Shown: positions 1 to 64,000 of the stretch, in pieces
Numbering within the stretch: position 1 is the first letter of the stretch
Layout of the letters: every line of letters begins with the position of its first letter
From: Apostichopus japonicus
Taxonomy: Eukaryota > Echinodermata > Holothuroidea > Aspidochirotida > Stichopodidae
Reading direction: 5' to 3'
Length of the DNA: 64,000 nucleotides
Assembly (NCBI RefSeq): GCF_037975245.1
Contig: NC_092582.1
Coordinates: 25,088,077 to 25,152,076, forward strand
Position numbers and translations under genes: made by a program
The notes under the pieces: generated by a model
Database searches by the model: none
Told to the model about the DNA's origin: nothing
What the model saw: the letters and a program-made list of their open reading frames with translations, nothing else

Positions 1-742
1 CCAAGTGTTAATCACGATTGGAAATGAGAAAAATCCAGATCAAATCTGTCGACAGAGTATAAGTTATCTATAGTATCTGAAATATTTCATGTTTTGGAAG
101 TGGGGTAGATGATGCTAAAAGCTAATGGAGTGGGGAAAACCTGCAGTGATGCATAACGATCTGGGGAATTATCTCTACGGTAGTTATGAATGAACTTCAA
201 TGGGCTTTAAAAATAAATAAATATTCCATGTTGTTAAACGACAACCAACTTGCCAGCTTTTGAAATTTTTTAAAGAAAATACGCATGAGTGTGGTGAGGA
301 GAAGGAGATCAAAGTTTGGATATCCGTCTTAGATTCAAAATAACACTGCAGTCTGTCTATATATTTGTTTTTATTAATCATACTATATTTAAGTATTTCC
401 TATAGTATAGTCAAGATGAATCGATCAAATTACTTTGGTTGTATGCTTGTTAGCCACTGCAGTAGTTTAATTTGTCTTCAAAGTTCGACGTATATTGTGA
501 CGTTCAATAGTTCACTGTATAGTTATCACAGAGTATAGTGCACGTCCGACTGACTTTTCTGTGTTTTTTTTTTTAATTTTTTTTATTTCAGAAGGTGTAA
601 TTGTAACAGGTCATACAGACGTTTGAAAGCAACTATTGAAAACACTTAAAAAAAAGACTTCAAAATACATCTGAGTGGAGACATTTTACAAACGCGAATT
701 TAAGCATGATAAGAACAAGATAGTATATAGTAAAATACTTAC
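1..742. other. Non-coding stretch
   Basis: A+T-rich sequence with no recognisable exon or repeat on either strand. It would be intron 1 of the leftward gene if the exon at 743-782 is real. Confidence 0.4.
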
Positions 743-782
743 CGCACGCAATCAACATAGGAAGAAGAATGAATAGCTTCAT
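743..782 (-). CDS. Probable first coding exon (signal peptide) of a leftward gene
   Basis: Read on the - strand, an ATG at 782-780 opens MKLFILLPMLIAC plus one base, followed at once by a strong donor (G|GTAAGT). The short hydrophobic leader ending in Cys looks like a signal-peptide exon, and its phase-1 end matches exon 1 of the large B12-carrier-like gene on the + strand. No further exon of it is recognisable in 1-742, so the rest probably lies outside the window. It may be a divergently oriented paralogue, but only 13 residues are visible, so that is inference; a chance ORF is possible. Confidence 0.4.
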
Positions 783-3700
783 TGTAATGTCTTCTGCCAG
801 CAAAGATTCAGTTTGTCAGTATCGTTGTCTGTCCGTCTGTCTGTCAGTACCTCTGTGTCGTTATGATTCTCTTCTTGCAACCGATGGGAGCCAGCAGTAT
901 CATGAATGAGTTTCTCTTCAATATTTAAAGAGTTTTATGCCAAACTTTTACCTTGATATCATGTTAAAATAGTTTGAAGTGAAACTGAAGCAAACAGGTG
1001 TTTTCGGCGTCTTTCAAAACTAATAGTCTGGATTTTATTATATATATTTTTTATTCTTGTTTTGATGTGCGTCATTGTTCGTTGTTTAACTTTTCAGCTG
1101 AATTAGGGACTGCTATTAGTACCAAATTTCTCAAAGCCAAGAAAAGTTTTATTATTTTTGTCAACATACACAACGGAGTTACACCTACTAAGTCGTCATT
1201 AATCAACATTTATGGCCTGTAGGTTGAAAAAATTGGCAGTTCCTGTTTTTTCTGGGTTTTTTTGTTTTGGCAAAGCCCGACAAAAACCTAATGTAATCAA
1301 TAATAAATTTATAGCAATTTTATAACATTTCATTTGAACATGTGTTGCAGAAAATAATATACGGTATGGTATAAATAACTGCAAAGAAATTTAAAAGGAA
1401 AATATAATATAAACGAAGATAAAGACACACGTCACTCATTACGTTAAAGACGTTTTGACTTTTGTCATAATTTTGGCCGACGTATTATTTGAAATTAATG
1501 ATGTCCCTTAAAGTTGGTTTTATGGTCCATCTCACTAGACCAGGTGCGTAGCGAAGGGGGCGACCGCCCCCCCCCCCCCCGCCCTTGAGCATTTTTTTAA
1601 TATGTTTTTATGATATCGCTAGTAATTTAAAAATAGAAAATGCTTAGATGCAACTTACAAGACCTGGGAAGTGCCAATTCCAGCGATCTGGGAGGCATCT
1701 TCGGCCAAAATTTCCTTGTACGCTTCGTGCCAACCCATGGTGGTGCTACGCTTAGATATAGAGTTTCCAAACGGAATCTACGGTTCTAATATTTTGCCTA
1801 ACAGGTACGCCCTTCCCTTGGCAAATTCCTCGCTGCGCGCCTGCACTATACACTAAGCAAAAGTTGATTTCTCCACACGTGGTCACTTGAGGGAAAAAAG
1901 GATAAAGCTTCATAATGCAATAACTGGATCTTCGATATTTAGCTAATATAATAATTATAAACACGAGAAAGTTATATGTTAATCGTATTGTAGATAAATG
2001 CGCATCTATCATTCTTTTAGGTTCTGGAAGTTATTTTGAAACTAGGTAACCCAAATTGCGTACCTAGAATAGTTTGCTACCGGGGTGGATCCTTCCTGTT
2101 GTCACCCCGTGCAGGGGATGCCTGGGTGAGGGGTCTAAGAAGAGGGCTTTATGTAATGTAGCTAAGATGCAAAATAATGTTAGGCCTATTTGGAAAAGCT
2201 TTGAACTGAATATATGTTTAGGAATCCTCGTTCTTTAGTGAATGTTTCTTAATTTCACCTATTGTTTTGTTCAAAATATTCAATTTGGGGGGAGGGTGCC
2301 ATGGCATAGCACCCCCATGACTGGTACCCGGACTGACCGATTCACACCCCCCCCCCCGGGCTCCCCGCTTAGTACGCCACTGATCCAACTATTTTTTTTA
2401 TATGTAATATGAGTATACCGCCGTTGCTTTTAGGGTAAAAAAAACCTTGCTGAAAAGGATATCCCCAGAAAGCAAAAAACTAATTTGACCATATACAAAG
2501 CATTCTGGGAAAATTTGCATGTTATTAATATTTGGCGCGTGCGAGATACTGGTATAGGTTAATTATACTTCATTATATGTTTATAATTCAATAGCTTTTG
2601 CATCTACAAATGCTCATTTGTGTTTAGTTAAAGCACCGTGTGTGTTGGGGCGGGGGGGGGGGTGTTCTTTATCTTTCTTTGATACTTTGAAAGCCATACA
2701 TTTCTATTTCAACTTGTTTAACTTTATTTTACAAGTCATTGGCTTTATGCTGTGCAATTTGTCAATAGTGCCTTGAACAGTTTTACAAGACAGGCGTCTA
2801 ACTACCAGCAGTGTTATTTGCGTAGTGGTAACATATGTTCGAAGCCCAAAAATATGGATGAAAATGTGATTAGTGAAGAACTTTGTAGTGAGTGCTGAGA
2901 GCTGGAGTGAACACCGCTTTCTTATAGGCCTATACCTTTACAAATGCTACGATTGCATAGTGCATGGAGCGTTAATAATGCGTTCACACATTGGTCTTTG
3001 TCTTTGTGGAGGCAGGGGGGGGGGGGGGGCGTTGTTTATCTATATGAAGTACTCTTTACCCTATACGTGTGTAGTCCGGAATCGTTGTTGGTTTTTTTAT
3101 TCAACAGGGATCAATAGAAAGAAAATAATGCATGCTATAAGTGCTGGTTCTCAGTCTGAGATATTGTGGATTTCAAGTTTTTCATAGAAATAAAAGCAAC
3201 TCATAAAAGTTAACAGAGAAAGGCCCCAAACCATCATGATGTTATTTCTTTTTCTTTCTTTCTTATTCTCTTTACCCGAAATTTGTAAGAACAATATTGT
3301 TCCGTTTGGGACGCACTAGCTCTTCATTATTTTGTAAATGTGTGTGATGTACAGTTTCGCTTGCAGGGGGAAAAAACCCTTCCATTTTGCTTTTCTTTTC
3401 ATATATATTTCAGTTGAATGCCGTAAAATGGAATGACATCGAAACCAATTCCATCTCTAAGAAATTAACATTGGTTTAACAATTTGTAAAAGTGAGGCCC
3501 TCGATAATTGAACGGCATGTGCATGGTAATCTTCTTTTATACAACAAAACCGTCAGTTACTTGACTAAGACCTCAAAGTTTTACATACAAATGATAACTA
3601 TAAATATAGCCCGGAGCCTGCCTATATAGTCATCGTTTTACCGTCAAGGTTCATAAATTGGTGTCCTTGCTTGTTCGTATTTTACGGGAACACATTTCTT

Positions 3701-4010
3701 CCAATCATCAGTGTCAATTTGAAAATTGACAGTGTGTTTCAGAGAGTCAGAATCTGCTTGTGTTTTGTTTTTGGTTACTTACGGTTTATAAAACATGTAC
3801 CCCGGTGGTACTTGTTGCAAAAATTAAGAAACTTTCACAGAAAACAAAACAGACATCTGTTACCATTTATGCCATACGGTATACATTTGCATGGTTCCTC
3901 TTGACGTGTTAAGTTACATTTTAGGAAAAGCAGAATGGGCGAAGGAAATATATTGACTATATATTTAAAATTTGGAGACGTAAACTTTGACATGAGGAAA
4001 GATCCTATAT
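783..4010. other. Intergenic, with decayed transposon remnants
   Basis: No convincing gene. Stretches at about 1541-1760 and 2090-2382 resemble the hAT-like elements found elsewhere here: a gcgtagcg start, C- or G-homopolymer runs, a gtacgccactg end, and at 1660-1760 an inverted copy of the subrepeat inside the 6718-8639 element. No matching target duplication was found around them, so they are remnants. Confidence 0.5.
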
Positions 4011-4011
4011 A

Positions 4012-5576
4012 CATATATGGTATATTAAACTTGTCTAGTCATTGTAGGCCATTCAATTACATCGCAGCTGTCCATGTAATTGTGTCATTATACCACTTTA
4101 CGAGATCTCCGTGGTTTGTTGACTTTCTACGCTTGCTTGGTGCAAAACAAAAACATAAGTCTTCGTTAACAGTCCGCGTATATGGTGTATTAAACTTGCC
4201 TAGTCATTGTTACCACAGATTGGCCAGTCAATTATACCGCTTCAGTCCATGTAATTATACCACTTGAAGGGAGTGAAGACTCGCGCACAAAAAAAACGTC
4301 TGATGCCGGTAATCTGACCTAGTTTCGAATGAGGTGTAACAAAAGTGTTAGACACCACCATCGGTCCCAGAAAATACACACACATCTTGCTACCGTCGGT
4401 AATAAGACACTATAGTGTACAGTCAATACATGCAGCTACGGTCAATACCCACAACACAGTGTACATAGCAGCGATGGACATCTCAGGTCCAGATAAAAGA
4501 TAACAAGGTATCACGTTTCATTACTGTCTGCATTTTGTAGCGACAAGAAGAAAACTTCACTAGCAAGCAACGGAAAGTTAACTTGTTTTCGGAGGGCGGC
4601 ACGCGGTTTGGGGCGAGTCTTCAGTGCCTTTATTAACGAGATCTCCATGGTTTGTTGTGTGATGTACAGTTTCGCTTGCAGGGAAAAACCTTCCATTTTG
4701 CTTTTCTTTTCATATGTTTTTTGTTATGTAACGATGCATCATTGTTCTGACCGTTGTTATGCCAAAGAAAATACATAAATATCCTGTACATGTTTGAGTG
4801 TATAGTGTATTGAACCTGTTTAGCCATTGCTATTTGGATATGATCATTCCACCTTAAAGGATTGGTTCAGTTGTCATACATGTTTATGTTATATGAAAGA
4901 GGACAATAAAAGAAACACAATGGTGAAAAAACTGTGCAAATATCTTTTTCGGTTAAAGAGATATTCAAGTGTAAAGTTTTATCAGATTGTGTAGAAACTG
5001 CTGAAATCTGACTAGCTGTGATTTCACATCCTCACATTCCTGAAAAGTCTTTGTTTTTGTTTCTAAATATTTTGTGAGATTTCATGACTTTCAACCAAAA
5101 GATATGCCAGGAGATCTCATATTTGTCAAAGGAAGTATTTGAGATTAAACATCTGAAGAATTTTTGATTATATTATTTTCAAATGTGTTAAAAAGTGTAA
5201 ATAATTTTTAAAGAAATATATTCACACATGTTCAGGAAGTGAGGATGTGACGTCACACCCTCACAGTGAGTCTTTCTACACCAGTCATTTTCAAAGAAAC
5301 TTTGATATCTTCAAAGTGTCATATCTCCTTAACAGAGCATGCTATCATGGTAGTTTCTTCACTGTTCTTTTGTCTTTTCGTGCTTTTTTCATGCAAAATA
5401 GGCATGTCAAACACCTGAACCAATCCTTTAACCACAGGTTGGCCCGTAGTCAGTTATACAGCTGCTGTGTCATGGCACAGATATACCACTTGACGAGATC
5501 TCCGTGGTTTGTTGACTCTCCACGCTTGCTTGGTGCTAAACAAAATATAAGTCTAAGGTTAACAATCCGCGCCAGC
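4012..5576. repeat. About 165-bp tandem repeat, third copy split by a MITE
   Basis: Two adjacent copies begin near 4012 and 4177; both contain a tattaaacttg...ctagtcattg segment, and a gagatctccgtggtttgttgac segment occurs near 4110. A diverged third copy runs from about 4797 to 4853 and resumes at 5432-5576, interrupted by the element at 4858-5427. Another fragment (gagatctccatggtttgttg) lies near 4637. A separate segment of about 70 bp at 3345-3410 recurs at 4660-4715. Confidence 0.65.
4858..5427. mobile_element. TTAA-flanked MITE (piggyBac-like target), 570 bp
   Basis: The ends are inverted copies (AGGATTGGTTCAG at the left, CTGAACCAATCCT at the right), directly flanked by TTAA at 4854-4857 and 5428-5431. 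Inside, a second inverted pair (cacatcctcacattcctga and the reverse form near 5233-5250) gives a fold-back shape. TTAA duplication is typical of piggyBac transposons. There is no transposase ORF, so it is non-autonomous. Confidence 0.75.
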
Positions 5577-6709
5577 GTGTGTCCATCGCTCAAAGAAATG
5601 GATTACACCGTCGAGCAGTTTTAAATAAAAAAAATCATTTAATGATATGCATAGACGAGTGAAAATTATGATTGTTTAATGGTTTCTAACAGCGCACAGA
5701 GATTTGAAGTGGGTATGGTTACTTATGTCTATATGTCTGGTGACCTTAGTAACACTATAAGCTGTTGTTATCGACAGCCAGATTGGCAACACTAGATTGT
5801 GCGCGTTTGTTTTTTTGTTTTTTTGTTGTTATGTAACGCTTAATGCACACAAAAAACAAAATCACTTGAACAGTTTTTACTACGGGAACAAGAATTGATC
5901 ACAAGCTTACTTAATTATAGACAACGTGCATATATGATAGTAACTAGGGCAATTGGACCCTGTACCTGTCTCCTTAAAAAAAGTTAGTTTAATTATTTCA
6001 GTATTGGTAATTAATTCATATTCTGAATTTAATTTTACCACTTCGCACTGGCAAACCGAACATCTTTAACCATTAACTATTAAATCTAAGCAAGGCTCTG
6101 CAAGACAATAATGAGGTTACCAACGATACCATTAATGGTTTAGTCATTAGCTCCTCCTTTGAATTTACATTCTTTTGCAAACTGTTTTAACTCAATACAA
6201 AGTGGTAATTGTAGAGTATAATAATCACAAGAAAAATAAATTTGAAATGATTTTGAGCTAACAGTTAAAGAATAGATCGAAGTGTCCTTTAACATGAAAT
6301 TTCTGAAACTCCGACCCTGAATGACCATCTTAATACTTGACAATAATTATGATCACATCTGCATACATCCACATGTCTGTCCGTGGACGAAGAAGCATTT
6401 CCAAAGAATGACCTAAACTGACCCCTAAATAACCTAGCACATAAAATTCCTGAACACCTCTATATGTCTCTTCATCACAGGTCATCTCTGTCCAAGTTTC
6501 ATTGATTGTTGTACAAGCAGGTTTTTTTTTTCAATTGTGGACAGAGAGATGGATGAAAATGAAGTTTATTCTCATAAACAGCTACAATCATATTCCTGAT
6601 GTGCATCGTCCAAGCCAGGGATATGCTTCTACTCCTGCAAAGCTGTATAACTTAGCAGCCTCTCTCAATTGTTCACCTCCTCCAGGTATTTTGGCATGAT
6701 TGTATCAAT
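5577..6709. other. Non-coding stretch
   Basis: No gene, RNA or ordered repeat recognised; only short chance ORFs. Confidence 0.5.
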
Positions 6710-6717
6710 CTAGGAAA

Positions 6718-8639
6718 CAGTGGCGGAGATTTCTTGTCAGAAGTGGGGGGGTTGCAGGCCATTGATGAAATAAAAAGTCATAACTGCTGGCTCACTATCT
6801 AAGTGGAGCGCCACCATAAGTTGGCGCGAAGTGCACAAGAATTTTTTGGCAAATATTGCCTCCCAGATTGCAGTAAATGGCACTGTCCAGGCCTTGAAAA
6901 GCTGGATTTAACCAGGGGTGTATGCAGGATTTTCTAACCCGGGGGGCGCGTATTACTATCTAAGCGGAGCGCCACCATTGGTTGGCGCGCAGCGTACAAG
7001 AAAATTTCTGGTTTTGGTACCCCCAGATCACCGGAAATGGCACTTGAAATGGCTTGAAACTGACCAACCATATGTACACTTTTGCCTGACAACCAAGTTT
7101 TTTCCAAATACTGTTTTTCTCATCTATAACCTTTTTGAAGATTGTCACCAGTCACACATCATGTTCGACTTCATCACATATCCTGTGGATCATTGCTTTT
7201 GTAGGTGATTCTTCATCGCGGCCCACAATATCCGTCAGCCCCACTGTTCAGAATTTGAAAATTCACAATTCTCGTGAATAAATTCACTTCAAAACATACC
7301 CATAATGTTGCACAAAATATCATCTATGGACAACCGATATAGAAAAACCTCCTTCAAACCCTAACAGACGGGTCAAAATTGCACGAGTATGATGAAGAAT
7401 GTTGGTTAGGGAATTTTCGAAAATTCAGACGGCTACTAAAAAATTTCGTTGAAGGAAATAAAAATATACCAGTTATTTCCGAAACCGAACACTACACACA
7501 TCGACAGTTTTGACCATGGGCGCAGATCAGTCTTGGATAATGGTGGGGACGCGTGTCTGTTCTATGACACTAAGCGGAGCGCGACCATGGGTTCGCGCGT
7601 AGCGTACGATTTTTGGGGGCAAATATACCTCCCAGATCGCCGGAAATAACACTTCCCAGACCTAATGATGCTCCTAAACCTCCTTAAGTTTTAGATCTCA
7701 TTGCTTAGAAATTTAGTTTGGAGAAATACATGGGCGTCTGCAGAAAGAAAATCAGGGGACAAATAATCCAAGTAGACTTTTGTATATACGATGGGTCTGG
7801 GGTCCTCTCCCAGAAAACAAATATAGACTGCCGCAAATGCGATTTTCGTCCTATATTTAACAACTGTGGATAAAATACAATAAAATGAGAACTGCTGCAT
7901 GTCATTTGCACAATGCTGGATCAAACTGCGCCAAAGTTCCATACAGGGGAACTTGAAATGCAAAGACAAATTGGTGGGGACACGGTATATCATGTCCCCA
8001 CTATTGAAAAAGTTGGTGGGGACGCGTCCCGCTGTCCTCACCAGGATCTGCGCCCATGGTTTGGAGGCTGTTTATCGTGGAACGCCATTTTCATGCTCAC
8101 TGATATGATGTGATATCTGCTGTTTGCTTTACAAATTCGAATAATTTTGTCACTGTTCCTCTTCTTCCCGTTTTCTTGCCGTATTTTCTACTCCATCCTT
8201 TTCTCTCTTTCTTCTTTTTCTTTTCCTTCCTTCACCTCGTTGAAGTTGGCAAGTGTATACAGTTCCAAAGCTATTCAACAGCAACAAAACGTTATTTTGT
8301 GTATTTCTGTTGTGGGGTGAAGTTAGCGCTATGAGCTACAAGTTCCAATGCGCAAGGTGGGGGAAAGGGGCTAGAAATAATGTGTCGGTCAATTCTAACT
8401 CGGTTTTCGGTCGTTAATTGCTGATGTAGCCTACCAGGTAAAAGGTTGAAATGACTTTAACAATTTCAAATTTAATAATTTGATTTATTATGCCATTTGG
8501 AGCACATAACATAGGCTATAACAGAACATTACTGGTAAAAACTAGGGGGGTTGATTGTGTGGGCCAACCCCCCTCTTCAAAAAGTGGGGGGGTTAAAACC
8601 CCCCAACCCCCCCTGTTTCTCCGCCACTGCTAGGAAAGG
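6718..8639. mobile_element. hAT-like DNA transposon, 1.9 kb, non-autonomous or decayed
   Basis: Terminal inverted repeats CAGTGGCGGAGA / TCTCCGCCACTG are flanked by a perfect 8-bp duplication ctaggaaa (6710-6717 and 8640-8647), the length made by hAT transposases. The interior has at least three diverged copies of a subrepeat (near 6798, 6960 and 7570) with the core gcggagcgccaccat...ggcgcg, also present in the smaller element at 18053-18460. No transposase-length ORF is present, so it was probably moved in trans or has decayed. Confidence 0.8.
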
Positions 8640-8647
8640 AATGAAAC

Positions 8648-10890
8648 AAAGTAATAAATGGTGTGTTAAACGAACTATGATAAAAAGAGGATTAATTTTA
8701 CGTTTTTTACAGTCTACTAGTTTGTACCATGTTTTAATACTTACTAGTTTATATCTATATAAACATTCCTCTTTGAAGAGATGTAAGAAAGGGCAGTGAC
8801 ATCTCCAATGAGAAACTGTAAATGTCTCCCTTTTTGACTGTTCAGAAAATCAATGCCATAAGGAGTCCCAGCTATGGGTAGTTCAGTTTATTGAGGTTTA
8901 CACCAACTTCATGATATGATGTGCCTAAAAGTGGAAATATAATCTGCCTAACTGCAGTGCTCTAAAATTGTCCTGAAGGAGCGCCTTTATTTACAGAGCT
9001 CAAACAGGTTTCAACCGGCTAACACAGTGACAGGATCTGGCCTAACCTAGGCTAACAACGTAATGGATAACGTTAGGTTATACTTACAATATCGCGCGTA
9101 CTGACTGTATCACAGAAATGAAAAAATCGAAATGATCCCGGTATTTCACCTTTACCCTTCAACACTCATTTAAGGTAACGCATACCCATTGATCTAGCAA
9201 GAATTTGACTTCGTCATCTATTTTTATTTAGATGGTTATTTGCAGATTTCTTAGATGTATTTGACAGTTTCGCCGGCTTGCGGTTGTACGTAGGAAGCCG
9301 CCAGATCGAACGTCTTGAGTCGCGACCAACAAGCCAATCAGAGGCGAGGATTGCAATATGCTAATAATCTATTTTAGTTTATTCACCAGAGAAGTTATGT
9401 TAATGATCAGGTTTACCGCACTGGATTAAGCAGGACGGATAGAGCGTAACCAGAATTATGTTAACTAACGTAGACAATAACCAGGATAATGTTAGCAAAT
9501 TGTTAACCAGGAAATTTTCACCAGGTTGTTTTTAGAGTACGTAGGCCCTTATATGAAGTTAAATGAACATGATTTGATTAGGTTTCGGAATTTATAAAAC
9601 AAATGGCTTTAACATAAACATACAGGCTTCCACTGGTTGCCAGTTGATGTCAACATAATTAGTCCTAAAGAAGCATTCCAGAGATTTGGTTAAAGGTAAA
9701 TATCGTAGAAAAAAAGCGGAATGTATCTGTAGAAACTGTCTAATATACATAACAACAACCAATACACCTGAAGCGCGGCCGTGGTCGTATCAACCTAATA
9801 CAATAGCGGTATAGTCGTGGTTATATAAAAGCCAACACACCTTATATTGTGACTGCATCCGTGGTCATAGCAACCAAAAAACAGTTATACGAATCTCGTT
9901 GCTAATCAAGCAATAACTTTGGAATTATTTGTTTTGTTTTTTATCTTTATAGCAACTTAAAAAAATAAAAAATAAAAGTTATTTAGAACACAAACCCGGC
10001 ATTTCTTGTACCATATACCCAGCTGCAATTCATAACTTGAATAATAATGATAAAAATCAGCTAAAATTTCAGGCACGTGGCAAATTTCCTTAGCATGGGG
10101 TGCCAAACAACATAACCGGAAGTGGAAACTACGTATTCTGATCATATTATATAGCCCTATCATACTTTTTCATAACTGTTATACCCATTGTATAAATTTG
10201 ATAAAATTAATAAAAATGGATGAATTATAACGTACATATGTAAAGTTTAACTCATTTGAACAGTGACTGATTAAAAGAAAAGAAAATATATAAGAAGTAA
10301 TGAATATTAAAATACGTTCAAAGGATTATAAAAAAGGATTTAAAATTCCATTTTGAAGCAAAAGTGCAGCTCTATAAGTAAAGAAATTTCCAAAAAAATT
10401 GTGACTCTAAAACTTGGAGGGATTGCAGAATTTCGTAAGTGGTATTTTGTAGGCAAAACTGCAATTTACTAAAGTATGCAGAGGATGATCTTTACAGGCA
10501 AGTCTGTTTTCGGTAAGTCTAATAAAGTTTATTATCGGCTGTAACATTAACCTTATTTTCAAGAATTTCATAAAAAATCTCAGCCAAAAAAAAATTTTGC
10601 ACAATTTTTTTCAGGAAATTCTTGACGTTAAAATAACATGTTTTGGTTCAGTTATTAGAATTTATCAAGTTTTAACATTAATTTTAACATTCAGTTATAT
10701 GTACAGAGTAGCTAACGTCTTCATAATGGAATAGAGAACAAACATATCTTAAATCTGAATTTCTTGAAATCCTGAATATCTGTAGAAATATTAAAAGGCT
10801 TTTATATATTCTTTTCTTTTCTGTTATAACAAATCATGACTAAAATACCGCATTCCGTCATCCTTTCAATGAAGAAGTCAAAACGTAGCG
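8648..10890. other. Non-coding stretch
   Basis: A+T-rich; no exon, RNA gene or repeat array recognised. Confidence 0.5.
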
Positions 10891-10892
10891 TA

Positions 10893-11140
10893 AACGTAAT
10901 TTCTACAATTAAAACGTAACGTTAACGTTATTCCTATAACGTAACGTTAACGTTATTTCTATAATAGAAACGTAACGTTAAGGTTATTATTTCTATAACA
11001 GAAACGTAACGTTAACGTTATTTCTATAATTGAAAGATGTCAAAAACAACGTATAAACGTTATTTCTATAAATTAAAATTTAACGTTAACGTTATTTCTA
11101 TAATAAAACGAACCGTTAACGTTATTTCTATGATTAAAAG
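10893..11140. repeat. Tandem repeat rich in AACGTTAACGTT palindromes
   Basis: About seven units of roughly 30-35 bp, each built from gtaacgttaacgttatttctata with variations. The core is a perfect palindrome, so single strands can form hairpins. Confidence 0.75.
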
Positions 11141-14100
11141 ATGTCGAAAACAACGAAATCTTTCTAAAAGTAACGCCATTGGCGTTGCAACCAAACATAC
11201 TATACAGTATAGTAATCAGGGAGCACATGGTTCAGTGTCTCCCGTACCCAACGGTTAAAACTGGGGGGTTTTGATGCCTTCGACCCCAATTCATGCATCG
11301 CCAGTGAACGCCAGAGCAAAACAATAAATTCGAGAAAGTGGACAATTTAGAGTAGAAGAGATTGTTGAGATGAACAGTATCGAAATAATGACTTTATTAA
11401 AAAGCTAAGAAAATAATCGAAATAAGTATAAAGAAAAAGGCTTAACTGTGAGATCAAAAGCAGAATTCTCGGTAAGAAAGTTTTATAAACTGAGAAAACC
11501 GAAATTAAAACAAGAGAACTGTCGAAGATTGAGAAAGAAAACGAAATTTCGAGACTTGAAATTCGCTATGTTCCACTTTGGCCACTGTTGCATCAAATTC
11601 TGTCAGTTTTAAGCATATTTCGATACACTAGGATTACTGTTAACATGTTTCTTAACTTTCCAACATATCTTTATCATAAATTAATATGTTCCTTCATCAC
11701 ATGGTCTATAATGAGTGTACTTTGGGTTGTGTTAATTTGCCTATACGGCATGTAAGATTACCACACAATGAGGTATATATCCCTCATTCGAACTATGTAT
11801 GCATTGATAACTTGGGCGTAGATGGGCTGAGAAACCAGTAGGATCAATCGAAGATGACATCACATGGGAAGCAGAATGACGTCATACTATAGCATATTCG
11901 TCGCTGGTACATATACCCGGAATATGGTCACATCAGTACGATTTATTCTAGTCCCTGTCACGTCAACAGTACGGTACTCGTGAGACATTAGACAATATTG
12001 TCACTACTGAATATTTCGACTTACATTTTTCTTCTTACATGTGGAGTGATTTTTATGTTTAGTGTTTTCATTAGAAGCCTGGAAAGTGTGTGCGTGGGGA
12101 GGGATGGGGAGGGATGGGGAGGGGGTCTTTTGTGTTACATCCCCCACAGCTCAACAAGGACGGGGCATGTCCTCCATCCCCCGCGGGCTCTACGCCCATG
12201 GTCGAAACTTATTTGGTTTATGAATCTGTCCGTATGTGGGAAACTTGATACCATAATGCAGGTGATACAGAGGAGTAAAAGGAATCCATTCCATCAGCTT
12301 AAATATTCTCTTATTAATATTGAACCTTTTAAAAGTCAAAATATCAAGAAAACATTAAATTTAATATTTATATGTGTATTCTGAAAAGAAGAAAAATTGT
12401 GGATTACAAATCTGACGAAATACATGTAAAGTCGAAATAAGCTGAACAATCCGACATATCTTGAATACATAGCTATAGATGTTCAAATTCATAGTGTATA
12501 AAAGTTACAGGCAATAACGTGTTTTGGTTTTTCTATGTGTGTGTGCGTGCGTGGGTGGTTGTGCACGCCTGTTACTTACAACTAAAGATATATTGCAAGA
12601 CAAAATATATAAAAAAAAATTAAAAAAACAATGATCCAAAAAATCAAAGATTAATCTGATAAACAATGACTAGGAATATTCATTAGTTGACTTGTTCAGA
12701 ATTCAAAAAAAAAAAAAAACCTTCAAACTTTGAAAAGTAATAAACCTTCGTAATTGTTCTTTTTATTTGGGGGGGGATGGGGGTAGGGGGTAGACACATC
12801 TGTTTTTCGACGTTAATAATGCATATATTTTGAATTTAAAATGTATACGTGTATAAATAATATGGTAATTTACATTGCATACATTACTGCAGCGTGTCGT
12901 ATATAAACGAGCTATAGCCTATGATCTCATCAATGATGTCACACCATTACTAGGTCTGTTAATTGTGTATTTCGTACACCAGGCCTCAGAGCAGACACCA
13001 CCCTATTCTGTTATCTGTGTTTACTCGACACCACCTAAAAACTGTTCCAATCAAAGTTACCAGTGCATGACGCGCTTAAAACAATTTATCACGTGTGCTT
13101 TATGGAAAGATATAACAACTGGGTGTTTCAGTCATGTCCTTAAAAGGTGATCAATATGCAATTTTTTGATCACTCCAGATTCTTTTTGCTTGCCGATAGG
13201 AGGTCTCCCTAACTGAGGCTCCAGCACACACTTTCAGCTGTGAAAAAGGAGCTGCGTTTTGCGTGCAAGGTAGGTGTTACAGCTACATCAGTATAAAGAT
13301 TAAGGGACAGGGGTAAGGTTATCAAACTGGAAAAGGGGGTGTGCAAGGGGTCTTCCTGTTAAACAGGAGGCCATTTAAGCTTGTACTCTTGAACTTCGTG
13401 TTAATTTAAATGCTACAACATAAACTTAATCTCATGCAGGTCAATAGGAGAATTCTCTCACCATCCACCCTACGCGATCTCACCTCGATCCTCCGTCTGG
13501 TCCCAACTGAAATTATATGGTTGTAATATCAGCTATAAGGCTTAACAACCATGTATCGTTATTAATCTGCATTTCAATTCCTAAGGCAGATCAAGCGAAC
13601 ATTATTTTCTTCTTCTACCAAACCTGCATGAACTCGAGGCAATCATGTGTGACGTCATACCTGCTCATTAGTATGGAAATTGTTCTTTTTCACCTCAGAA
13701 TAGTATCTAATTATCTATTGTTTAATTTGCATTCATCAGAATTTGAATATAGCATATCATAGTTATTATTATATAACACTTGGCCTTTTATTTCGCGTGA
13801 AAAGCTGGAAACTGTACCAAGTCCTTCAGTCAGCGCAATAGTTTAAAGAATTAAACTACAACAAACCAATAATTAAATAAAATTATATTTCAATTGTTGA
13901 TTCATTGTTTAACTATTAAAATAAAATGTTAATTATAAATCACACACGCAATGGCAAACTGACAGTTTATATAACTACTGTCATAAATTAATATATCATA
14001 CACTTTCTAAACGAGGAGGTATATACACGTCACTGTTTCGCCATTTTGGCTGCTGCAGGTGAGTGCATTTACTTTAACCGTGACAATGAGTTCTTCATAC

Positions 14101-14714
14101 AACTATAAGCAAATAATAACGAGTAAATTGCTGTTCTTTGTCTTCTTGTACAATTATAAATATACTCACAGCTGTAAGTCTGATGTCACTCATAACGCGT
14201 CTCAAACGGCGTTCCATAACCCATTACATAGCGGCTTTTTTCCTTTTTTTCCCCCTTTTTTTCTACGGCGGTCATAAGGTGACATCTCGGTAAAATTTGT
14301 CAAGCTGTCGAGTTGCCATGTTACACGGCAAAATTTAATCTTTGTAGTCGAAATACCGACTTACACTCGACAAATTTGATCGAGATGTCAAGTTAGCGTA
14401 AGTCGGCATCTCGACTAAAATTCAATATTTTGTCGAGATGTCGAGTTATGCTTACTCTACATCTCGCATGTCACATTATGACCACCCTACTTTTCTCTGC
14501 TCCCCCCCCCCCCCATTTCTATTGATCGGTCTTTCGTTTGCTTCAATGCGACAATTCAACGCCATTAGGACACCAGACAGTACTACCAATTGGATTCTGA
14601 CAGCGATTTTATTGAACACACTGGATAGGCACCCACCCCATCGACATGTTTTAAGTTTTGCAGGGGTCGGGGTTAAATATTGTACTTATGCATTTCCCAT
14701 TTTTCCTAAACAAC

Positions 14715-14717
<3 letters not shown>
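11141..14717. other. Non-coding stretch
   Basis: No supported gene. Short ORFs have no recognisable protein features. Short homopolymer runs occur (for example C-rich near 14505). Confidence 0.45.
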
Positions 14718-14785
<68 letters not shown>

Positions 14786-14792
14786 GAAAATC

Positions 14793-14835
<43 letters not shown>

Positions 14836-14965
14836 GATATGTATGTATATATAAATGAAAATCGTATATATATATGTATATATATATATATATATATATA
14901 AATGAAAATCGTATATATATATATATATATATATATGAAGATATGTATATATATAAATGAAAATC

Positions 14966-15000
<35 letters not shown>

Positions 15001-15080
15001 GATATATATATATATATATGAAGATATATATATTTGAAGATATATATATATGAAGATATATATATATATATATATATATA
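14718..15080. repeat. (TA)n microsatellite with interspersed aaatgaaaatcg
   Basis: Long TA runs broken by repeated tgaaaatcg and tgaagatatg motifs. The long Tyr-Ile ORFs on both strands are a by-product of the repeat, not genes. Confidence 0.95.
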
Positions 15081-15116
15081 GATACAATATAAAGCTATCA
15101 TGTATTGAATATTAGG

Positions 15117-15371
15117 AATGGATGGATGGATGGATGATTGGATGGATGGATATTGATGATTGGATGGACGGATGGATGAATAAATCAACGAATACAACCA
15201 CATTTATTCAACTATTACACACTTAAGTATCTTTCTTTCATGAATGAATGAATTGATAGATGGATGGATGAATGAATGGATTGATGCATAAATGGATGGA
15301 TTGATGGATGTATGTATGGAATGAATGAATGAATGAATAGATGGATGGATGAATGAATGAATGAATAAATC
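15117..15371. repeat. (GATG)n / (AATG)n microsatellite, two blocks
   Basis: GATG/AATG tracts at 15117-15184 and 15240-15371. Each is followed by a near-copy of an aatctacgaataaaactacatttattgaactattacac segment, so the whole block was duplicated once. Confidence 0.9.
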
Positions 15372-15604
15372 TACGAATAAAACTACATTTATTGAACTAT
15401 TACACATGTAACTGTCTTTCTTTTATGTTTAGACCGTTTAATAAAAAATTAACAATAACGATATCGTTACTATTTAAGAAAGTCATAAGATATTTATCAA
15501 GAGAGAACCATAAAAAGTCGTTATGCGTTTACGTAAACTCCATTTCATCCTTGGGACATTTCTATTGACAGGCATGACTTTACAGAACGCAATAAGCACG
15601 TTTA

Positions 15605-15607
<3 letters not shown>

Positions 15608-15698
<91 letters not shown>
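15608..15698. repeat. (TA)n microsatellite
   Basis: Uninterrupted TA run of about 90 bp, lying about 95 bp upstream of the carrier gene's start codon. Confidence 0.95.
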
Positions 15699-15702
<4 letters not shown>

Positions 15703-15784
15703 CACCCCGGTCCTTTCTTAGATTGTGAAATGGAAACAGAGAATGGCGTGAATAACTGTGCCTCGTGATATTATTCTTCTGCAG

Positions 15785-15878
15785 ATCTCGACAATGGCAG
15801 CAACCAGCATCTGGGTCCTGTCAATTAGCTTGGCATTGTTGTCAATCGCTCAAGCTAAACCATGTCGCACCATCTGTG
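15785..15878 (+). CDS. Carrier gene exon 1: signal peptide (coding 15794-15878)
   Basis: The ATG at 15794 opens [20 protein letters not shown], a typical hydrophobic secretion signal with probable cleavage after the following Ala, then KPCRTIC. It ends in phase 1 at a good donor (G|GTAAGA). A polypyrimidine-AG acceptor (ttattcttctgcag) ends at 15784, so the exon may be preceded by a spliced 5' UTR exon that I cannot locate. Confidence 0.65.
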
Positions 15879-18800
15879 GTAAGACTTGACCTTGATTCTG
15901 TACTGTTGTGTTTGCACAACTTTTATGTAATAAGTTCTCCGTTCCACTTTCTTTCTTTCTTTATTGGGAGGGGGGGGCGGCGGTATTTTCTTCACTGTCA
16001 CCCATTCAAAGCTTCTTTTTTTTTTGTCTTGACTGGTTGGGTCTTAGTGTTTTGGAAAGTATTAATAATATATACACGTTTTTTTTTGGTCTTTATAAAA
16101 AAAAAAAATTAATTTTCTTCTTTAATTCTTGCTATGATAGACAAAAGCAGTATAAGTCAAGTTCATCATCTGCATTGTTATGCATGTTGCATATCTTCAA
16201 ATTTTCTCCTTTAATTCTTGCTTTGATAAACAAAAGCATTACCATTCAAGGTCATCATCTGCATTGTTATGCAAGTTGCATACCTTCAAATTCTCTGCGT
16301 GCTTAACCTATCTACTCTGCATGTCTGCACTCTCATATATGCACCATCATGAATGGATTGTCATCAGCACAGGTGGTGAAATAACGTTGAAAAAATTCCA
16401 ACCCATAGTCCTTCCAATACTAAAGTAAGATGATTGATGCTCGAATGCCTTAAGTTGGGTGTGAAAGAGGAACAAACTGACGGCGTAAAGGGGTGGGAGG
16501 GGGCATGGGAGACGTACGTAATGACTGATTTTAAACTATACTTTTAAAAGAGAGTACGGTTGTGGAGAGGAGACATGTAAGTGTTGTGGACTTTAAATGA
16601 GACACAAACCCAGCCATCATAAATGGTCTATACGTGATAAAGATAACCGTCTTGAAGAACTGAGTCCCCATACAGCTTAGGAAAATATTATTCATGTTGA
16701 GAGAGATCTCGGATTCAATGTTCCTTTACATACAAGGACGAAAACTTGGTCAAGTCTAAAATTTGACATCATCGAGCCAAAAGTGCTCCATTTTTTTCAA
16801 TGTGTTTTTTTTTTTTATCAATTACAATATATATCTTATGTAATGAAATTGGGATTTGCAAATGCCGCTGAATATCAAACGTTGTGTAGCTCTTGACAAG
16901 ATCTAGTATAGTTACTTTTGTATCAATTTCAAGACTGTTCTAACATGTTACGATGAAACTGTGAAAAGAAAATACGGAGATCACGAAAAGTGTTTTCTAA
17001 ATCGTAGTGGTTTATGATGTTATAGATTTACAAGCTACCGGCGGCTGACAGACACGAATTTTAAACTAGGATATCTCCCTAACAGACGAAGATTTTTGGG
17101 GGGTAATATTATGTGTAGGCCTATGATGGGGTAGTTTGTTCTTTGCAACAGTGGCGTAGGAAGGTACTTTTGAGGGGGGGGGGGCTGAAGACTAGTGGCC
17201 GGCCTGGGGTAGGGGTCTAAGGGGAGGGGGTGTCCCCCTCCCCCTTTGGATTTTTTTTTGTATTTCCAGGTGGCCTCAGATGCAATTTGGTGCTCCAAAT
17301 GAGATTTTTTTCTCATTTGGAAATGAAAAAGGGGTTTTCTGACTTGCGAAGCGGGGGGGGGGGCGGAATGATACTTCCGCCCCTCCATATTTTGCACTGG
17401 GGGCTGGCGCCCCCCAGCCAGCCCCCGGTTCCTACGCCCTTGCTTTGCAATATAAGATGTAAACGATGTTTGGGTTTGTGTCCCGGCAGCAGAGAATTAA
17501 CGTTATTCAATAATACCACGTCTGATTCCATACGCACAGATGACCAAAGCCCCGAGTTAACCGAATACGTCGAACGGTCCTTAGAAAGAGGGATACGATG
17601 GCTACATCGCCAACAGTTGGAATCGGAGAATTTCAACCGGGATACCTTGCAGGGTTTGTTCGCGCTGCAGCTGAGTGACCCAGAGTTTTACGGGGAGCTT
17701 CCCGATGAAAAGAGGCGGGTGCTACGCTCTCTTCAGGAACATGCAGTGATGACTAACTTGGCGCTTGCTAGACGGTGAGTATATTCTGTTGTTGTTCTTA
17801 TGCCTCTTCTAATGAAGGTTATGCTATTCCTTGTGTGTCGTCGTCAAAAGTTGGACTATCACATAAAAGAATAGGTTACTTGTCTGGATTAATTCCCTCG
17901 TTAGAGACTTCATCAATCAATAGCTTACCCCCCCCCACCCCACTCCAACTCCCCACCCGAATGATTACATCTAGAGAATGTTATACATTGAAAGATATTC
18001 TCATCGACAAAGTATGTCCACTGAAGTGGATAAACTCCTTATACAAATGAAGCAGTGGCGGAGCGTCCATACAGTCAGGGGGCGGATGCCCCCCCCCCCC
18101 CCCCGACGGACTCAAATGGACTGCTGGCGCCCTTTTCAGCTTTTTACCACTTTTTACTTATTCGCGATTATTGACTTTTTTATTGCGATCTCATCTACCT
18201 ATTGACATTTGTCACATTTTGTTGATGTAATTTTCTGACAAAATGGCGAAGACACCTATTTATTCTTCGTTTATCTGCAAATTAGCAATGACCGGAAAGG
18301 GTCATTTCCGGCGATCTAGAGTGTATCTTTACTCAATTTTTTTTTTTTTTTTTACGCTTCGCGCCAACCAATGGTGTGGCTCCGCTTAGATAGTGTGGAA
18401 AGCGCCCCTACAGACCATTCTCGCCCCCCCCCCCGACCAATACCCCTAGCTCCGCCACTGAAATGAAGAATGGTGAAGAATGGTTTCCACCACTTCTTGT
18501 GTACGTATACCATCAGGCCCTCAACTACCCTTCGTTACATACTATTACTAAATATTTAAAATCAACAGAAAATGTTGCATCAGTGATCGATTCTCTTTCG
18601 ATGATTTGATCTTCTTTGCTTTTGAGTCATAATTTCCAATTCTTTCACTGTTACAGGACGGGCGAGCGAGGTCGTAATTCGGTGCCGTATTTTGACCCGT
18701 TACTGTTCGCCCAGCAGTTGCTGACAATGGAAGCGACATGCATTGATACCACTGAATTCTACGGGCAGGACCTCCAGGAGCACCTCACCACGATAACTAA

Positions 18801-19112
18801 AGAGTTCCCAGAACCAAACTTTGACAATCTGTTTCAATTTGCTTTCTCTTTGCTCCCAATCTGTACCTCCGGTTCCGAGTTTTACGAAAAAGCCTGGTTG
18901 AAACTTCTTTCTGTCAGAGATGAAGAACGCCCATGCGCAGTTGTGTCATTTGAGGATTTCGACGGACCTAGGCAACAGTTTGCTGGTAAATTAATGGCGT
19001 CTCATCGTGGATAATGTTATCACAAGTTAATTTATTAGTATAATAAAACACAACTAATTCAGTCAGTGTATTTGCACCTAAACTTGCGAGAAAAGTCGAG
19101 TAATCCGTCACT

Positions 19113-19162
<50 letters not shown>

Positions 19163-22100
19163 CAAACTTCAACAAGGCGTTCCACTTCCACATCAAAGCA
19201 TTTGCCTTTAACTCACACACCTTCATCTAGGCTTTGAAGCAGGGGGCAGAGAAATCTTTAGGAATAGGAATGTGTTTTTGCTTAGGATACAGAAAACTAG
19301 GGAGCAATTGAAGCCTTAAACAGTATAAACGCGATACCCAGTGTTGTGAATGCTTGTGGCCGCACAGGTTTCCCGTCGCAGCGTTGAAAATACGTGTACT
19401 TATAGCGACTTTACGATTTATCAAAACTTGGATCTCATTTTCCCCCTTCTGTGTTGTAGTAATCAATCCACCCACATGTTGCGTATCCGCAAACGATCGT
19501 ACTTTTTGCATGCAGGTACCAAGCACGTTGAACCATTTTAATTGGATACAGTGTTTTATAGTCTGGTTTATATGTCTCTTATCGGGTAATTCAATAGGAC
19601 CTACTTTATACTACGTCTTTAGCCTATCTCATTGAAACTATTACATTTTTAATCCACCAATAAAGATTACAGAAGAGGTCGCTCTTGCACAACAAAGTTT
19701 AGACTTTGCAGCTACGTGTAATATACGTCAGAGGTCTTCGAAAGGATACATTTGTAGCTTGTTACTTGTTGTTTATAATGTGCAGTCAAAGAGTGCTCCA
19801 GGCTGAATGTTTGAATATCAATAATTGCCAGGCACTCAAAATTAGTGCACGTTTGTTTTTATACATTTCAGTGGGCTCTTGAAAAAACACGATTACATTA
19901 GGGAATGTTTCACGTGGTACCAATATAATTTGCCCAAAGTTTCTGCACAATTTTCATACCCCTGTCCCCACCCTACTGATTCCGAACCCCCCCCCCCTAC
20001 CAGACTGTGTCGCCTATGTATGATGACTTTGTTATTCCTTTCCAACAGCTCACACAGTGGCGACATTATCTATGCTAGTGATGGCACTCAAGTGTGCAAA
20101 GGATCAAATTCCCGAAGATTATCAGGAAGTGTACCACAAACGAGTATACGACTACTCAAGCTGTATCGCTGACTACCAGAATGAGACAAACTATGGATTT
20201 GGTGGCAGCGTTCAGGCTACTGCAATGGCTGTCCAGGTTAGTCACACGCCCTCTAGTTAATCAAATCAACTGAACGGTCAAGGGCAGGAACAGTGAGATT
20301 TTATAGGGATAAGCTTTGTAACGTTTCCACAGTGAAATGTTATGGGACTGCGGCATACGTCACAATGTCAAGAGCATTGAAATAATTTTGATCTCAATTT
20401 GTCAACTAATTACATTTAAATCAGTACGGTGAAGTCACAAAAACGCATTACAAGTTTGTCAGTTTTTTTTCCCTGTGTTTTGTTGTAGTAAATTTCCTTT
20501 GCGTGAGAAACGGGACCGACTGCTAGTGGAACACAGTGATTTATGCGTCCTCTCAGGACCAACAGAATCAAATTTTCTAATGCATGTTTTGCGGGGTGTC
20601 TTTGTGTCTTTACTTACGGTCTTGGGTCCAGTGCTTGAGGTTTTCTTGTATACATCAACGCAACACACACAAAATTGAGTATGGAACGCCAAAACGATCA
20701 CAGTTTATTATAATAATGGAAACATGCACGATGGTAAAATAAAATTACACAATGATAACGATATCAAGCATTTTATGATACACAGGGGTACACTGAGATT
20801 CTCAACGACCTTTTCTTATAGGGGGGGGGGGGAGGAAGTAATGTTCAGCGCGGAAGGTTCTAAGAGGATGGAGCCTCTCTACATGTCTATTAGATAAAGG
20901 AACTCTACTGTATATTTACATGATATAGCGTCATCGAATTAAAATACCCGTCGCGGCAACTCCCGCTACTACTATACATACTATATACTATATGCATACT
21001 ATACTGTGTGATACTGATAAGCGACACGATGACACACATGCAATGAACTGATTTCTGCTGGTAAACGACCGGCCGGTCGTACCCGGAATCATGAAGTATG
21101 GTATCTGAATACGTGATACACAAGCCTGACGATGACAGTCGATTCAGTCCACACAATTACTGTATGTATATAGGCCTACATGCAAAGCGGGCTGGGTACG
21201 TTGAAGGCGGATCCGTCGTATGATTTCCAAGTTCTGCCTTGGGTTTCTCTTCTTAAAAAAAAATACCCGTGTGACGTAATCATTTTAGAAGCAAAATTGT
21301 ATAAACATGTTTCAAACTTTGCAAGCATGTAACTATTTTTAGTTTACAACAGTTTTAACTTATAACGGGAATTGTGTACGGAGTGGTAGGTTTATGCCAA
21401 GAAACCATATACGCGCGAAGAACGGGTCATACTAATTAGCGCAAACTGCTGTGCTAGTGCTAAGCCTAACACTAAGAACAGTAACACTACAAAAGATGAC
21501 CCTTGCGACACAAAGTTAAAATAGCGAGTATTAGGAGTAACGTAACTTACAAGTTACAGTACTGTAGTGTCAACTGGTAGTGGTACAGTAATTCTTCTTG
21601 GTGGCATACCTTAAACTTAAAGTTACGGTAGGCATACGTAGCATAGTAAATTCAAGGTACCAAATGTGACGCGTTTTTCTGGAAGTTTCATGATCTTATC
21701 ACCGTAAGAAGCAACGGAAGGCAAATCGAATTAGGCCTAGGCCTAACAGATTTTGGCCTAGGCTACGCCTACTAAAAAGTACTATATATTCGGGCAAGGC
21801 CTAGATTGATTTGAAGTATAGGCCAGCAGATAATAGGCCTATACAATACAATAGTTACTGATTGTCAGGTTCTTGCAGATCTCTTGAACAACTCTTTTGT
21901 GTCAGTTTTTACAAGGGAAGATATTCGGAGTAGTATTCCAAGTTTTCAGAGGGGAAGTATTACCAGTACGCAGTAGTAGGCCTAGTGCTGAAGTTTCATT
22001 AATCTCACTCAAATTTGTAAACCTAAGTTGTGACTACTACTATCAAAACAACACTCAGGCAGTTTGTCAGCAAACATCGCAAAAGTACAGATTCTCACAA

Positions 22101-25100
22101 TGCTACACTAGCCTTGTGCTGTCTGAAAAATCGGCAAGCACCTGCTCCGGTTAGATTGATGCAATTACTTGTTAGTAAAAGGCATTGTTCTGCAGTGCAA
22201 CATTCAGTCCTAGCAATGTTGATCATTGCTCATAATCGCAAATTTGTAAATCACTAATATTTAACGATTGCCAAAGTATTAGTAATTTCTTCAAACATGT
22301 TTACAATTATACTTTATTACTGGCCTAGGGTTCACATTTATCGGATATCTGATCGAGTGTGTCTATTGCGCTGTAGTTTAATTTGAATGTGCAAAATATG
22401 TGCCTGCTATCGCGCAAGGCTAGAGGCTAGCCTAGACCGTTGAACGTACTACAGAAAACTCTAACATGTACTAATCATCACACCATTAAAAGGTGTTACA
22501 TCTATTCATTGTTTGCAAGTTTGCTACTATTAGTGCTAGTAGTTGTAGTAGCCTCGTAGATTCATTAGAAAGTTTTTGATTTACTATGAAGGATTTAAGA
22601 AAATGTTGTAGAGAGATATTTGTTCCTAGATTTTGTTTGGTAAATGTTTTAACATTATTTAGACACCACACGTTAAGACACAAAAGAACAGATAAAGACA
22701 GTGCATGATGGAGAAAGATTTGTTTGGACTGTATCTCTGCAATGTACAGTAAAAATGACAGAGACGAAGTCATAACTGTAACAGAGTAATCGCAAGATGA
22801 GCTATCCGATTAATCGACTACAAAAGAAGGAGATGACTATCAGCACAGGGGGATGGGGGGAGGGGGATGGGGGGAGATGGTCCTAAATTGGATACCACCT
22901 TATTTTCCGATGAGGTTGACCTAAAGGAGCTGCTTTGTCTAAATGTTTCTAAAGCTCCTGGGGCCTGATGCAATCCATCCGTATTTGTTGAAGACTTTTG
23001 CACACCTTTTCTGCTTTCCACTGTCATTGGTTTTTAAGTAAATTTATGAATGTAGGACTGGAGATGTGCTAATATTGTGCTAATATCACTCTGAAAACGG
23101 TCTGAAATGTGAATACCGTTATGCAACCATCATTATCTCCAAAGGCTCTTGTTGCTGCAGAATATGACAATGATGGTTGGAAATGCAATGGAGCTGTTCA
23201 TCATTTACTTCGAACCCAGCAATTGGATGGTAGCTTTGGTAAGGGAACCATTGATGAAGCCTCTCTGGTGCTAACAGCCCTTGCAGCACGCCACCTGGGT
23301 GGCTTAGCAGACGCTGTCGACTGTCGGGACGGTGGTAAGGTCACCAAGGTCATATATCCCATAATTTACTACAATCTAGTATACATATTAATAAGCTGAT
23401 ATTCCCATGACATGACATTCCAATGACCTAGGGTCAACTTGTACCTACAGTCATTGCTAGCAATGGTCAATTGATTTACAGGCCCACTGAGTTCTACTTT
23501 TGAGTTAAACAGTGGAATTGAATGTAATAACACAACAGTTTTAAGCAGCTAACCCTGGTATATATGTATACATATGTACTTATTTTAGATCCTCCTGCAA
23601 GCAGAAACTCCCGAAGAAGCCTCATTGGCTTATCAAAGCTGTAAGCTGACCAAAGTCAGTCTCTTACATTCATATTTAACGTCCATGATTATGAATTGTT
23701 AATTGTCAACAACTCTGTAACTGGACGACATACATTTATCTGGGAGTGACTCGAACCGGAACCTTATGATTGAAAGGCACCGGCGTTAACCATTGAGCTA
23801 ACACTCCTGGATATATGACATGGGAGGAGCCTGGGAGGAGGGATGGAGGGGGAAGTTAAGGTTGGTTGTTGCAATACTATCCATGATAATGTGTGTTCAG
23901 TATGTTTAAAGTGAATTGATAGTTGTAATACACAGGTGGGCAAAGTACAGGGTATATGCTCCACTCTTCAAAATACTTTTGACTGCCAGTTGAGGCTTTC
24001 AAAAACCCTAATACTGAGGCTCATAGAATCTTACGGTAAGAAAAAATATGAAAGCAGTTTACTTGGGAAGTCTGTACATTATGAGTTCAACCTGGTTAAC
24101 AATCCCTTGGTTAATACAGGTCTGTAAAAAATGGTGATTTTCTGGGTATCACATGATCTGCTAAACAGTTTGTCTCGCTCTTGCAACGAGAGCATCTGTT
24201 AGAAACAATGGACTATTGTACATTTCTTTGTTCATTTTGTCACTTTTGTTATATTCCCAGGTCGTCCACGACCCCCTATGCTGCAGCCCATCTCTGGAGT
24301 TGATCATAAAGTCACATTCACATTGAAGACCGTTAATTACTTTGATGGTTCTAACTCCAAGTTCGAAGTCGCCACCGTTCAAGGTGAAACACTTTTGGAG
24401 GCCCTGACCAGAGCTAAATTGGATCCAGAAAATGATTTCTGGTAAAAACCCCTCCTTTAACTTTTACTGATATATATCAAGTAGAACCTCTGTGGTGTAT
24501 TATTTACTGAATTATGTAGACATTAGCTGCATGAACAAAGGGATTGAGCTATACCAAATATATTGCGTCACATGGTTGTGTAATTATTTAACTCACAATA
24601 GGGCCCTATCGGTTTGTAGGGTTAGGATTCGGGATCGGTGTGGTTCTGTTTGTAATGGAATGCATATGATGAGGCTTTATAAGGCTACCGTACATAATAG
24701 CTGGATGGCCAATATAAATTTGCAAGCACATCATAACATGTAATTATGTTTTGACACAGCCCAGTTTCTACACATTTAAGTGCAATACAACTAGTGTGGT
24801 CTTCCATTCTCCCCAGTTAGTGAGATTTATTATTCTAATTTCCTTTTCTTAATTTTACTCTGGCCGCCACTTCTGTGCTCTTTTACAGTTTCACTGCTGC
24901 AAGGTTTGAATTCCTAGGCGAAGAGGGTGTTTTCTTGACATCAGTCAATGAAGTCGAAAATAGCCGAGAGACTTATTTCCATTGGTTGGTCAAGAAGTTG
25001 AACTCTGACGGTGAAGTAGAAGATCTTGGACTAATAGGTTCGACGTCCGACTCTTTCATTTTCCATGAACAGAAAAAAAGAAAAAAAATTCTCTCAAGTA

Positions 25101-28100
25101 ATTTTTTGTACACAAAACCTGAGGAATTGATAAGTAGGCTACATACATTCCTCATGAAATAGGCACTACCACTACAGTCAGCATGATGATAAAATATTTA
25201 GGTTAAAAATATGATAGTTGCACTTCTTTTATCAGATAGATCTGTATGAAATTGAACAAATAGTTTGAAAACTTGTAATGTTGTTTGTTGCTTATAGCTG
25301 CCTTTGTAAACAAGAAGTCCTAAGAAGAGCACTGCTATAATAGAATGCAAGAATGATGCTTTATTGTGATATGTACAAGTGCTTCTTTAACATATTAATT
25401 TAGCATTGAATTAGGAAATCTACTTCCATAACACATATTGACATTTTACAATCAAATTTCTGTGGTTGACAGCTCCTCTCTCTTTACTTACATAAAGGCA
25501 CAATACCTGGGGTTTGTGGGGTTGGCAGGGGGTGGGGGAGTAGGAGGGGGAGGTAGGAGGGGGTAGGTAGGGAGGGGTAGGTAGGGAGGGGTAGGTAGGG
25601 AGGGGTAGGATGTGTGAGTGTTGTGCCACTTTACAAGAGATATAGGCTCTCTTCACAGATCTGTAGCCAGAGTTGATTCTGTCTGATATCGATGTTGATA
25701 GGTATCTATAATCTCTTGTGTTCATTCAGTCATGAGTGAGTAAAAGGATCATGATTTAATATAGAAGTATCATCGTATTCATACCCTCTTCTCTCAAGCC
25801 CTCAACGATTTGGAACCTGAGAATGGTGACGTCATCAAGCTCGTCTTCGTGGACGTTACTCCACCAGATCTGAGGCCAGTTGAGTTGCCAGCACCAATCG
25901 AAGAGGATGATCGGGCATTTGATCTGGAAATCAACATCAAGAACAACCTAACTGGTGAAAGTGAAGCTATCGAAGTCCGGGTCTTGAGAGGAGAGAGCCT
26001 GCTTGAATCATTGTATAGAGCTTGGAAGGACCCCGAGACAGAATTCACGTAAGCAAAGTTTCTCGGATTATTGTAGAGTTCTATTCTCAAGAGCTTCAAG
26101 ATGCAGAGTCTGTGTGTTTCAGTTTTTAATTGATTAATTGACTTACTGTGTGTTTCAGTTCTTAATTGATTGTTAGTTGACTTACCGTGTGCTTCAGTTC
26201 TTAATTGATTGTTAAGTGACTAACCGTGTGTTTCAGTTCTTAATTGATTGTTAATTGACTTACTGTGTGCTTCAGTTCTTAATTGATTGTTAGTTGACTT
26301 ACCGTGTGTTTCAGTTCTTAATTGATTGTTAGTTGACTTACCGTGTGCTTCAGTTCTTAATTGATTGTTAATTGACTTTCTGTGTGTTTCAGTTCTTAAT
26401 TGATTGTTAGTTGACTTACTGTGTGCTTCAGTTCTTAATTGACTGTTAGTTGACTTACCGTGTGCTTCAGTTCTTAGTTGATTGTTAGTTGACTTACCGT
26501 GTGCTTCAGTTCTTAATTGATTGTTAGTTGACTTACCGTGTGTTTCAGTTCTTAATTGATTGCTAGTTGACTTACCGTGTGCTTCAGTTCTTAATTGATT
26601 GTTAGTTGACTTACCGTGTGTTTCAGTTCTTAATTGATTGTTAGTTGACTTACTGTGTGTTTCAGTTCTTAATTGATTGCTAGTTGACTTACTGTGTGTT
26701 TCAGTTCTTAATTGATTGTTATTTGACTTTCTGTGTGTTTCAGTTCTTAATTGATTGTTAGTTGACTTACGGTGTGTTTCAGTTCTTAATTGATTGCTAG
26801 TTGACTTACTGTGTGCTTCAGTTCTTAATTGATTGTTAGTTGACTTACCGTGTGTTTCAGTTCTTAATTGATTGTTAGTTGACTTACCGTGTGCTTCAGT
26901 TCTTAATTGATTGTTAGTTGACTTACCGTGTGTTTCAGTTCTTAATTGATTGTTAGTTGACTTACCGTGTGCTTCAGTTCTTAATTGATTGTTAGTTGAC
27001 TTACCGTGTGTTTCAGTTCTTAATTGATTGTTAGTTGACTTACCGTGTGTTTCAGTTCTTAATTGATTGTTAGTTGACTTACTGTGTGTTTCAGTTCTTA
27101 ATTGATTGTTAGTTGACTTACCGTGTGCTTCAGTTTTTAATTGATTGTTAGTTGACTTACCGTGTGTTTCAGTTCTTAATTGATTGCTAGTTGACTTACC
27201 GTGTGCTTCAGTTCTTAATTGATTGCTAGTTGACTTACGGTGTGTTTCAGTTCTTAATTGATTGTTAGTTGACTTACCGTGTGTTTCAGTTCTTAATTGA
27301 TTGCTAGTTGACTTACCGTGTGCTTCAGTTCTTAATTGATTGCTAGTTGACTTACCGTGTGTTTCAGTTCTTAATTGATTGTTAGTTGACTTACTGTGTG
27401 TTTCAGTTCTTAATTGATTGCTAGTTGACTTACCGTGTGTTTCAGTTCTTAATTGATTGCTAGTTGACTTACCGTGTGTTTCAGTTCTTAATTGATTGTT
27501 AGTTGACTTACCGTGTGTTTCAGTTCTTAATTGATTGCTAGTTGACTTACCGTGTGTTTCAGTTCTTAATTGATTGTTAATTGACTTTCTGTGTGTTTCA
27601 GTTCTTAATTGATTGTTAGTTGACTTACGGTGTGTTTCAGTTCTTAATTGATTGCTAGTTGACTTACCGTGTGTTTCAGTTCTTAATTGATTGTTAGTTG
27701 ACTTACCGTGTGTTTCAGTTCTTAATTGATTGCTAGTTGACTTACCGTGTGCTTCAGTTCTTAATTGATTGTTAGTTGACTTACCGTGTGTTTCAGTTCT
27801 TAATTGATTGTTAGTTGACTTACCGTGTGTTTCAGTTCTTAATTGATTGTTAGTTGACTTACCGTGTGCTTCAGTTCTTAATTGATTGTTAGTTGACTTA
27901 CCGTGTGTTTCAGTTCTTAATTGATTGTTAGTTGACTTACTGTGTGTTTCAGTTCTTAATTGATTGTTAGTTGACTTACTGTGTGTTTCAGTTCTTAATT
28001 GATTGCTAGTTGACTTACCGTGTGCTTCAGTTCTTAATTGATTGTTAGTTGACTTACCGTGTGCTTCAGTTCTTAATTGATTGTTAATTGACTTACTGTG

Positions 28101-29873
28101 TGTTTCAGTTCTTAATTGATTGTTAGTTGACTTACTGTGTGTTTCAGTTCTTAATTGATTGCTAGTTGACTTACCGTGTGCTTCAGTTCTTAATTGATTG
28201 TTAATGTACGTACCGTGTGTTTTAGATCTTGTTAATGTCTACTGGGAGAAAATGACCATTGACTTTCTGCTGTAACTGGCAAACAGCGATAATTAAAAAT
28301 TCAATGGCCTTTAAACCAGTAATTAGTCCATATTTTAAGGCCCTGCAGTATGAGCTGCATCATGTGCTATATGGCGGACCGTTTAGCCCTACTTTGGCAC
28401 CCTCTATATTTCTATTGTCCTGCTGCATTTGTCTGACCGATCGATCCCACCGTTCCATTTCTTCGGGGTTCATACTTGTTTGGTTGTAAGTGTGTGTGTT
28501 ACACTGTCTGCTATTGTATCATTCCCTGCACTGCCTGCAGGCTAAATGCCATAAATGTCTAAAATCACTTTTCTTGGATAGATTCGCTGCCGCTCCATTC
28601 ATCTTCTTCAACAAAGGCGGATTTTACCCGATTTCTGTTAATGGTGTGAGCGTCGACAAGGAGAACAACTATTTCTGGGTGATTCATGCTGGCATAGGAC
28701 CGATGGGCGGAGGGCCGATGGGCGGAGGGCCGATGGGCGGAGGGCCGATGGGCGGAGGGCCGATGGGCGGAGGGCCGATGGGCGGAGGGCCGATGGGCGG
28801 AGGGCCGATGGGCGGGGGAATGATGGGCGGGGTAATGATGGGTGGGGGAATGATGGGCGGAATGATGATGGACGGAGGGCCGATGGGTGGAGGGCCGATG
28901 GGTGGAGGGCCGATGGAGGGAGGGCCAATGGGTGGTGGGCCGATGGGTGGAGGGCCGATGGGTGGAGGGCCGATGGGCGGGGGAATGATGGGCGGGGTAA
29001 TGATGGGTGGGGGAATGATGGGCGGAATGATGATGGACGGAATGATGATGGACGGAGGTCCAATGGACGGAGGGCCGATGGACGGAGGGCCGATGGAGGG
29101 AGGACCAATGGTCCAATTTACTCCCCAGCCAACTAGTAAGAATTGTTTATTATTTATCATCAAATTTAAGTGAGTGTTAGTGTGACTGATGGAGGAATAT
29201 GTCATAAGATCATTATATCCTTTTATTTTTGTTTTCAGGCAGCAGTGATCCACACTAGCCAATGCTTGGGTAACAAATAGGGGCAGAGATATTCTAACAT
29301 TGCCACAGACTTTAATAGCATTCATGTACACATTGACTTTTTCAGATGAAAGGTTTGGCTATAAAGATTGTTGACTATTCTCCTAATTAACATTTAACTC
29401 TGATCTTAGTCCTATAGTCTCTAAATGAGTTTTCTTTGTTGGTAATTATCATTATTCTGGTACACTAATTAAACTCACACAACAATTAAGCTCATTAACA
29501 TAGAGTGCTCCAGTTTCATTTCAGGAAGTAGAATTTCATAAAGTGGAATTCAAAACCTTTGCAGGTTTTCCAACTTTGGATGACATGTTTTGTCACACTT
29601 GACACGTGAAAGTGTCTTGGGGAAGAACTGTTGAGAACTGAATGAATTCTTGCTACTCGCTCTTCAACCTTTACAGTTAATTAATCATGAATCCTTCTAA
29701 AAGGAATGTCTGAGAATCAGTTTTAAGAGTTTTCTTTTAAAGTATTACTAAGTCATAAATTGTAATTTTTGAAAATAAAAAATGGAAAAAAGTTGAACAT
29801 CTTGATATCTAAAATCCCTCTCATCCAAGACCTGGAGCCATGAAGCTACCTTACTGTCTCTTGGTATACATAT

Positions 29874-29954
<81 letters not shown>

Positions 29955-29957
29955 TTT

Positions 29958-29996
<39 letters not shown>

Positions 29997-30637
29997 TATA
30001 TGTATATATAAATATATGTATATAGATATATGTATATAGATATATATGTATATATCAGGCCTCGACAAATACGGTCGCCAACTCGCCAATGGCGACTAGA
30101 ATTTGCAACTGGCGAGCAAAAAATGCATTACGCTCGACATTTTGGCAAGTGGCTCATTCGCTCACTGCCTTTATACGATAGGCTTACTATTAACTTGTGA
30201 GCCAATCAACAAAGGCCTATTGCCTAATGTTACACATCACAGTAGAATTATCAAGTGCACTGTTACGTAGGTCCTAAGGAACAGCTCTGTTCACCAGCTC
30301 GAAACTAATTTGATACTAATCGACTAAATGATGCACGATAGGTGTAACCAAACTGGGAAACTACACACTTAAATAAATGCGTAACGACAACTCAAACAGG
30401 GGTAATGCATGAATATCATGTTTTAAACACTTTTGACGAAGCACAATTTAAATAGATCGTTTCTGCTGTAAACAACTAACAGTAACACTAAACCGTGTTT
30501 AGGCCATACTAACTAGGCTTATAACACACAACACTTTGCCAGAAAAAATGGTGAGTAAGTTTAACGTTTTGGCGAGTAGAATTTTAGACTCGGTCGCCAG
30601 TTGGCGAGTAGTTTTAAAAATTTTTGTCGAGGCCTGG

Positions 30638-30668
<31 letters not shown>

Positions 30669-33600
30669 TTATATATCTTTCTTGACTTTTCAGGCCTAGA
30701 CGAGCTCCGGCTAAGACCTGGAGCCTCCGTAGAGCTCATCTATGTGGATCTGACTCCGTACGAGAGGCTACTGTACCCCAGCGGAACCAAACGACGGGAA
30801 TTGGTGAAGGATATCACAGAGGGCGATAGCCTAGTCAATTTTACCTTGATCATTTATGACAGCACCACAGATATGGAGCAGGTCTACAACGTAACTATCA
30901 AGGATGGAGAGGACCTCCACGATGCTTTCCTAAGACTATGGAAGGACCCCGAAGTGGACTTCATGTAAGTTCATCAAGAGAGAGATTTAATTCTCCAATA
31001 ATGTGTATGCTGCCAAGTAATTTATGCAGATGGTACATTTAGCCAGAAATATCTAAGTAAGCCCTGACTGTGTTATGGTATACTTAGTATGCATGGTACG
31101 TCCACTTCATAGTCCAGATGGATGATGTGAAAATATTTTCTAACAAATAATTTTAAAAAAAGTATGAATTTAAAATCATGTGAAATAGACAAAAAAAAGC
31201 ACAAATTAAACATCATGTGACACTGGAAAGAATGTGTGTGGACCTGATCAGTATGAATTTTTTGTTTTTGTTGTTGCTAATATTGCTCTACCAGTTGTTA
31301 ACAATGTCAGTGTTCTCAACATACTAACTCCATGGAAACTGGAGAACGTTGCTGGAAAATGAACAACTTGTGAAATATTTGTTTGAATACAGCTTTGGCG
31401 CTACCACTTATGAGTTCTTGGGACGATACGGTCTGTTCATCACTGGAATAAGCGGTATCTACAATGATCCCAGAGAACATAAATTCTGGGTTATAAGGAG
31501 AGAAGGCCTACCACCCTCTATTCCTCTCGGTGAGTCTTCACTGCTTTATTATAGCATGGCATTTATGTTGTGTTGTGTTGATGTAATCAGGCATGAGCTT
31601 TTTCTGCGAATTTGCGGAATATCCATGATTTCTATTCTACCTCGTGGACAAAAACTATTATGCTAATACACTGTTACATACGCAAACTGGAGCCTATGCC
31701 GCATTTTTTGCAAAGTTCCGTGATTCTTTTTTTACCCCAGGTTCATCCCTGTGTAATAGCATACTTGATACAGAACAGTTTTACTGCAAGAAAGTAGACA
31801 GTCTGAGGCACATACACCACTGGCTCATTCTGTTACAGCCTGGCATTTTCTTCTATTTTTTTTATTCATTTGAAATGATTAGTCATCAATTCTTATCGTA
31901 ATTTACAATTTCTTCAGGGCTCACTGAGTTTGTGCCAGAAGATTGCAGCGAGGTACATGTAGTGTACGTCGACTTTGAGGCCTTGAGAGAGGATGGCGAG
32001 GAGGAGGATGAGGATGAGGAGGATGAGGAAAGAGGCCGTGAAAGAGGTGAAGAAGCAGACCTCAGTGAATATGATCTGCCAAGAGATATTGAGTACTGCG
32101 ACACTACAGCTAATGTTACCATCTATGTAGTCAACAACATCACACAGGAACATGATGGTTTCAATGTGACCATTATTGAGGGAGAGAACCTTCTGGTTGC
32201 ATTGCTGCGTGCTTACAAGGATCCAGAAATAAATTTTACGTAAGTATACCTAACCGGTCACTTATTTACAGATATAGTGTGTTGATGTAAACACTAGCGG
32301 TTATATTTAGTGGTCAGCTAGAATCGCTAGCCCTTGAGAACAGGATGGAATGGGCTTGCATACTGGGGTCCAACACATGTCTGATATTATCTGTTGAAGA
32401 GAGGGGGGAGGGTTTGGCATGAGGTCCAACACATGTCTGCTATTATCTGTTGGAGGGGGGGGGGAGGGGTGGCACGAGGTCCAACACATGTCTGATATAA
32501 TCTGTTGGAGGGTGGGAGGGGTGGCACGAGGTCCAACACATGTCTGATATTATCTGTTGGAGAGAGGGGGGAGGGTTTGGCACGAGGTCCAACACATGTC
32601 TGCTATTATCTGTTGGAGGGGGGGGAGGGGTGGCACGAGGTCCAACACATGTCTGATATAATCTGTTGGAGGGTGGGAGGGGTGGCACGAGGTCCAACAC
32701 ATGTCTGCTATTATCTGTTGGAGGAGAGAGAGGGGTGGCACGAGGTCCAACACATGTCTGATATTATCTGTTGGAGAGGGGCAGGGTGGCACGAGGTCCG
32801 ACACATGTCTGATATTATCTGTTGGAGGGGGGCAGGATGGCACGAGGTCCAACACATGTCTGATATTATCTGTTGGAGGGGGGAGGGGGGGGAGAGGGGT
32901 GGCACGAGTCGGACCTAACTACAGTGATGTAAAAATTGCCGCCAGCGCCACGCCCACATGAAAATTTGTGATGGTTAAAATTTTGAGGATTATAGTTCTG
33001 CCCCCCCCCCACTCAACCCCTCTCCCACTCCTCCCTACCCCTTCCCCACCTGTGATATCAGGGATTCATCAGAAGGTGCTGCAGTGTTTGTTTGCTCTGT
33101 GTTTGTAGGTTTTCTGCTAATGTGGAGCAGTTCATCTTCAAGTACGGTGTCTTCCTATCCTCCATTAATGGTCTAGCAAATGATCCCAGCACTCTGAAAT
33201 ATTGGTTGGTGAAGCGAGTCTTTGAAGAAGAACCTCGCCATGTCTCTGATCCTCAAGGTGAGTAGCAATTCTCCTAACCCTAATAATCTCCTGAGGGTGA
33301 GGGAGGGAGGAATGGAGGGAGGGAGGGAGGGAGGGAGGGAGGGAGGGAGGGAGGGAGGGAGGGAGGGAGGGAGGGAGGGAGGGAGGGAGGGAGGGAGGGA
33401 GGGAGGGAGGGAGGGAGGGAGGGAGGGAGGGAGGGAGGGAGGGAGGGAGGGAGGGAGGGAGGGAGGGAGGGAGGGAGGGAGGGAGGGAGGGAGGGAGGGA
33501 GGGAGGGAGGGAGGGAGGGAGGGAGGGAGGGAGGGAGGGAGGGAGGGAGGGAGGGAGGGAGGGAGGGAGGGAGGGAGGGAGGGAGGGAGGGAGGAATGGA

Positions 33601-36600
33601 GGGAGGGAGGGAGGGGGGAGGGGGGAGGGGGAGGGAGGAATGGAGGGAGGGAGGAATGGAGGGAGGGAGGAATGGAGGGATTGAAATGGATTTTGTCTGA
33701 ATACACCTTATAAGTGAGATTAGTTACCAAGAAACGGGACATGAACCAGGAATGACTTCAAAACATATCCTAGTAATTATCACATCATCCTTTTATACCT
33801 AGGATCAAAGAAAGATAGCTGGATATATTTTTGAAATGTAATTTTTCTTCTCATCCTGTTAATACTCAAGCATACTTTAAAATACATGGTATGTATTTAC
33901 TCTATTGCAAATTGTAACAGTTAAACTCTTGAACTTGCAGCAGAGTCAGTTACCAGCTTACAAAAGTTAGCTCACTCATTCGTTGTGATCCATTTTTTTA
34001 CTCGTTAATACCTTTTGTTCACTCATTCCGTTGTCCCTTCGTTTTGTTGCTTTGTTACGTAAAAGTAACAGCTTTTACGGAAAAAAATACCCCAAAAAAT
34101 TAGTTTTAGAAAGAGAAAGTATATATATGTTAAAAACTGTGGTGAGCTTGATAAGAGTATAATCACACAAAGATAAAAAAGAATACAAACTGAACAAAAG
34201 TTAGAATGAGGAATACAGTTACCAACCCCTCACAACTTAACCGTTGTCCATCGTCGGGCATTTGATGACCGTACACTTATATTTATTGCAACAATAGAGA
34301 AGGTAAGAAATTGGTGGAATAAAGTATTGATTCAATCAATTATTGCAATAACTTTCAACTGATTAGACCATGTTATTATACTTGAATAGAACAATGTACT
34401 ATTGTTAACTTTCCTGGAGGAACAACAAAAGGATCTACCTGTGTAACAATAGTAGATCTTGATCAAGGTATTTGGAGAGAAGAAGAAGCAAATGGCATTT
34501 AATGGAATACATTTGTCTTCTCTTGCAAGTGTCAAACTATCTAAAATTGAAATATCACTTTCAATTTGGCTTTCAGAAAATTCTATGATGAAATCTCGTT
34601 TCAAATAGCTGCGTAAAAGTATAGCACAAAATATGACAATTTAACACACAATCGATCCAAAAAATCTGTTTCACCCCTTTGTAGAATTTAATTTTGACGT
34701 GTGAAACATTCTTGTTAGACCAGTGCTTATTTGAAACTTACCCAAGACAGCTCTCATGAAAAAAAAAAATGAGTAAATTAGACCCATCACATTGGTGGAC
34801 ATCTCTTGAAAAATTATTGATATTATTGTGATATTTGCTTAAACAAGGTATCGCCCCCCCCCCCCCCAACTCTACCTTTCTCGTTTTTTGGACAGGAGGT
34901 TCAGGCTTTCGAGACATGTCAGTAGTTTAATCGTATATATTAAAAACCAGGTTTCGTCGGTAAAGCCAACAGTATGCAGTGGATGATACCCAATTTACCA
35001 CAATATTTTATTTAGTCTTCCCTACAGTTATGTATTCATAACGATCGACTTATTTCATAAACATTAGCATCTGTTTGATAACTACTTATTTCGCATTCAT
35101 TTCTCGACAAGGTCTGGTGGAGACAATCCCGAGCGACGGGTCGGAGATTGTGCTAGTCTACGCCGACCTATCTCCATATCGAGAAGCGGTCGAGGAATCG
35201 AAGGCGGAGCTACCACCAGCTGTGATTGAGGATCAAGCTATACAGTTCACACTTTATATTGTCAACGACAGGAATGGAGAATATAGTGGATTTAACATCA
35301 CCACCACAGAAGGAGAGAACCTGCTGCATGGGTTAAAGCGTGCCTGGAAAGATCCCGAGACAGATTTTACGTAAGTTTATCCTTCCCCCCACCTCCCCCT
35401 TCATTTTTTGTTTTTTTTCGGGGGGGGAGTAATCACCTTTGTTGTGTATATGTAGATCTCCTTTTTTTTCTTAAACTTAAAACCTAAATTATTGGGATAT
35501 GAACTATTGTAATTAGATTTATAATTTATTGGGATTATGAAAAGGAACATTTGACTTTCTTTTCATTAACAGGTTTTCTGCTGCTCCATATAATTTCTTT
35601 GACAAGAATGGTGTTTTCTTGTCGTCGGTGAACGGTGTCATCAACAGTGGAAGTGACAATTTCCATTGGCTGGTGAAGCTGGATGGCGATTTGGAAAAAA
35701 AAGATGACCTAGTTGACTATCAACCATTGGGTAATATTTAAAATGATTCAGTTTTAGTTCTCCTTACATGATGACTTGGTCGACTATCAACTATTGGGTA
35801 ATATTTGAAATGGTTCAGTTTTAGTTCTCCTTACATGATGACCTGGTTGACTAGCAACTATTGGGTAATATTCAAAACTGGACCTAGTTTACATTCACCC
35901 TCTTCATAGCAAGCACTGGGCCTAGGTTACAGTTACCCTCTTCATAGCAGGCACTGGGCCTAGTTTACATTCACCCTCTCCATAGCAGGCACTGGGCCTA
36001 GTTCACATTTATCCCCCTCATAGCAGGCACTGGGCCTAGTTTGCATTCACCCTCTTCATTGCAGGCCCTGGACCTTGTTTACATTTACCCTCTCCATAGC
36101 AGGCCCTGGACCTAGTTTACATTTACCCTCTCCATAGCAGGCACTGGGCCTAGTTTACATTCACCCTCTCCATAGCAGGCCCTGGACCTAGTTTACATTT
36201 ATCCTCTCCATAGCAGGCACTGGGCCTAGTTTACATTTACCCTCTCCATAGCAGGCCCTGGACCTAGTTTACATTTACCCTCTCCATAGCAGGCACTGGG
36301 CCTAGTTTACATTTACCCTCTCCATAGCAGGCACTGGGCCTAGTTTACATTCATTTCATTTGCATTCAATGTAATCCCAGAGCCAGGTTGAAGATTTAGA
36401 ACCTTGTTTCAAATTTGAGGGCATTCTTTGAATGATGATAGAATGATAGTGACTAACAGTCAGTCACGATTAGATGTTCTTTCTTGCGCTTTGCAGCATT
36501 GAACGAAGTGAAACCAGCAGACCAGTCTGTCGTCAGACTAGTCTTCTTTGACCTCAGTGACATCATCAAGGCAAAGATAGAACGATATTACGCCCCCGGA

Positions 36601-39599
36601 CTGCCTAGGGATATAACAGACGAGGATGAAGTATTGACCCTAACCGTCTACGTACTCAACAACGTCACCGGCAGCTCTTGGGAGTATCAGGTGGAGACCA
36701 TCGAGGGAGAGAATCTGCTCCACGCTCTGGCTCGGGCCTGGAAGGATCCCGATACAGACTTTACGTGAGAGATGAAATGATATAATGACTAATTAAAACA
36801 ATAAATATGGAATACTGCAAGGGACTGCAAAGAGGGAATCAATGTCAATATATTCCAAGACCTAGTTGTATAATAGTCCCAATTTTACTCTGCAGTAACT
36901 GATAGTGATATGGTGAAAGGTTAAACAGAACACTCAGAGTATAGGCTCTTTATTTATGTCTTAAATTATGTCAGTCTTTCTGTCTGTCTGTCCTTCTGTC
37001 TTACTTTCATGTAATTATTACCTCTACAAGTGTTCTTTTGTTTTGATTGGTCTTTCCTTGTTGATCTGCAGTTTCTCGGCTATACCATTTGTAATGTTCA
37101 ACAAGCTTGGTTATTTCCCGATATCCGTTCAGGGTATTCCCAATGATCCTGAGCAGGTTTATTACTGGCTGGTTCACTACGCTCCGCTGTGTCCAATGGA
37201 AGAAGAGGAAGAGATGGGCCCCTTTGTACCGATTGGTAAGTTTAAACCTTGTGTGCAATACGTTATTCTATTACAAGGGAATTATTTGTAAGTGATTCAC
37301 AGAGTTTATCATAAATACCATAAAGCTACATTGTTCCCATGCGCAGAGAGTAAAATGGTTTATGCCTTTGTAAACTTTTTTTTTATTTTCTAATAGTTAC
37401 TCTAGCACTATTTGCTGTATGAACACAGACATTTCTTGATAGAACAAAAGTGTTTACAATGAGCAAAACAAGGAATGTAGTCAAGGAATTAATGAACCTC
37501 ATATTAGTTTAAGCTATCAAAAAGTGAAACTAACATTTCATTAGCGATCTCTGAGTAACAACTACTAGTGTTCCCACTAGTCTCAACTAATTCTCACCTA
37601 TACTTTGCTCTGTCCACCCGACATAGAGCACTCTGCGCCAAGATAGACGCCAACCAACCAAGTGTATAAATAATATATATGTTTATAATATATATATGAT
37701 ATATATATAATATAATATATAATATAATATACATAATATTTATGTTTATATATATATGCGATGCCTAAAATCTCTTTCTCAATTATCAGTTCTGATTGGT
37801 TATTATGATATGATAGTGTCGATAAATGCAAAAATATCTAATTTCAATTTTCAATTTCAAGTTAAGATCTGATGTGTTGTGGTCTGTGTTTATTTTGTAT
37901 AGATCTCATTGAATACAAGACACACAGAGGATATGCAGCTAAACTCGTCTATGTCGACTTGAGTGATGGGAAATTAGGACAGGTCTCTGCGAGCGGTCAA
38001 GGAAGGAGAGAACTACCGAGAGATATCGTAGAATCAGATGTGACCGTTGAGTTTACGCTCGTCGTCATCGATAAAGTCAACAACAAGAAAAAGACTTACG
38101 ACGTTACCATCTTGGAAGGAGAAAGTCTCAACGAAGGCTTTGTGAGGTTATGGAAGGATAACGAAACGGACTTCCAGTAAGTGAAAGAACGTCAATAGAC
38201 GACAAATTATAACACGGGACAAAACACATTCACCAACACGTCATAACCCTTCGACTATGTGCTATCATTCAACAATAAGTAGGCATTTTATATACACAGG
38301 TGCTTGTGTTCTTGTTTGTGCGTTATTGTACCATCGGGGCAAAACCAGTCATTTACCCGTTCACGTATCTTATTGTTGTGACTGCCGTTATCGTTGAGGG
38401 ATCGTTTGCCAGCTTTGCTAACTTTTCTCCTGGGACGATTCTTTTGACTAACACATTGTTCTTTTGACTTCAGATATGGAGCTGCAGCCCATAGTGCAAT
38501 GGGCAGGTTTGGTATCTTCCCTACCAGTATAAATGGTGTCTACAGTGACCCCAGAAATGGAAGAGTCTGGATTGTACCACAAAAGGCAGATGAGGATGAG
38601 GAGGATAGTGATGATGAAGATAGTGATGATAGTGATGATGAGGATAGTGATGATAGTGATGATGAGGATAGTGATGATGAGGATGATGACAGGGATAGGA
38701 TTGCAATCTTAGGTAAAGTGTTGAAAAGAGTCTTTGTTAATTTAGTAATATTCTTTGGCAAGCATTACACCAACATCCTATCACATAACATGTATACATA
38801 TGTTAATACCTCCACAGTGATTAATTGATAGGTAGCTGTTACCTCTACAGTGAATGATTCATAGGTAGTTAGTAATACCTTCACTTTGAATATTCAGTAG
38901 GTAAGACCTCCACAGTGATTAATTGATAGATAGCTGCTACCTCTACAGTGAATGATTCATAGGTAGTAAGTAGTACCTTCACTTTGAATATTCAGTAGGT
39001 AAGACCTCCACAGTGATTAATTGATAGATAGCTGCTACCTCTACAGTGAACGATTCATAGGTAGTTAGTAATACCTTCACTTTGAATATTCAGTAGGTAA
39101 GAACTCTACAGTGAATAATGGATAAGTCAATGAGACCTTCATGGTATATGATGGACAGGTAAGACCTTAAGTGACAGTGAACAATATATAGCCTGTACAG
39201 AAGACCTTCAACATTACAGACAGTAAGACCGTAACAATAATTTATAGACTGTAGGAAGACCTAAATAAGTGATCTGGTGTAGCATAGTTCTATACAAGAT
39301 AGCAGCAAATGTTACATGGATGCCAGTGAAGAGATATACAGTAAAGCACTTTTCTGTTACACATGGCAGATTTATTACAGTAAACAGAATTCACAAATCA
39401 CATATAGTTGTACAAAATTGTTGATTAGTTAGTCCCACTATCCTATGATACTGTTTAGGTACAGTATTAATACTAATCTTAGTATTACTATAAGCTTACT
39501 TTTATTCCTACTGTACCCTTCAGTCAGTACTAATTTAGGGAAGTCACATGATCTTTATGATACCTTTGGGTGAATACTTACTTTAGAGAAACCCATTTT

Positions 39600-39634
<35 letters not shown>

Positions 39635-42600
39635 GATTTCTTTCTGACACTACAGGTGAAAGTAGCTGATGTTATCCTCAACCATTGTTGTAAAATGCAG
39701 CATCAGTCCCTTGTATACAAAATAAGAAAGCTAAGCCCGGTTACATCTGCAGTAAAGTAGTGTTACCATTTAAGTGTTAAGGGTCTTATTGTCAGAATTA
39801 AACAGCTCACTGGACAGTTTGACTGTCTGTTGTGATGTTAACATTTAAAAATAATGAAGGGTGCTGTAAACTTTGAGCATGTTTGATGGAAAGAGAAAAT
39901 TATGCTGCAACTGAGCAATCTGTCATAATTAATTAATTTCTGTCTCCAGCTCTTAACGAAGTTGTACCAAAAGATGAGGACGTAGTGTACATTGTATATG
40001 ATGACTTCGGTGGAGACGAGGGAGACAGACGTGAAGAGGATGAGGAGGAAGAGGAGGAGGAGAGAGATAGGACAGAGCATGACGCTCCCAGAGAGATACT
40101 CGGCTGTGACGACACAGCCGACATCACAGTCTACATCGTCAATAATGTAACGGGAGAGCATGACGGATTTAATCTCACCATCATCGAAGGAGAAAATCTC
40201 CTGAATACGTTTGCAAGAGCTTGGAAAGACCCAGAGATAAACTTCAAGTAAGCAAGACAGATAGCCTAGTATGGGATAAAAACATGTCATGGATTTAGAG
40301 GAATTTCTGGTGCCAAACAATGTGAAACTGATATTGAGAGAGAGAGAATATCCCAGACTGATATTTGATAATCTAATCAGAGATATCTTGCCCCAAACTT
40401 GAAATATGGTTTCGGTCTGGATGCAAGATGTGGGAGTACCCCAGTGGAGTCACCAGACATTTAAATCTTGGGGGGGCACATCACTTAATTAGGGGGGGCA
40501 CAATGTTTGTTTGTGAATTCCGTCCTGGGGGAAGGGGTCTAAGGTCTTTGAGAATTTTTTTATTACTTTAGGGGTCATTAGATGCAATCTGGTACTATAT
40601 CTTGCAACTTGAAGTAACTTTATGTTCAAGAATTTCCCGGCTTAGTCTGTTCGATATTTATGGATTTAATTGAGGCAGATAAAGTTTTTGTTTGAGTATT
40701 TTTTTAGCACTAAAAGTTGCATCTGGGATGGGGGGCACAATTTTTTGTGGAGAGCAATGCCCCCTAGGCCACCCCTAGTGACGCCACTGGGAGTACCCTC
40801 TGTGTATTGCTTGAGCCATAACTTGGACATAATCTGGAATCTAATGCTATATACAGCCTTCAAAAGGTTCTTGTGCAAAATACAAGTTTTCATAACAACT
40901 TTGATGATTCAATGTTCTTTTGATATTAGAAAAGTATAATTTAGCCAAAGTTAGGTCCTATGATTGGTTTTATGGAATATATGCTGTAGTGGGCTAATCT
41001 GTTAGTGATGCTTCTCTCTGAAGTAAAGGACAAATACTATACAGTAAACTTATAAATATTATCCTAATGAAACAAATTGTTGTTATTATATATTTAACAA
41101 TTACTACAAAAAAAAAAAAGATTTTTATCTTTTCTTTCCTTCTTCAAAGACTTTGTTTAAAGAGTACTACAGAAAATTACTCTTGCTTATATAGCAACAA
41201 CAAAACTTGTCAAAAATTCAAGAACTTACAATGCAAAACCAATTATAAACCTCACATTATGTAGTATAAATAATCCTGATTAAAGAAATAGTAATTGAAT
41301 ATTTCCAAGGTTATTTTACCACTTTAGAGCAACACGTGGAAGCTGCTAACAGGATGAAATCTTTGATTATTTTTGTAGCTTTGCTGCAAAGCTGTTCACA
41401 TTGGTGAACAGATTTGGTGTTTTCCCGACATCGGTGAATGGCTTGGCGAACAATCCAGAAGATTACACTTTCTGGATCGTAGAGCTAGGAGGAGAAGAGA
41501 AAAGCTCCCTGCTAAGTGAGTATTGACAACCTCTGTCACTGATGAGTGCTCTGTGCTGTGTCCTCTTCCTTTGTAATAACACCCACCCCTTCCCCCATCC
41601 ACACCCCCTGGACATATCAATGCCTTTCTTTCTAAAATGCACACTAAACGTCCTTCAAAATAGCCCTCTTACTGACCAACGTGTATGACTCATCACCTTG
41701 ACCGAAAATCCTGTGGCTCTGTGCGGGCAAGTTGGTTGGACTATTCCATTCATCATGGGGGTCTTAATCGGTGTTTCTACATAATTAGGATTGCATTAGA
41801 TAAATAAATTGGTAATTACTTGCTTCAACATTTAATGATGCATATTCTATGGTCATTTTCTTGAAAATAATATTAAGTTTGATAAAATATAACGTTTTGA
41901 AAGCGAATCTCGGCTGTGACGTTGTAGGTGAACACTGTGCATTGCGTGGCTGTATACTATTGCAGAGTACAGGATACACATATTACGTAACAGCGTGCCC
42001 ACCGAAGGAAGCGAAACTTATATTTTTCTTAAAAGACATTCGATTGGACTGTACTTGGTCCGATTGAAGATAGTGACCAATGAAAATGAATTTAACATCA
42101 ATTTAAAGTTAAGAAAAAATCCTTTCCAAAACCGCTTGAACTAAATTTGTCAATGAATATTCAAGAGGGTGGTTACGCAAACAAAGTACGGCTATGAAAT
42201 GGTGATTTTCTTCAGTATTTACTGTGTGTTATCAATGAGGATTTTCAGTTCGATATTTATTGACCTTGCATGGTAAACCACCCAAGTCCGATGGAATTTT
42301 GAACTGTAATGTTAAGAAAATAACAGAACTTGAGAGACAACACATTTCTCTGTTTAGTGCCATTTGAACCATTGATTTTCGGTATAAACTTTTCACGTTA
42401 TGGCTGTAGGAAAATGGTCTATATGGTAAAGTCATAGGCCTAAAACTGCGGCGGTCGAACTCAGTTCGTGTGCCGCACAGGGAATGGCGCTAAGGAATTG
42501 ATTGGTGAATCATAGAAGCAGAAGAGTAAATAAGTACACTTTGGCAGTCACTGACAGATTTAAACTGGCATCCAAATCCGTTTAGAGCCAAAAACTGTTC

Positions 42601-43929
42601 TAATTATTCCGCCGCTTTTTTTGTGCGTGTGTCTTTTGTAACAAGTCATTTCATTTCTCTTTTGTACTAAGTTGTAATAAGTTACAATCAAGTCCCTCAG
42701 CCTTTGGCATTTGGTCTGTGTTTGATAGGTTACCAGACACTTGAGTCAACACGTTATGTTCTTGATTGCATATGGATACGATCAAAGCTTAAGTTGGTCA
42801 TTACCACTGGGATTTATTCAGATCTTTTATTTCCTGTAAACATTATTTCTGATAATCTAAGTAGAGAATCATATGGATTATGACTAAGTACTATTGATTA
42901 ATCCCATTTAACAATCTTTTGAGTCCTCACTGAGGTAGATCCAGAGGATCATATGGATTATGCAATATTTATTAATCCCACTGCCAATCTTTTTAGCCCT
43001 ATGACTACTATGCATTAATCCCACTTCCAATCTTTTTAGCCATATGATTACTATTGATTAATCCCACTTTCAATCCTTTTAGCCCTCACTGAGGTAGAGC
43101 CAGAGGACCATATGGATTATGACACTATTTATTAATCCCTCTTACAATCCTTTTAGCCCTATGATTACTATTGATTAATCCCACTTTCAATCCTTTTAGC
43201 CCTCACTGAGGTAGAGCCAGAGGATCATATGGATAATGACACTATTTATTAATCCCTCTTACAATCCTTTTAGCCCTATGATTACTATTGAGTAATCCCA
43301 CTTTCAATCCTTTTAGCCCTCACTGAGGTAGAGCCAGAGGATCATATGGATTATGACACTTTTTATTAATCCCACTTCCAATCCTTTTAGCCCTATGACT
43401 ACTATTGATTAATCCCACTTTCTATCTTTTTAGCCCTCACTGAGGTGGAGCCAGAGGATGGAGATGTTATAATCCTGACCTACGTCGACCTCAGTGCTTG
43501 GAGTGATCACATCGATCTTGTTACTGCAGAACTACCCGCGGACATTGAAGCTGGTCAGGCCACCGCCACGTTTACCCTCTACGTCATCAACGATATCACC
43601 AAAGAGCATACTGGATACAACGTCACCATCCTGGAAGGAGAGGCCCTCGTGGACGGACTGTTACGGGCATGGAAGGATGAAAACTCAGACTTTAGGTAAG
43701 TATATATATATATATATATATATAACTCCATCTCGTAAATCCTCATACTAACTCCAACTCTATGTAAGTACATAAACTCCATCTAGTAGGTCATCATATT
43801 AGCTCCAATGATCGGGCTTATTACCCAAGTGTTTTGATTGTACAGAGTGCACCCCTTGTGCTTTTGAATCTGACAAATTGTGTTGATCTTTATTAATTTA
43901 ATATATATCTTTCATACCACTTGTTACAC

Positions 43930-43993
<64 letters not shown>

Positions 43994-44031
43994 TATGTAT
44001 ATATATATATATGTATATGTATATATATATA

Positions 44032-44079
<48 letters not shown>

Positions 44080-47000
44080 TATATATATATATATATATAT
44101 ATATAGATATATCTATGTTTATAGATATATATATAGATATATATATAATTAAAGATGAACACACCAGACAGGTTTCATCTCATGTAACAATATTTCCCAA
44201 AATTGGAAAATTTTCTGCTGTGTTGATCTCTAATAATTTATAATATATATCTGTCATAGCATTTGCCGCAAATTCATATATATATCTACATATATATTAA
44301 CAAACGAATATTTTTTCCTTTTTGCTTTCTTAACATTTAAAGTTTTAGCGGTGACTTTTTTGAGCTGTTTGGCAAGCATGGTTTTTATCCAATCGCGGTC
44401 AATTACCTTGCCAATAATGAAGAAGAACACAAATTGTGGTTCGTTATGGATGAGTCTTTCGACCTTTACAGCTGTGACAAGATTCAACCCAAGGATTTTT
44501 CACCAATCTGTAAGTAAATCCATGAATGTTTACTCTTAAATCAAATTTGATTTATTCATGACCTCGTTCGGCAGCTGCTAGCGGTCCAAGTTGTATAGTA
44601 GCCACTGCTTTTCATTTTATTTTTTTTTGGCTATTTGTTGTTTTATTTATCTTGAAAGAGAGATAGAGAAGTGAGCCTGTTGATCACCAAATATTCTTTA
44701 ATGAAAGTGGCTGAAATACTCAATCTAGCACACAGGCCAAGATTTCAAATCTGACATTATCAGATTGTGGACTAGGTTTCCATGTGTACTCAGAATACAA
44801 CCATTTTCAGATTGTGGACTAGCAGACTAGGTTTCCATGGGTACTCAGAATACAACCATTAACAGATTGTAGACTAGGTTTCCATGGGTACTCAGAATAA
44901 AACCATTAACAGATTATGGACTAGGTTTCCATGGGTACCCAGAATACAACCATTTACAGATTGTGGACTAGGTTTGCATGGGTACTCAGAATACAACCAT
45001 TAATAGATTGTGGACTAGTTTTCCATGGGTACCCAGAATACAACCATTAACAGATTGTGGACTAGGTTTCCATGGGTACTCAGAATAAAACCATTTACAG
45101 ATTATGGACTAGGTTTCCATGGGTACTCAGAATACAACCATTAACAGATTATGGACTAGGTTTCCATGGGTACTCAGAATAAAACCATTTACAGATTATG
45201 GACTAGGTTTCCATGGGTACTCAGAATAAAACCATTTACAGATTATGGACTAGGTTTCCATGGGTACTCAGAATACAACCATTAACAGATTGTGGACTAG
45301 GTTTCCATGGGTACTCAGAATACAACTATTAACAGATTATGGACTAGGTTTCCATGGGTACTCAGCATAAAACCATTTACAGATTATGGACTAGGTTTCC
45401 ATGGGTACTCAGAATAAAACCATTTACAGATTGTGGATTAGGTTTCCATGGGTACCCAGAATACAACCATTAACAGATTGTGGACTAGGTTTCCATGGGT
45501 ACTCAGAATACAACCGTTTACAGATTGTGGACTAGGTTTCCATGGGTAATCAGAATAAAACCATTTACAGATTGTGGACTAGGTTTCCATGGGTACTCAG
45601 AATACAACCATTAACAGATTGTGGACTAGGTTTCCATGGGTACTCAGAATAAAACCATTTACAGATTGTGGACTAGGTTTCCATGGGTACTCAGAATACA
45701 ACCATTTACAGATTGTGGACTAGGTTTCCATGGGTACTCAAAATAAAACCATTTACAGATTGTGGATTAGGTTTCCATGGGTACCCAGAATACAACCATT
45801 TACAGATTGTGGACTAGGTTTCCATGGGTACTCAGAATACAACCATTTTCAGATTGTGGACTAGGTTTCCATGGGTACTCAGAATACAACCATTACAGAT
45901 TGTGGACTAGGTTTCCATGGGTACTCAGAATACAACCATTTACAAATTGTGGACTAGGTTTCCATGTGTACTCAGAATAAAACCATTTACAGATTGTGGA
46001 CTAGGTTTCCATGGGTACTCAGAATACAACCATTAACAGATTGTAGACTAGGTTTCCATGGGTACTCAGAATAAAACCATTTACAGATTGTAGACTATGT
46101 TTCCATGGGTACTCAGAATACAACCATTACAGATTGTGGACTAGGTTTCCATGGGTACTCAGAATAAAACCATTTACAGATTGTGGACTAGGTTTCCATG
46201 GGTACTCAGAATAAAACCATTTACAGATTGTGGACTAGGTTTCCATGGGTACTCAGAATAAAACCATTAACAGATTGTAGACTAGGTTTCCATGGGTACT
46301 CAGAATAAAACCATTTACAGATTGTGGACTAGGTTTCCATGGGTACTCAGAATACAACCATTAACAGATTGTGGACTAGGTTTCCATGGGTACCCAGAAT
46401 ACAACCATTTACAGATTGTGGACTAGGTTTCCATGGGTACTCAGAATACAACCATTAACAGATTGTGGACTAGGTTTCCATGGGTACTCAGAATACAACC
46501 ATTAACAGATTATGGACTAGGTTTCCATGGGTACTCAGAATAAAACCATTTACAGATTGTGGACTAGGTTTCCATGGGTACCCAGAATACAACCATTTAC
46601 AGATTGTGGACTAGGTTTCCATGGGTACTCAGAATACACCCATTAACAGATTGTGGACTAGGTTTCCATGGGTACTCAGAATACAACCATTTTCAGATTG
46701 TGGACTAGGTTTCCATGGGTACTCAGAATAAAACCATTTACAGATTGTGGACTAGGTTTCCATGGGTACTCAGAATACAACCATTAACAGATTGTGGACT
46801 AGGTTTCCATGGGTACCCAGAATACAACCATTTACAGATTGTGGACTAGGTTTCCATGGGTACTCAGAATACAACCATTAACAGATTGTGGACTAGGTTT
46901 CCATGGGTACTCAGAATACAACCATTAACAGATTATGGACTAGGTTTCCATGGGTACTCAGAATAAAACCATTTACAGATTGTGGACTAGGTTTCCATGG

Positions 47001-50000
47001 GTACCCAGAATACAACCATTTACAGATTGTGGACTAGGTTTCCATGGGTACTCAGAATACAACCATTAACAGATTGTGGACTAGGTTTCCATGGGTACTC
47101 AGAATACAACCATTTTCAGATTGTGGACTAGGTTTCCATGGGTACTCAGAATACAACCATTAACAGATTGTGGACTAGGTTTCCATGGGTACTCAGAATA
47201 CAACCATTTACAAATTGTGGACTAGGTTTCCATGGGTACTCAGAATAAAACCATTTACAGATTGTGGACTAGGTTTCCATGGGTACTCAGAATACAACCA
47301 TTAACAGATTGTAGACTAGGTTTCCATGGGTACTCAGAATAAAACCATTTACAGATTGTAGACTATGTTTCCATGGGTACTCAGAATACAACCATTACAG
47401 ATTGTGGACTAGGTTTCCATGGGTACTCAGAATACAACCATTAACAGATTATGGACTAGGTTTCCATGGGTACTCAGAATAAAACCATTTACAGATTGTG
47501 GACTAGGTTTCCATGGGTACTCAGAATAAAACCATTTACAGATTGTGGACTAGGTTTCCATGGGTACTCAGAATAAAACCATTAACAGATTGTAGACTAG
47601 GTTTCCATGGGTACTCAGAATAAAACCATTTACAGATTGTAGACTAGGTTTCCATGGGTACTCAGAATACAACCATTAACAGATTGTGGACTAGGTTTCC
47701 ATGGGTACCCAGAATACAACCATTAACAGATTGTGGACTAGGTTTCCATGGGTACTCAGAATACAACCATTAACAGATTGTGGACTAGGTTTCCATGGGT
47801 ACTCAGAATACAACCATTAACAGATTGTGGACTAGGTTTCCATGGGTACCCAGAATACAACCATTTACAGATTGTGGACTAGGTTTCCATGGGTACTCAG
47901 AATACAACCATTAACAGATTGTGGACTAGGTTTCCATGGGTACTCAGAATACAACCATTTACAGATTGTGGACTAGGTTTCCATGGGTACTCAGAATACA
48001 ACCATTAACAGATTGTGGACTAGGTTTCCATGGGTACTCAGAATAAAACCATTTACAGATTGTGGACTAGGTTTCCATGGGTACTCAGAATACAACCATT
48101 TACAGATTGTGGACTAGGTTTCCATGGGTACTCAGAATAAAACCATTAACAGATTGTGGACTAGGTTTCCATGGGTACTCAGAATACAACCATTTACAGA
48201 TTGTGGACTAGGTTTCCATGGGTACTCAGAATACAACCATTACAGATTGTGGACTAGGTTTCCATGGGTACTCAGAATACAACCATCAACAGATTGTGGA
48301 CTAGGTTTCCATGGGTACTCAGAATACAACCATTTACAGATTGTGGACTAGGTTTCCATGGGTACTCAGAATACAACCATTAACAGATTGTGGACTAGGT
48401 TTCCATGTGTACTCAGAATACAACCATTACAGATTGTGGACTAGGTTTCCATGGGTACTCAGAATAAAACCATTACAGATTGTGGACTAGGTTTCCATGG
48501 GTACTCAGAATAAAACCATTACAGATTGTGGACTAGGTTTCCATGGGTACTCAGAATAAAACCATTTACAGATTGTGGACTAGGTTTCCATGGGTACTCA
48601 GAATAAAACCATTTACAGATTGTGGATTAGGTTTCCATGGGTACTCAGAATAAAACCATTTACAGATTGTGGACTAGGTTTCCATGGATACTCAGAATAA
48701 AACCATTTACAGATTGTGGATTAGGTTTCCATGGGTACTCAGAATAAAACCAGAATACCTCAGAATACTGCACGTTCATTATCTTGAGCTTTCCTTTGTG
48801 ATGTGAACCAAAAATGAGAAAGATCTCACCTGGAGGTAAAATGTAGTTTTTAAATGACTTTTCAATACTGATGGATAAAAGAGGACTAGGCCGGATGTGG
48901 TCCCTGGTGCAATTATGTCACCAGGCACCTTGTCTGCACTTTTGATTTTGCCTAAAGTTTAATGCGAAATTGAGAATACACTATTCTGCATTTCATATTT
49001 TCATGTAGTGTCCCTTATATACATCCCCAGGCCACTTAATTGGAACCGGAGAGCGAGGAGGGGGGGGGGTGGTGCCCTCCTCTTCTTGTCAGGACTTCTC
49101 ATTCCTGTTGACAAGTGTATGGAATACATATTTAGATAGTACACGTTAAAGTATGCTGTGTATTATTGTTCAAGATCTGTCAATATGTTACTCTAATTTT
49201 TTAATTTTTGCAATTTTAGCTTTATTTGAATACAAGCCTGTGGATGGAGGAGTGGTGAAACTTGTTTACCTCGACGGTGAGGCTTTATTCGATCACGGAG
49301 CTGGCTACGGTGAACTTCCGGGACGAATCCGGCGGGAAGATGAAAGCTTTACCCTCCCTATCCTCATTTCCAATGAAGTAACACAAGAGTTCTCACAACA
49401 TAATGTTACCATCAAATACCATGAAAGCCTACTTGAGGCACTCCTGAGGGCATGGAAAGCCCCTGAGAGTGATGTGAAGTAAGTCCTGTGTTTATTACAC
49501 CATTTTGAGAATTCAAGTAAGTTTTAATGACATAGCAACAATTGCTGTTTCTTTTTACATCTACTTTTGTCAATTTTACACCAAAGCATGGAACTGTTTA
49601 TTGATTGTGCTGAATCTTGAAACGGTTTGATAAAAACTAAATAGTCTTGGAAGGTTTGTCTTAGCGAGATGGGTAATGATGCAGGGTCAGGGAAGTCCGT
49701 AGCCATGCTAACTAATAACCCTCCTCCTCCCTCCCCCCCAATATTTGTCCACACTGCCAATGAAGTTTCTAAATACTTTATATTTAACGATAGTACTGTA
49801 AAGATGGTACTGTCCATACAGACTAGTAGAATGAAACAAAGTCTGCTCTATTACCAGCTTTGATTCACATAGCCTATAACATAGCAGATTTTATGGCTTG
49901 TCAAATGGTGTCCCATCATTTGCATTGTGTTGTACCAGTCCTCAGAATACCTGGCTTAAGGACTTGGTAGGATGTGTCGTTGAAAAGTATATGACTTAAT

Positions 50001-51823
50001 GTGCTGTGGTTTTGACAAAGTAACAAGACAATTTTGCTTTTGGAATACCAACAGGATGTTTAATATTATATTAGTGTTATTTTAGTTTAGTTTAGTATAG
50101 ATATTTTAATTAATTTAATGAATTATATGTATTTATTTATGTATTATATGTTTTTTTGGGGGGGGGGAGGAGGCTAAAGTTTAAGCAGAACAGCTTTTCT
50201 TGGGTTATTAAATCTAGCAGTTTTCAAAAATTTCATTTTGTATCATCCATACTCTCATTCCTCATTAATCTATATCTTTTAGAAATTTTTTTATTTTTTA
50301 TATTCCCACATGCTCCATCCACATTTGTGTAAATTTCTGCTTGATCTTTTCCCCTCCGACAGTTTCAGCTTCTCGAAAGTTGGATTTTTCAACGTAGTCG
50401 GATATTTCCTTACCTCAGTTAACGGGGTCCAGAATGATCCTGAAAACTTCCAATTCTGGGTCGTCGTTGATCCAACCGAGGAGAATGGAAGAGGATTAGG
50501 ACAGATGCCAAGAGGACAACTCACCAAGCCCATCGGTAAAACAGAATCTCCTATTATTCCTTGCATCCAAATATTCACTTGAATTACTGTAGTGGAAAGG
50601 TCTAGCTCGGGTACCTCTTGTGGTGGTACAAAGTTGATCTGATTGGGCCGCCGTGCAAGTCTGTGCCTCATACTCAGGCAGCTACACTTATTGTTGCACC
50701 TACTACGGTCTACTGTGACTAAATATGGGGGGAGCATTATTTAATGTGGGCAATTAAAAATGGAAACGTTCTCTTTTTGCAGTGTCCATCTGTTTTTTAA
50801 ATTATCCTGTCTCAATTAGGCCCTTCATATATACTCTCTCCCCAAAGTGTACATTTTATATAGAATATATATAGAAGAAGTAACAAACCACAGGGTGACT
50901 TGGTCATCCTTTACAGGGTCATTTTGGAGGAGTTTTCTCATTGTTATAAACTTGGTCAGTCATACCACAGCTGTAGGGCAGGAATAAACAGACTGTCCTC
51001 TCGTTGGCCGTTTCTGAACCACTTTGGAATCCTGGGACAAGAGTGAAGTTTGTAAATGCAACTGAAATGTGATGGCAGCTTTTCATCACCTACAAAAAAA
51101 GCACCAGTTTTCAACATGAGTTTTTCTTTTCCATCATTTCTTTTCCATCATTTGAAAGAAGGTTAACTTGTGAACTTGTTGGACTGTTTTTTTAGTATCA
51201 TAGTAAAAAATTTCATGCAAATAAATGCAAATTCTACTTGAAAACTGTAGGTGACATAAATAATTCATGAATTTCGATAAAATGGAGAATATTTAAATTT
51301 AACTCGCCATGATTTTCTTCTCTCTCTTTGTATTTGTTGTTGTCATGGCAGGGCTGGAAGAGTACATCCCACGTCCTGGATTCCCGGTTGTTTTAGCCTT
51401 TAAAGACTTGAGTGCCTTCAGGGCGGATATGGAGTTTCTAGGAAACAGTCGTAAAGAATTACCCAAGGACATTGAGGCCGGAGACCAGACCATTAACTTC
51501 AATCTCCGTATTTATAATGGCATCACCCAAATGGGTCAGTCGTACAATTTGACTATCATCGACGGAGAGACCCTGCTCGAAGCCTTCGTGAGAGCCTGGA
51601 AGAATCCTGAGCTTGATTTCAAGTGAGAACAACTTTTTGGTCACTTTTGGTTAAGGCAGAAAGTGTGACGTGACTTGCTCAAAAGATCAAACTTTTTTTT
51701 TTTAAATTTTCTTGACCCTCCACCAATTTGTAGGCAAGTTAAATAGATTCATCTTTTTCTGTTCCATTCGTTTGTGATGAATTTTTGAAGTTTAACCATG
51801 CATGCTTTTCGGATATCACATCT

Positions 51824-51895
<72 letters not shown>

Positions 51896-52507
51896 AACCT
51901 GTTAACAGATGAGGATATGTTTGGGTGAAGTTTTCAATATTTTTGGGTTATGTTTAATGATTATTCTGCAAAAGATCAGGACCATTAGTAATGACCATTC
52001 TAGTCAATTATGTCTTTGCTCCTTCAATGTCTTTTCCCAGTCAACTTTTCTGTTATTTGTTTTCTCTTAGTTATTTTAATATCGAAAATATCATGAATGG
52101 TATTCTCTGTGAGTGTGTGCATTTTCTTTACCCTTCCCTTCAGCTTCCTGGCACTGCCTATGGAATTCTTTGGGACCTTTGGTATCTTCATCAAGGGTAT
52201 CAATGGTATTGCCAACTGTGAGGACAATTTGTATTTCTGGTTTGTCAAGAGGATGAATGGTAGAGACGACGATCCCATCAGTAACCCTGTCTGTGAGTAT
52301 TATCAGTTGGAGGGGGAAGGGGAGGAGAGGGGGGAAGAGGGGGAGGGGAGTGATATTTACGGATGGTAAGGATCCTACCAGCTTGTGCAAAGTACGTTAT
52401 CTTTGGTTCTTTTCGTGGTATGTGAAAAATGAACCATATTAGATATTATGATTCAGTTTCCAAACCGACCATTGAGCTAGTACATCAATCATGTGGTTCT
52501 ATAGTTG

Positions 52508-52542
<35 letters not shown>

Positions 52543-52961
52543 GTATAGTCTATAGTTGTATATATATATATATATATAGTTGTATAGTCTATAGTTGTAT
52601 ATATATATATATATATATAGTTGTATAGTCTATAGTTGTATATATATATATATATATATATAGTTGTATAGTCTATAGTTGTATATATATATATATATAT
52701 ATAGTTGTATAGTTTATAGTTGTATATATATATATATAGTTGTATAGTCTATAGTTGTATATATATATATATATATATAGTTGTATAGTCTATAGTTGTA
52801 TAGTCTATAGTTGTATATATATATATATAGTTGTATAGTCTATAGTTGTATATATATATATATATATATAGTTGTATAGTTTATAGTTGTATATATATAT
52901 ATATAGTTGTATAGTCTATAGTTGTATATATATATATATATATAGTTGTATAGTCTAAAGT

Positions 52962-53013
<52 letters not shown>

Positions 53014-56000
53014 ATAGCTGTGTATATATATAGTGTACTGATGCAATGGTCTTGTGATGTCAGTGGCACATAGAACCATCCACAGACTGTGAGGATAGCT
53101 TGCAAACGTGTAACCGCAGAGAAGGGTAACCCGTCCGGTATCACCTTCCTAAGATATACAACTATTTTGTTATCATCCAGACTTTTATCTCGCAATTTGG
53201 GATTCTTCGCGGGTAATACTAACAATATAAAGGAGATACCAGATTGGTTCACATTTCATGAGACATTTAGTTGTATATTATTTGGAAGTTGATAGTGTTA
53301 ACTAAGTTAAGAAAAAAACTAAATCCCATTTTTTTCTTTTCTTTTTTGTATGTAAGTAAGACATATTGTCAGATTGTACATATCTCATTTTATTGATGTT
53401 GTAATACCAAAATTTCATGAACATATATATTACTTCATTTCATAAACAGCAGAAATAGAAGAAATGATATCAATATATTGTCATTTCGTTGACAACGATT
53501 TTATAAATGGTTAATTTAGATTTTGGCATCTGGCAATCGAGCAAAATCATGGCAAATTGTTCAAAGGCGCTAGTGTACCATAGCGTGTACAACTTAGCCT
53601 TGGTCATTGGTAACTTGTCACACCTACACACCAAAGTGTGCGCAATTCAATCAATCTCTCCTGGGGCACCACAGTGCACCACAACCACGTGTCCCCCGGG
53701 GGACTTCCCATAGGGTGCAGCCACAAACCAGCGCACGTAACTATATTACAAGTTACCTCGCAAGTCCCCATTTATACACTTGGGTGAAGAGAGGCAATGG
53801 AGGATAAAGTGCCTTGCCAGGACACAACGCAATGATCTGGCCAGGGTTCCAACCTGTAATTCTTAGATCACCAGTCCACTACCTTAACCACTTGACCACA
53901 ACGTCCCGTTACATATATGGATAACAGTCTGATGCTTGTTCTCTTGTGCAGCATGCACTTTCTGTATATTGTTCTTTGGTTATAATGATTTATTTATATT
54001 TCACATGTAGTTAATAACTCCATCATACTTTTGACAACATATTCCTGGTGGATCCTCCTCTGTGGTTGCCTGGCGATATTTTTTACCTCAAAGCGTTAAA
54101 GAAAGGTTTGATAGTACTGGAATCAAAAAATCTCTACAGTTACAAAGACAGGATTTGAGTGTCGCTGGGTTAGCTTCCTGTAGTTGCTTCAATTTTAACT
54201 GGAATTTAAAATTTGAAACTTGGTAGTTGTGGTATTAACCAAGCATGTGTTTTTACAACAAGTCTTACCGTGTACCAAAGATATGTAGCCTACAAAGTTT
54301 CCTTCTCGCTGTGCTATAATGACAGAGTCTTTTACTGGAAATTAATGTGATGCTATTAATTGGTCGTTAATATCTTTCGTTGTGATGATTATTACTATTT
54401 GTTTGTTCGTTATAAAGCTTTGACTGAATTCAACCCTGTGGACGGAGAAGATGTCCACGTAGTGTTCAACGACTTCAGTCCCTACAGAGAGGACATTGAA
54501 TATCTGTTAAGACATCTGAGGAACCGGGAAAGAGGAAGGTTCACTGGATACGACAGAGAAGAGGAGGAAGAGGAGGAGGATGAGGAGATGGGGTACTTGC
54601 CTTTTGTGATCGAAGACAACTCTGAATCGCTCAACTTCAGCCTGGTTGTGTTTAACAATCTCACTGGAGAGTATGGAGTGTTTAACCTGACCATACTCGA
54701 GGGAGAGAATCTGCTACATGCAATGTATAGAGCTTGGAAGAATCCAGATATTGATTTCAGGTAAGTGTTGTCAAAACTAAATAGAAGGTTGTGTAGGCCA
54801 GAGGGTTGCATACAACCATGTACAGTAACTTGTTAGTTAAAGGCTACAGCAGTGATACTAATAAGCAGAGGTGTGCTTGGTATGAATTGCGATAGGTCTA
54901 GACCATGGGTTCCCTAACTGGGGTGCACAAAACCCCAGGGTGTGTGTGAGTCCATACAAGGGGGGTTCGTGAGACATTTCTGTAAGTCAAAACTAGAGTA
55001 CTTTTTGTTGAACTAAAATCTGATATATCATATTATTCGTTCCATACGCAGATGTTGCCATAGTAGTACCGTACCGTGCATGTGATAAATAACTGAATTA
55101 TGATACTGACACAGGCCGTATGACTTTGGAGAAGTTGGTGTCAGCATGACAGTACAATATTACACTATGAACTTGATCTTTTACGAAGCACTGTTATACG
55201 TATTATAGTATAATAATGGCTAAGATCATGTCTTGAAAAGTTGGTGGTTCGTGGACAACTCTGACATCCACAGGGGGTTTGTGGGGGGGGGATAAAGTTA
55301 GGGAAACCCTGGTCTAGACAAAGCATTCATATTTACTTTTTAAAACAGACATTTTCCCAAAATTTTAAGCATTTCTTGACAACATTAATGCAACTAAATC
55401 ACAACATATATGTCCTGCATGTGTCAGCGATGATAAGCGACATAGTATCCAACCCCAAACCACTCTAACGGATATACTCTTCAATTGGGTTTTCACTATG
55501 CAGCTTTGGTGCGGCCCGTTTTACACTCTTTGGGAAGTTTGGTATGTATCCAGTGTCCGTCAACGGTTTGGCGAATGACCACCAGGCTTTCAACTTCTGG
55601 CTGGTTGAGAAGTACCAGTCGTCGAAAGATGAGATGACCGGCGACAACGGTCCACTGGGTAAGCAGTTTACTATTTGATCATTCGTAAAAGTTATTAGCA
55701 ATACCAGAAACTCTTCATTGGGGGGGGGCGGGGGTGGGAGGGATGGTAGAGTGAGTAGTTGCAGAGGGAGCTGTGTCTTTTTGTAAGAAAAAAAAAGTGG
55801 TTCCGCTAAACACTTATAGTCAGGGTCGTTTTTTTTTTCCCCTTTTATCTCTTATTTTGCCAAATTACAATCATATTTATTTCTAGTGAGTGATTATTTT
55901 TATTTTATTTTCTTCTACAGGGTTGATAGATGCTGTCCCTTACCCTGGAGATACATATACTTTGGTCTACGTTGATCTCAGTGACTACAAAGATGATCTT

Positions 56001-57510
56001 GTACCATCTGAACTACCGGCAGATATAGACCCAGAAACGGACCAGACCCTCACCTTTACTCTCTACATTGTCAACAATGTCACTGAGAAGCACTGCGGCT
56101 TTAACCTCACTGTCATTGAAGGAGAGAATCTCCTCGAGGGCTTGAAACGTGCTTGGAAAGACCCGGAAATTAATTTCAAGTAAGCCTATAACTTAGCATT
56201 TTAGATATTAACTTACGATCTTCCCTGCCAACAGCAAATACCACCCGAGACCCCTGTTTTGGGCCGAAAACACAGGGGAGATTGAATATCTACTGGAGTT
56301 GGTAATGCTAGCCATACAGGAATGCTCCCCTGCACAAATTCATGATTAAACCTCACAGTGTACTATGTCAGTGGTCGAGCCAAACTTGTCTTGACACACA
56401 GGAAAGTAGTGCTGGCCATTAGAGCACTTGTGGTTTACAATCATACAGGTGACTGGTCAATTAATTACGTGCACTCAAGGATGAATCCTAATAGCAGTAT
56501 TTGGGGTAGTTTATGCTATCAAGTCACAATTATTAATGCTGGAGTGAATTTGAGGAGCACTGTTTTTCTATAAGCAGGCTTGACCATCACCTGTAAGCCT
56601 ACCTCCTTATCATTGTAATTGCAATTTGGCTCTTTGTTTGTTTATTTATGATATTTTTTATATATTTATTTGCCTGGGGGTGGGGATGGGGGTGGGGGTA
56701 ATTAGGCTTGCCTGATAAATGCAAAATATCCGTTGCTTGTATTACAAACAGAGGTTTATTGATATTTTCTTGTTTTATGGCTTCCAGTTTCCAAGTAGAA
56801 GTTTTTAGCCTGGTCGGATATTACGGAGCCTTCCTGACGTCAGTCAATGATGTTAGGAATGACATGGAGAACATGTACATATGGTTGGTGGTGCAACAGG
56901 AGCAAAGCCAAGGGATTGTAGACATGACCTCTTGGGGTGATCATCAACCTTTGGGTAAGGAAACAACATTATTGCTATTGATAACGAAACTTAATCGCCA
57001 TCTTCTGAAAATTATGGTCATGAGGAGGGGGTGGGGGCAGGGGCGTCCATTTGAGATTATGCATGCATTTGGTGTTGACCTCTTAAAGGACCAGACTATC
57101 AGTGTAATCTCTACATGATATCTGAGCTGGACCAGAGTATAATTCAGTTTCATCTCTAGATGAGAAATTTGTCATTCTGTAATGAAGTGGCAAACTAGAA
57201 CTGGACAATATAATAAGTTTCATCTCTCGATGGAAACAGTTTTATTCTGTGTTTGAGAATTTCCAGCTGGGCCTCGACAATATCTTTCTCCAGCTGCATA
57301 AAACTGTTTCACTCATAATAACAACACCCATAATATATATTCATCAGTATTTGATATTTCTTTCATGTTCTTTTGATATTCACAGGAGTGACAGATGTGG
57401 TTCCCATGGCTGGGTACAATATTTTCCTCATCTACAAAGATCTAAGCCCCTATTCTGACCTGTTTGGAGAAGGCGACGAAGAGATGCACATGTATGGTCG
57501 ACAGGGGTAG
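15794..57510 (+). CDS. Giant transcobalamin/intrinsic-factor-like secreted protein with 14 tandem beta modules (33 exons; whole gene)
   Basis: Joining the 33 exons listed below gives 7,278 coding nt (about 2,425 residues). Order: signal peptide (1 to about 21), cobalamin-binding alpha-alpha barrel (about 29-362), linker, then beta modules D1 (380-489), D2 (490-757, Gly/Met tail), D3 to D13 (758-2384) and a truncated D14 (2385-2425). In vertebrate carriers one barrel and one beta domain clamp one B12 molecule in secreted fluid. The barrel and beta modules here resemble that family in order and motif, including an invariant Trp per module (for example YFWLV-like strings). Binding of B12 by the extra modules is not shown. 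Every complete module is 3n nt long with phase-1 outer introns. N-glycosylation sequons recur. It could instead be two overlapping transcription units ending at 29258 and 57510. Confidence 0.85.
15879..17148 (+). other. Intron 1 with an 86-90 bp tandem duplication
   Basis: Two adjacent copies of a segment (16117-16207 and 16208-16295) contain catcatctgcattgttatgca and a following cttcaaatt. Otherwise no feature is seen. A small missed exon here is possible, because the exon 1-2 junction is not fully settled. Confidence 0.6.
17149..17442. mobile_element. hAT-like MITE, 294 bp
   Basis: The ends CAGTGGCGTAGGAA and TTCCTACGCCCTTG are imperfect inverted copies (12 of 14 match), flanked by a perfect 8-bp duplication ctttgcaa at 17141-17148 and 17443-17450. 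It sits about 50 bp upstream of exon 2. Confidence 0.8.
17495..17774 (+). CDS. Carrier gene exon 2: start of the cobalamin-binding barrel
   Basis: It encodes ELTLFNN... then helices such as [28 protein letters not shown] and [10 protein letters not shown], as in the first helices of the transcobalamin/intrinsic-factor barrel. It ends in phase 2 at CG|GTGAGT. The start is the weak point: the upstream sequence is cagcagag, and only the AG at 17493-17494 keeps frame with exon 1; starts at 17490 or 17493 meet a stop at once. Either this third AG is used or a small exon is missing in intron 1. Confidence 0.75.
18053..18460. mobile_element. hAT-like MITE, 408 bp
   Basis: Inverted ends CAGTGGCGGAG / TAGCTCCGCCACTG with a perfect 8-bp duplication aaatgaag (18045-18052, 18461-18468). 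The interior has an inverted copy of the ggcgcgaagcgta subrepeat also found in the 6718-8639 element, so they belong to one family. It lies in intron 2. Confidence 0.8.
18657..18985 (+). CDS. Carrier gene exon 3: cobalamin-binding barrel, middle
   Basis: After a ctttcactgttacag acceptor it reads [20 protein letters not shown], then helical stretches including [23 protein letters not shown] and [10 protein letters not shown]. Cysteines at EATC, PIC and RPC are candidates for the disulphides that brace this barrel in vertebrate carriers. The exon runs from phase 2 to phase 1 with donor GCTG|GTAAAT. Direct continuation to a stop at 19014 would need intron retention. Confidence 0.85.
18986..20048 (+). 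other. Intron 3 with a (TA)n tract
   Basis: Contains a TA microsatellite at about 19114-19160 and an ordinary polypyrimidine acceptor (ttcctttccaacag). No gene or transposon recognised. Confidence 0.6.
20049..20236 (+). CDS. Carrier gene exon 4: cobalamin-binding barrel
   Basis: Reads [20 protein letters not shown], the family's helix with small residues and a Cys (compare the ...ALTC helix of intrinsic factor), then [10 protein letters not shown] and [14 protein letters not shown]. The GFG/TG-type turn followed by QATAMAVQ is the recurring inner-helix pattern of the barrel. Phase 1 to phase 0, donor CAG|GTTAGT. Confidence 0.88.
20237..22908 (+). other. Intron 4, mostly unassigned
   Basis: 2.9 kb intron, counting the LINE fragment at its end. 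A poly-G run occurs near 20820. Around 21700-21860 are repeated taggcct palindromic motifs. An open stretch at about 22030-22255 has no recognisable protein features. No exon of the carrier gene is missing here, since exons 4 and 5 join in frame. Confidence 0.5.
22909..23144 (+). pseudogene. Non-LTR retrotransposon reverse-transcriptase fragment (broken)
   Basis: Reads LNVSKAPG, then after a +1 shift [16 protein letters not shown] and PLSLVF, then after further breaks TGDV. This is the conserved K-x-PGPD-x-IHP...PL..IF...G-x-(V/I)P run at the start of LINE (Jockey/CR1-like) reverse transcriptases. Frameshifts and stops show it is dead. It ends directly at the 3' splice site of exon 5. Confidence 0.75.
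23145..23348 (+). CDS. Carrier gene exon 5: end of the cobalamin-binding barrel
   Basis: Reads [20 protein letters not shown], then [12 protein letters not shown] (the family's 'xGxF' turn) and [16 protein letters not shown]...VDC, matching the last helices and final Cys of the barrel. The acceptor is taken at 23143-23144 (tctccaaag). The donor at AAG|GTCATA (23349) is chosen over the better-looking G|GTAAGG at 23335 because only it lets exon 6 continue in frame to the beta domain. Phase 0 to phase 0. Confidence 0.78.
23589..23640 (+). CDS. Carrier gene exon 6: linker
   Basis: A 52-nt exon after tacttattttag encodes [17 protein letters not shown] and the first base of a Cys codon, ending at T|GTAAGC (phase 1). 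The alternative frame gives a stop straight after the donor. It corresponds to the flexible link between barrel and beta domain in vertebrate carriers. Confidence 0.7.
23680..23810 (-). mobile_element. tRNA-derived SINE head
   Basis: On the - strand, 23808-23742 reads like a tRNA: an A-box-like TTAGCTCAATGGTTAACGC and a B-box GGTTCGAGTCACTCCC, with GGAGTG/CACTCC able to pair as an acceptor stem. The anticodon arm folds poorly, so it is a tRNA-derived SINE rather than a working tRNA gene. The left end of the body is uncertain. Confidence 0.6.
24261..24441 (+). CDS. Carrier gene exon 7: beta module D1, first half
   Basis: After atattcccag it reads [20 protein letters not shown], then [30 protein letters not shown] and ENDF. 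This is the first half of the DUF4430-type beta domain (strand - turn - GE-x-LL-x-AL helix). It lacks the roughly 30-residue DG..V.LVYVDLS leader seen in D2-D13, so D1 is the closest in form to a normal B12-carrier beta domain. No N-glycosylation sequon here (FEVAT). Phase 1 to phase 2. Confidence 0.85.
24889..25037 (+). CDS. Carrier gene exon 8: beta module D1, second half
   Basis: Reads [37 protein letters not shown], then an acidic tail and LGLI. It has the GVFLTSVN strand pair and the invariant Trp. Acceptor gtgctcttttacag, donor ATAG|GTTCGA, phase 2 to phase 1. Reading through the donor gives a stop at about 25160, which could only matter if the intron is retained. Confidence 0.85.
25499..25610. 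repeat. G-rich tandem repeat (gggaggggtaggta)n
   Basis: Short G-rich array in the intron before exon 9, with several runs of four or more G, so G-quadruplex formation is possible on this strand. Confidence 0.7.
25799..26048 (+). CDS. Carrier gene exon 9: beta module D2, first half
   Basis: Reads [49 protein letters not shown] and [18 protein letters not shown]. It is the first module with the added leader (L-x-x-x-x-P-x-x-G-x-x-x-x-LV(Y/F)-x-D). The usual N-(V/L/I)-T sequon is replaced by IEVRV. Acceptor cttctctcaag, donor AC|GTAAGC, phase 1 to phase 2. Confidence 0.88.
26111..28226. repeat. 39-bp tandem satellite, about 54 copies
   Basis: The unit tgtgtttcagttcttaattg followed by a 19-nt second half ending gacttaccg is repeated with few variants (tgct/tgtt, accg/actg, gttag/gctag/gttaa). 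It starts about 60 bp after exon 9 and fills most of the intron inside module D2. Every unit contains a splice-acceptor-like tgtgtttcag. Confidence 0.97.
28582..29135 (+). CDS. Carrier gene exon 10: beta module D2, second half, with Gly/Met-rich tail
   Basis: Reads [37 protein letters not shown], then an in-frame repeat tail of about 140 residues made of [20 protein letters not shown] and GPMDG units, ending PQPTS. The first part closely matches module D6 (PF-x-x-FNK-x-G-x-x-PIS). The tail is coded by a 15-bp minisatellite (28697-29110) whose middle block is duplicated. Acceptor ttttcttggatag, donor A|GTAAGA in phase 1. Confidence 0.82.
28697..29110 (+). repeat. 15-bp coding minisatellite (Gly-Pro-Met-Gly-Gly)
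   Basis: Units like gggccgatgggcgga in tandem, with a higher-order duplication of the block containing the [21 protein letters not shown] variants. All units are multiples of three, so frame is held. Long ORFs in the other frames are by-products. Confidence 0.92.
29239..29258 (+). CDS. Alternative last exon of the carrier gene (short isoform end)
   Basis: After a good acceptor (tttttgttttcag) the phase-1 donor of exon 10 can join here, giving S-S-S-D-P-H and a TAG stop at 29256-29258. The resulting secreted protein would have about 763 residues: barrel, two beta modules and the Gly/Met tail. Exon 10 can equally splice to exon 11 (both supply GC after A), so this looks like an alternative terminal exon. 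It could also be the true end of a separate gene. Confidence 0.6.
29774..29779 (+). promoter_or_regulatory. Polyadenylation signal AATAAA for the short isoform
   Basis: AATAAA about 515 nt after the stop at 29258, in an A+T-rich 3'-UTR-like stretch with no carrier exon in between. Confidence 0.5.
29865..30055. repeat. (TA)n microsatellite
   Basis: TA runs with scattered cata and gata interruptions. The hAT-like element at 30056-30636 is inserted in it. Confidence 0.95.
30056..30636. mobile_element. hAT-like MITE, 581 bp, inserted in TA repeat
   Basis: Inverted ends CAGGCCTCGACAAA / TTTGTCGAGGCCTG followed by matching subterminal ggtcgcca...ttggcgag segments. The flanks gtatatat (30048-30055 and 30637-30644) agree over 8 bp, although the TA-rich site weakens that evidence. 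No ORF of transposase size. Confidence 0.7.
30694..30964 (+). CDS. Carrier gene exon 11: beta module D3, first half
   Basis: Reads [59 protein letters not shown] and [14 protein letters not shown]. The (R/K)(R/K)EL-x-(K/R)DI motif with F(L/V)R(L/A)WK marks it as the same type as D7 and D11. It carries NFT and NVT sequons. Acceptor tcttgacttttcag, donor AT|GTAAGT, phase 1 to phase 2. Confidence 0.9.
31393..31529 (+). CDS. Carrier gene exon 12: beta module D3, second half
   Basis: Reads [40 protein letters not shown] and IPL. The GRYGLF and Y(N/S)DPR motifs recur in D7. The acceptor aatacag has a poor pyrimidine tract but is the only one that preserves phase. Donor CTCG|GTGAGT. Confidence 0.85.
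31918..32239 (+). CDS. Carrier gene exon 13: beta module D4, first half, acidic insertion
   Basis: Reads [20 protein letters not shown], then a run of Asp/Glu with a few Arg/Gly (about residues 22-50 of the exon), [35 protein letters not shown] and [18 protein letters not shown]. The acidic insertion sits where D8 and D12 also have one. NVT and NIT sequons present. Acceptor tttacaatttcttcag, donor AC|GTAAGT. Confidence 0.92.
32365..32905. repeat. 51-57 bp minisatellite, about ten copies
   Basis: Each unit contains ggtccaacacatgtctg and tattatctgttgga followed by a variable run of G and A. It lies in the intron splitting module D4. The ORFs found on both strands are repeat by-products. Confidence 0.93.
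33109..33257 (+). CDS. Carrier gene exon 14: beta module D4, second half
   Basis: Reads [40 protein letters not shown] and ending SDPQ. The NGLAN motif is shared only with D8 and D12 (D9 has N-Y-LAN). Acceptor ctgtgtttgtag, donor CAAG|GTGAGT, phase 2 to phase 1. Confidence 0.9.
33301..33677. repeat. (GGGA)n polypurine tract, about 380 bp
   Basis: A nearly pure gggagggagg run, with rare aatgga interruptions near its ends, beginning about 45 bp after exon 14. It is a long mirror-symmetric purine tract with a G-quadruplex-type pattern. The Gly/Arg/Glu ORF through it is not a gene. Confidence 0.97.
33680..35111 (+). other. Intron 14 remainder
   Basis: A+T-rich with a poly-C run near 34853. No exon, RNA gene or transposon recognised. 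The acceptor for exon 15 is cattcatttctcgacaag. Confidence 0.55.
35112..35370 (+). CDS. Carrier gene exon 15: beta module D5, first half
   Basis: Reads [49 protein letters not shown] and [18 protein letters not shown]. The GLKRAWKD end and (A/S)ELP turn match D13, and in weaker form D9. One NIT sequon. Donor AC|GTAAGT. Confidence 0.92.
35573..35730 (+). CDS. Carrier gene exon 16: beta module D5, second half
   Basis: Reads [39 protein letters not shown] and ending YQPL, like D13 (HQPL). Acceptor cttttcattaacag, donor TTGG|GTAATA. The exon end plus donor is tandemly copied twice in the following intron (35770 and 35837). Confidence 0.9.
35703..35880 (+). repeat. 67-bp tandem duplication of the exon 16 end and donor site
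   Basis: Copies begin gatgac(c/t)tggt or gatgacctag at 35703 (exon), 35770 and 35837, each ending ...ctattggg|taata like the true donor. The spacing is exactly 67 bp both times. Use of a decoy donor would add a stop soon after the true exon end. Confidence 0.88.
35882..36348. repeat. 38-bp minisatellite, about 12 copies
   Basis: Unit caggcactgggcctagttta followed by cattcaccctctccatag, with gcactggg/gccctgga variants alternating. Fills most of intron 16. Confidence 0.93.
36497..36764 (+). CDS. Carrier gene exon 17: beta module D6, first half
   Basis: Reads [51 protein letters not shown] and [18 protein letters not shown]. It resembles D2 (LN(D/E)(L/V)(E/K)P, LVF(V/F)D). The module sequon is lost (YQVET), but NNVT remains. 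Acceptor cttgcgctttgcag, donor AC|GTGAGA. Confidence 0.92.
37072..37235 (+). CDS. Carrier gene exon 18: beta module D6, second half
   Basis: Reads [42 protein letters not shown], an acidic stretch, then FVPI. PF-x-x-FNK-x-G-x-x-PIS(V)(N/Q)G and W(V/L)(I/V)H are shared only with D2. Acceptor ttgatctgcag, donor ATTG|GTAAGT. Confidence 0.9.
37236..37902 (+). other. Intron 18 with a short ata-rich tract
   Basis: A tataatata-rich stretch at about 37660-37760; otherwise plain A+T-rich sequence. Confidence 0.6.
37903..38176 (+). CDS. Carrier gene exon 19: beta module D7, first half
   Basis: Reads [55 protein letters not shown] and [17 protein letters not shown]. The RREL-x-RDI and FVRLWKD motifs match D3 and D11. 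The sequon is lost (YDVT). Acceptor gtttattttgtatag, donor CA|GTAAGT. Confidence 0.9.
38474..38712 (+). CDS. Carrier gene exon 20: beta module D7, second half, Asp/Ser-rich tail
   Basis: Reads [37 protein letters not shown], then about 35 residues of Asp/Glu/Ser repeats (DEDSDDSDD type), then RIAIL. GRFGIF and YSDPR match D3. The Asp-Ser run is coded by a short gatagtgatgat repeat and is very acidic; it resembles phosphorylatable or calcium-binding acidic tracts in secreted proteins, without a specific match. Acceptor cttttgacttcag, donor TTAG|GTAAAG. Confidence 0.88.
38820..39115. repeat. About 97-bp tandem repeat, three copies
   Basis: Units contain cctctacagtgaatgattca, taggtagttagtaatacctt and attcagtaggtaagacctc. 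Each copy includes a donor-like agtaggtaagac. Confidence 0.85.
39116..39949 (+). other. Intron 20 remainder
   Basis: A (TA)n run at about 39602-39630; nothing else recognised. A polypyrimidine acceptor (atttctgtctccag) precedes exon 21. Confidence 0.6.
39950..40247 (+). CDS. Carrier gene exon 21: beta module D8, first half, acidic insertion
   Basis: Reads [20 protein letters not shown], an Asp/Glu/Arg run, [35 protein letters not shown] and [18 protein letters not shown]. It is the closest relative of D4: same acidic insertion, same Cys-Asp-x-Thr-Ala motif, same EHDGFN(V/L)TIIEGENLL string. Two sequons. Donor AA|GTAAGC. Confidence 0.92.
40442..40789. mobile_element. hAT-like MITE, 348 bp
   Basis: Inverted ends CAGTGGAGTCAC / GTGACGCCACTG with a 9-bp identical flank ggagtaccc on both sides (40433-40441 and 40790-40798); 8 of these are the likely target duplication. 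Located in intron 21. Confidence 0.8.
41379..41515 (+). CDS. Carrier gene exon 22: beta module D8, second half
   Basis: Reads [39 protein letters not shown] and ends SSLL. The NGLAN(N/D) motif is shared with D4 and D12. Acceptor gattatttttgtag, donor CTAA|GTGAGT, phase 2 to phase 1. Confidence 0.9.
41516..42900 (+). other. Intron 22, first part
   Basis: No exon, RNA gene or ordered repeat recognised; short chance ORFs only. Confidence 0.5.
42920..43460 (+). repeat. 117-bp tandem repeat carrying copies of the exon 23 acceptor and start
   Basis: The string ttttagccctcactgaggt plus the next ten or so bases of exon 23 occurs at 43081, 43198 and 43315 before the true site at 43432, each exactly 117 bp apart; a diverged copy lies at 42922. 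Only the last copy continues as open reading; the others reach a TAA within about 60 nt. Confidence 0.9.
43434..43695 (+). CDS. Carrier gene exon 23: beta module D9, first half
   Basis: Reads [51 protein letters not shown] and [24 protein letters not shown] and (D/E)GL(L/K)RAWKD match D5 and D13. One NVT sequon. Acceptor tttctatctttttag, donor AG|GTAAGT. Confidence 0.92.
43924..44150. repeat. (TA)n microsatellite
   Basis: TA runs with cata/gata interruptions in the intron that splits module D9. A shorter TA run follows exon 23 at about 43700-43724. Confidence 0.95.
44343..44509 (+). CDS. Carrier gene exon 24: beta module D9, second half
   Basis: Reads [55 protein letters not shown]. The invariant Trp is present; the SVNG motif has become AVNY. 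Acceptor gctttcttaacatttaaag is weak but phase-correct, donor ATCT|GTAAGT. Long ORFs in other frames and on the other strand over this exon are shadows. Confidence 0.85.
44761..48751. repeat. 47-bp tandem satellite, about 85 copies, with higher-order duplications
   Basis: Unit cagattgtggactaggtttc plus catgggtactcagaataaaa and ccattta. Variants (taccc/tactc, aataca/aataaa, taaca/ttaca, short 45-46 bp units) recur in blocks: two segments about 423 bp (9 units) apart share variant order near 46391/46814 and 46579/47002, and two rare variants (tacaaattgt, tagactatgt) recur at a spacing of 1268 bp (about 27 units). Fills most of intron 24. Confidence 0.97.
48752..49219 (+). other. Intron 24, 3' end
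   Basis: A poly-G run near 49062; otherwise plain sequence ending at the acceptor tttttgcaattttag. Confidence 0.6.
49220..49478 (+). CDS. Carrier gene exon 25: beta module D10, first half
   Basis: Reads [52 protein letters not shown] and [18 protein letters not shown]. Position in the block and the KP...V(V)(K/R)LV(Y/F)-x-D start put it with D2 and D6, but it is the most diverged of that class (IKYHES in place of IEGEN). One NVT sequon. Donor AA|GTAAGT. Confidence 0.9.
49479..50362 (+). other. Intron 25
   Basis: A ttttggggggggg run near 50155 and short A+T-rich repeats; no gene or transposon recognised. Confidence 0.55.
50363..50535 (+). CDS. Carrier gene exon 26: beta module D10, second half
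   Basis: Reads [40 protein letters not shown], a Gly/Arg/Gln stretch, then LTKPI. Acceptor cttttcccctccgacag, donor ATCG|GTAAAA. The 148-residue ORF on the opposite strand over this exon is a shadow. Confidence 0.9.
50536..51351 (+). other. Intron 26
   Basis: No ordered repeat or gene seen. The acceptor for exon 27 is gttgttgtcatggcag. Confidence 0.55.
51352..51622 (+). CDS. Carrier gene exon 27: beta module D11, first half
   Basis: Reads [56 protein letters not shown] and [16 protein letters not shown]. The RKEL-x-KDI and AFVRAWK motifs put it with D3 and D7; TQMGQ(S)YN(L)T also echoes [10 protein letters not shown] of D3. One NLT sequon. Donor AA|GTGAGA. Confidence 0.92.
51829..51892. repeat. 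(TA)n microsatellite
   Basis: Pure TA run in the intron splitting module D11. Confidence 0.95.
52144..52292 (+). CDS. Carrier gene exon 28: beta module D11, second half
   Basis: Reads [50 protein letters not shown]-x-G-x-(F/Y)G(I/L)FI-x-GI matches D3. An unpaired Cys (ANC) is unusual among the second halves. Acceptor tttacccttcccttcag, donor GTCT|GTGAGT. Confidence 0.88.
52507..53033. repeat. TA-rich minisatellite with tagttgtatagtctatagttg
   Basis: About a dozen units of a variable TA run plus tagttgtatagtctatagttg. Strongly self-complementary. Located in intron 28. Confidence 0.93.
53560..53908 (-). mobile_element. tRNA-derived SINE
   Basis: On the - strand the right end reads GTGGTCAAGTGGTTAAGG (A-box-like), a turn ggactggtgatctaag, and GGTTGGAACCCTGG (B-box-like), followed by a body of about 250 bp with tgtcctggcaaggcacttta. 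This is the usual plan of a tRNA-headed SINE, with internal pol III promoter boxes. The 5' end is near 53905; the 3' limit is uncertain. Confidence 0.75.
53909..54417 (+). other. Intron 28, 3' part
   Basis: Nothing recognised before the acceptor of exon 29 (gtttgttcgttataaag, weak). Confidence 0.5.
54418..54760 (+). CDS. Carrier gene exon 29: beta module D12, first half, acidic insertion
   Basis: Reads [46 protein letters not shown], a Glu/Asp run, [33 protein letters not shown] and [16 protein letters not shown]. The acidic insertion and the LTEF-x-P...VHVV(Y/F)-x-DF start match D4. Three sequons, two in the last third. Donor AG|GTAAGT. Confidence 0.92.
54904..55311. mobile_element. hAT (Charlie-type ends) MITE, 408 bp
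   Basis: Ends CATGGGTTCCCTAACT and AGTTAGGGAAACCCTG are inverted copies (14 of 16), of the 'CAGGGGTTCCCAAACT' type known from hAT/Charlie elements, flanked by a perfect 8-bp duplication gtctagac (54896-54903, 55312-55319). In the intron splitting D12. Confidence 0.82.
55504..55658 (+). CDS. Carrier gene exon 30: beta module D12, second half
   Basis: Reads [57 protein letters not shown] is shared with D4 and D8, and (R/L)FTL(F/V) with D8. Acceptor gttttcactatgcag, donor CTGG|GTAAGC. Confidence 0.9.
55921..56179 (+). CDS. Carrier gene exon 31: beta module D13, first half
   Basis: Reads [53 protein letters not shown] and [22 protein letters not shown] and GLKRAWKD put it with D5 and D9. Two sequons. 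Acceptor ttattttcttctacag, donor AA|GTAAGC. Confidence 0.93.
56180..56787 (+). other. Intron 31
   Basis: A short ggggtggggatgggggtggg tract near 56676; nothing else recognised. Confidence 0.55.
56788..56954 (+). CDS. Carrier gene exon 32: beta module D13, second half
   Basis: Reads [47 protein letters not shown]. The HQPL end matches D5. Invariant Trp present. Acceptor tgttttatggcttccag, donor TTGG|GTAAGG. Confidence 0.9.
57386..57510 (+). CDS. Carrier gene exon 33: truncated beta module D14 and stop
   Basis: Reads [40 protein letters not shown] and TAG at 57508-57510. It has the module leader only; the beta-strand, sequon, GE-x-LL helix and second exon are absent, and no further module exon is found to 61.5 kb. 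So the array ends in a broken module used as the C-terminus. A donor-like GG|GTAGAA overlaps the stop, so splicing onward is possible but unsupported. Acceptor ttttgatattcacag. Confidence 0.82.
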
Positions 57511-59265
57511 AAATACTTCGTTTTTAAAAAAAAAAATTACTTGTAGGTGTGGCATCTTAATTTTTGTAATTCTGTAATTCATCTTTCTTAATGACTAATC
57601 TACTATTATTACTTTTGTCCTTTACTTTTAACTTCCTTTGGAACAATCAAGTGACCAATTATCTATTTAAAGTTCAGTTCTATATGTGTTAACGACTAAC
57701 GATTATGCAGGTCGATGTATGCATTCTAAATAACTGTAACTTTCACTCTATCTTAACAACTTTTCCTGCCTTGATAGAAAGAAAAAAAAATGTGACAAAA
57801 TCAGGCAGTTTCTTTAACAGATGTAATAACAGTTAATCGGTCTTGCTTCGTTGGTCGTCAGAGGAGAGGCATTTTAAGAGACATCAGTAACTAAAGGATA
57901 CAACTCATTTTTTTAGTTTTTAAAATGATTTGATTAATTGTAATTCGACTAATCTTCACATTAAAATTCATGATAACTGGTTAAGCTACTTTAAAGCTAC
58001 CTTCTGTTTATGGGAGAGAGAGGTCGTTAACACTGCATCCAGCAATCATGACACCAGGTCTGTTTCAAAGCCCAGCTCTGATCAACTTTTCTGGAAGTTT
58101 TATTTTGTTGTTGTTGTTTTTCATTTCTCTATAAAGTGGTTCTTAATTTGGTAAATAAAAAAAGGCAATGCTGTGCATGCTTTAAAAATGAGAAATGTTT
58201 TTGTGTCGTGATTCTGTTTAGAGGCCTATTTTCTTTGGTTATCATTCTTGCCTTCTTGGTGTTAACAATTGTGATTGTTGTTAATACTAATATTTCATTT
58301 TCATTTCTTGTTTTGTACAATTGTAGTCATAGCTGGAACATTGAACAAGTCTTTCATATATAATTAGTGAGAGAAATGCTTTCAAAGTAAATGAAACTGC
58401 GCCTTTGATGTTTGAGCATGAGTGACCATTCTTTGACTCTATAGCATATTTAGTGGAATGGCAGGGGAAGGGGGGGGCCTCTTAATGCAAATCCTGCCCG
58501 CGATTAGCCGTCCTAGCTAAAGATGGCAGTGGAAATGTTTATTTGAAACATGTTAATGTTATACTTCTGTGGTATGACCAATCTATTGATCACTGTAATT
58601 TCCATGAATTCTGCTAGAAACTCAAACTAATGGTTATTCATGTTAGGTGTTTTATTCGAACATTATCTGCTTTTCCCCCTCACTGCCCATCTTACAATTA
58701 TTTGGAGAACCAAAATGCTGACAAGAAAGCTTCTTTTTTTTGGGGGGGGCACTAAATTTTAATAGCACCACTCTTAAATTTTAGAGGCAACTCTGCGATG
58801 CCTTTTAACACAGGTGATCATTTGCAATGTAACATTTTTGGTACCTCGGAACCGATACAGAGGAACTGATGGTTTTTTTTATTTTTCCAGTTTCTTGCTG
58901 TAAAAGTAACAATGGTTTTTTTGGTGAAAGATCAAGAAAGCCATTTAAATAGTTTGTATCACATCGACGCATTATTTTGGCAACAAGGTTTGTAGCTGAC
59001 GAACATAGCAATGCATGTAAGAATTGGGGCCACATTTGTAACTGACCCCCCCCAACCAGCCCACCCCCTCCCTCATATCTCCACTGCCAAATTTTCTTAA
59101 AGTAATACAATTAGCTGTTCATAACCTTTTGATGAGAAATGAAATACTTTCTAGACCTCTTTAAGACTGAACTGCACCAATTACTTTATCTGCGGGAAGT
59201 TCCACTAGCATTTGTCATTTGAAAATAGAATATGTAATAGCCAGTAGTTGTTTCACATATATCAG
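57511..59265 (+). other. 3' UTR and intergenic
   Basis: A+T-rich sequence after the stop, with a possible poly(A) signal at 58154. No further module exon or gene recognised. Confidence 0.6.
58154..58159 (+). promoter_or_regulatory. Polyadenylation signal AATAAA for the long isoform
   Basis: First AATAAA seen after the stop at 57510, about 645 nt downstream. Position is plausible but unconfirmed. Confidence 0.45.
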
Positions 59266-59610
59266 GCAAGTATTACTCCAGAGAAAGATTTAACCTTAAC
59301 GTGGCACTTAACTGATATGGTGTTAACATTACTCCAGAGAAAGATTTAACCTTAACGTGGCACTTAACTGATATGGTGTTAACATTACTCTAGATAAAGA
59401 TTTAACCTTAACGTGGCACTAAACTGATATCATGTTAACATTACTCCAGAGAAAGATTTAACCTTAACGTGGCACTAAACTGATATCATGTTAACATTAC
59501 TCCAGAGAAAGATTTAACCTTAACGTGGCACTAAGCTGATATCATGTTTGCATTACTCCAGAGAAAGATTTAACCTTAACGTGGCACTAACCTGATATCC
59601 TGTTTACATT
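59266..59610. repeat. About 56-bp tandem repeat, six copies
   Basis: Unit cattactccagagaaagattt plus aaccttaacgtggcactaaa and ctgatatcatgttaa, nearly identical between copies, so probably young. Confidence 0.93.
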
Positions 59611-61554
59611 TGACTAAAACCTTTTATATCAGGAGAGTGTAGGAGTGAAACGGTAAATTACAAAAGAAGTCGTTGATAACTAGATCATGACTTCCATGTT
59701 GATTTGATGGAACATATCTTGTGGGTCTTTTTGTTTTAAGTTGAAATGATTTATTGAAATGATTTAGAATTTCTTATCCTTAATTATTTTCTCAAAGGAA
59801 GAGGGTCAAAGTAAACGCACAGTAAGGACAATTGGTTTAAAGGTTTTATAATCCATGACCATTACTGGCTTTTTCTAGCATATTTCTTCTCTTCTATAAG
59901 TGCAGCTCTGCCCACCTTGACACCCTTGAACCTAGAAACTAAACTGGTCAATAAACGAACCGACACAAATACACAAAGCAAGAAGATAAACACCAGAGTT
60001 GACATTTCTCACTTTTATACATTTTCAGAGAAGTGTTCTGTACAGACTTAAATACATCATTGTTTGAAATGCTGTTGTAAATTGTTTAACGTTAAGGACC
60101 CTTCTGTGGGGTAATATTAGAAACGTTAAGACTGTATTTTGCTTGACGGAGTTTGCCACAATTTGGTGTTAATCTAACTCGATTGTGACGGAGAACAAGG
60201 GCCTGTATAAATATGTGTTACTCCACGGAACTAATTGCCAAGCGCGTTTTAAGTAGTGATAAGTTAGCTTTCTTTTCGAGTCTGTGAAGACATCAATATA
60301 TCTGTTTTTTGTGAAATGGTCAGTAAGTCTTATACAGACCGAGTGGTCTAAAGACCAACCACATACATCCCGTATTAAGTGCTCACTCAGAATTTTGGAG
60401 TGTTTTACTCCATGCAAAACCACAGCTTTATGCAAACAGGTTTTACTAAACTCTATGCAAGAACGCTGTTTGCAGAATTTCATGACTGGAGCAAATTAAT
60501 TACATAATACTTCTTTCAATAGACTGAATAACTTATGCAAATGAACCTTACAAAAAAAAACAAAGAGGCCAAACAACCAGGGCCCCCTTAACCAATTTTA
60601 AGGGTACCTGTGTTACTGGTTGTCAATTGTTTCATGATGACGCAGACTGCTTATTTTGCCATTGTCACTCCCCCCCTCACTCCCCCCCTCACTCCCCCCC
60701 TCACTCCCCACCCTCACTCCCCACCCAGTCACACCCTTTCCCCAAAATCTTCTAAAGGAAAGAGAATCTTACTTCTCTAGCCTGTCAACCTCGATTGCAA
60801 GATTCACAAGCACAATGTTAAATAACTTAAACATAAATGTTAAGTAACCTCAAGTGGTATCAAACTGGAAAATGTAGATTCTGAAATTGGGGTGAGTAGC
60901 TCCCTGCCCCCAGAATGAGGTCTGATGCAAACCTAACATCTGAAACAGCTGTCCTGTACTCCTAAATTGCATAAACAGCAGTAAAAATGCCAGAGAGGTA
61001 AAGAAGTAAACTTATCATATAGAGCAGGACCGATAAAATGGTATAAAGCAGGTTTCTGTTTGCGGTCAGCCCAAATTTAACCGAATTAGTCTCCAAAGCC
61101 TCCCTGTTTCCCTCTTATTACATACACTTGGGATCTTTGGTATAAAAGTGAACCTTACAATGCTGATAACAAATGCTGTAACAGACGGAATACTTTATCT
61201 GTAATGCTGTGCAAAACGGTCACGTTGATATAAAAGTGCAATGGTGTACTGTATTAGCCGGGGGTTGTTTGTTTGGTTTGTATACAAGAACCATAGTTAT
61301 TTCATATGACTCAACAGTTCAGCATCTTCTAACAGATCTGTTACACAAAATATGAACACTAAATTATACCCAGACCGATAACGTAACTTGTAGATAAAAG
61401 CAAACCCTTTTGTACCCAGATTGGGGAATGCAGATGGTTTCATATAATTCTGACCAATGACTGGGTTCGTTCAAATTTGGTCAATACCATTTTTTCTCCC
61501 TCTCTGCGTGCTACATTAAGGTAACAGATTAACTAACAGTACAACAATACTCAA
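59611..61554. other. Intergenic between convergent genes
   Basis: No gene recognised. A short (ccccctcact)n tract lies at about 60665-60725. Confidence 0.55.
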
Positions 61555-61560
61555 TTTATT
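61555..61560 (-). promoter_or_regulatory. Polyadenylation signal AATAAA (- strand gene)
   Basis: TTTATT on the + strand, i.e. AATAAA on the - strand, about 122 nt after the stop codon of the leftward gene. Confidence 0.55.
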
Positions 61561-61681
61561 CACACAACTCTTACAGGTTTCCATAATACATCCACTGTAT
61601 CTATTTACAATTTGCATAATAAATTCACACAGGTCGTTGATCCACACGGTGACTAGAGCCAAGCGTTTCCCTGATCAGCTT

Positions 61682-61813
61682 TTAGCGTAAATGTTTCCCT
61701 CTTGTCAGTACAGGTTTCAGGACCGCTCTGTCCCTTATCGCTAGTTCTTGCATGATGGCCGACTGTGCACTGCGAGGATCTTTACCCGTTAACTGATCTG
61801 CAAAGAACATTGC
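61682..61813 (-). CDS. Last coding exon of an unrecognised - strand gene
   Basis: After tgtttttcaacag it reads AMFFADQLTGKDPRSAQSAI, MQELAIRDRAVLKPVLTRGK, HLR and a TAA stop (44 codons including stop, phase 0 start). The sequence is helical and basic, with no motif I can place. It joins in frame to the exon at 62749-62950. Confidence 0.75.
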   Translation of the reverse strand, partial: AMFFADQLTGKDPRSAQSAIMQELAIRDRAVLKPVLTRGKHLR

Positions 61814-61924
61814 CTGTTGAAAAACATGACGAAAAACAAGACAGACATGTGTATCATTATCATAAATAAAACCTGTAAGGTTGAGACAAAAAGAGAGAGA
61901 GATTGTGGAAAAGACATGTTAGAG

Positions 61925-62580
61925 ACTACAAATAATAGAGTAAATGCAAACAACAGAGAAGTGATACAAACAATAGAGAAGTGATACAAACAATAGAGTA
62001 GTGATACAAACAATAGAGAAGTGATGCAAACAATAGAGAAGTGATACAAACAATAGAGAAGTGACACAAACAATAAAGAAGTGATACAAACAATAGAGAA
62101 GTGATGCAAACAATAGAGAAGTGATGCAAACAATAGAGAAGTGATGCAAACAACAGAGAAGTGATACAAACAATAGAGAAGTGATGCAAACAATAGAGAC
62201 GTGATGCAAACAATAGAGACGTGATACAAGCAACAGAGAAGTGATACAAACAACACAGAATTGATACAAACAATAGAGACGTGATGCAAACAATAGAGAC
62301 GTGATACAAACAATAGAGAAGTGATGCAAACAACACAGCATTGATGCAAACAACACAGAATTGATAAAAATAGAGAAGTGATACAAACATTAGAGTAGTG
62401 ATGCAAACAACACAGAATTGATACAAACAATAGAGAAGTGATACAAACAACAGAAGTGATGCAAACAATAGAGAAGTGATACAAACAACACAGAATTGAT
62501 ACAAACAACAGGGAAGTAATGCAAACAACAGATAAGTGATACAAACACTAGAGAAGTGATACAATCAATAGAGAAGTGAT
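61925..62580. repeat. 20-bp tandem satellite, about 32 copies
   Basis: Unit caatagagaagtgatacaaa with gcaaa, cacagaattg and gagac variants, in the last intron of the - strand gene. It creates long ORFs in all three - strand frames (Tyr/Cys/Leu/Ser-rich), which are not genes. Confidence 0.95.
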
Positions 62581-62748
62581 TCATAAAGAAAATACAAATT
62601 GTGTTCAGTGGCAATGAGTGATTTGTATCACACAAATTCCAGGCTTCTAATCATGCTATAGTCCAAAATGAATTAAATTCGGTTGTGTACATTCTACTTA
62701 CTGGTAAATATTGCAGCTGAGCTGCCTATTACTCGAGTTAAAACTTAC

Positions 62749-62950
62749 CTGTGGAATACTTGCAGTCTGTATACCCACTGACCTAAGTTTAACACCCTGC
62801 AGTCTGTTCAGCCTACTGGTTGCCGATAACTGACGTGTCTTCTCAAACGAATGTTTGGTTTGTTTCGGTCTAGGTACGAGCCCAAGATCACCGAGGCGGT
62901 AGTGAGATAAGGTACCCATAGGTTTACCAATGGGTGATAGAGGAATTGTC
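62749..62950 (-). CDS. Penultimate coding exon of the - strand gene
   Basis: After ggtttgctctgcag it reads TIPLSPIGKPMGTLSHYRLG, DLGLVPRPKQTKHSFEKTRQ, LSATSRLNRLQGVKLRSVGI, QTASIPQ and ends at CAG|GTAAGT. It is Ser/Arg/Lys-rich and probably mostly unstructured. Phase 2 start matches the donor of the exon at 63528, phase 0 end matches the next. Product not recognised. Confidence 0.75.
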
Positions 62951-63527
62951 CTGCAGAGCAAACCAAACGGAAAGATATGTTAAGACTTACACAAACCATT
63001 ACCACATGAGGTGAAACAGACCCCGTCACCCTACCCCCCACTCCCCACTCTAGCCCTCCCAAAAGTCTAAAGGTGGAGATTTCCAAAGGAAAATGTGTAT
63101 CTGAAACCTTAAGTCAAAGAAATCTCATAGTTATAATATTCTAACAAGTTATTTGTGTTCAGCGTTGTATTCCTTGGCAGACAAATGTAATACAAATAAA
63201 TGCTGTGTTGAAAAAATCACCACCACAATCAGAGAATTTACAAAATTTGTGTTACAACAGCAATGCCATCAGTTTACAAATAACTTGAATAATTAGAATT
63301 AGTCAATATCAGTTTGTCACAATTATCAAGTATTAAAAGGGAATAAAATAATTGCCAACTTGAGTAATGTAGACAAGTGAGCCGGGGGAGGGGGGGGGAG
63401 GAACGGGGGAGTGTGCTACCAGGTTGAAGACATGAAAACTTCATTAGTTATGCAGCATTCATAACATAGCAGTTGAAAACCAATATTTAGAAAGCAAAAC
63501 TTTCAAAATGTTGTCCTTGTCATTTAC
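62951..63527 (-). other. Intron of the - strand gene
   Basis: Poly-G run near 63383-63400; nothing else seen. Confidence 0.6.
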
Positions 63528-63748
63528 CCTTTCTGGAAGCCCTTTCCAGATCCAGGAAAGGTGTTTTCTCTGCTCTTTGTCCGATAAATCAACTCGTCTT
63601 GCTTGATGAATTCTAAAGGAGACGGCCCCACACCTACTGCTGCTGCTGAATTCAATATCACTAGCAGATTTTCTAACATATTGTCTCTTTCCTCCAATTC
63701 GTCCATTGAAATATGGCCACCCTTCTCCTCTTTACTCCATTCAGAACC
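63528..63748 (-). CDS. Upstream coding exon of the - strand gene (partial gene)
   Basis: After gtattattgcag it reads GSEWSKEEKGGHISMDELEE, RDNMLENLLVILNSAAAVGV, GPSPLEFIKQDELIYRTKSR, ENTFPGSGKGFQK and ends at GG|GTAAAT (phase 2). An acidic/helical start is followed by a basic stretch. It starts in phase 0, so more exons lie to the right, beyond the window. No family recognised. Confidence 0.72.
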
Positions 63749-63805
63749 CTGCAATAATACAGAAGTATACAAACCATTCATATGTTTGTAATACATGATA
63801 TACAT

Positions 63806-64000
63806 CTAATGGGCATGGTTAGCCTACATCTAATGGACATTGCTAGCTTACATTTAATGGGCATAGCTAGCTTACATATAATGGGCCTAGCTAGCCTACA
63901 TCTAATGGGGATAGCCTACAACTAACTGGCACTGCCAGCCTACATCTAATGGGCATAGCCAACCTACACCCAAATGGGCATAACTAGCCTACATCTAATT
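63806..64000. repeat. About 27-bp tandem repeat at the window edge
   Basis: Diverged units around gcctacatctaatgggcata and gctag; continues past the end of the window. Confidence 0.8.

Follow-up and report, generated by a model that had tools for sequence, protein, structure and literature searches.

A predicted Apostichopus japonicus protein that joins one transcobalamin-type barrel to 13 tandem beta domains

A single candidate gene of the sea cucumber Apostichopus japonicus appears to encode one transcobalamin-type alpha barrel followed by 13 tandem beta domains. To our knowledge, each animal B12 carrier described so far clamps a single B12 between one barrel and a single beta domain. The gene lies in a window of 64,000 nucleotides (assembly GCF_037975245.1, contig NC_092582.1, positions 25,088,077 to 25,152,076 of the forward strand), which is the whole stretch of DNA analysed here. 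Our preferred reading, held at even confidence, is of one gene for one secreted, probably N-glycosylated, acidic protein that would have descended from a B12 carrier and would act outside cells as a multivalent binding scaffold.

Results

Gene model and splice sites

Joining 32 exons on the plus strand between positions 15794 and 57510 gave 7212 nt in a single frame, comprising 2403 codons and a terminal TAG. In order, these are one signal-type exon, four barrel exons, 13 alternating A/B pairs and a final exon that closes with the TAG at 57510. This arrangement confirms the proposal of the initial annotation that a signal-type exon and a barrel are followed by two-exon modules in one frame. 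The single long frame of that annotation stood, while its length of about 2,425 residues became 2403 in the rebuilt gene. The exons are listed below, with D1 to D13 denoting the beta domains and TC transcobalamin.

15794-15878, plus strand: exon 1, start codon and signal-type peptide (signal judged by eye; join to exon 2 uncertain)
17495-17774, plus strand: barrel exon 2, weak GAG acceptor (MAFFT alignment with carriers, outside the hhalign span)
18657-18985, plus strand: barrel exon 3 (PF01122; hhalign)
20049-20236, plus strand: barrel exon 4, AHTVAT matching the TC HHSVDT region and GFGGSVQAT matching TC HFGNVYST (carrier alignment)
23145-23334, plus strand: barrel exon 5 (carrier alignment)
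24261-25037, plus strand: A1 (24261-24441) and B1 (24889-25037), D1, the canonical-carrier domain, its last strand in A2
25799-29135, plus strand: A2 (25799-26048) and B2 (28582-29135), end of D1 and most of D2; minisatellite in B2
30694-31529, plus strand: A3 (30694-30964) and B3 (31393-31529), end of D2 and most of D3
31918-33257, plus strand: A4 (31918-32239) and B4 (33109-33257), end of D3, acidic linker and most of D4
35112-35730, plus strand: A5 (35112-35370) and B5 (35573-35730), end of D4 and most of D5
36497-37235, plus strand: A6 (36497-36764) and B6 (37072-37235), end of D5 and most of D6
37903-38712, plus strand: A7 (37903-38176) and B7 (38474-38712), end of D6 and most of D7; Asp/Ser/Glu run in B7
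39950-41515, plus strand: A8 (39950-40247) and B8 (41379-41515), end of D7, acidic linker and most of D8
43434-44509, plus strand: A9 (43434-43695) and B9 (44343-44509), end of D8 and most of D9
49220-50535, plus strand: A10 (49220-49478) and B10 (50363-50535), end of D9 and most of D10
51352-52292, plus strand: A11 (51352-51622) and B11 (52144-52292, weak donor), end of D10 and most of D11
54418-55658, plus strand: A12 (54418-54760) and B12 (55504-55658), end of D11, acidic linker and most of D12
55921-56954, plus strand: A13 (55921-56179) and B13 (56788-56954), end of D12 and most of D13
57386-57510, plus strand: last exon, final strand of D13, short tail and TAG stop (beta-domain alignment)

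Run over all six frames of the window, an HMM of the A exons recovered 13 A exons and one short terminal A piece (E 0.0014), and an HMM of the B exons recovered 13 B exons, all of them on the plus strand; the best remaining frames had E values of 6 and 0.18, respectively. Every A exon can start in phase 1 and end in phase 2, and every B exon can do so in phases 2 and 1. Since the splice sites of the gene model were partly picked by phase, a phase-blind scan is the fairer test. That scan covered stop-to-stop frames and site scores above 2. The 26 A and B exons have 52 ends, 45 of which received a listed site, and in 37 of these 45 the best-scoring site was the one used. Scores below 2 were found for the donors of A1, A6, B1, B5, B9, B10 and B11 and for the acceptors of A2, A5, A12, B2, B3, B9 and B12, B9 being weak at both ends. 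The hydrophobic N-terminus encoded by exon 1 (15794-15878) is of signal type as judged by eye. Exon 1 can be spliced to exon 2 solely by way of a poor acceptor, GAG (17494/17495). A short exon between the two may have been missed, or the first exon may be a different one.

Repeats and surroundings

Exon B2 carries a 15-bp coding minisatellite (28696-29111; 27.7 copies) whose GPMGG-type units fall in the D2 loop that follows W377, and whose length may differ from one individual to another. In D7, the same loop holds a coding Asp/Ser/Glu run (DDSDDED; 38589-38689, exon B7), so this loop tolerates large inserts. Upstream of A9, a tandem repeat with a 117-bp unit (42889-43459) copies the A9 acceptor together with the first ~25 bases of the exon (ttttag, then CCCTCACTGAGGTAGAGCCAGAGGA) and thus forms a row of decoy acceptors; in a 67-bp tandem repeat (35703-35877) the end of B5 is copied with its donor site. 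The introns contain minisatellites at 26112-28230 (39 bp, 54 copies) and 44825-48752 (47 bp, 84 copies). A minus-strand frame of 672 residues at 26220-28238 passes two Pfam cut-offs (PF20844, 44.8 against 43 bits; PF14379, 35.6 against 29.1 bits) and was rejected as a gene, since it consists of the 54-copy, 39-bp tandem repeat. Among 20 open frames in the flanking regions (1-15000 and 58000-64000) no Pfam family scored above its cut-off, and scans of the window returned no Rfam match and no tRNA.

Beta domains and their number

From A2 onward, every A exon begins with a segment that aligns with the C-terminal end of the carriers (...ADYRPKDGETIELRLVSW). A domain therefore takes in the later part of one A exon, the B exon and the opening part of the A exon after it. 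Because the domains span the A-B-A exon borders, a lone A and B pair is not a whole domain. The last exon supplies the last strand of D13, giving an array of 13 complete domains with a natural end. The initial annotation had counted about 14 modules, the last of them partial. We rejected this broken fourteenth module, as the terminal piece corresponds in the alignment to the final beta-domain strand of the carriers and completes D13, which sets the count at 13. Where transcobalamin, intrinsic factor (IF) and haptocorrin (HC) have exactly one beta domain, 13 were counted.

Family membership

In a Pfam search of the joined protein, PF01122 matched the barrel at 31.0 bits (cut-off 25) over residues 144-325, which bears out the expectation of a PF01122 match on the joined exons. 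With hhalign, barrel plus D1 aligned with human TC, bovine TC, IF and part of HC at a probability of 95.1 and E 3e-8 over 307 columns, and a profile of all 13 domains, with D2 and D7 trimmed, aligned with the carrier beta domains at 95.3 and E 2.3e-8 over 98 of 105 columns, last strand included, both E-values being those for one pair of profiles only. These alignments support the homology of barrel and repeats to the transcobalamin family that had been claimed at the outset. The cut-off of DUF4430 (PF14478; 23.8 bits) was passed only by several domains summed, at 38.8 bits for D3-D7 and 43.2 bits for D8-D13. The first piece (D1 and part of D2) reached 14.7 bits, and 5 of 12 single domains matched at E up to 1, the best at E 0.018, the single-domain score shown being 15.0 bits. 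Neither PF14478 nor PF01122 matched any of ten single frames, seven of them with exons A1, A2, A5, A13, B5, B12 and B2 and two with barrel exons; the domains appear only after exon joining.

A PDB search with barrel plus D1 alone gave five matches, the best at E 0.22, with no carrier among them. The 12-domain profile gave eight, all at E of at least 0.10, including haptocorrin 4kki in the expected register (E 0.15) and bacterial 3u7z, which we take to be a DUF4430 protein (E 0.13). Six ion channels among the eight were taken as chance matches. Against prokaryote and viral contigs the domain profile yielded 24 and 64 pattern matches, respectively, and no relatives.

A period of four in the array

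We read the array as D1 followed by what would be three copies of a four-domain block (D1 + 3 x 4), the copies being old and blurred. Within D2-D13, identity was 0.429 at offsets of 4 and 8 against 0.373 at other offsets, a difference reached by 121 of 200,000 order shuffles. The A-exon lengths repeat with the same period (250/271/322/259, 268/274/298/262 and 259/271/343/259), a tightness reached by 213 of 200,000 shuffles, these tests being not fully blind since the period had been seen in the linkers beforehand. Acidic linkers precede D4, D8 and D12 and an RRELxKDI-like linker precedes D3, D7 and D11, linkers and exon lengths not being mutually independent as evidence. On the domain tree the four classes require four label changes (the least being 3), where shuffling gave a mean of 7.3 and 0 of 200 shuffles were as low. 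The tree groups D3/D7/D11 (92/95) and D2/D6/D10 (48/76). A D4/D8/D12 clade is absent from it, though not rejected (AU p 0.29), and a D5/D9/D13 clade is absent and nearly rejected (AU p 0.065), so a clean period-four tree was set aside; later exchange between domains may account for the D5/D9/D13 pattern. In the other tree run, IQ-TREE recovered both D3/D7/D11 and D2/D6/D10, and FastTree D3/D7/D11 only, with D10 beside D13. Identities of 28-52% between domains exclude a recent duplication arising in assembly.

The barrel and a candidate B12 site

The barrel keeps 20 of the 40 columns that are invariant in four known carriers, and D1, in the same alignment, 8 of 17 such beta-domain columns. All five TC cysteines examined are aligned in the barrel (C98, C147, C187, C249 and C291, which we take to be disulfide-paired in TC), the C291 column holding Cys in the two TC rows only. 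TC C3 is unaligned; exon 1 holds two cysteines. Carrier residues are replaced at D176A, Y137F, S227A, N267K and Q273L, and position 224, N or D in the carriers, is S; D176, N224 and Q273 presumably contact B12 in the carriers. The TNYYQ motif of the carriers (PMC4350170, in excerpt) reads DNLFQ in the barrel.

Human TC Q138 is kept, as Q182 of the barrel protein, and His233 aligns with His173 of human TC, a column in which bovine TC has V, with H one place earlier. His173 of human TC binds cobalamin (PMC4947154, in the part available), and this loop histidine is reportedly missing from IF and HC of most species (PMC11107200, in the part available). The B12 pocket of the barrel had at first been judged dead, a verdict withdrawn on finding His233 and Q182. 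A canonical sandwich around B12 could form only at barrel plus D1, a candidate site.

Conserved residues of the array

All 13 domains have an aromatic residue at position 362 (TC numbering here and below), and seven of the 13 have one at position 359; both positions are corrinoid contacts (PMC4350170, in excerpt). P386 is present in ten of the 13, and L387 and G390, invariant in the four carriers, in six and five, respectively. The loop before P386 differs widely in length, from a few residues up to the one in D2 with its GPMGG repeat of ~140 residues. The array retains the stretch that aligns with the ligand-contacting hairpin, four residues longer than in the carriers.

Other residues set the array apart. 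E335, R343 and D408 are present in all 13 domains and replaced in the four carriers, K346 occurs in 12 domains and, among the carriers, in haptocorrin only, and W345 occurs in 11. With E335, R343, K346 and D408 conserved in the array and not in the carriers, the array has its own signature; the helix-end motif R-A-W-K-D-P-E is its hallmark, of which D1 has only part. Such array-specific conservation suggests a contact or packing that would be shared within the array. Glycines stand at position 334 in 12 domains and at position 360 in all 13, and in our mapping they would be the two family glycines of the SLBB (soluble-ligand-binding beta-grasp) paper. An N-glycosylation-type motif (FNVTI type) recurs in 9 of 13 domains and aligns with NVTV of haptocorrin and NVSV of IF.

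Composition

Without the 21-residue signal, cut by eye, the chain would have a mass of ~267 kDa and a pI of 4.28. The whole protein contains 428 Asp and Glu against 181 Lys and Arg, and 23 N-X-S/T motifs. This acidic build and the low-complexity linkers lean towards an extracellular scaffold.

Discussion

Comparison with known systems

Like transcobalamin, IF and haptocorrin, the predicted protein has, in this order, a signal-type peptide, a PF01122 alpha barrel with conserved cysteines and a beta domain; the beta domain shares with theirs G360, W377 and the aligned hairpin stretch. It departs from them in having 13 beta domains instead of one and ~2400 residues instead of ~400, in its acidic and Gly-Pro-Met low-complexity parts and in the replacement of several invariant barrel residues. 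With the transcobalamin-like SLBB clade DUF4430 (PF14478) it shares the hairpin-aligned stretch after a helix and glycines 334 and 360; unlike that clade, it has a tandem array with its own R-A-W-K-D-P-E motif and single-domain scores that, where seen, fall below the cut-off. In the literature searched, mostly papers outside subscription, we found no animal protein that combines a barrel with an array of such beta domains, in keeping with the earlier statement that no described animal carrier of this design was known; annotated database entries may exist.

Bacterial polysaccharide export proteins are ring-forming channels. They belong to the Nqo1-like SLBB clade, are bacterial and lack a barrel of the carrier type, and they resemble the present protein in carrying tandem SLBB domains on one secreted chain, with one to eight repeats of the related domain (PMC1796856, in excerpt). 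Solo C-terminal transcobalamin domains of fish are likewise beta domains without a barrel of their own, there as one domain and here as an array (PMC1796856 and PMC4350170, both in excerpt).

A scaffold derived from a carrier, and its rivals

For this gene we infer secretion, glycosylation and a scaffold role. The ancestor would have been a transcobalamin-type carrier consisting of a signal peptide, an alpha barrel and one beta domain, now D1. Copying of the beta domain into a four-domain block, and of the block twice more, would have produced D1 + 3 x 4. Each SLBB domain would present a weak, open site, and many weak sites on one flexible acidic chain would confer avidity for a repetitive or abundant partner, candidates being a glycan, a mineral or a corrinoid-bearing surface, in the setting of mucus, body fluid or matrix. 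The tandem SLBB domains of the bacterial export proteins (PMC1796856) offer a precedent, and the IF or IF-like proteins reported from quail eggshell matrix (PMC4550075) and chiton radular tooth cusps (PMC6351634) would also fit. Several observations pull the other way. The aromatic residues at 362 (13/13) and 359 (7/13) fit corrinoid binding as well, and His233, as the counterpart of His173, favours a live B12 site in the barrel despite the bovine TC caveat. This reading is also weakened by the failure of D5/D9/D13 and D4/D8/D12 to form clades, by FastTree breaking D2/D6/D10 and by the weak join of exons 1 and 2.

One rival is a multi-site corrinoid trap, in which all 13 beta domains would hold corrinoid in the manner of haptocorrin and scavenge B12 and its analogues in gut, mucus or body fluid. 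The isolated beta domain of human TC folds alone and has been crystallised with cyanocobalamin and with cobinamide (PMC5599065, in excerpt), and the array keeps the hairpin-aligned stretch, four residues longer, P386 in ten domains and the aromatics at the contact positions 362 and 359 (PMC4350170, in excerpt). Set against this, one barrel for 13 domains leaves 12 uncapped, L387 and G390, invariant in the four carriers, vary, the loop before P386 is highly variable, up to the repeat in D2, 362 and 377 may be core residues and the array's own conserved residues differ from those of the carriers; we regard such a trap as unlikely. Slightly more doubtful is a purely structural or mineral matrix protein whose domains are spacers that have lost their small-molecule ligand, with the acidic linkers and the Gly-Pro-Met repeat binding calcium or mineral. 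The pI of 4.28, the acidic runs before D4, D8 and D12 and inside D7, the GPMGG repeat in D2 and the loss of D176, S227, N267 and Q273 from the barrel would all suit it, as would the reports of IF or IF-like proteins in quail eggshell matrix (PMC4550075, in excerpt) and, as a table entry, of an IF-type protein in chiton radular tooth cusps (PMC6351634, in excerpt), but the barrel homology, its five canonical cysteines, His233 and an aromatic residue at 362 in every domain speak against it. A step less probable again is that an animal lineage turned the one-site carrier into a polyvalent corrinoid-binding polymer, with one barrel, 13 beta cups, many corrinoids per chain and a three-fold four-domain unit.

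Barrel plus D1 make up a complete carrier unit with His233 in the place of His173, and both domains of IF are recognised by cubilin (PMC4947154, in the part available), so that the protein might be a working 1:1 B12 carrier to which the extra domains add only avidity for a receptor or mucus. The exchanges D176A, Y137F, N224S, S227A, N267K and Q273L, the change of TNYYQ to DNLFQ and the use by CD320 of the alpha domain of TC only (PMC4947154, in the part available) make us think this distinctly improbable. We give very little credence to the idea that several separate genes, or alternative transcripts, have been taken for one. It can draw on the many weak splice sites and on introns that reach 4.7 kb and contain large minisatellites, yet the 2403 codons run stop-free in one frame through phase-matched A and B exons, the domains cross the A-B-A borders and leave a lone A and B pair incomplete, and no second signal-type exon was noticed, on inspection short of a systematic search.

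Implications

A carrier-derived protein with 13 beta domains would mean that this domain can serve as a modular building block. It raises the testable question of whether an uncapped beta domain binds corrinoids, glycans or nothing. If corrinoid binding has been kept, the protein would represent a new means by which an animal holds B12 or sorts it from its analogues; if it has been lost, the array would mark a route from a vitamin carrier to a protein of the extracellular matrix or mucus.
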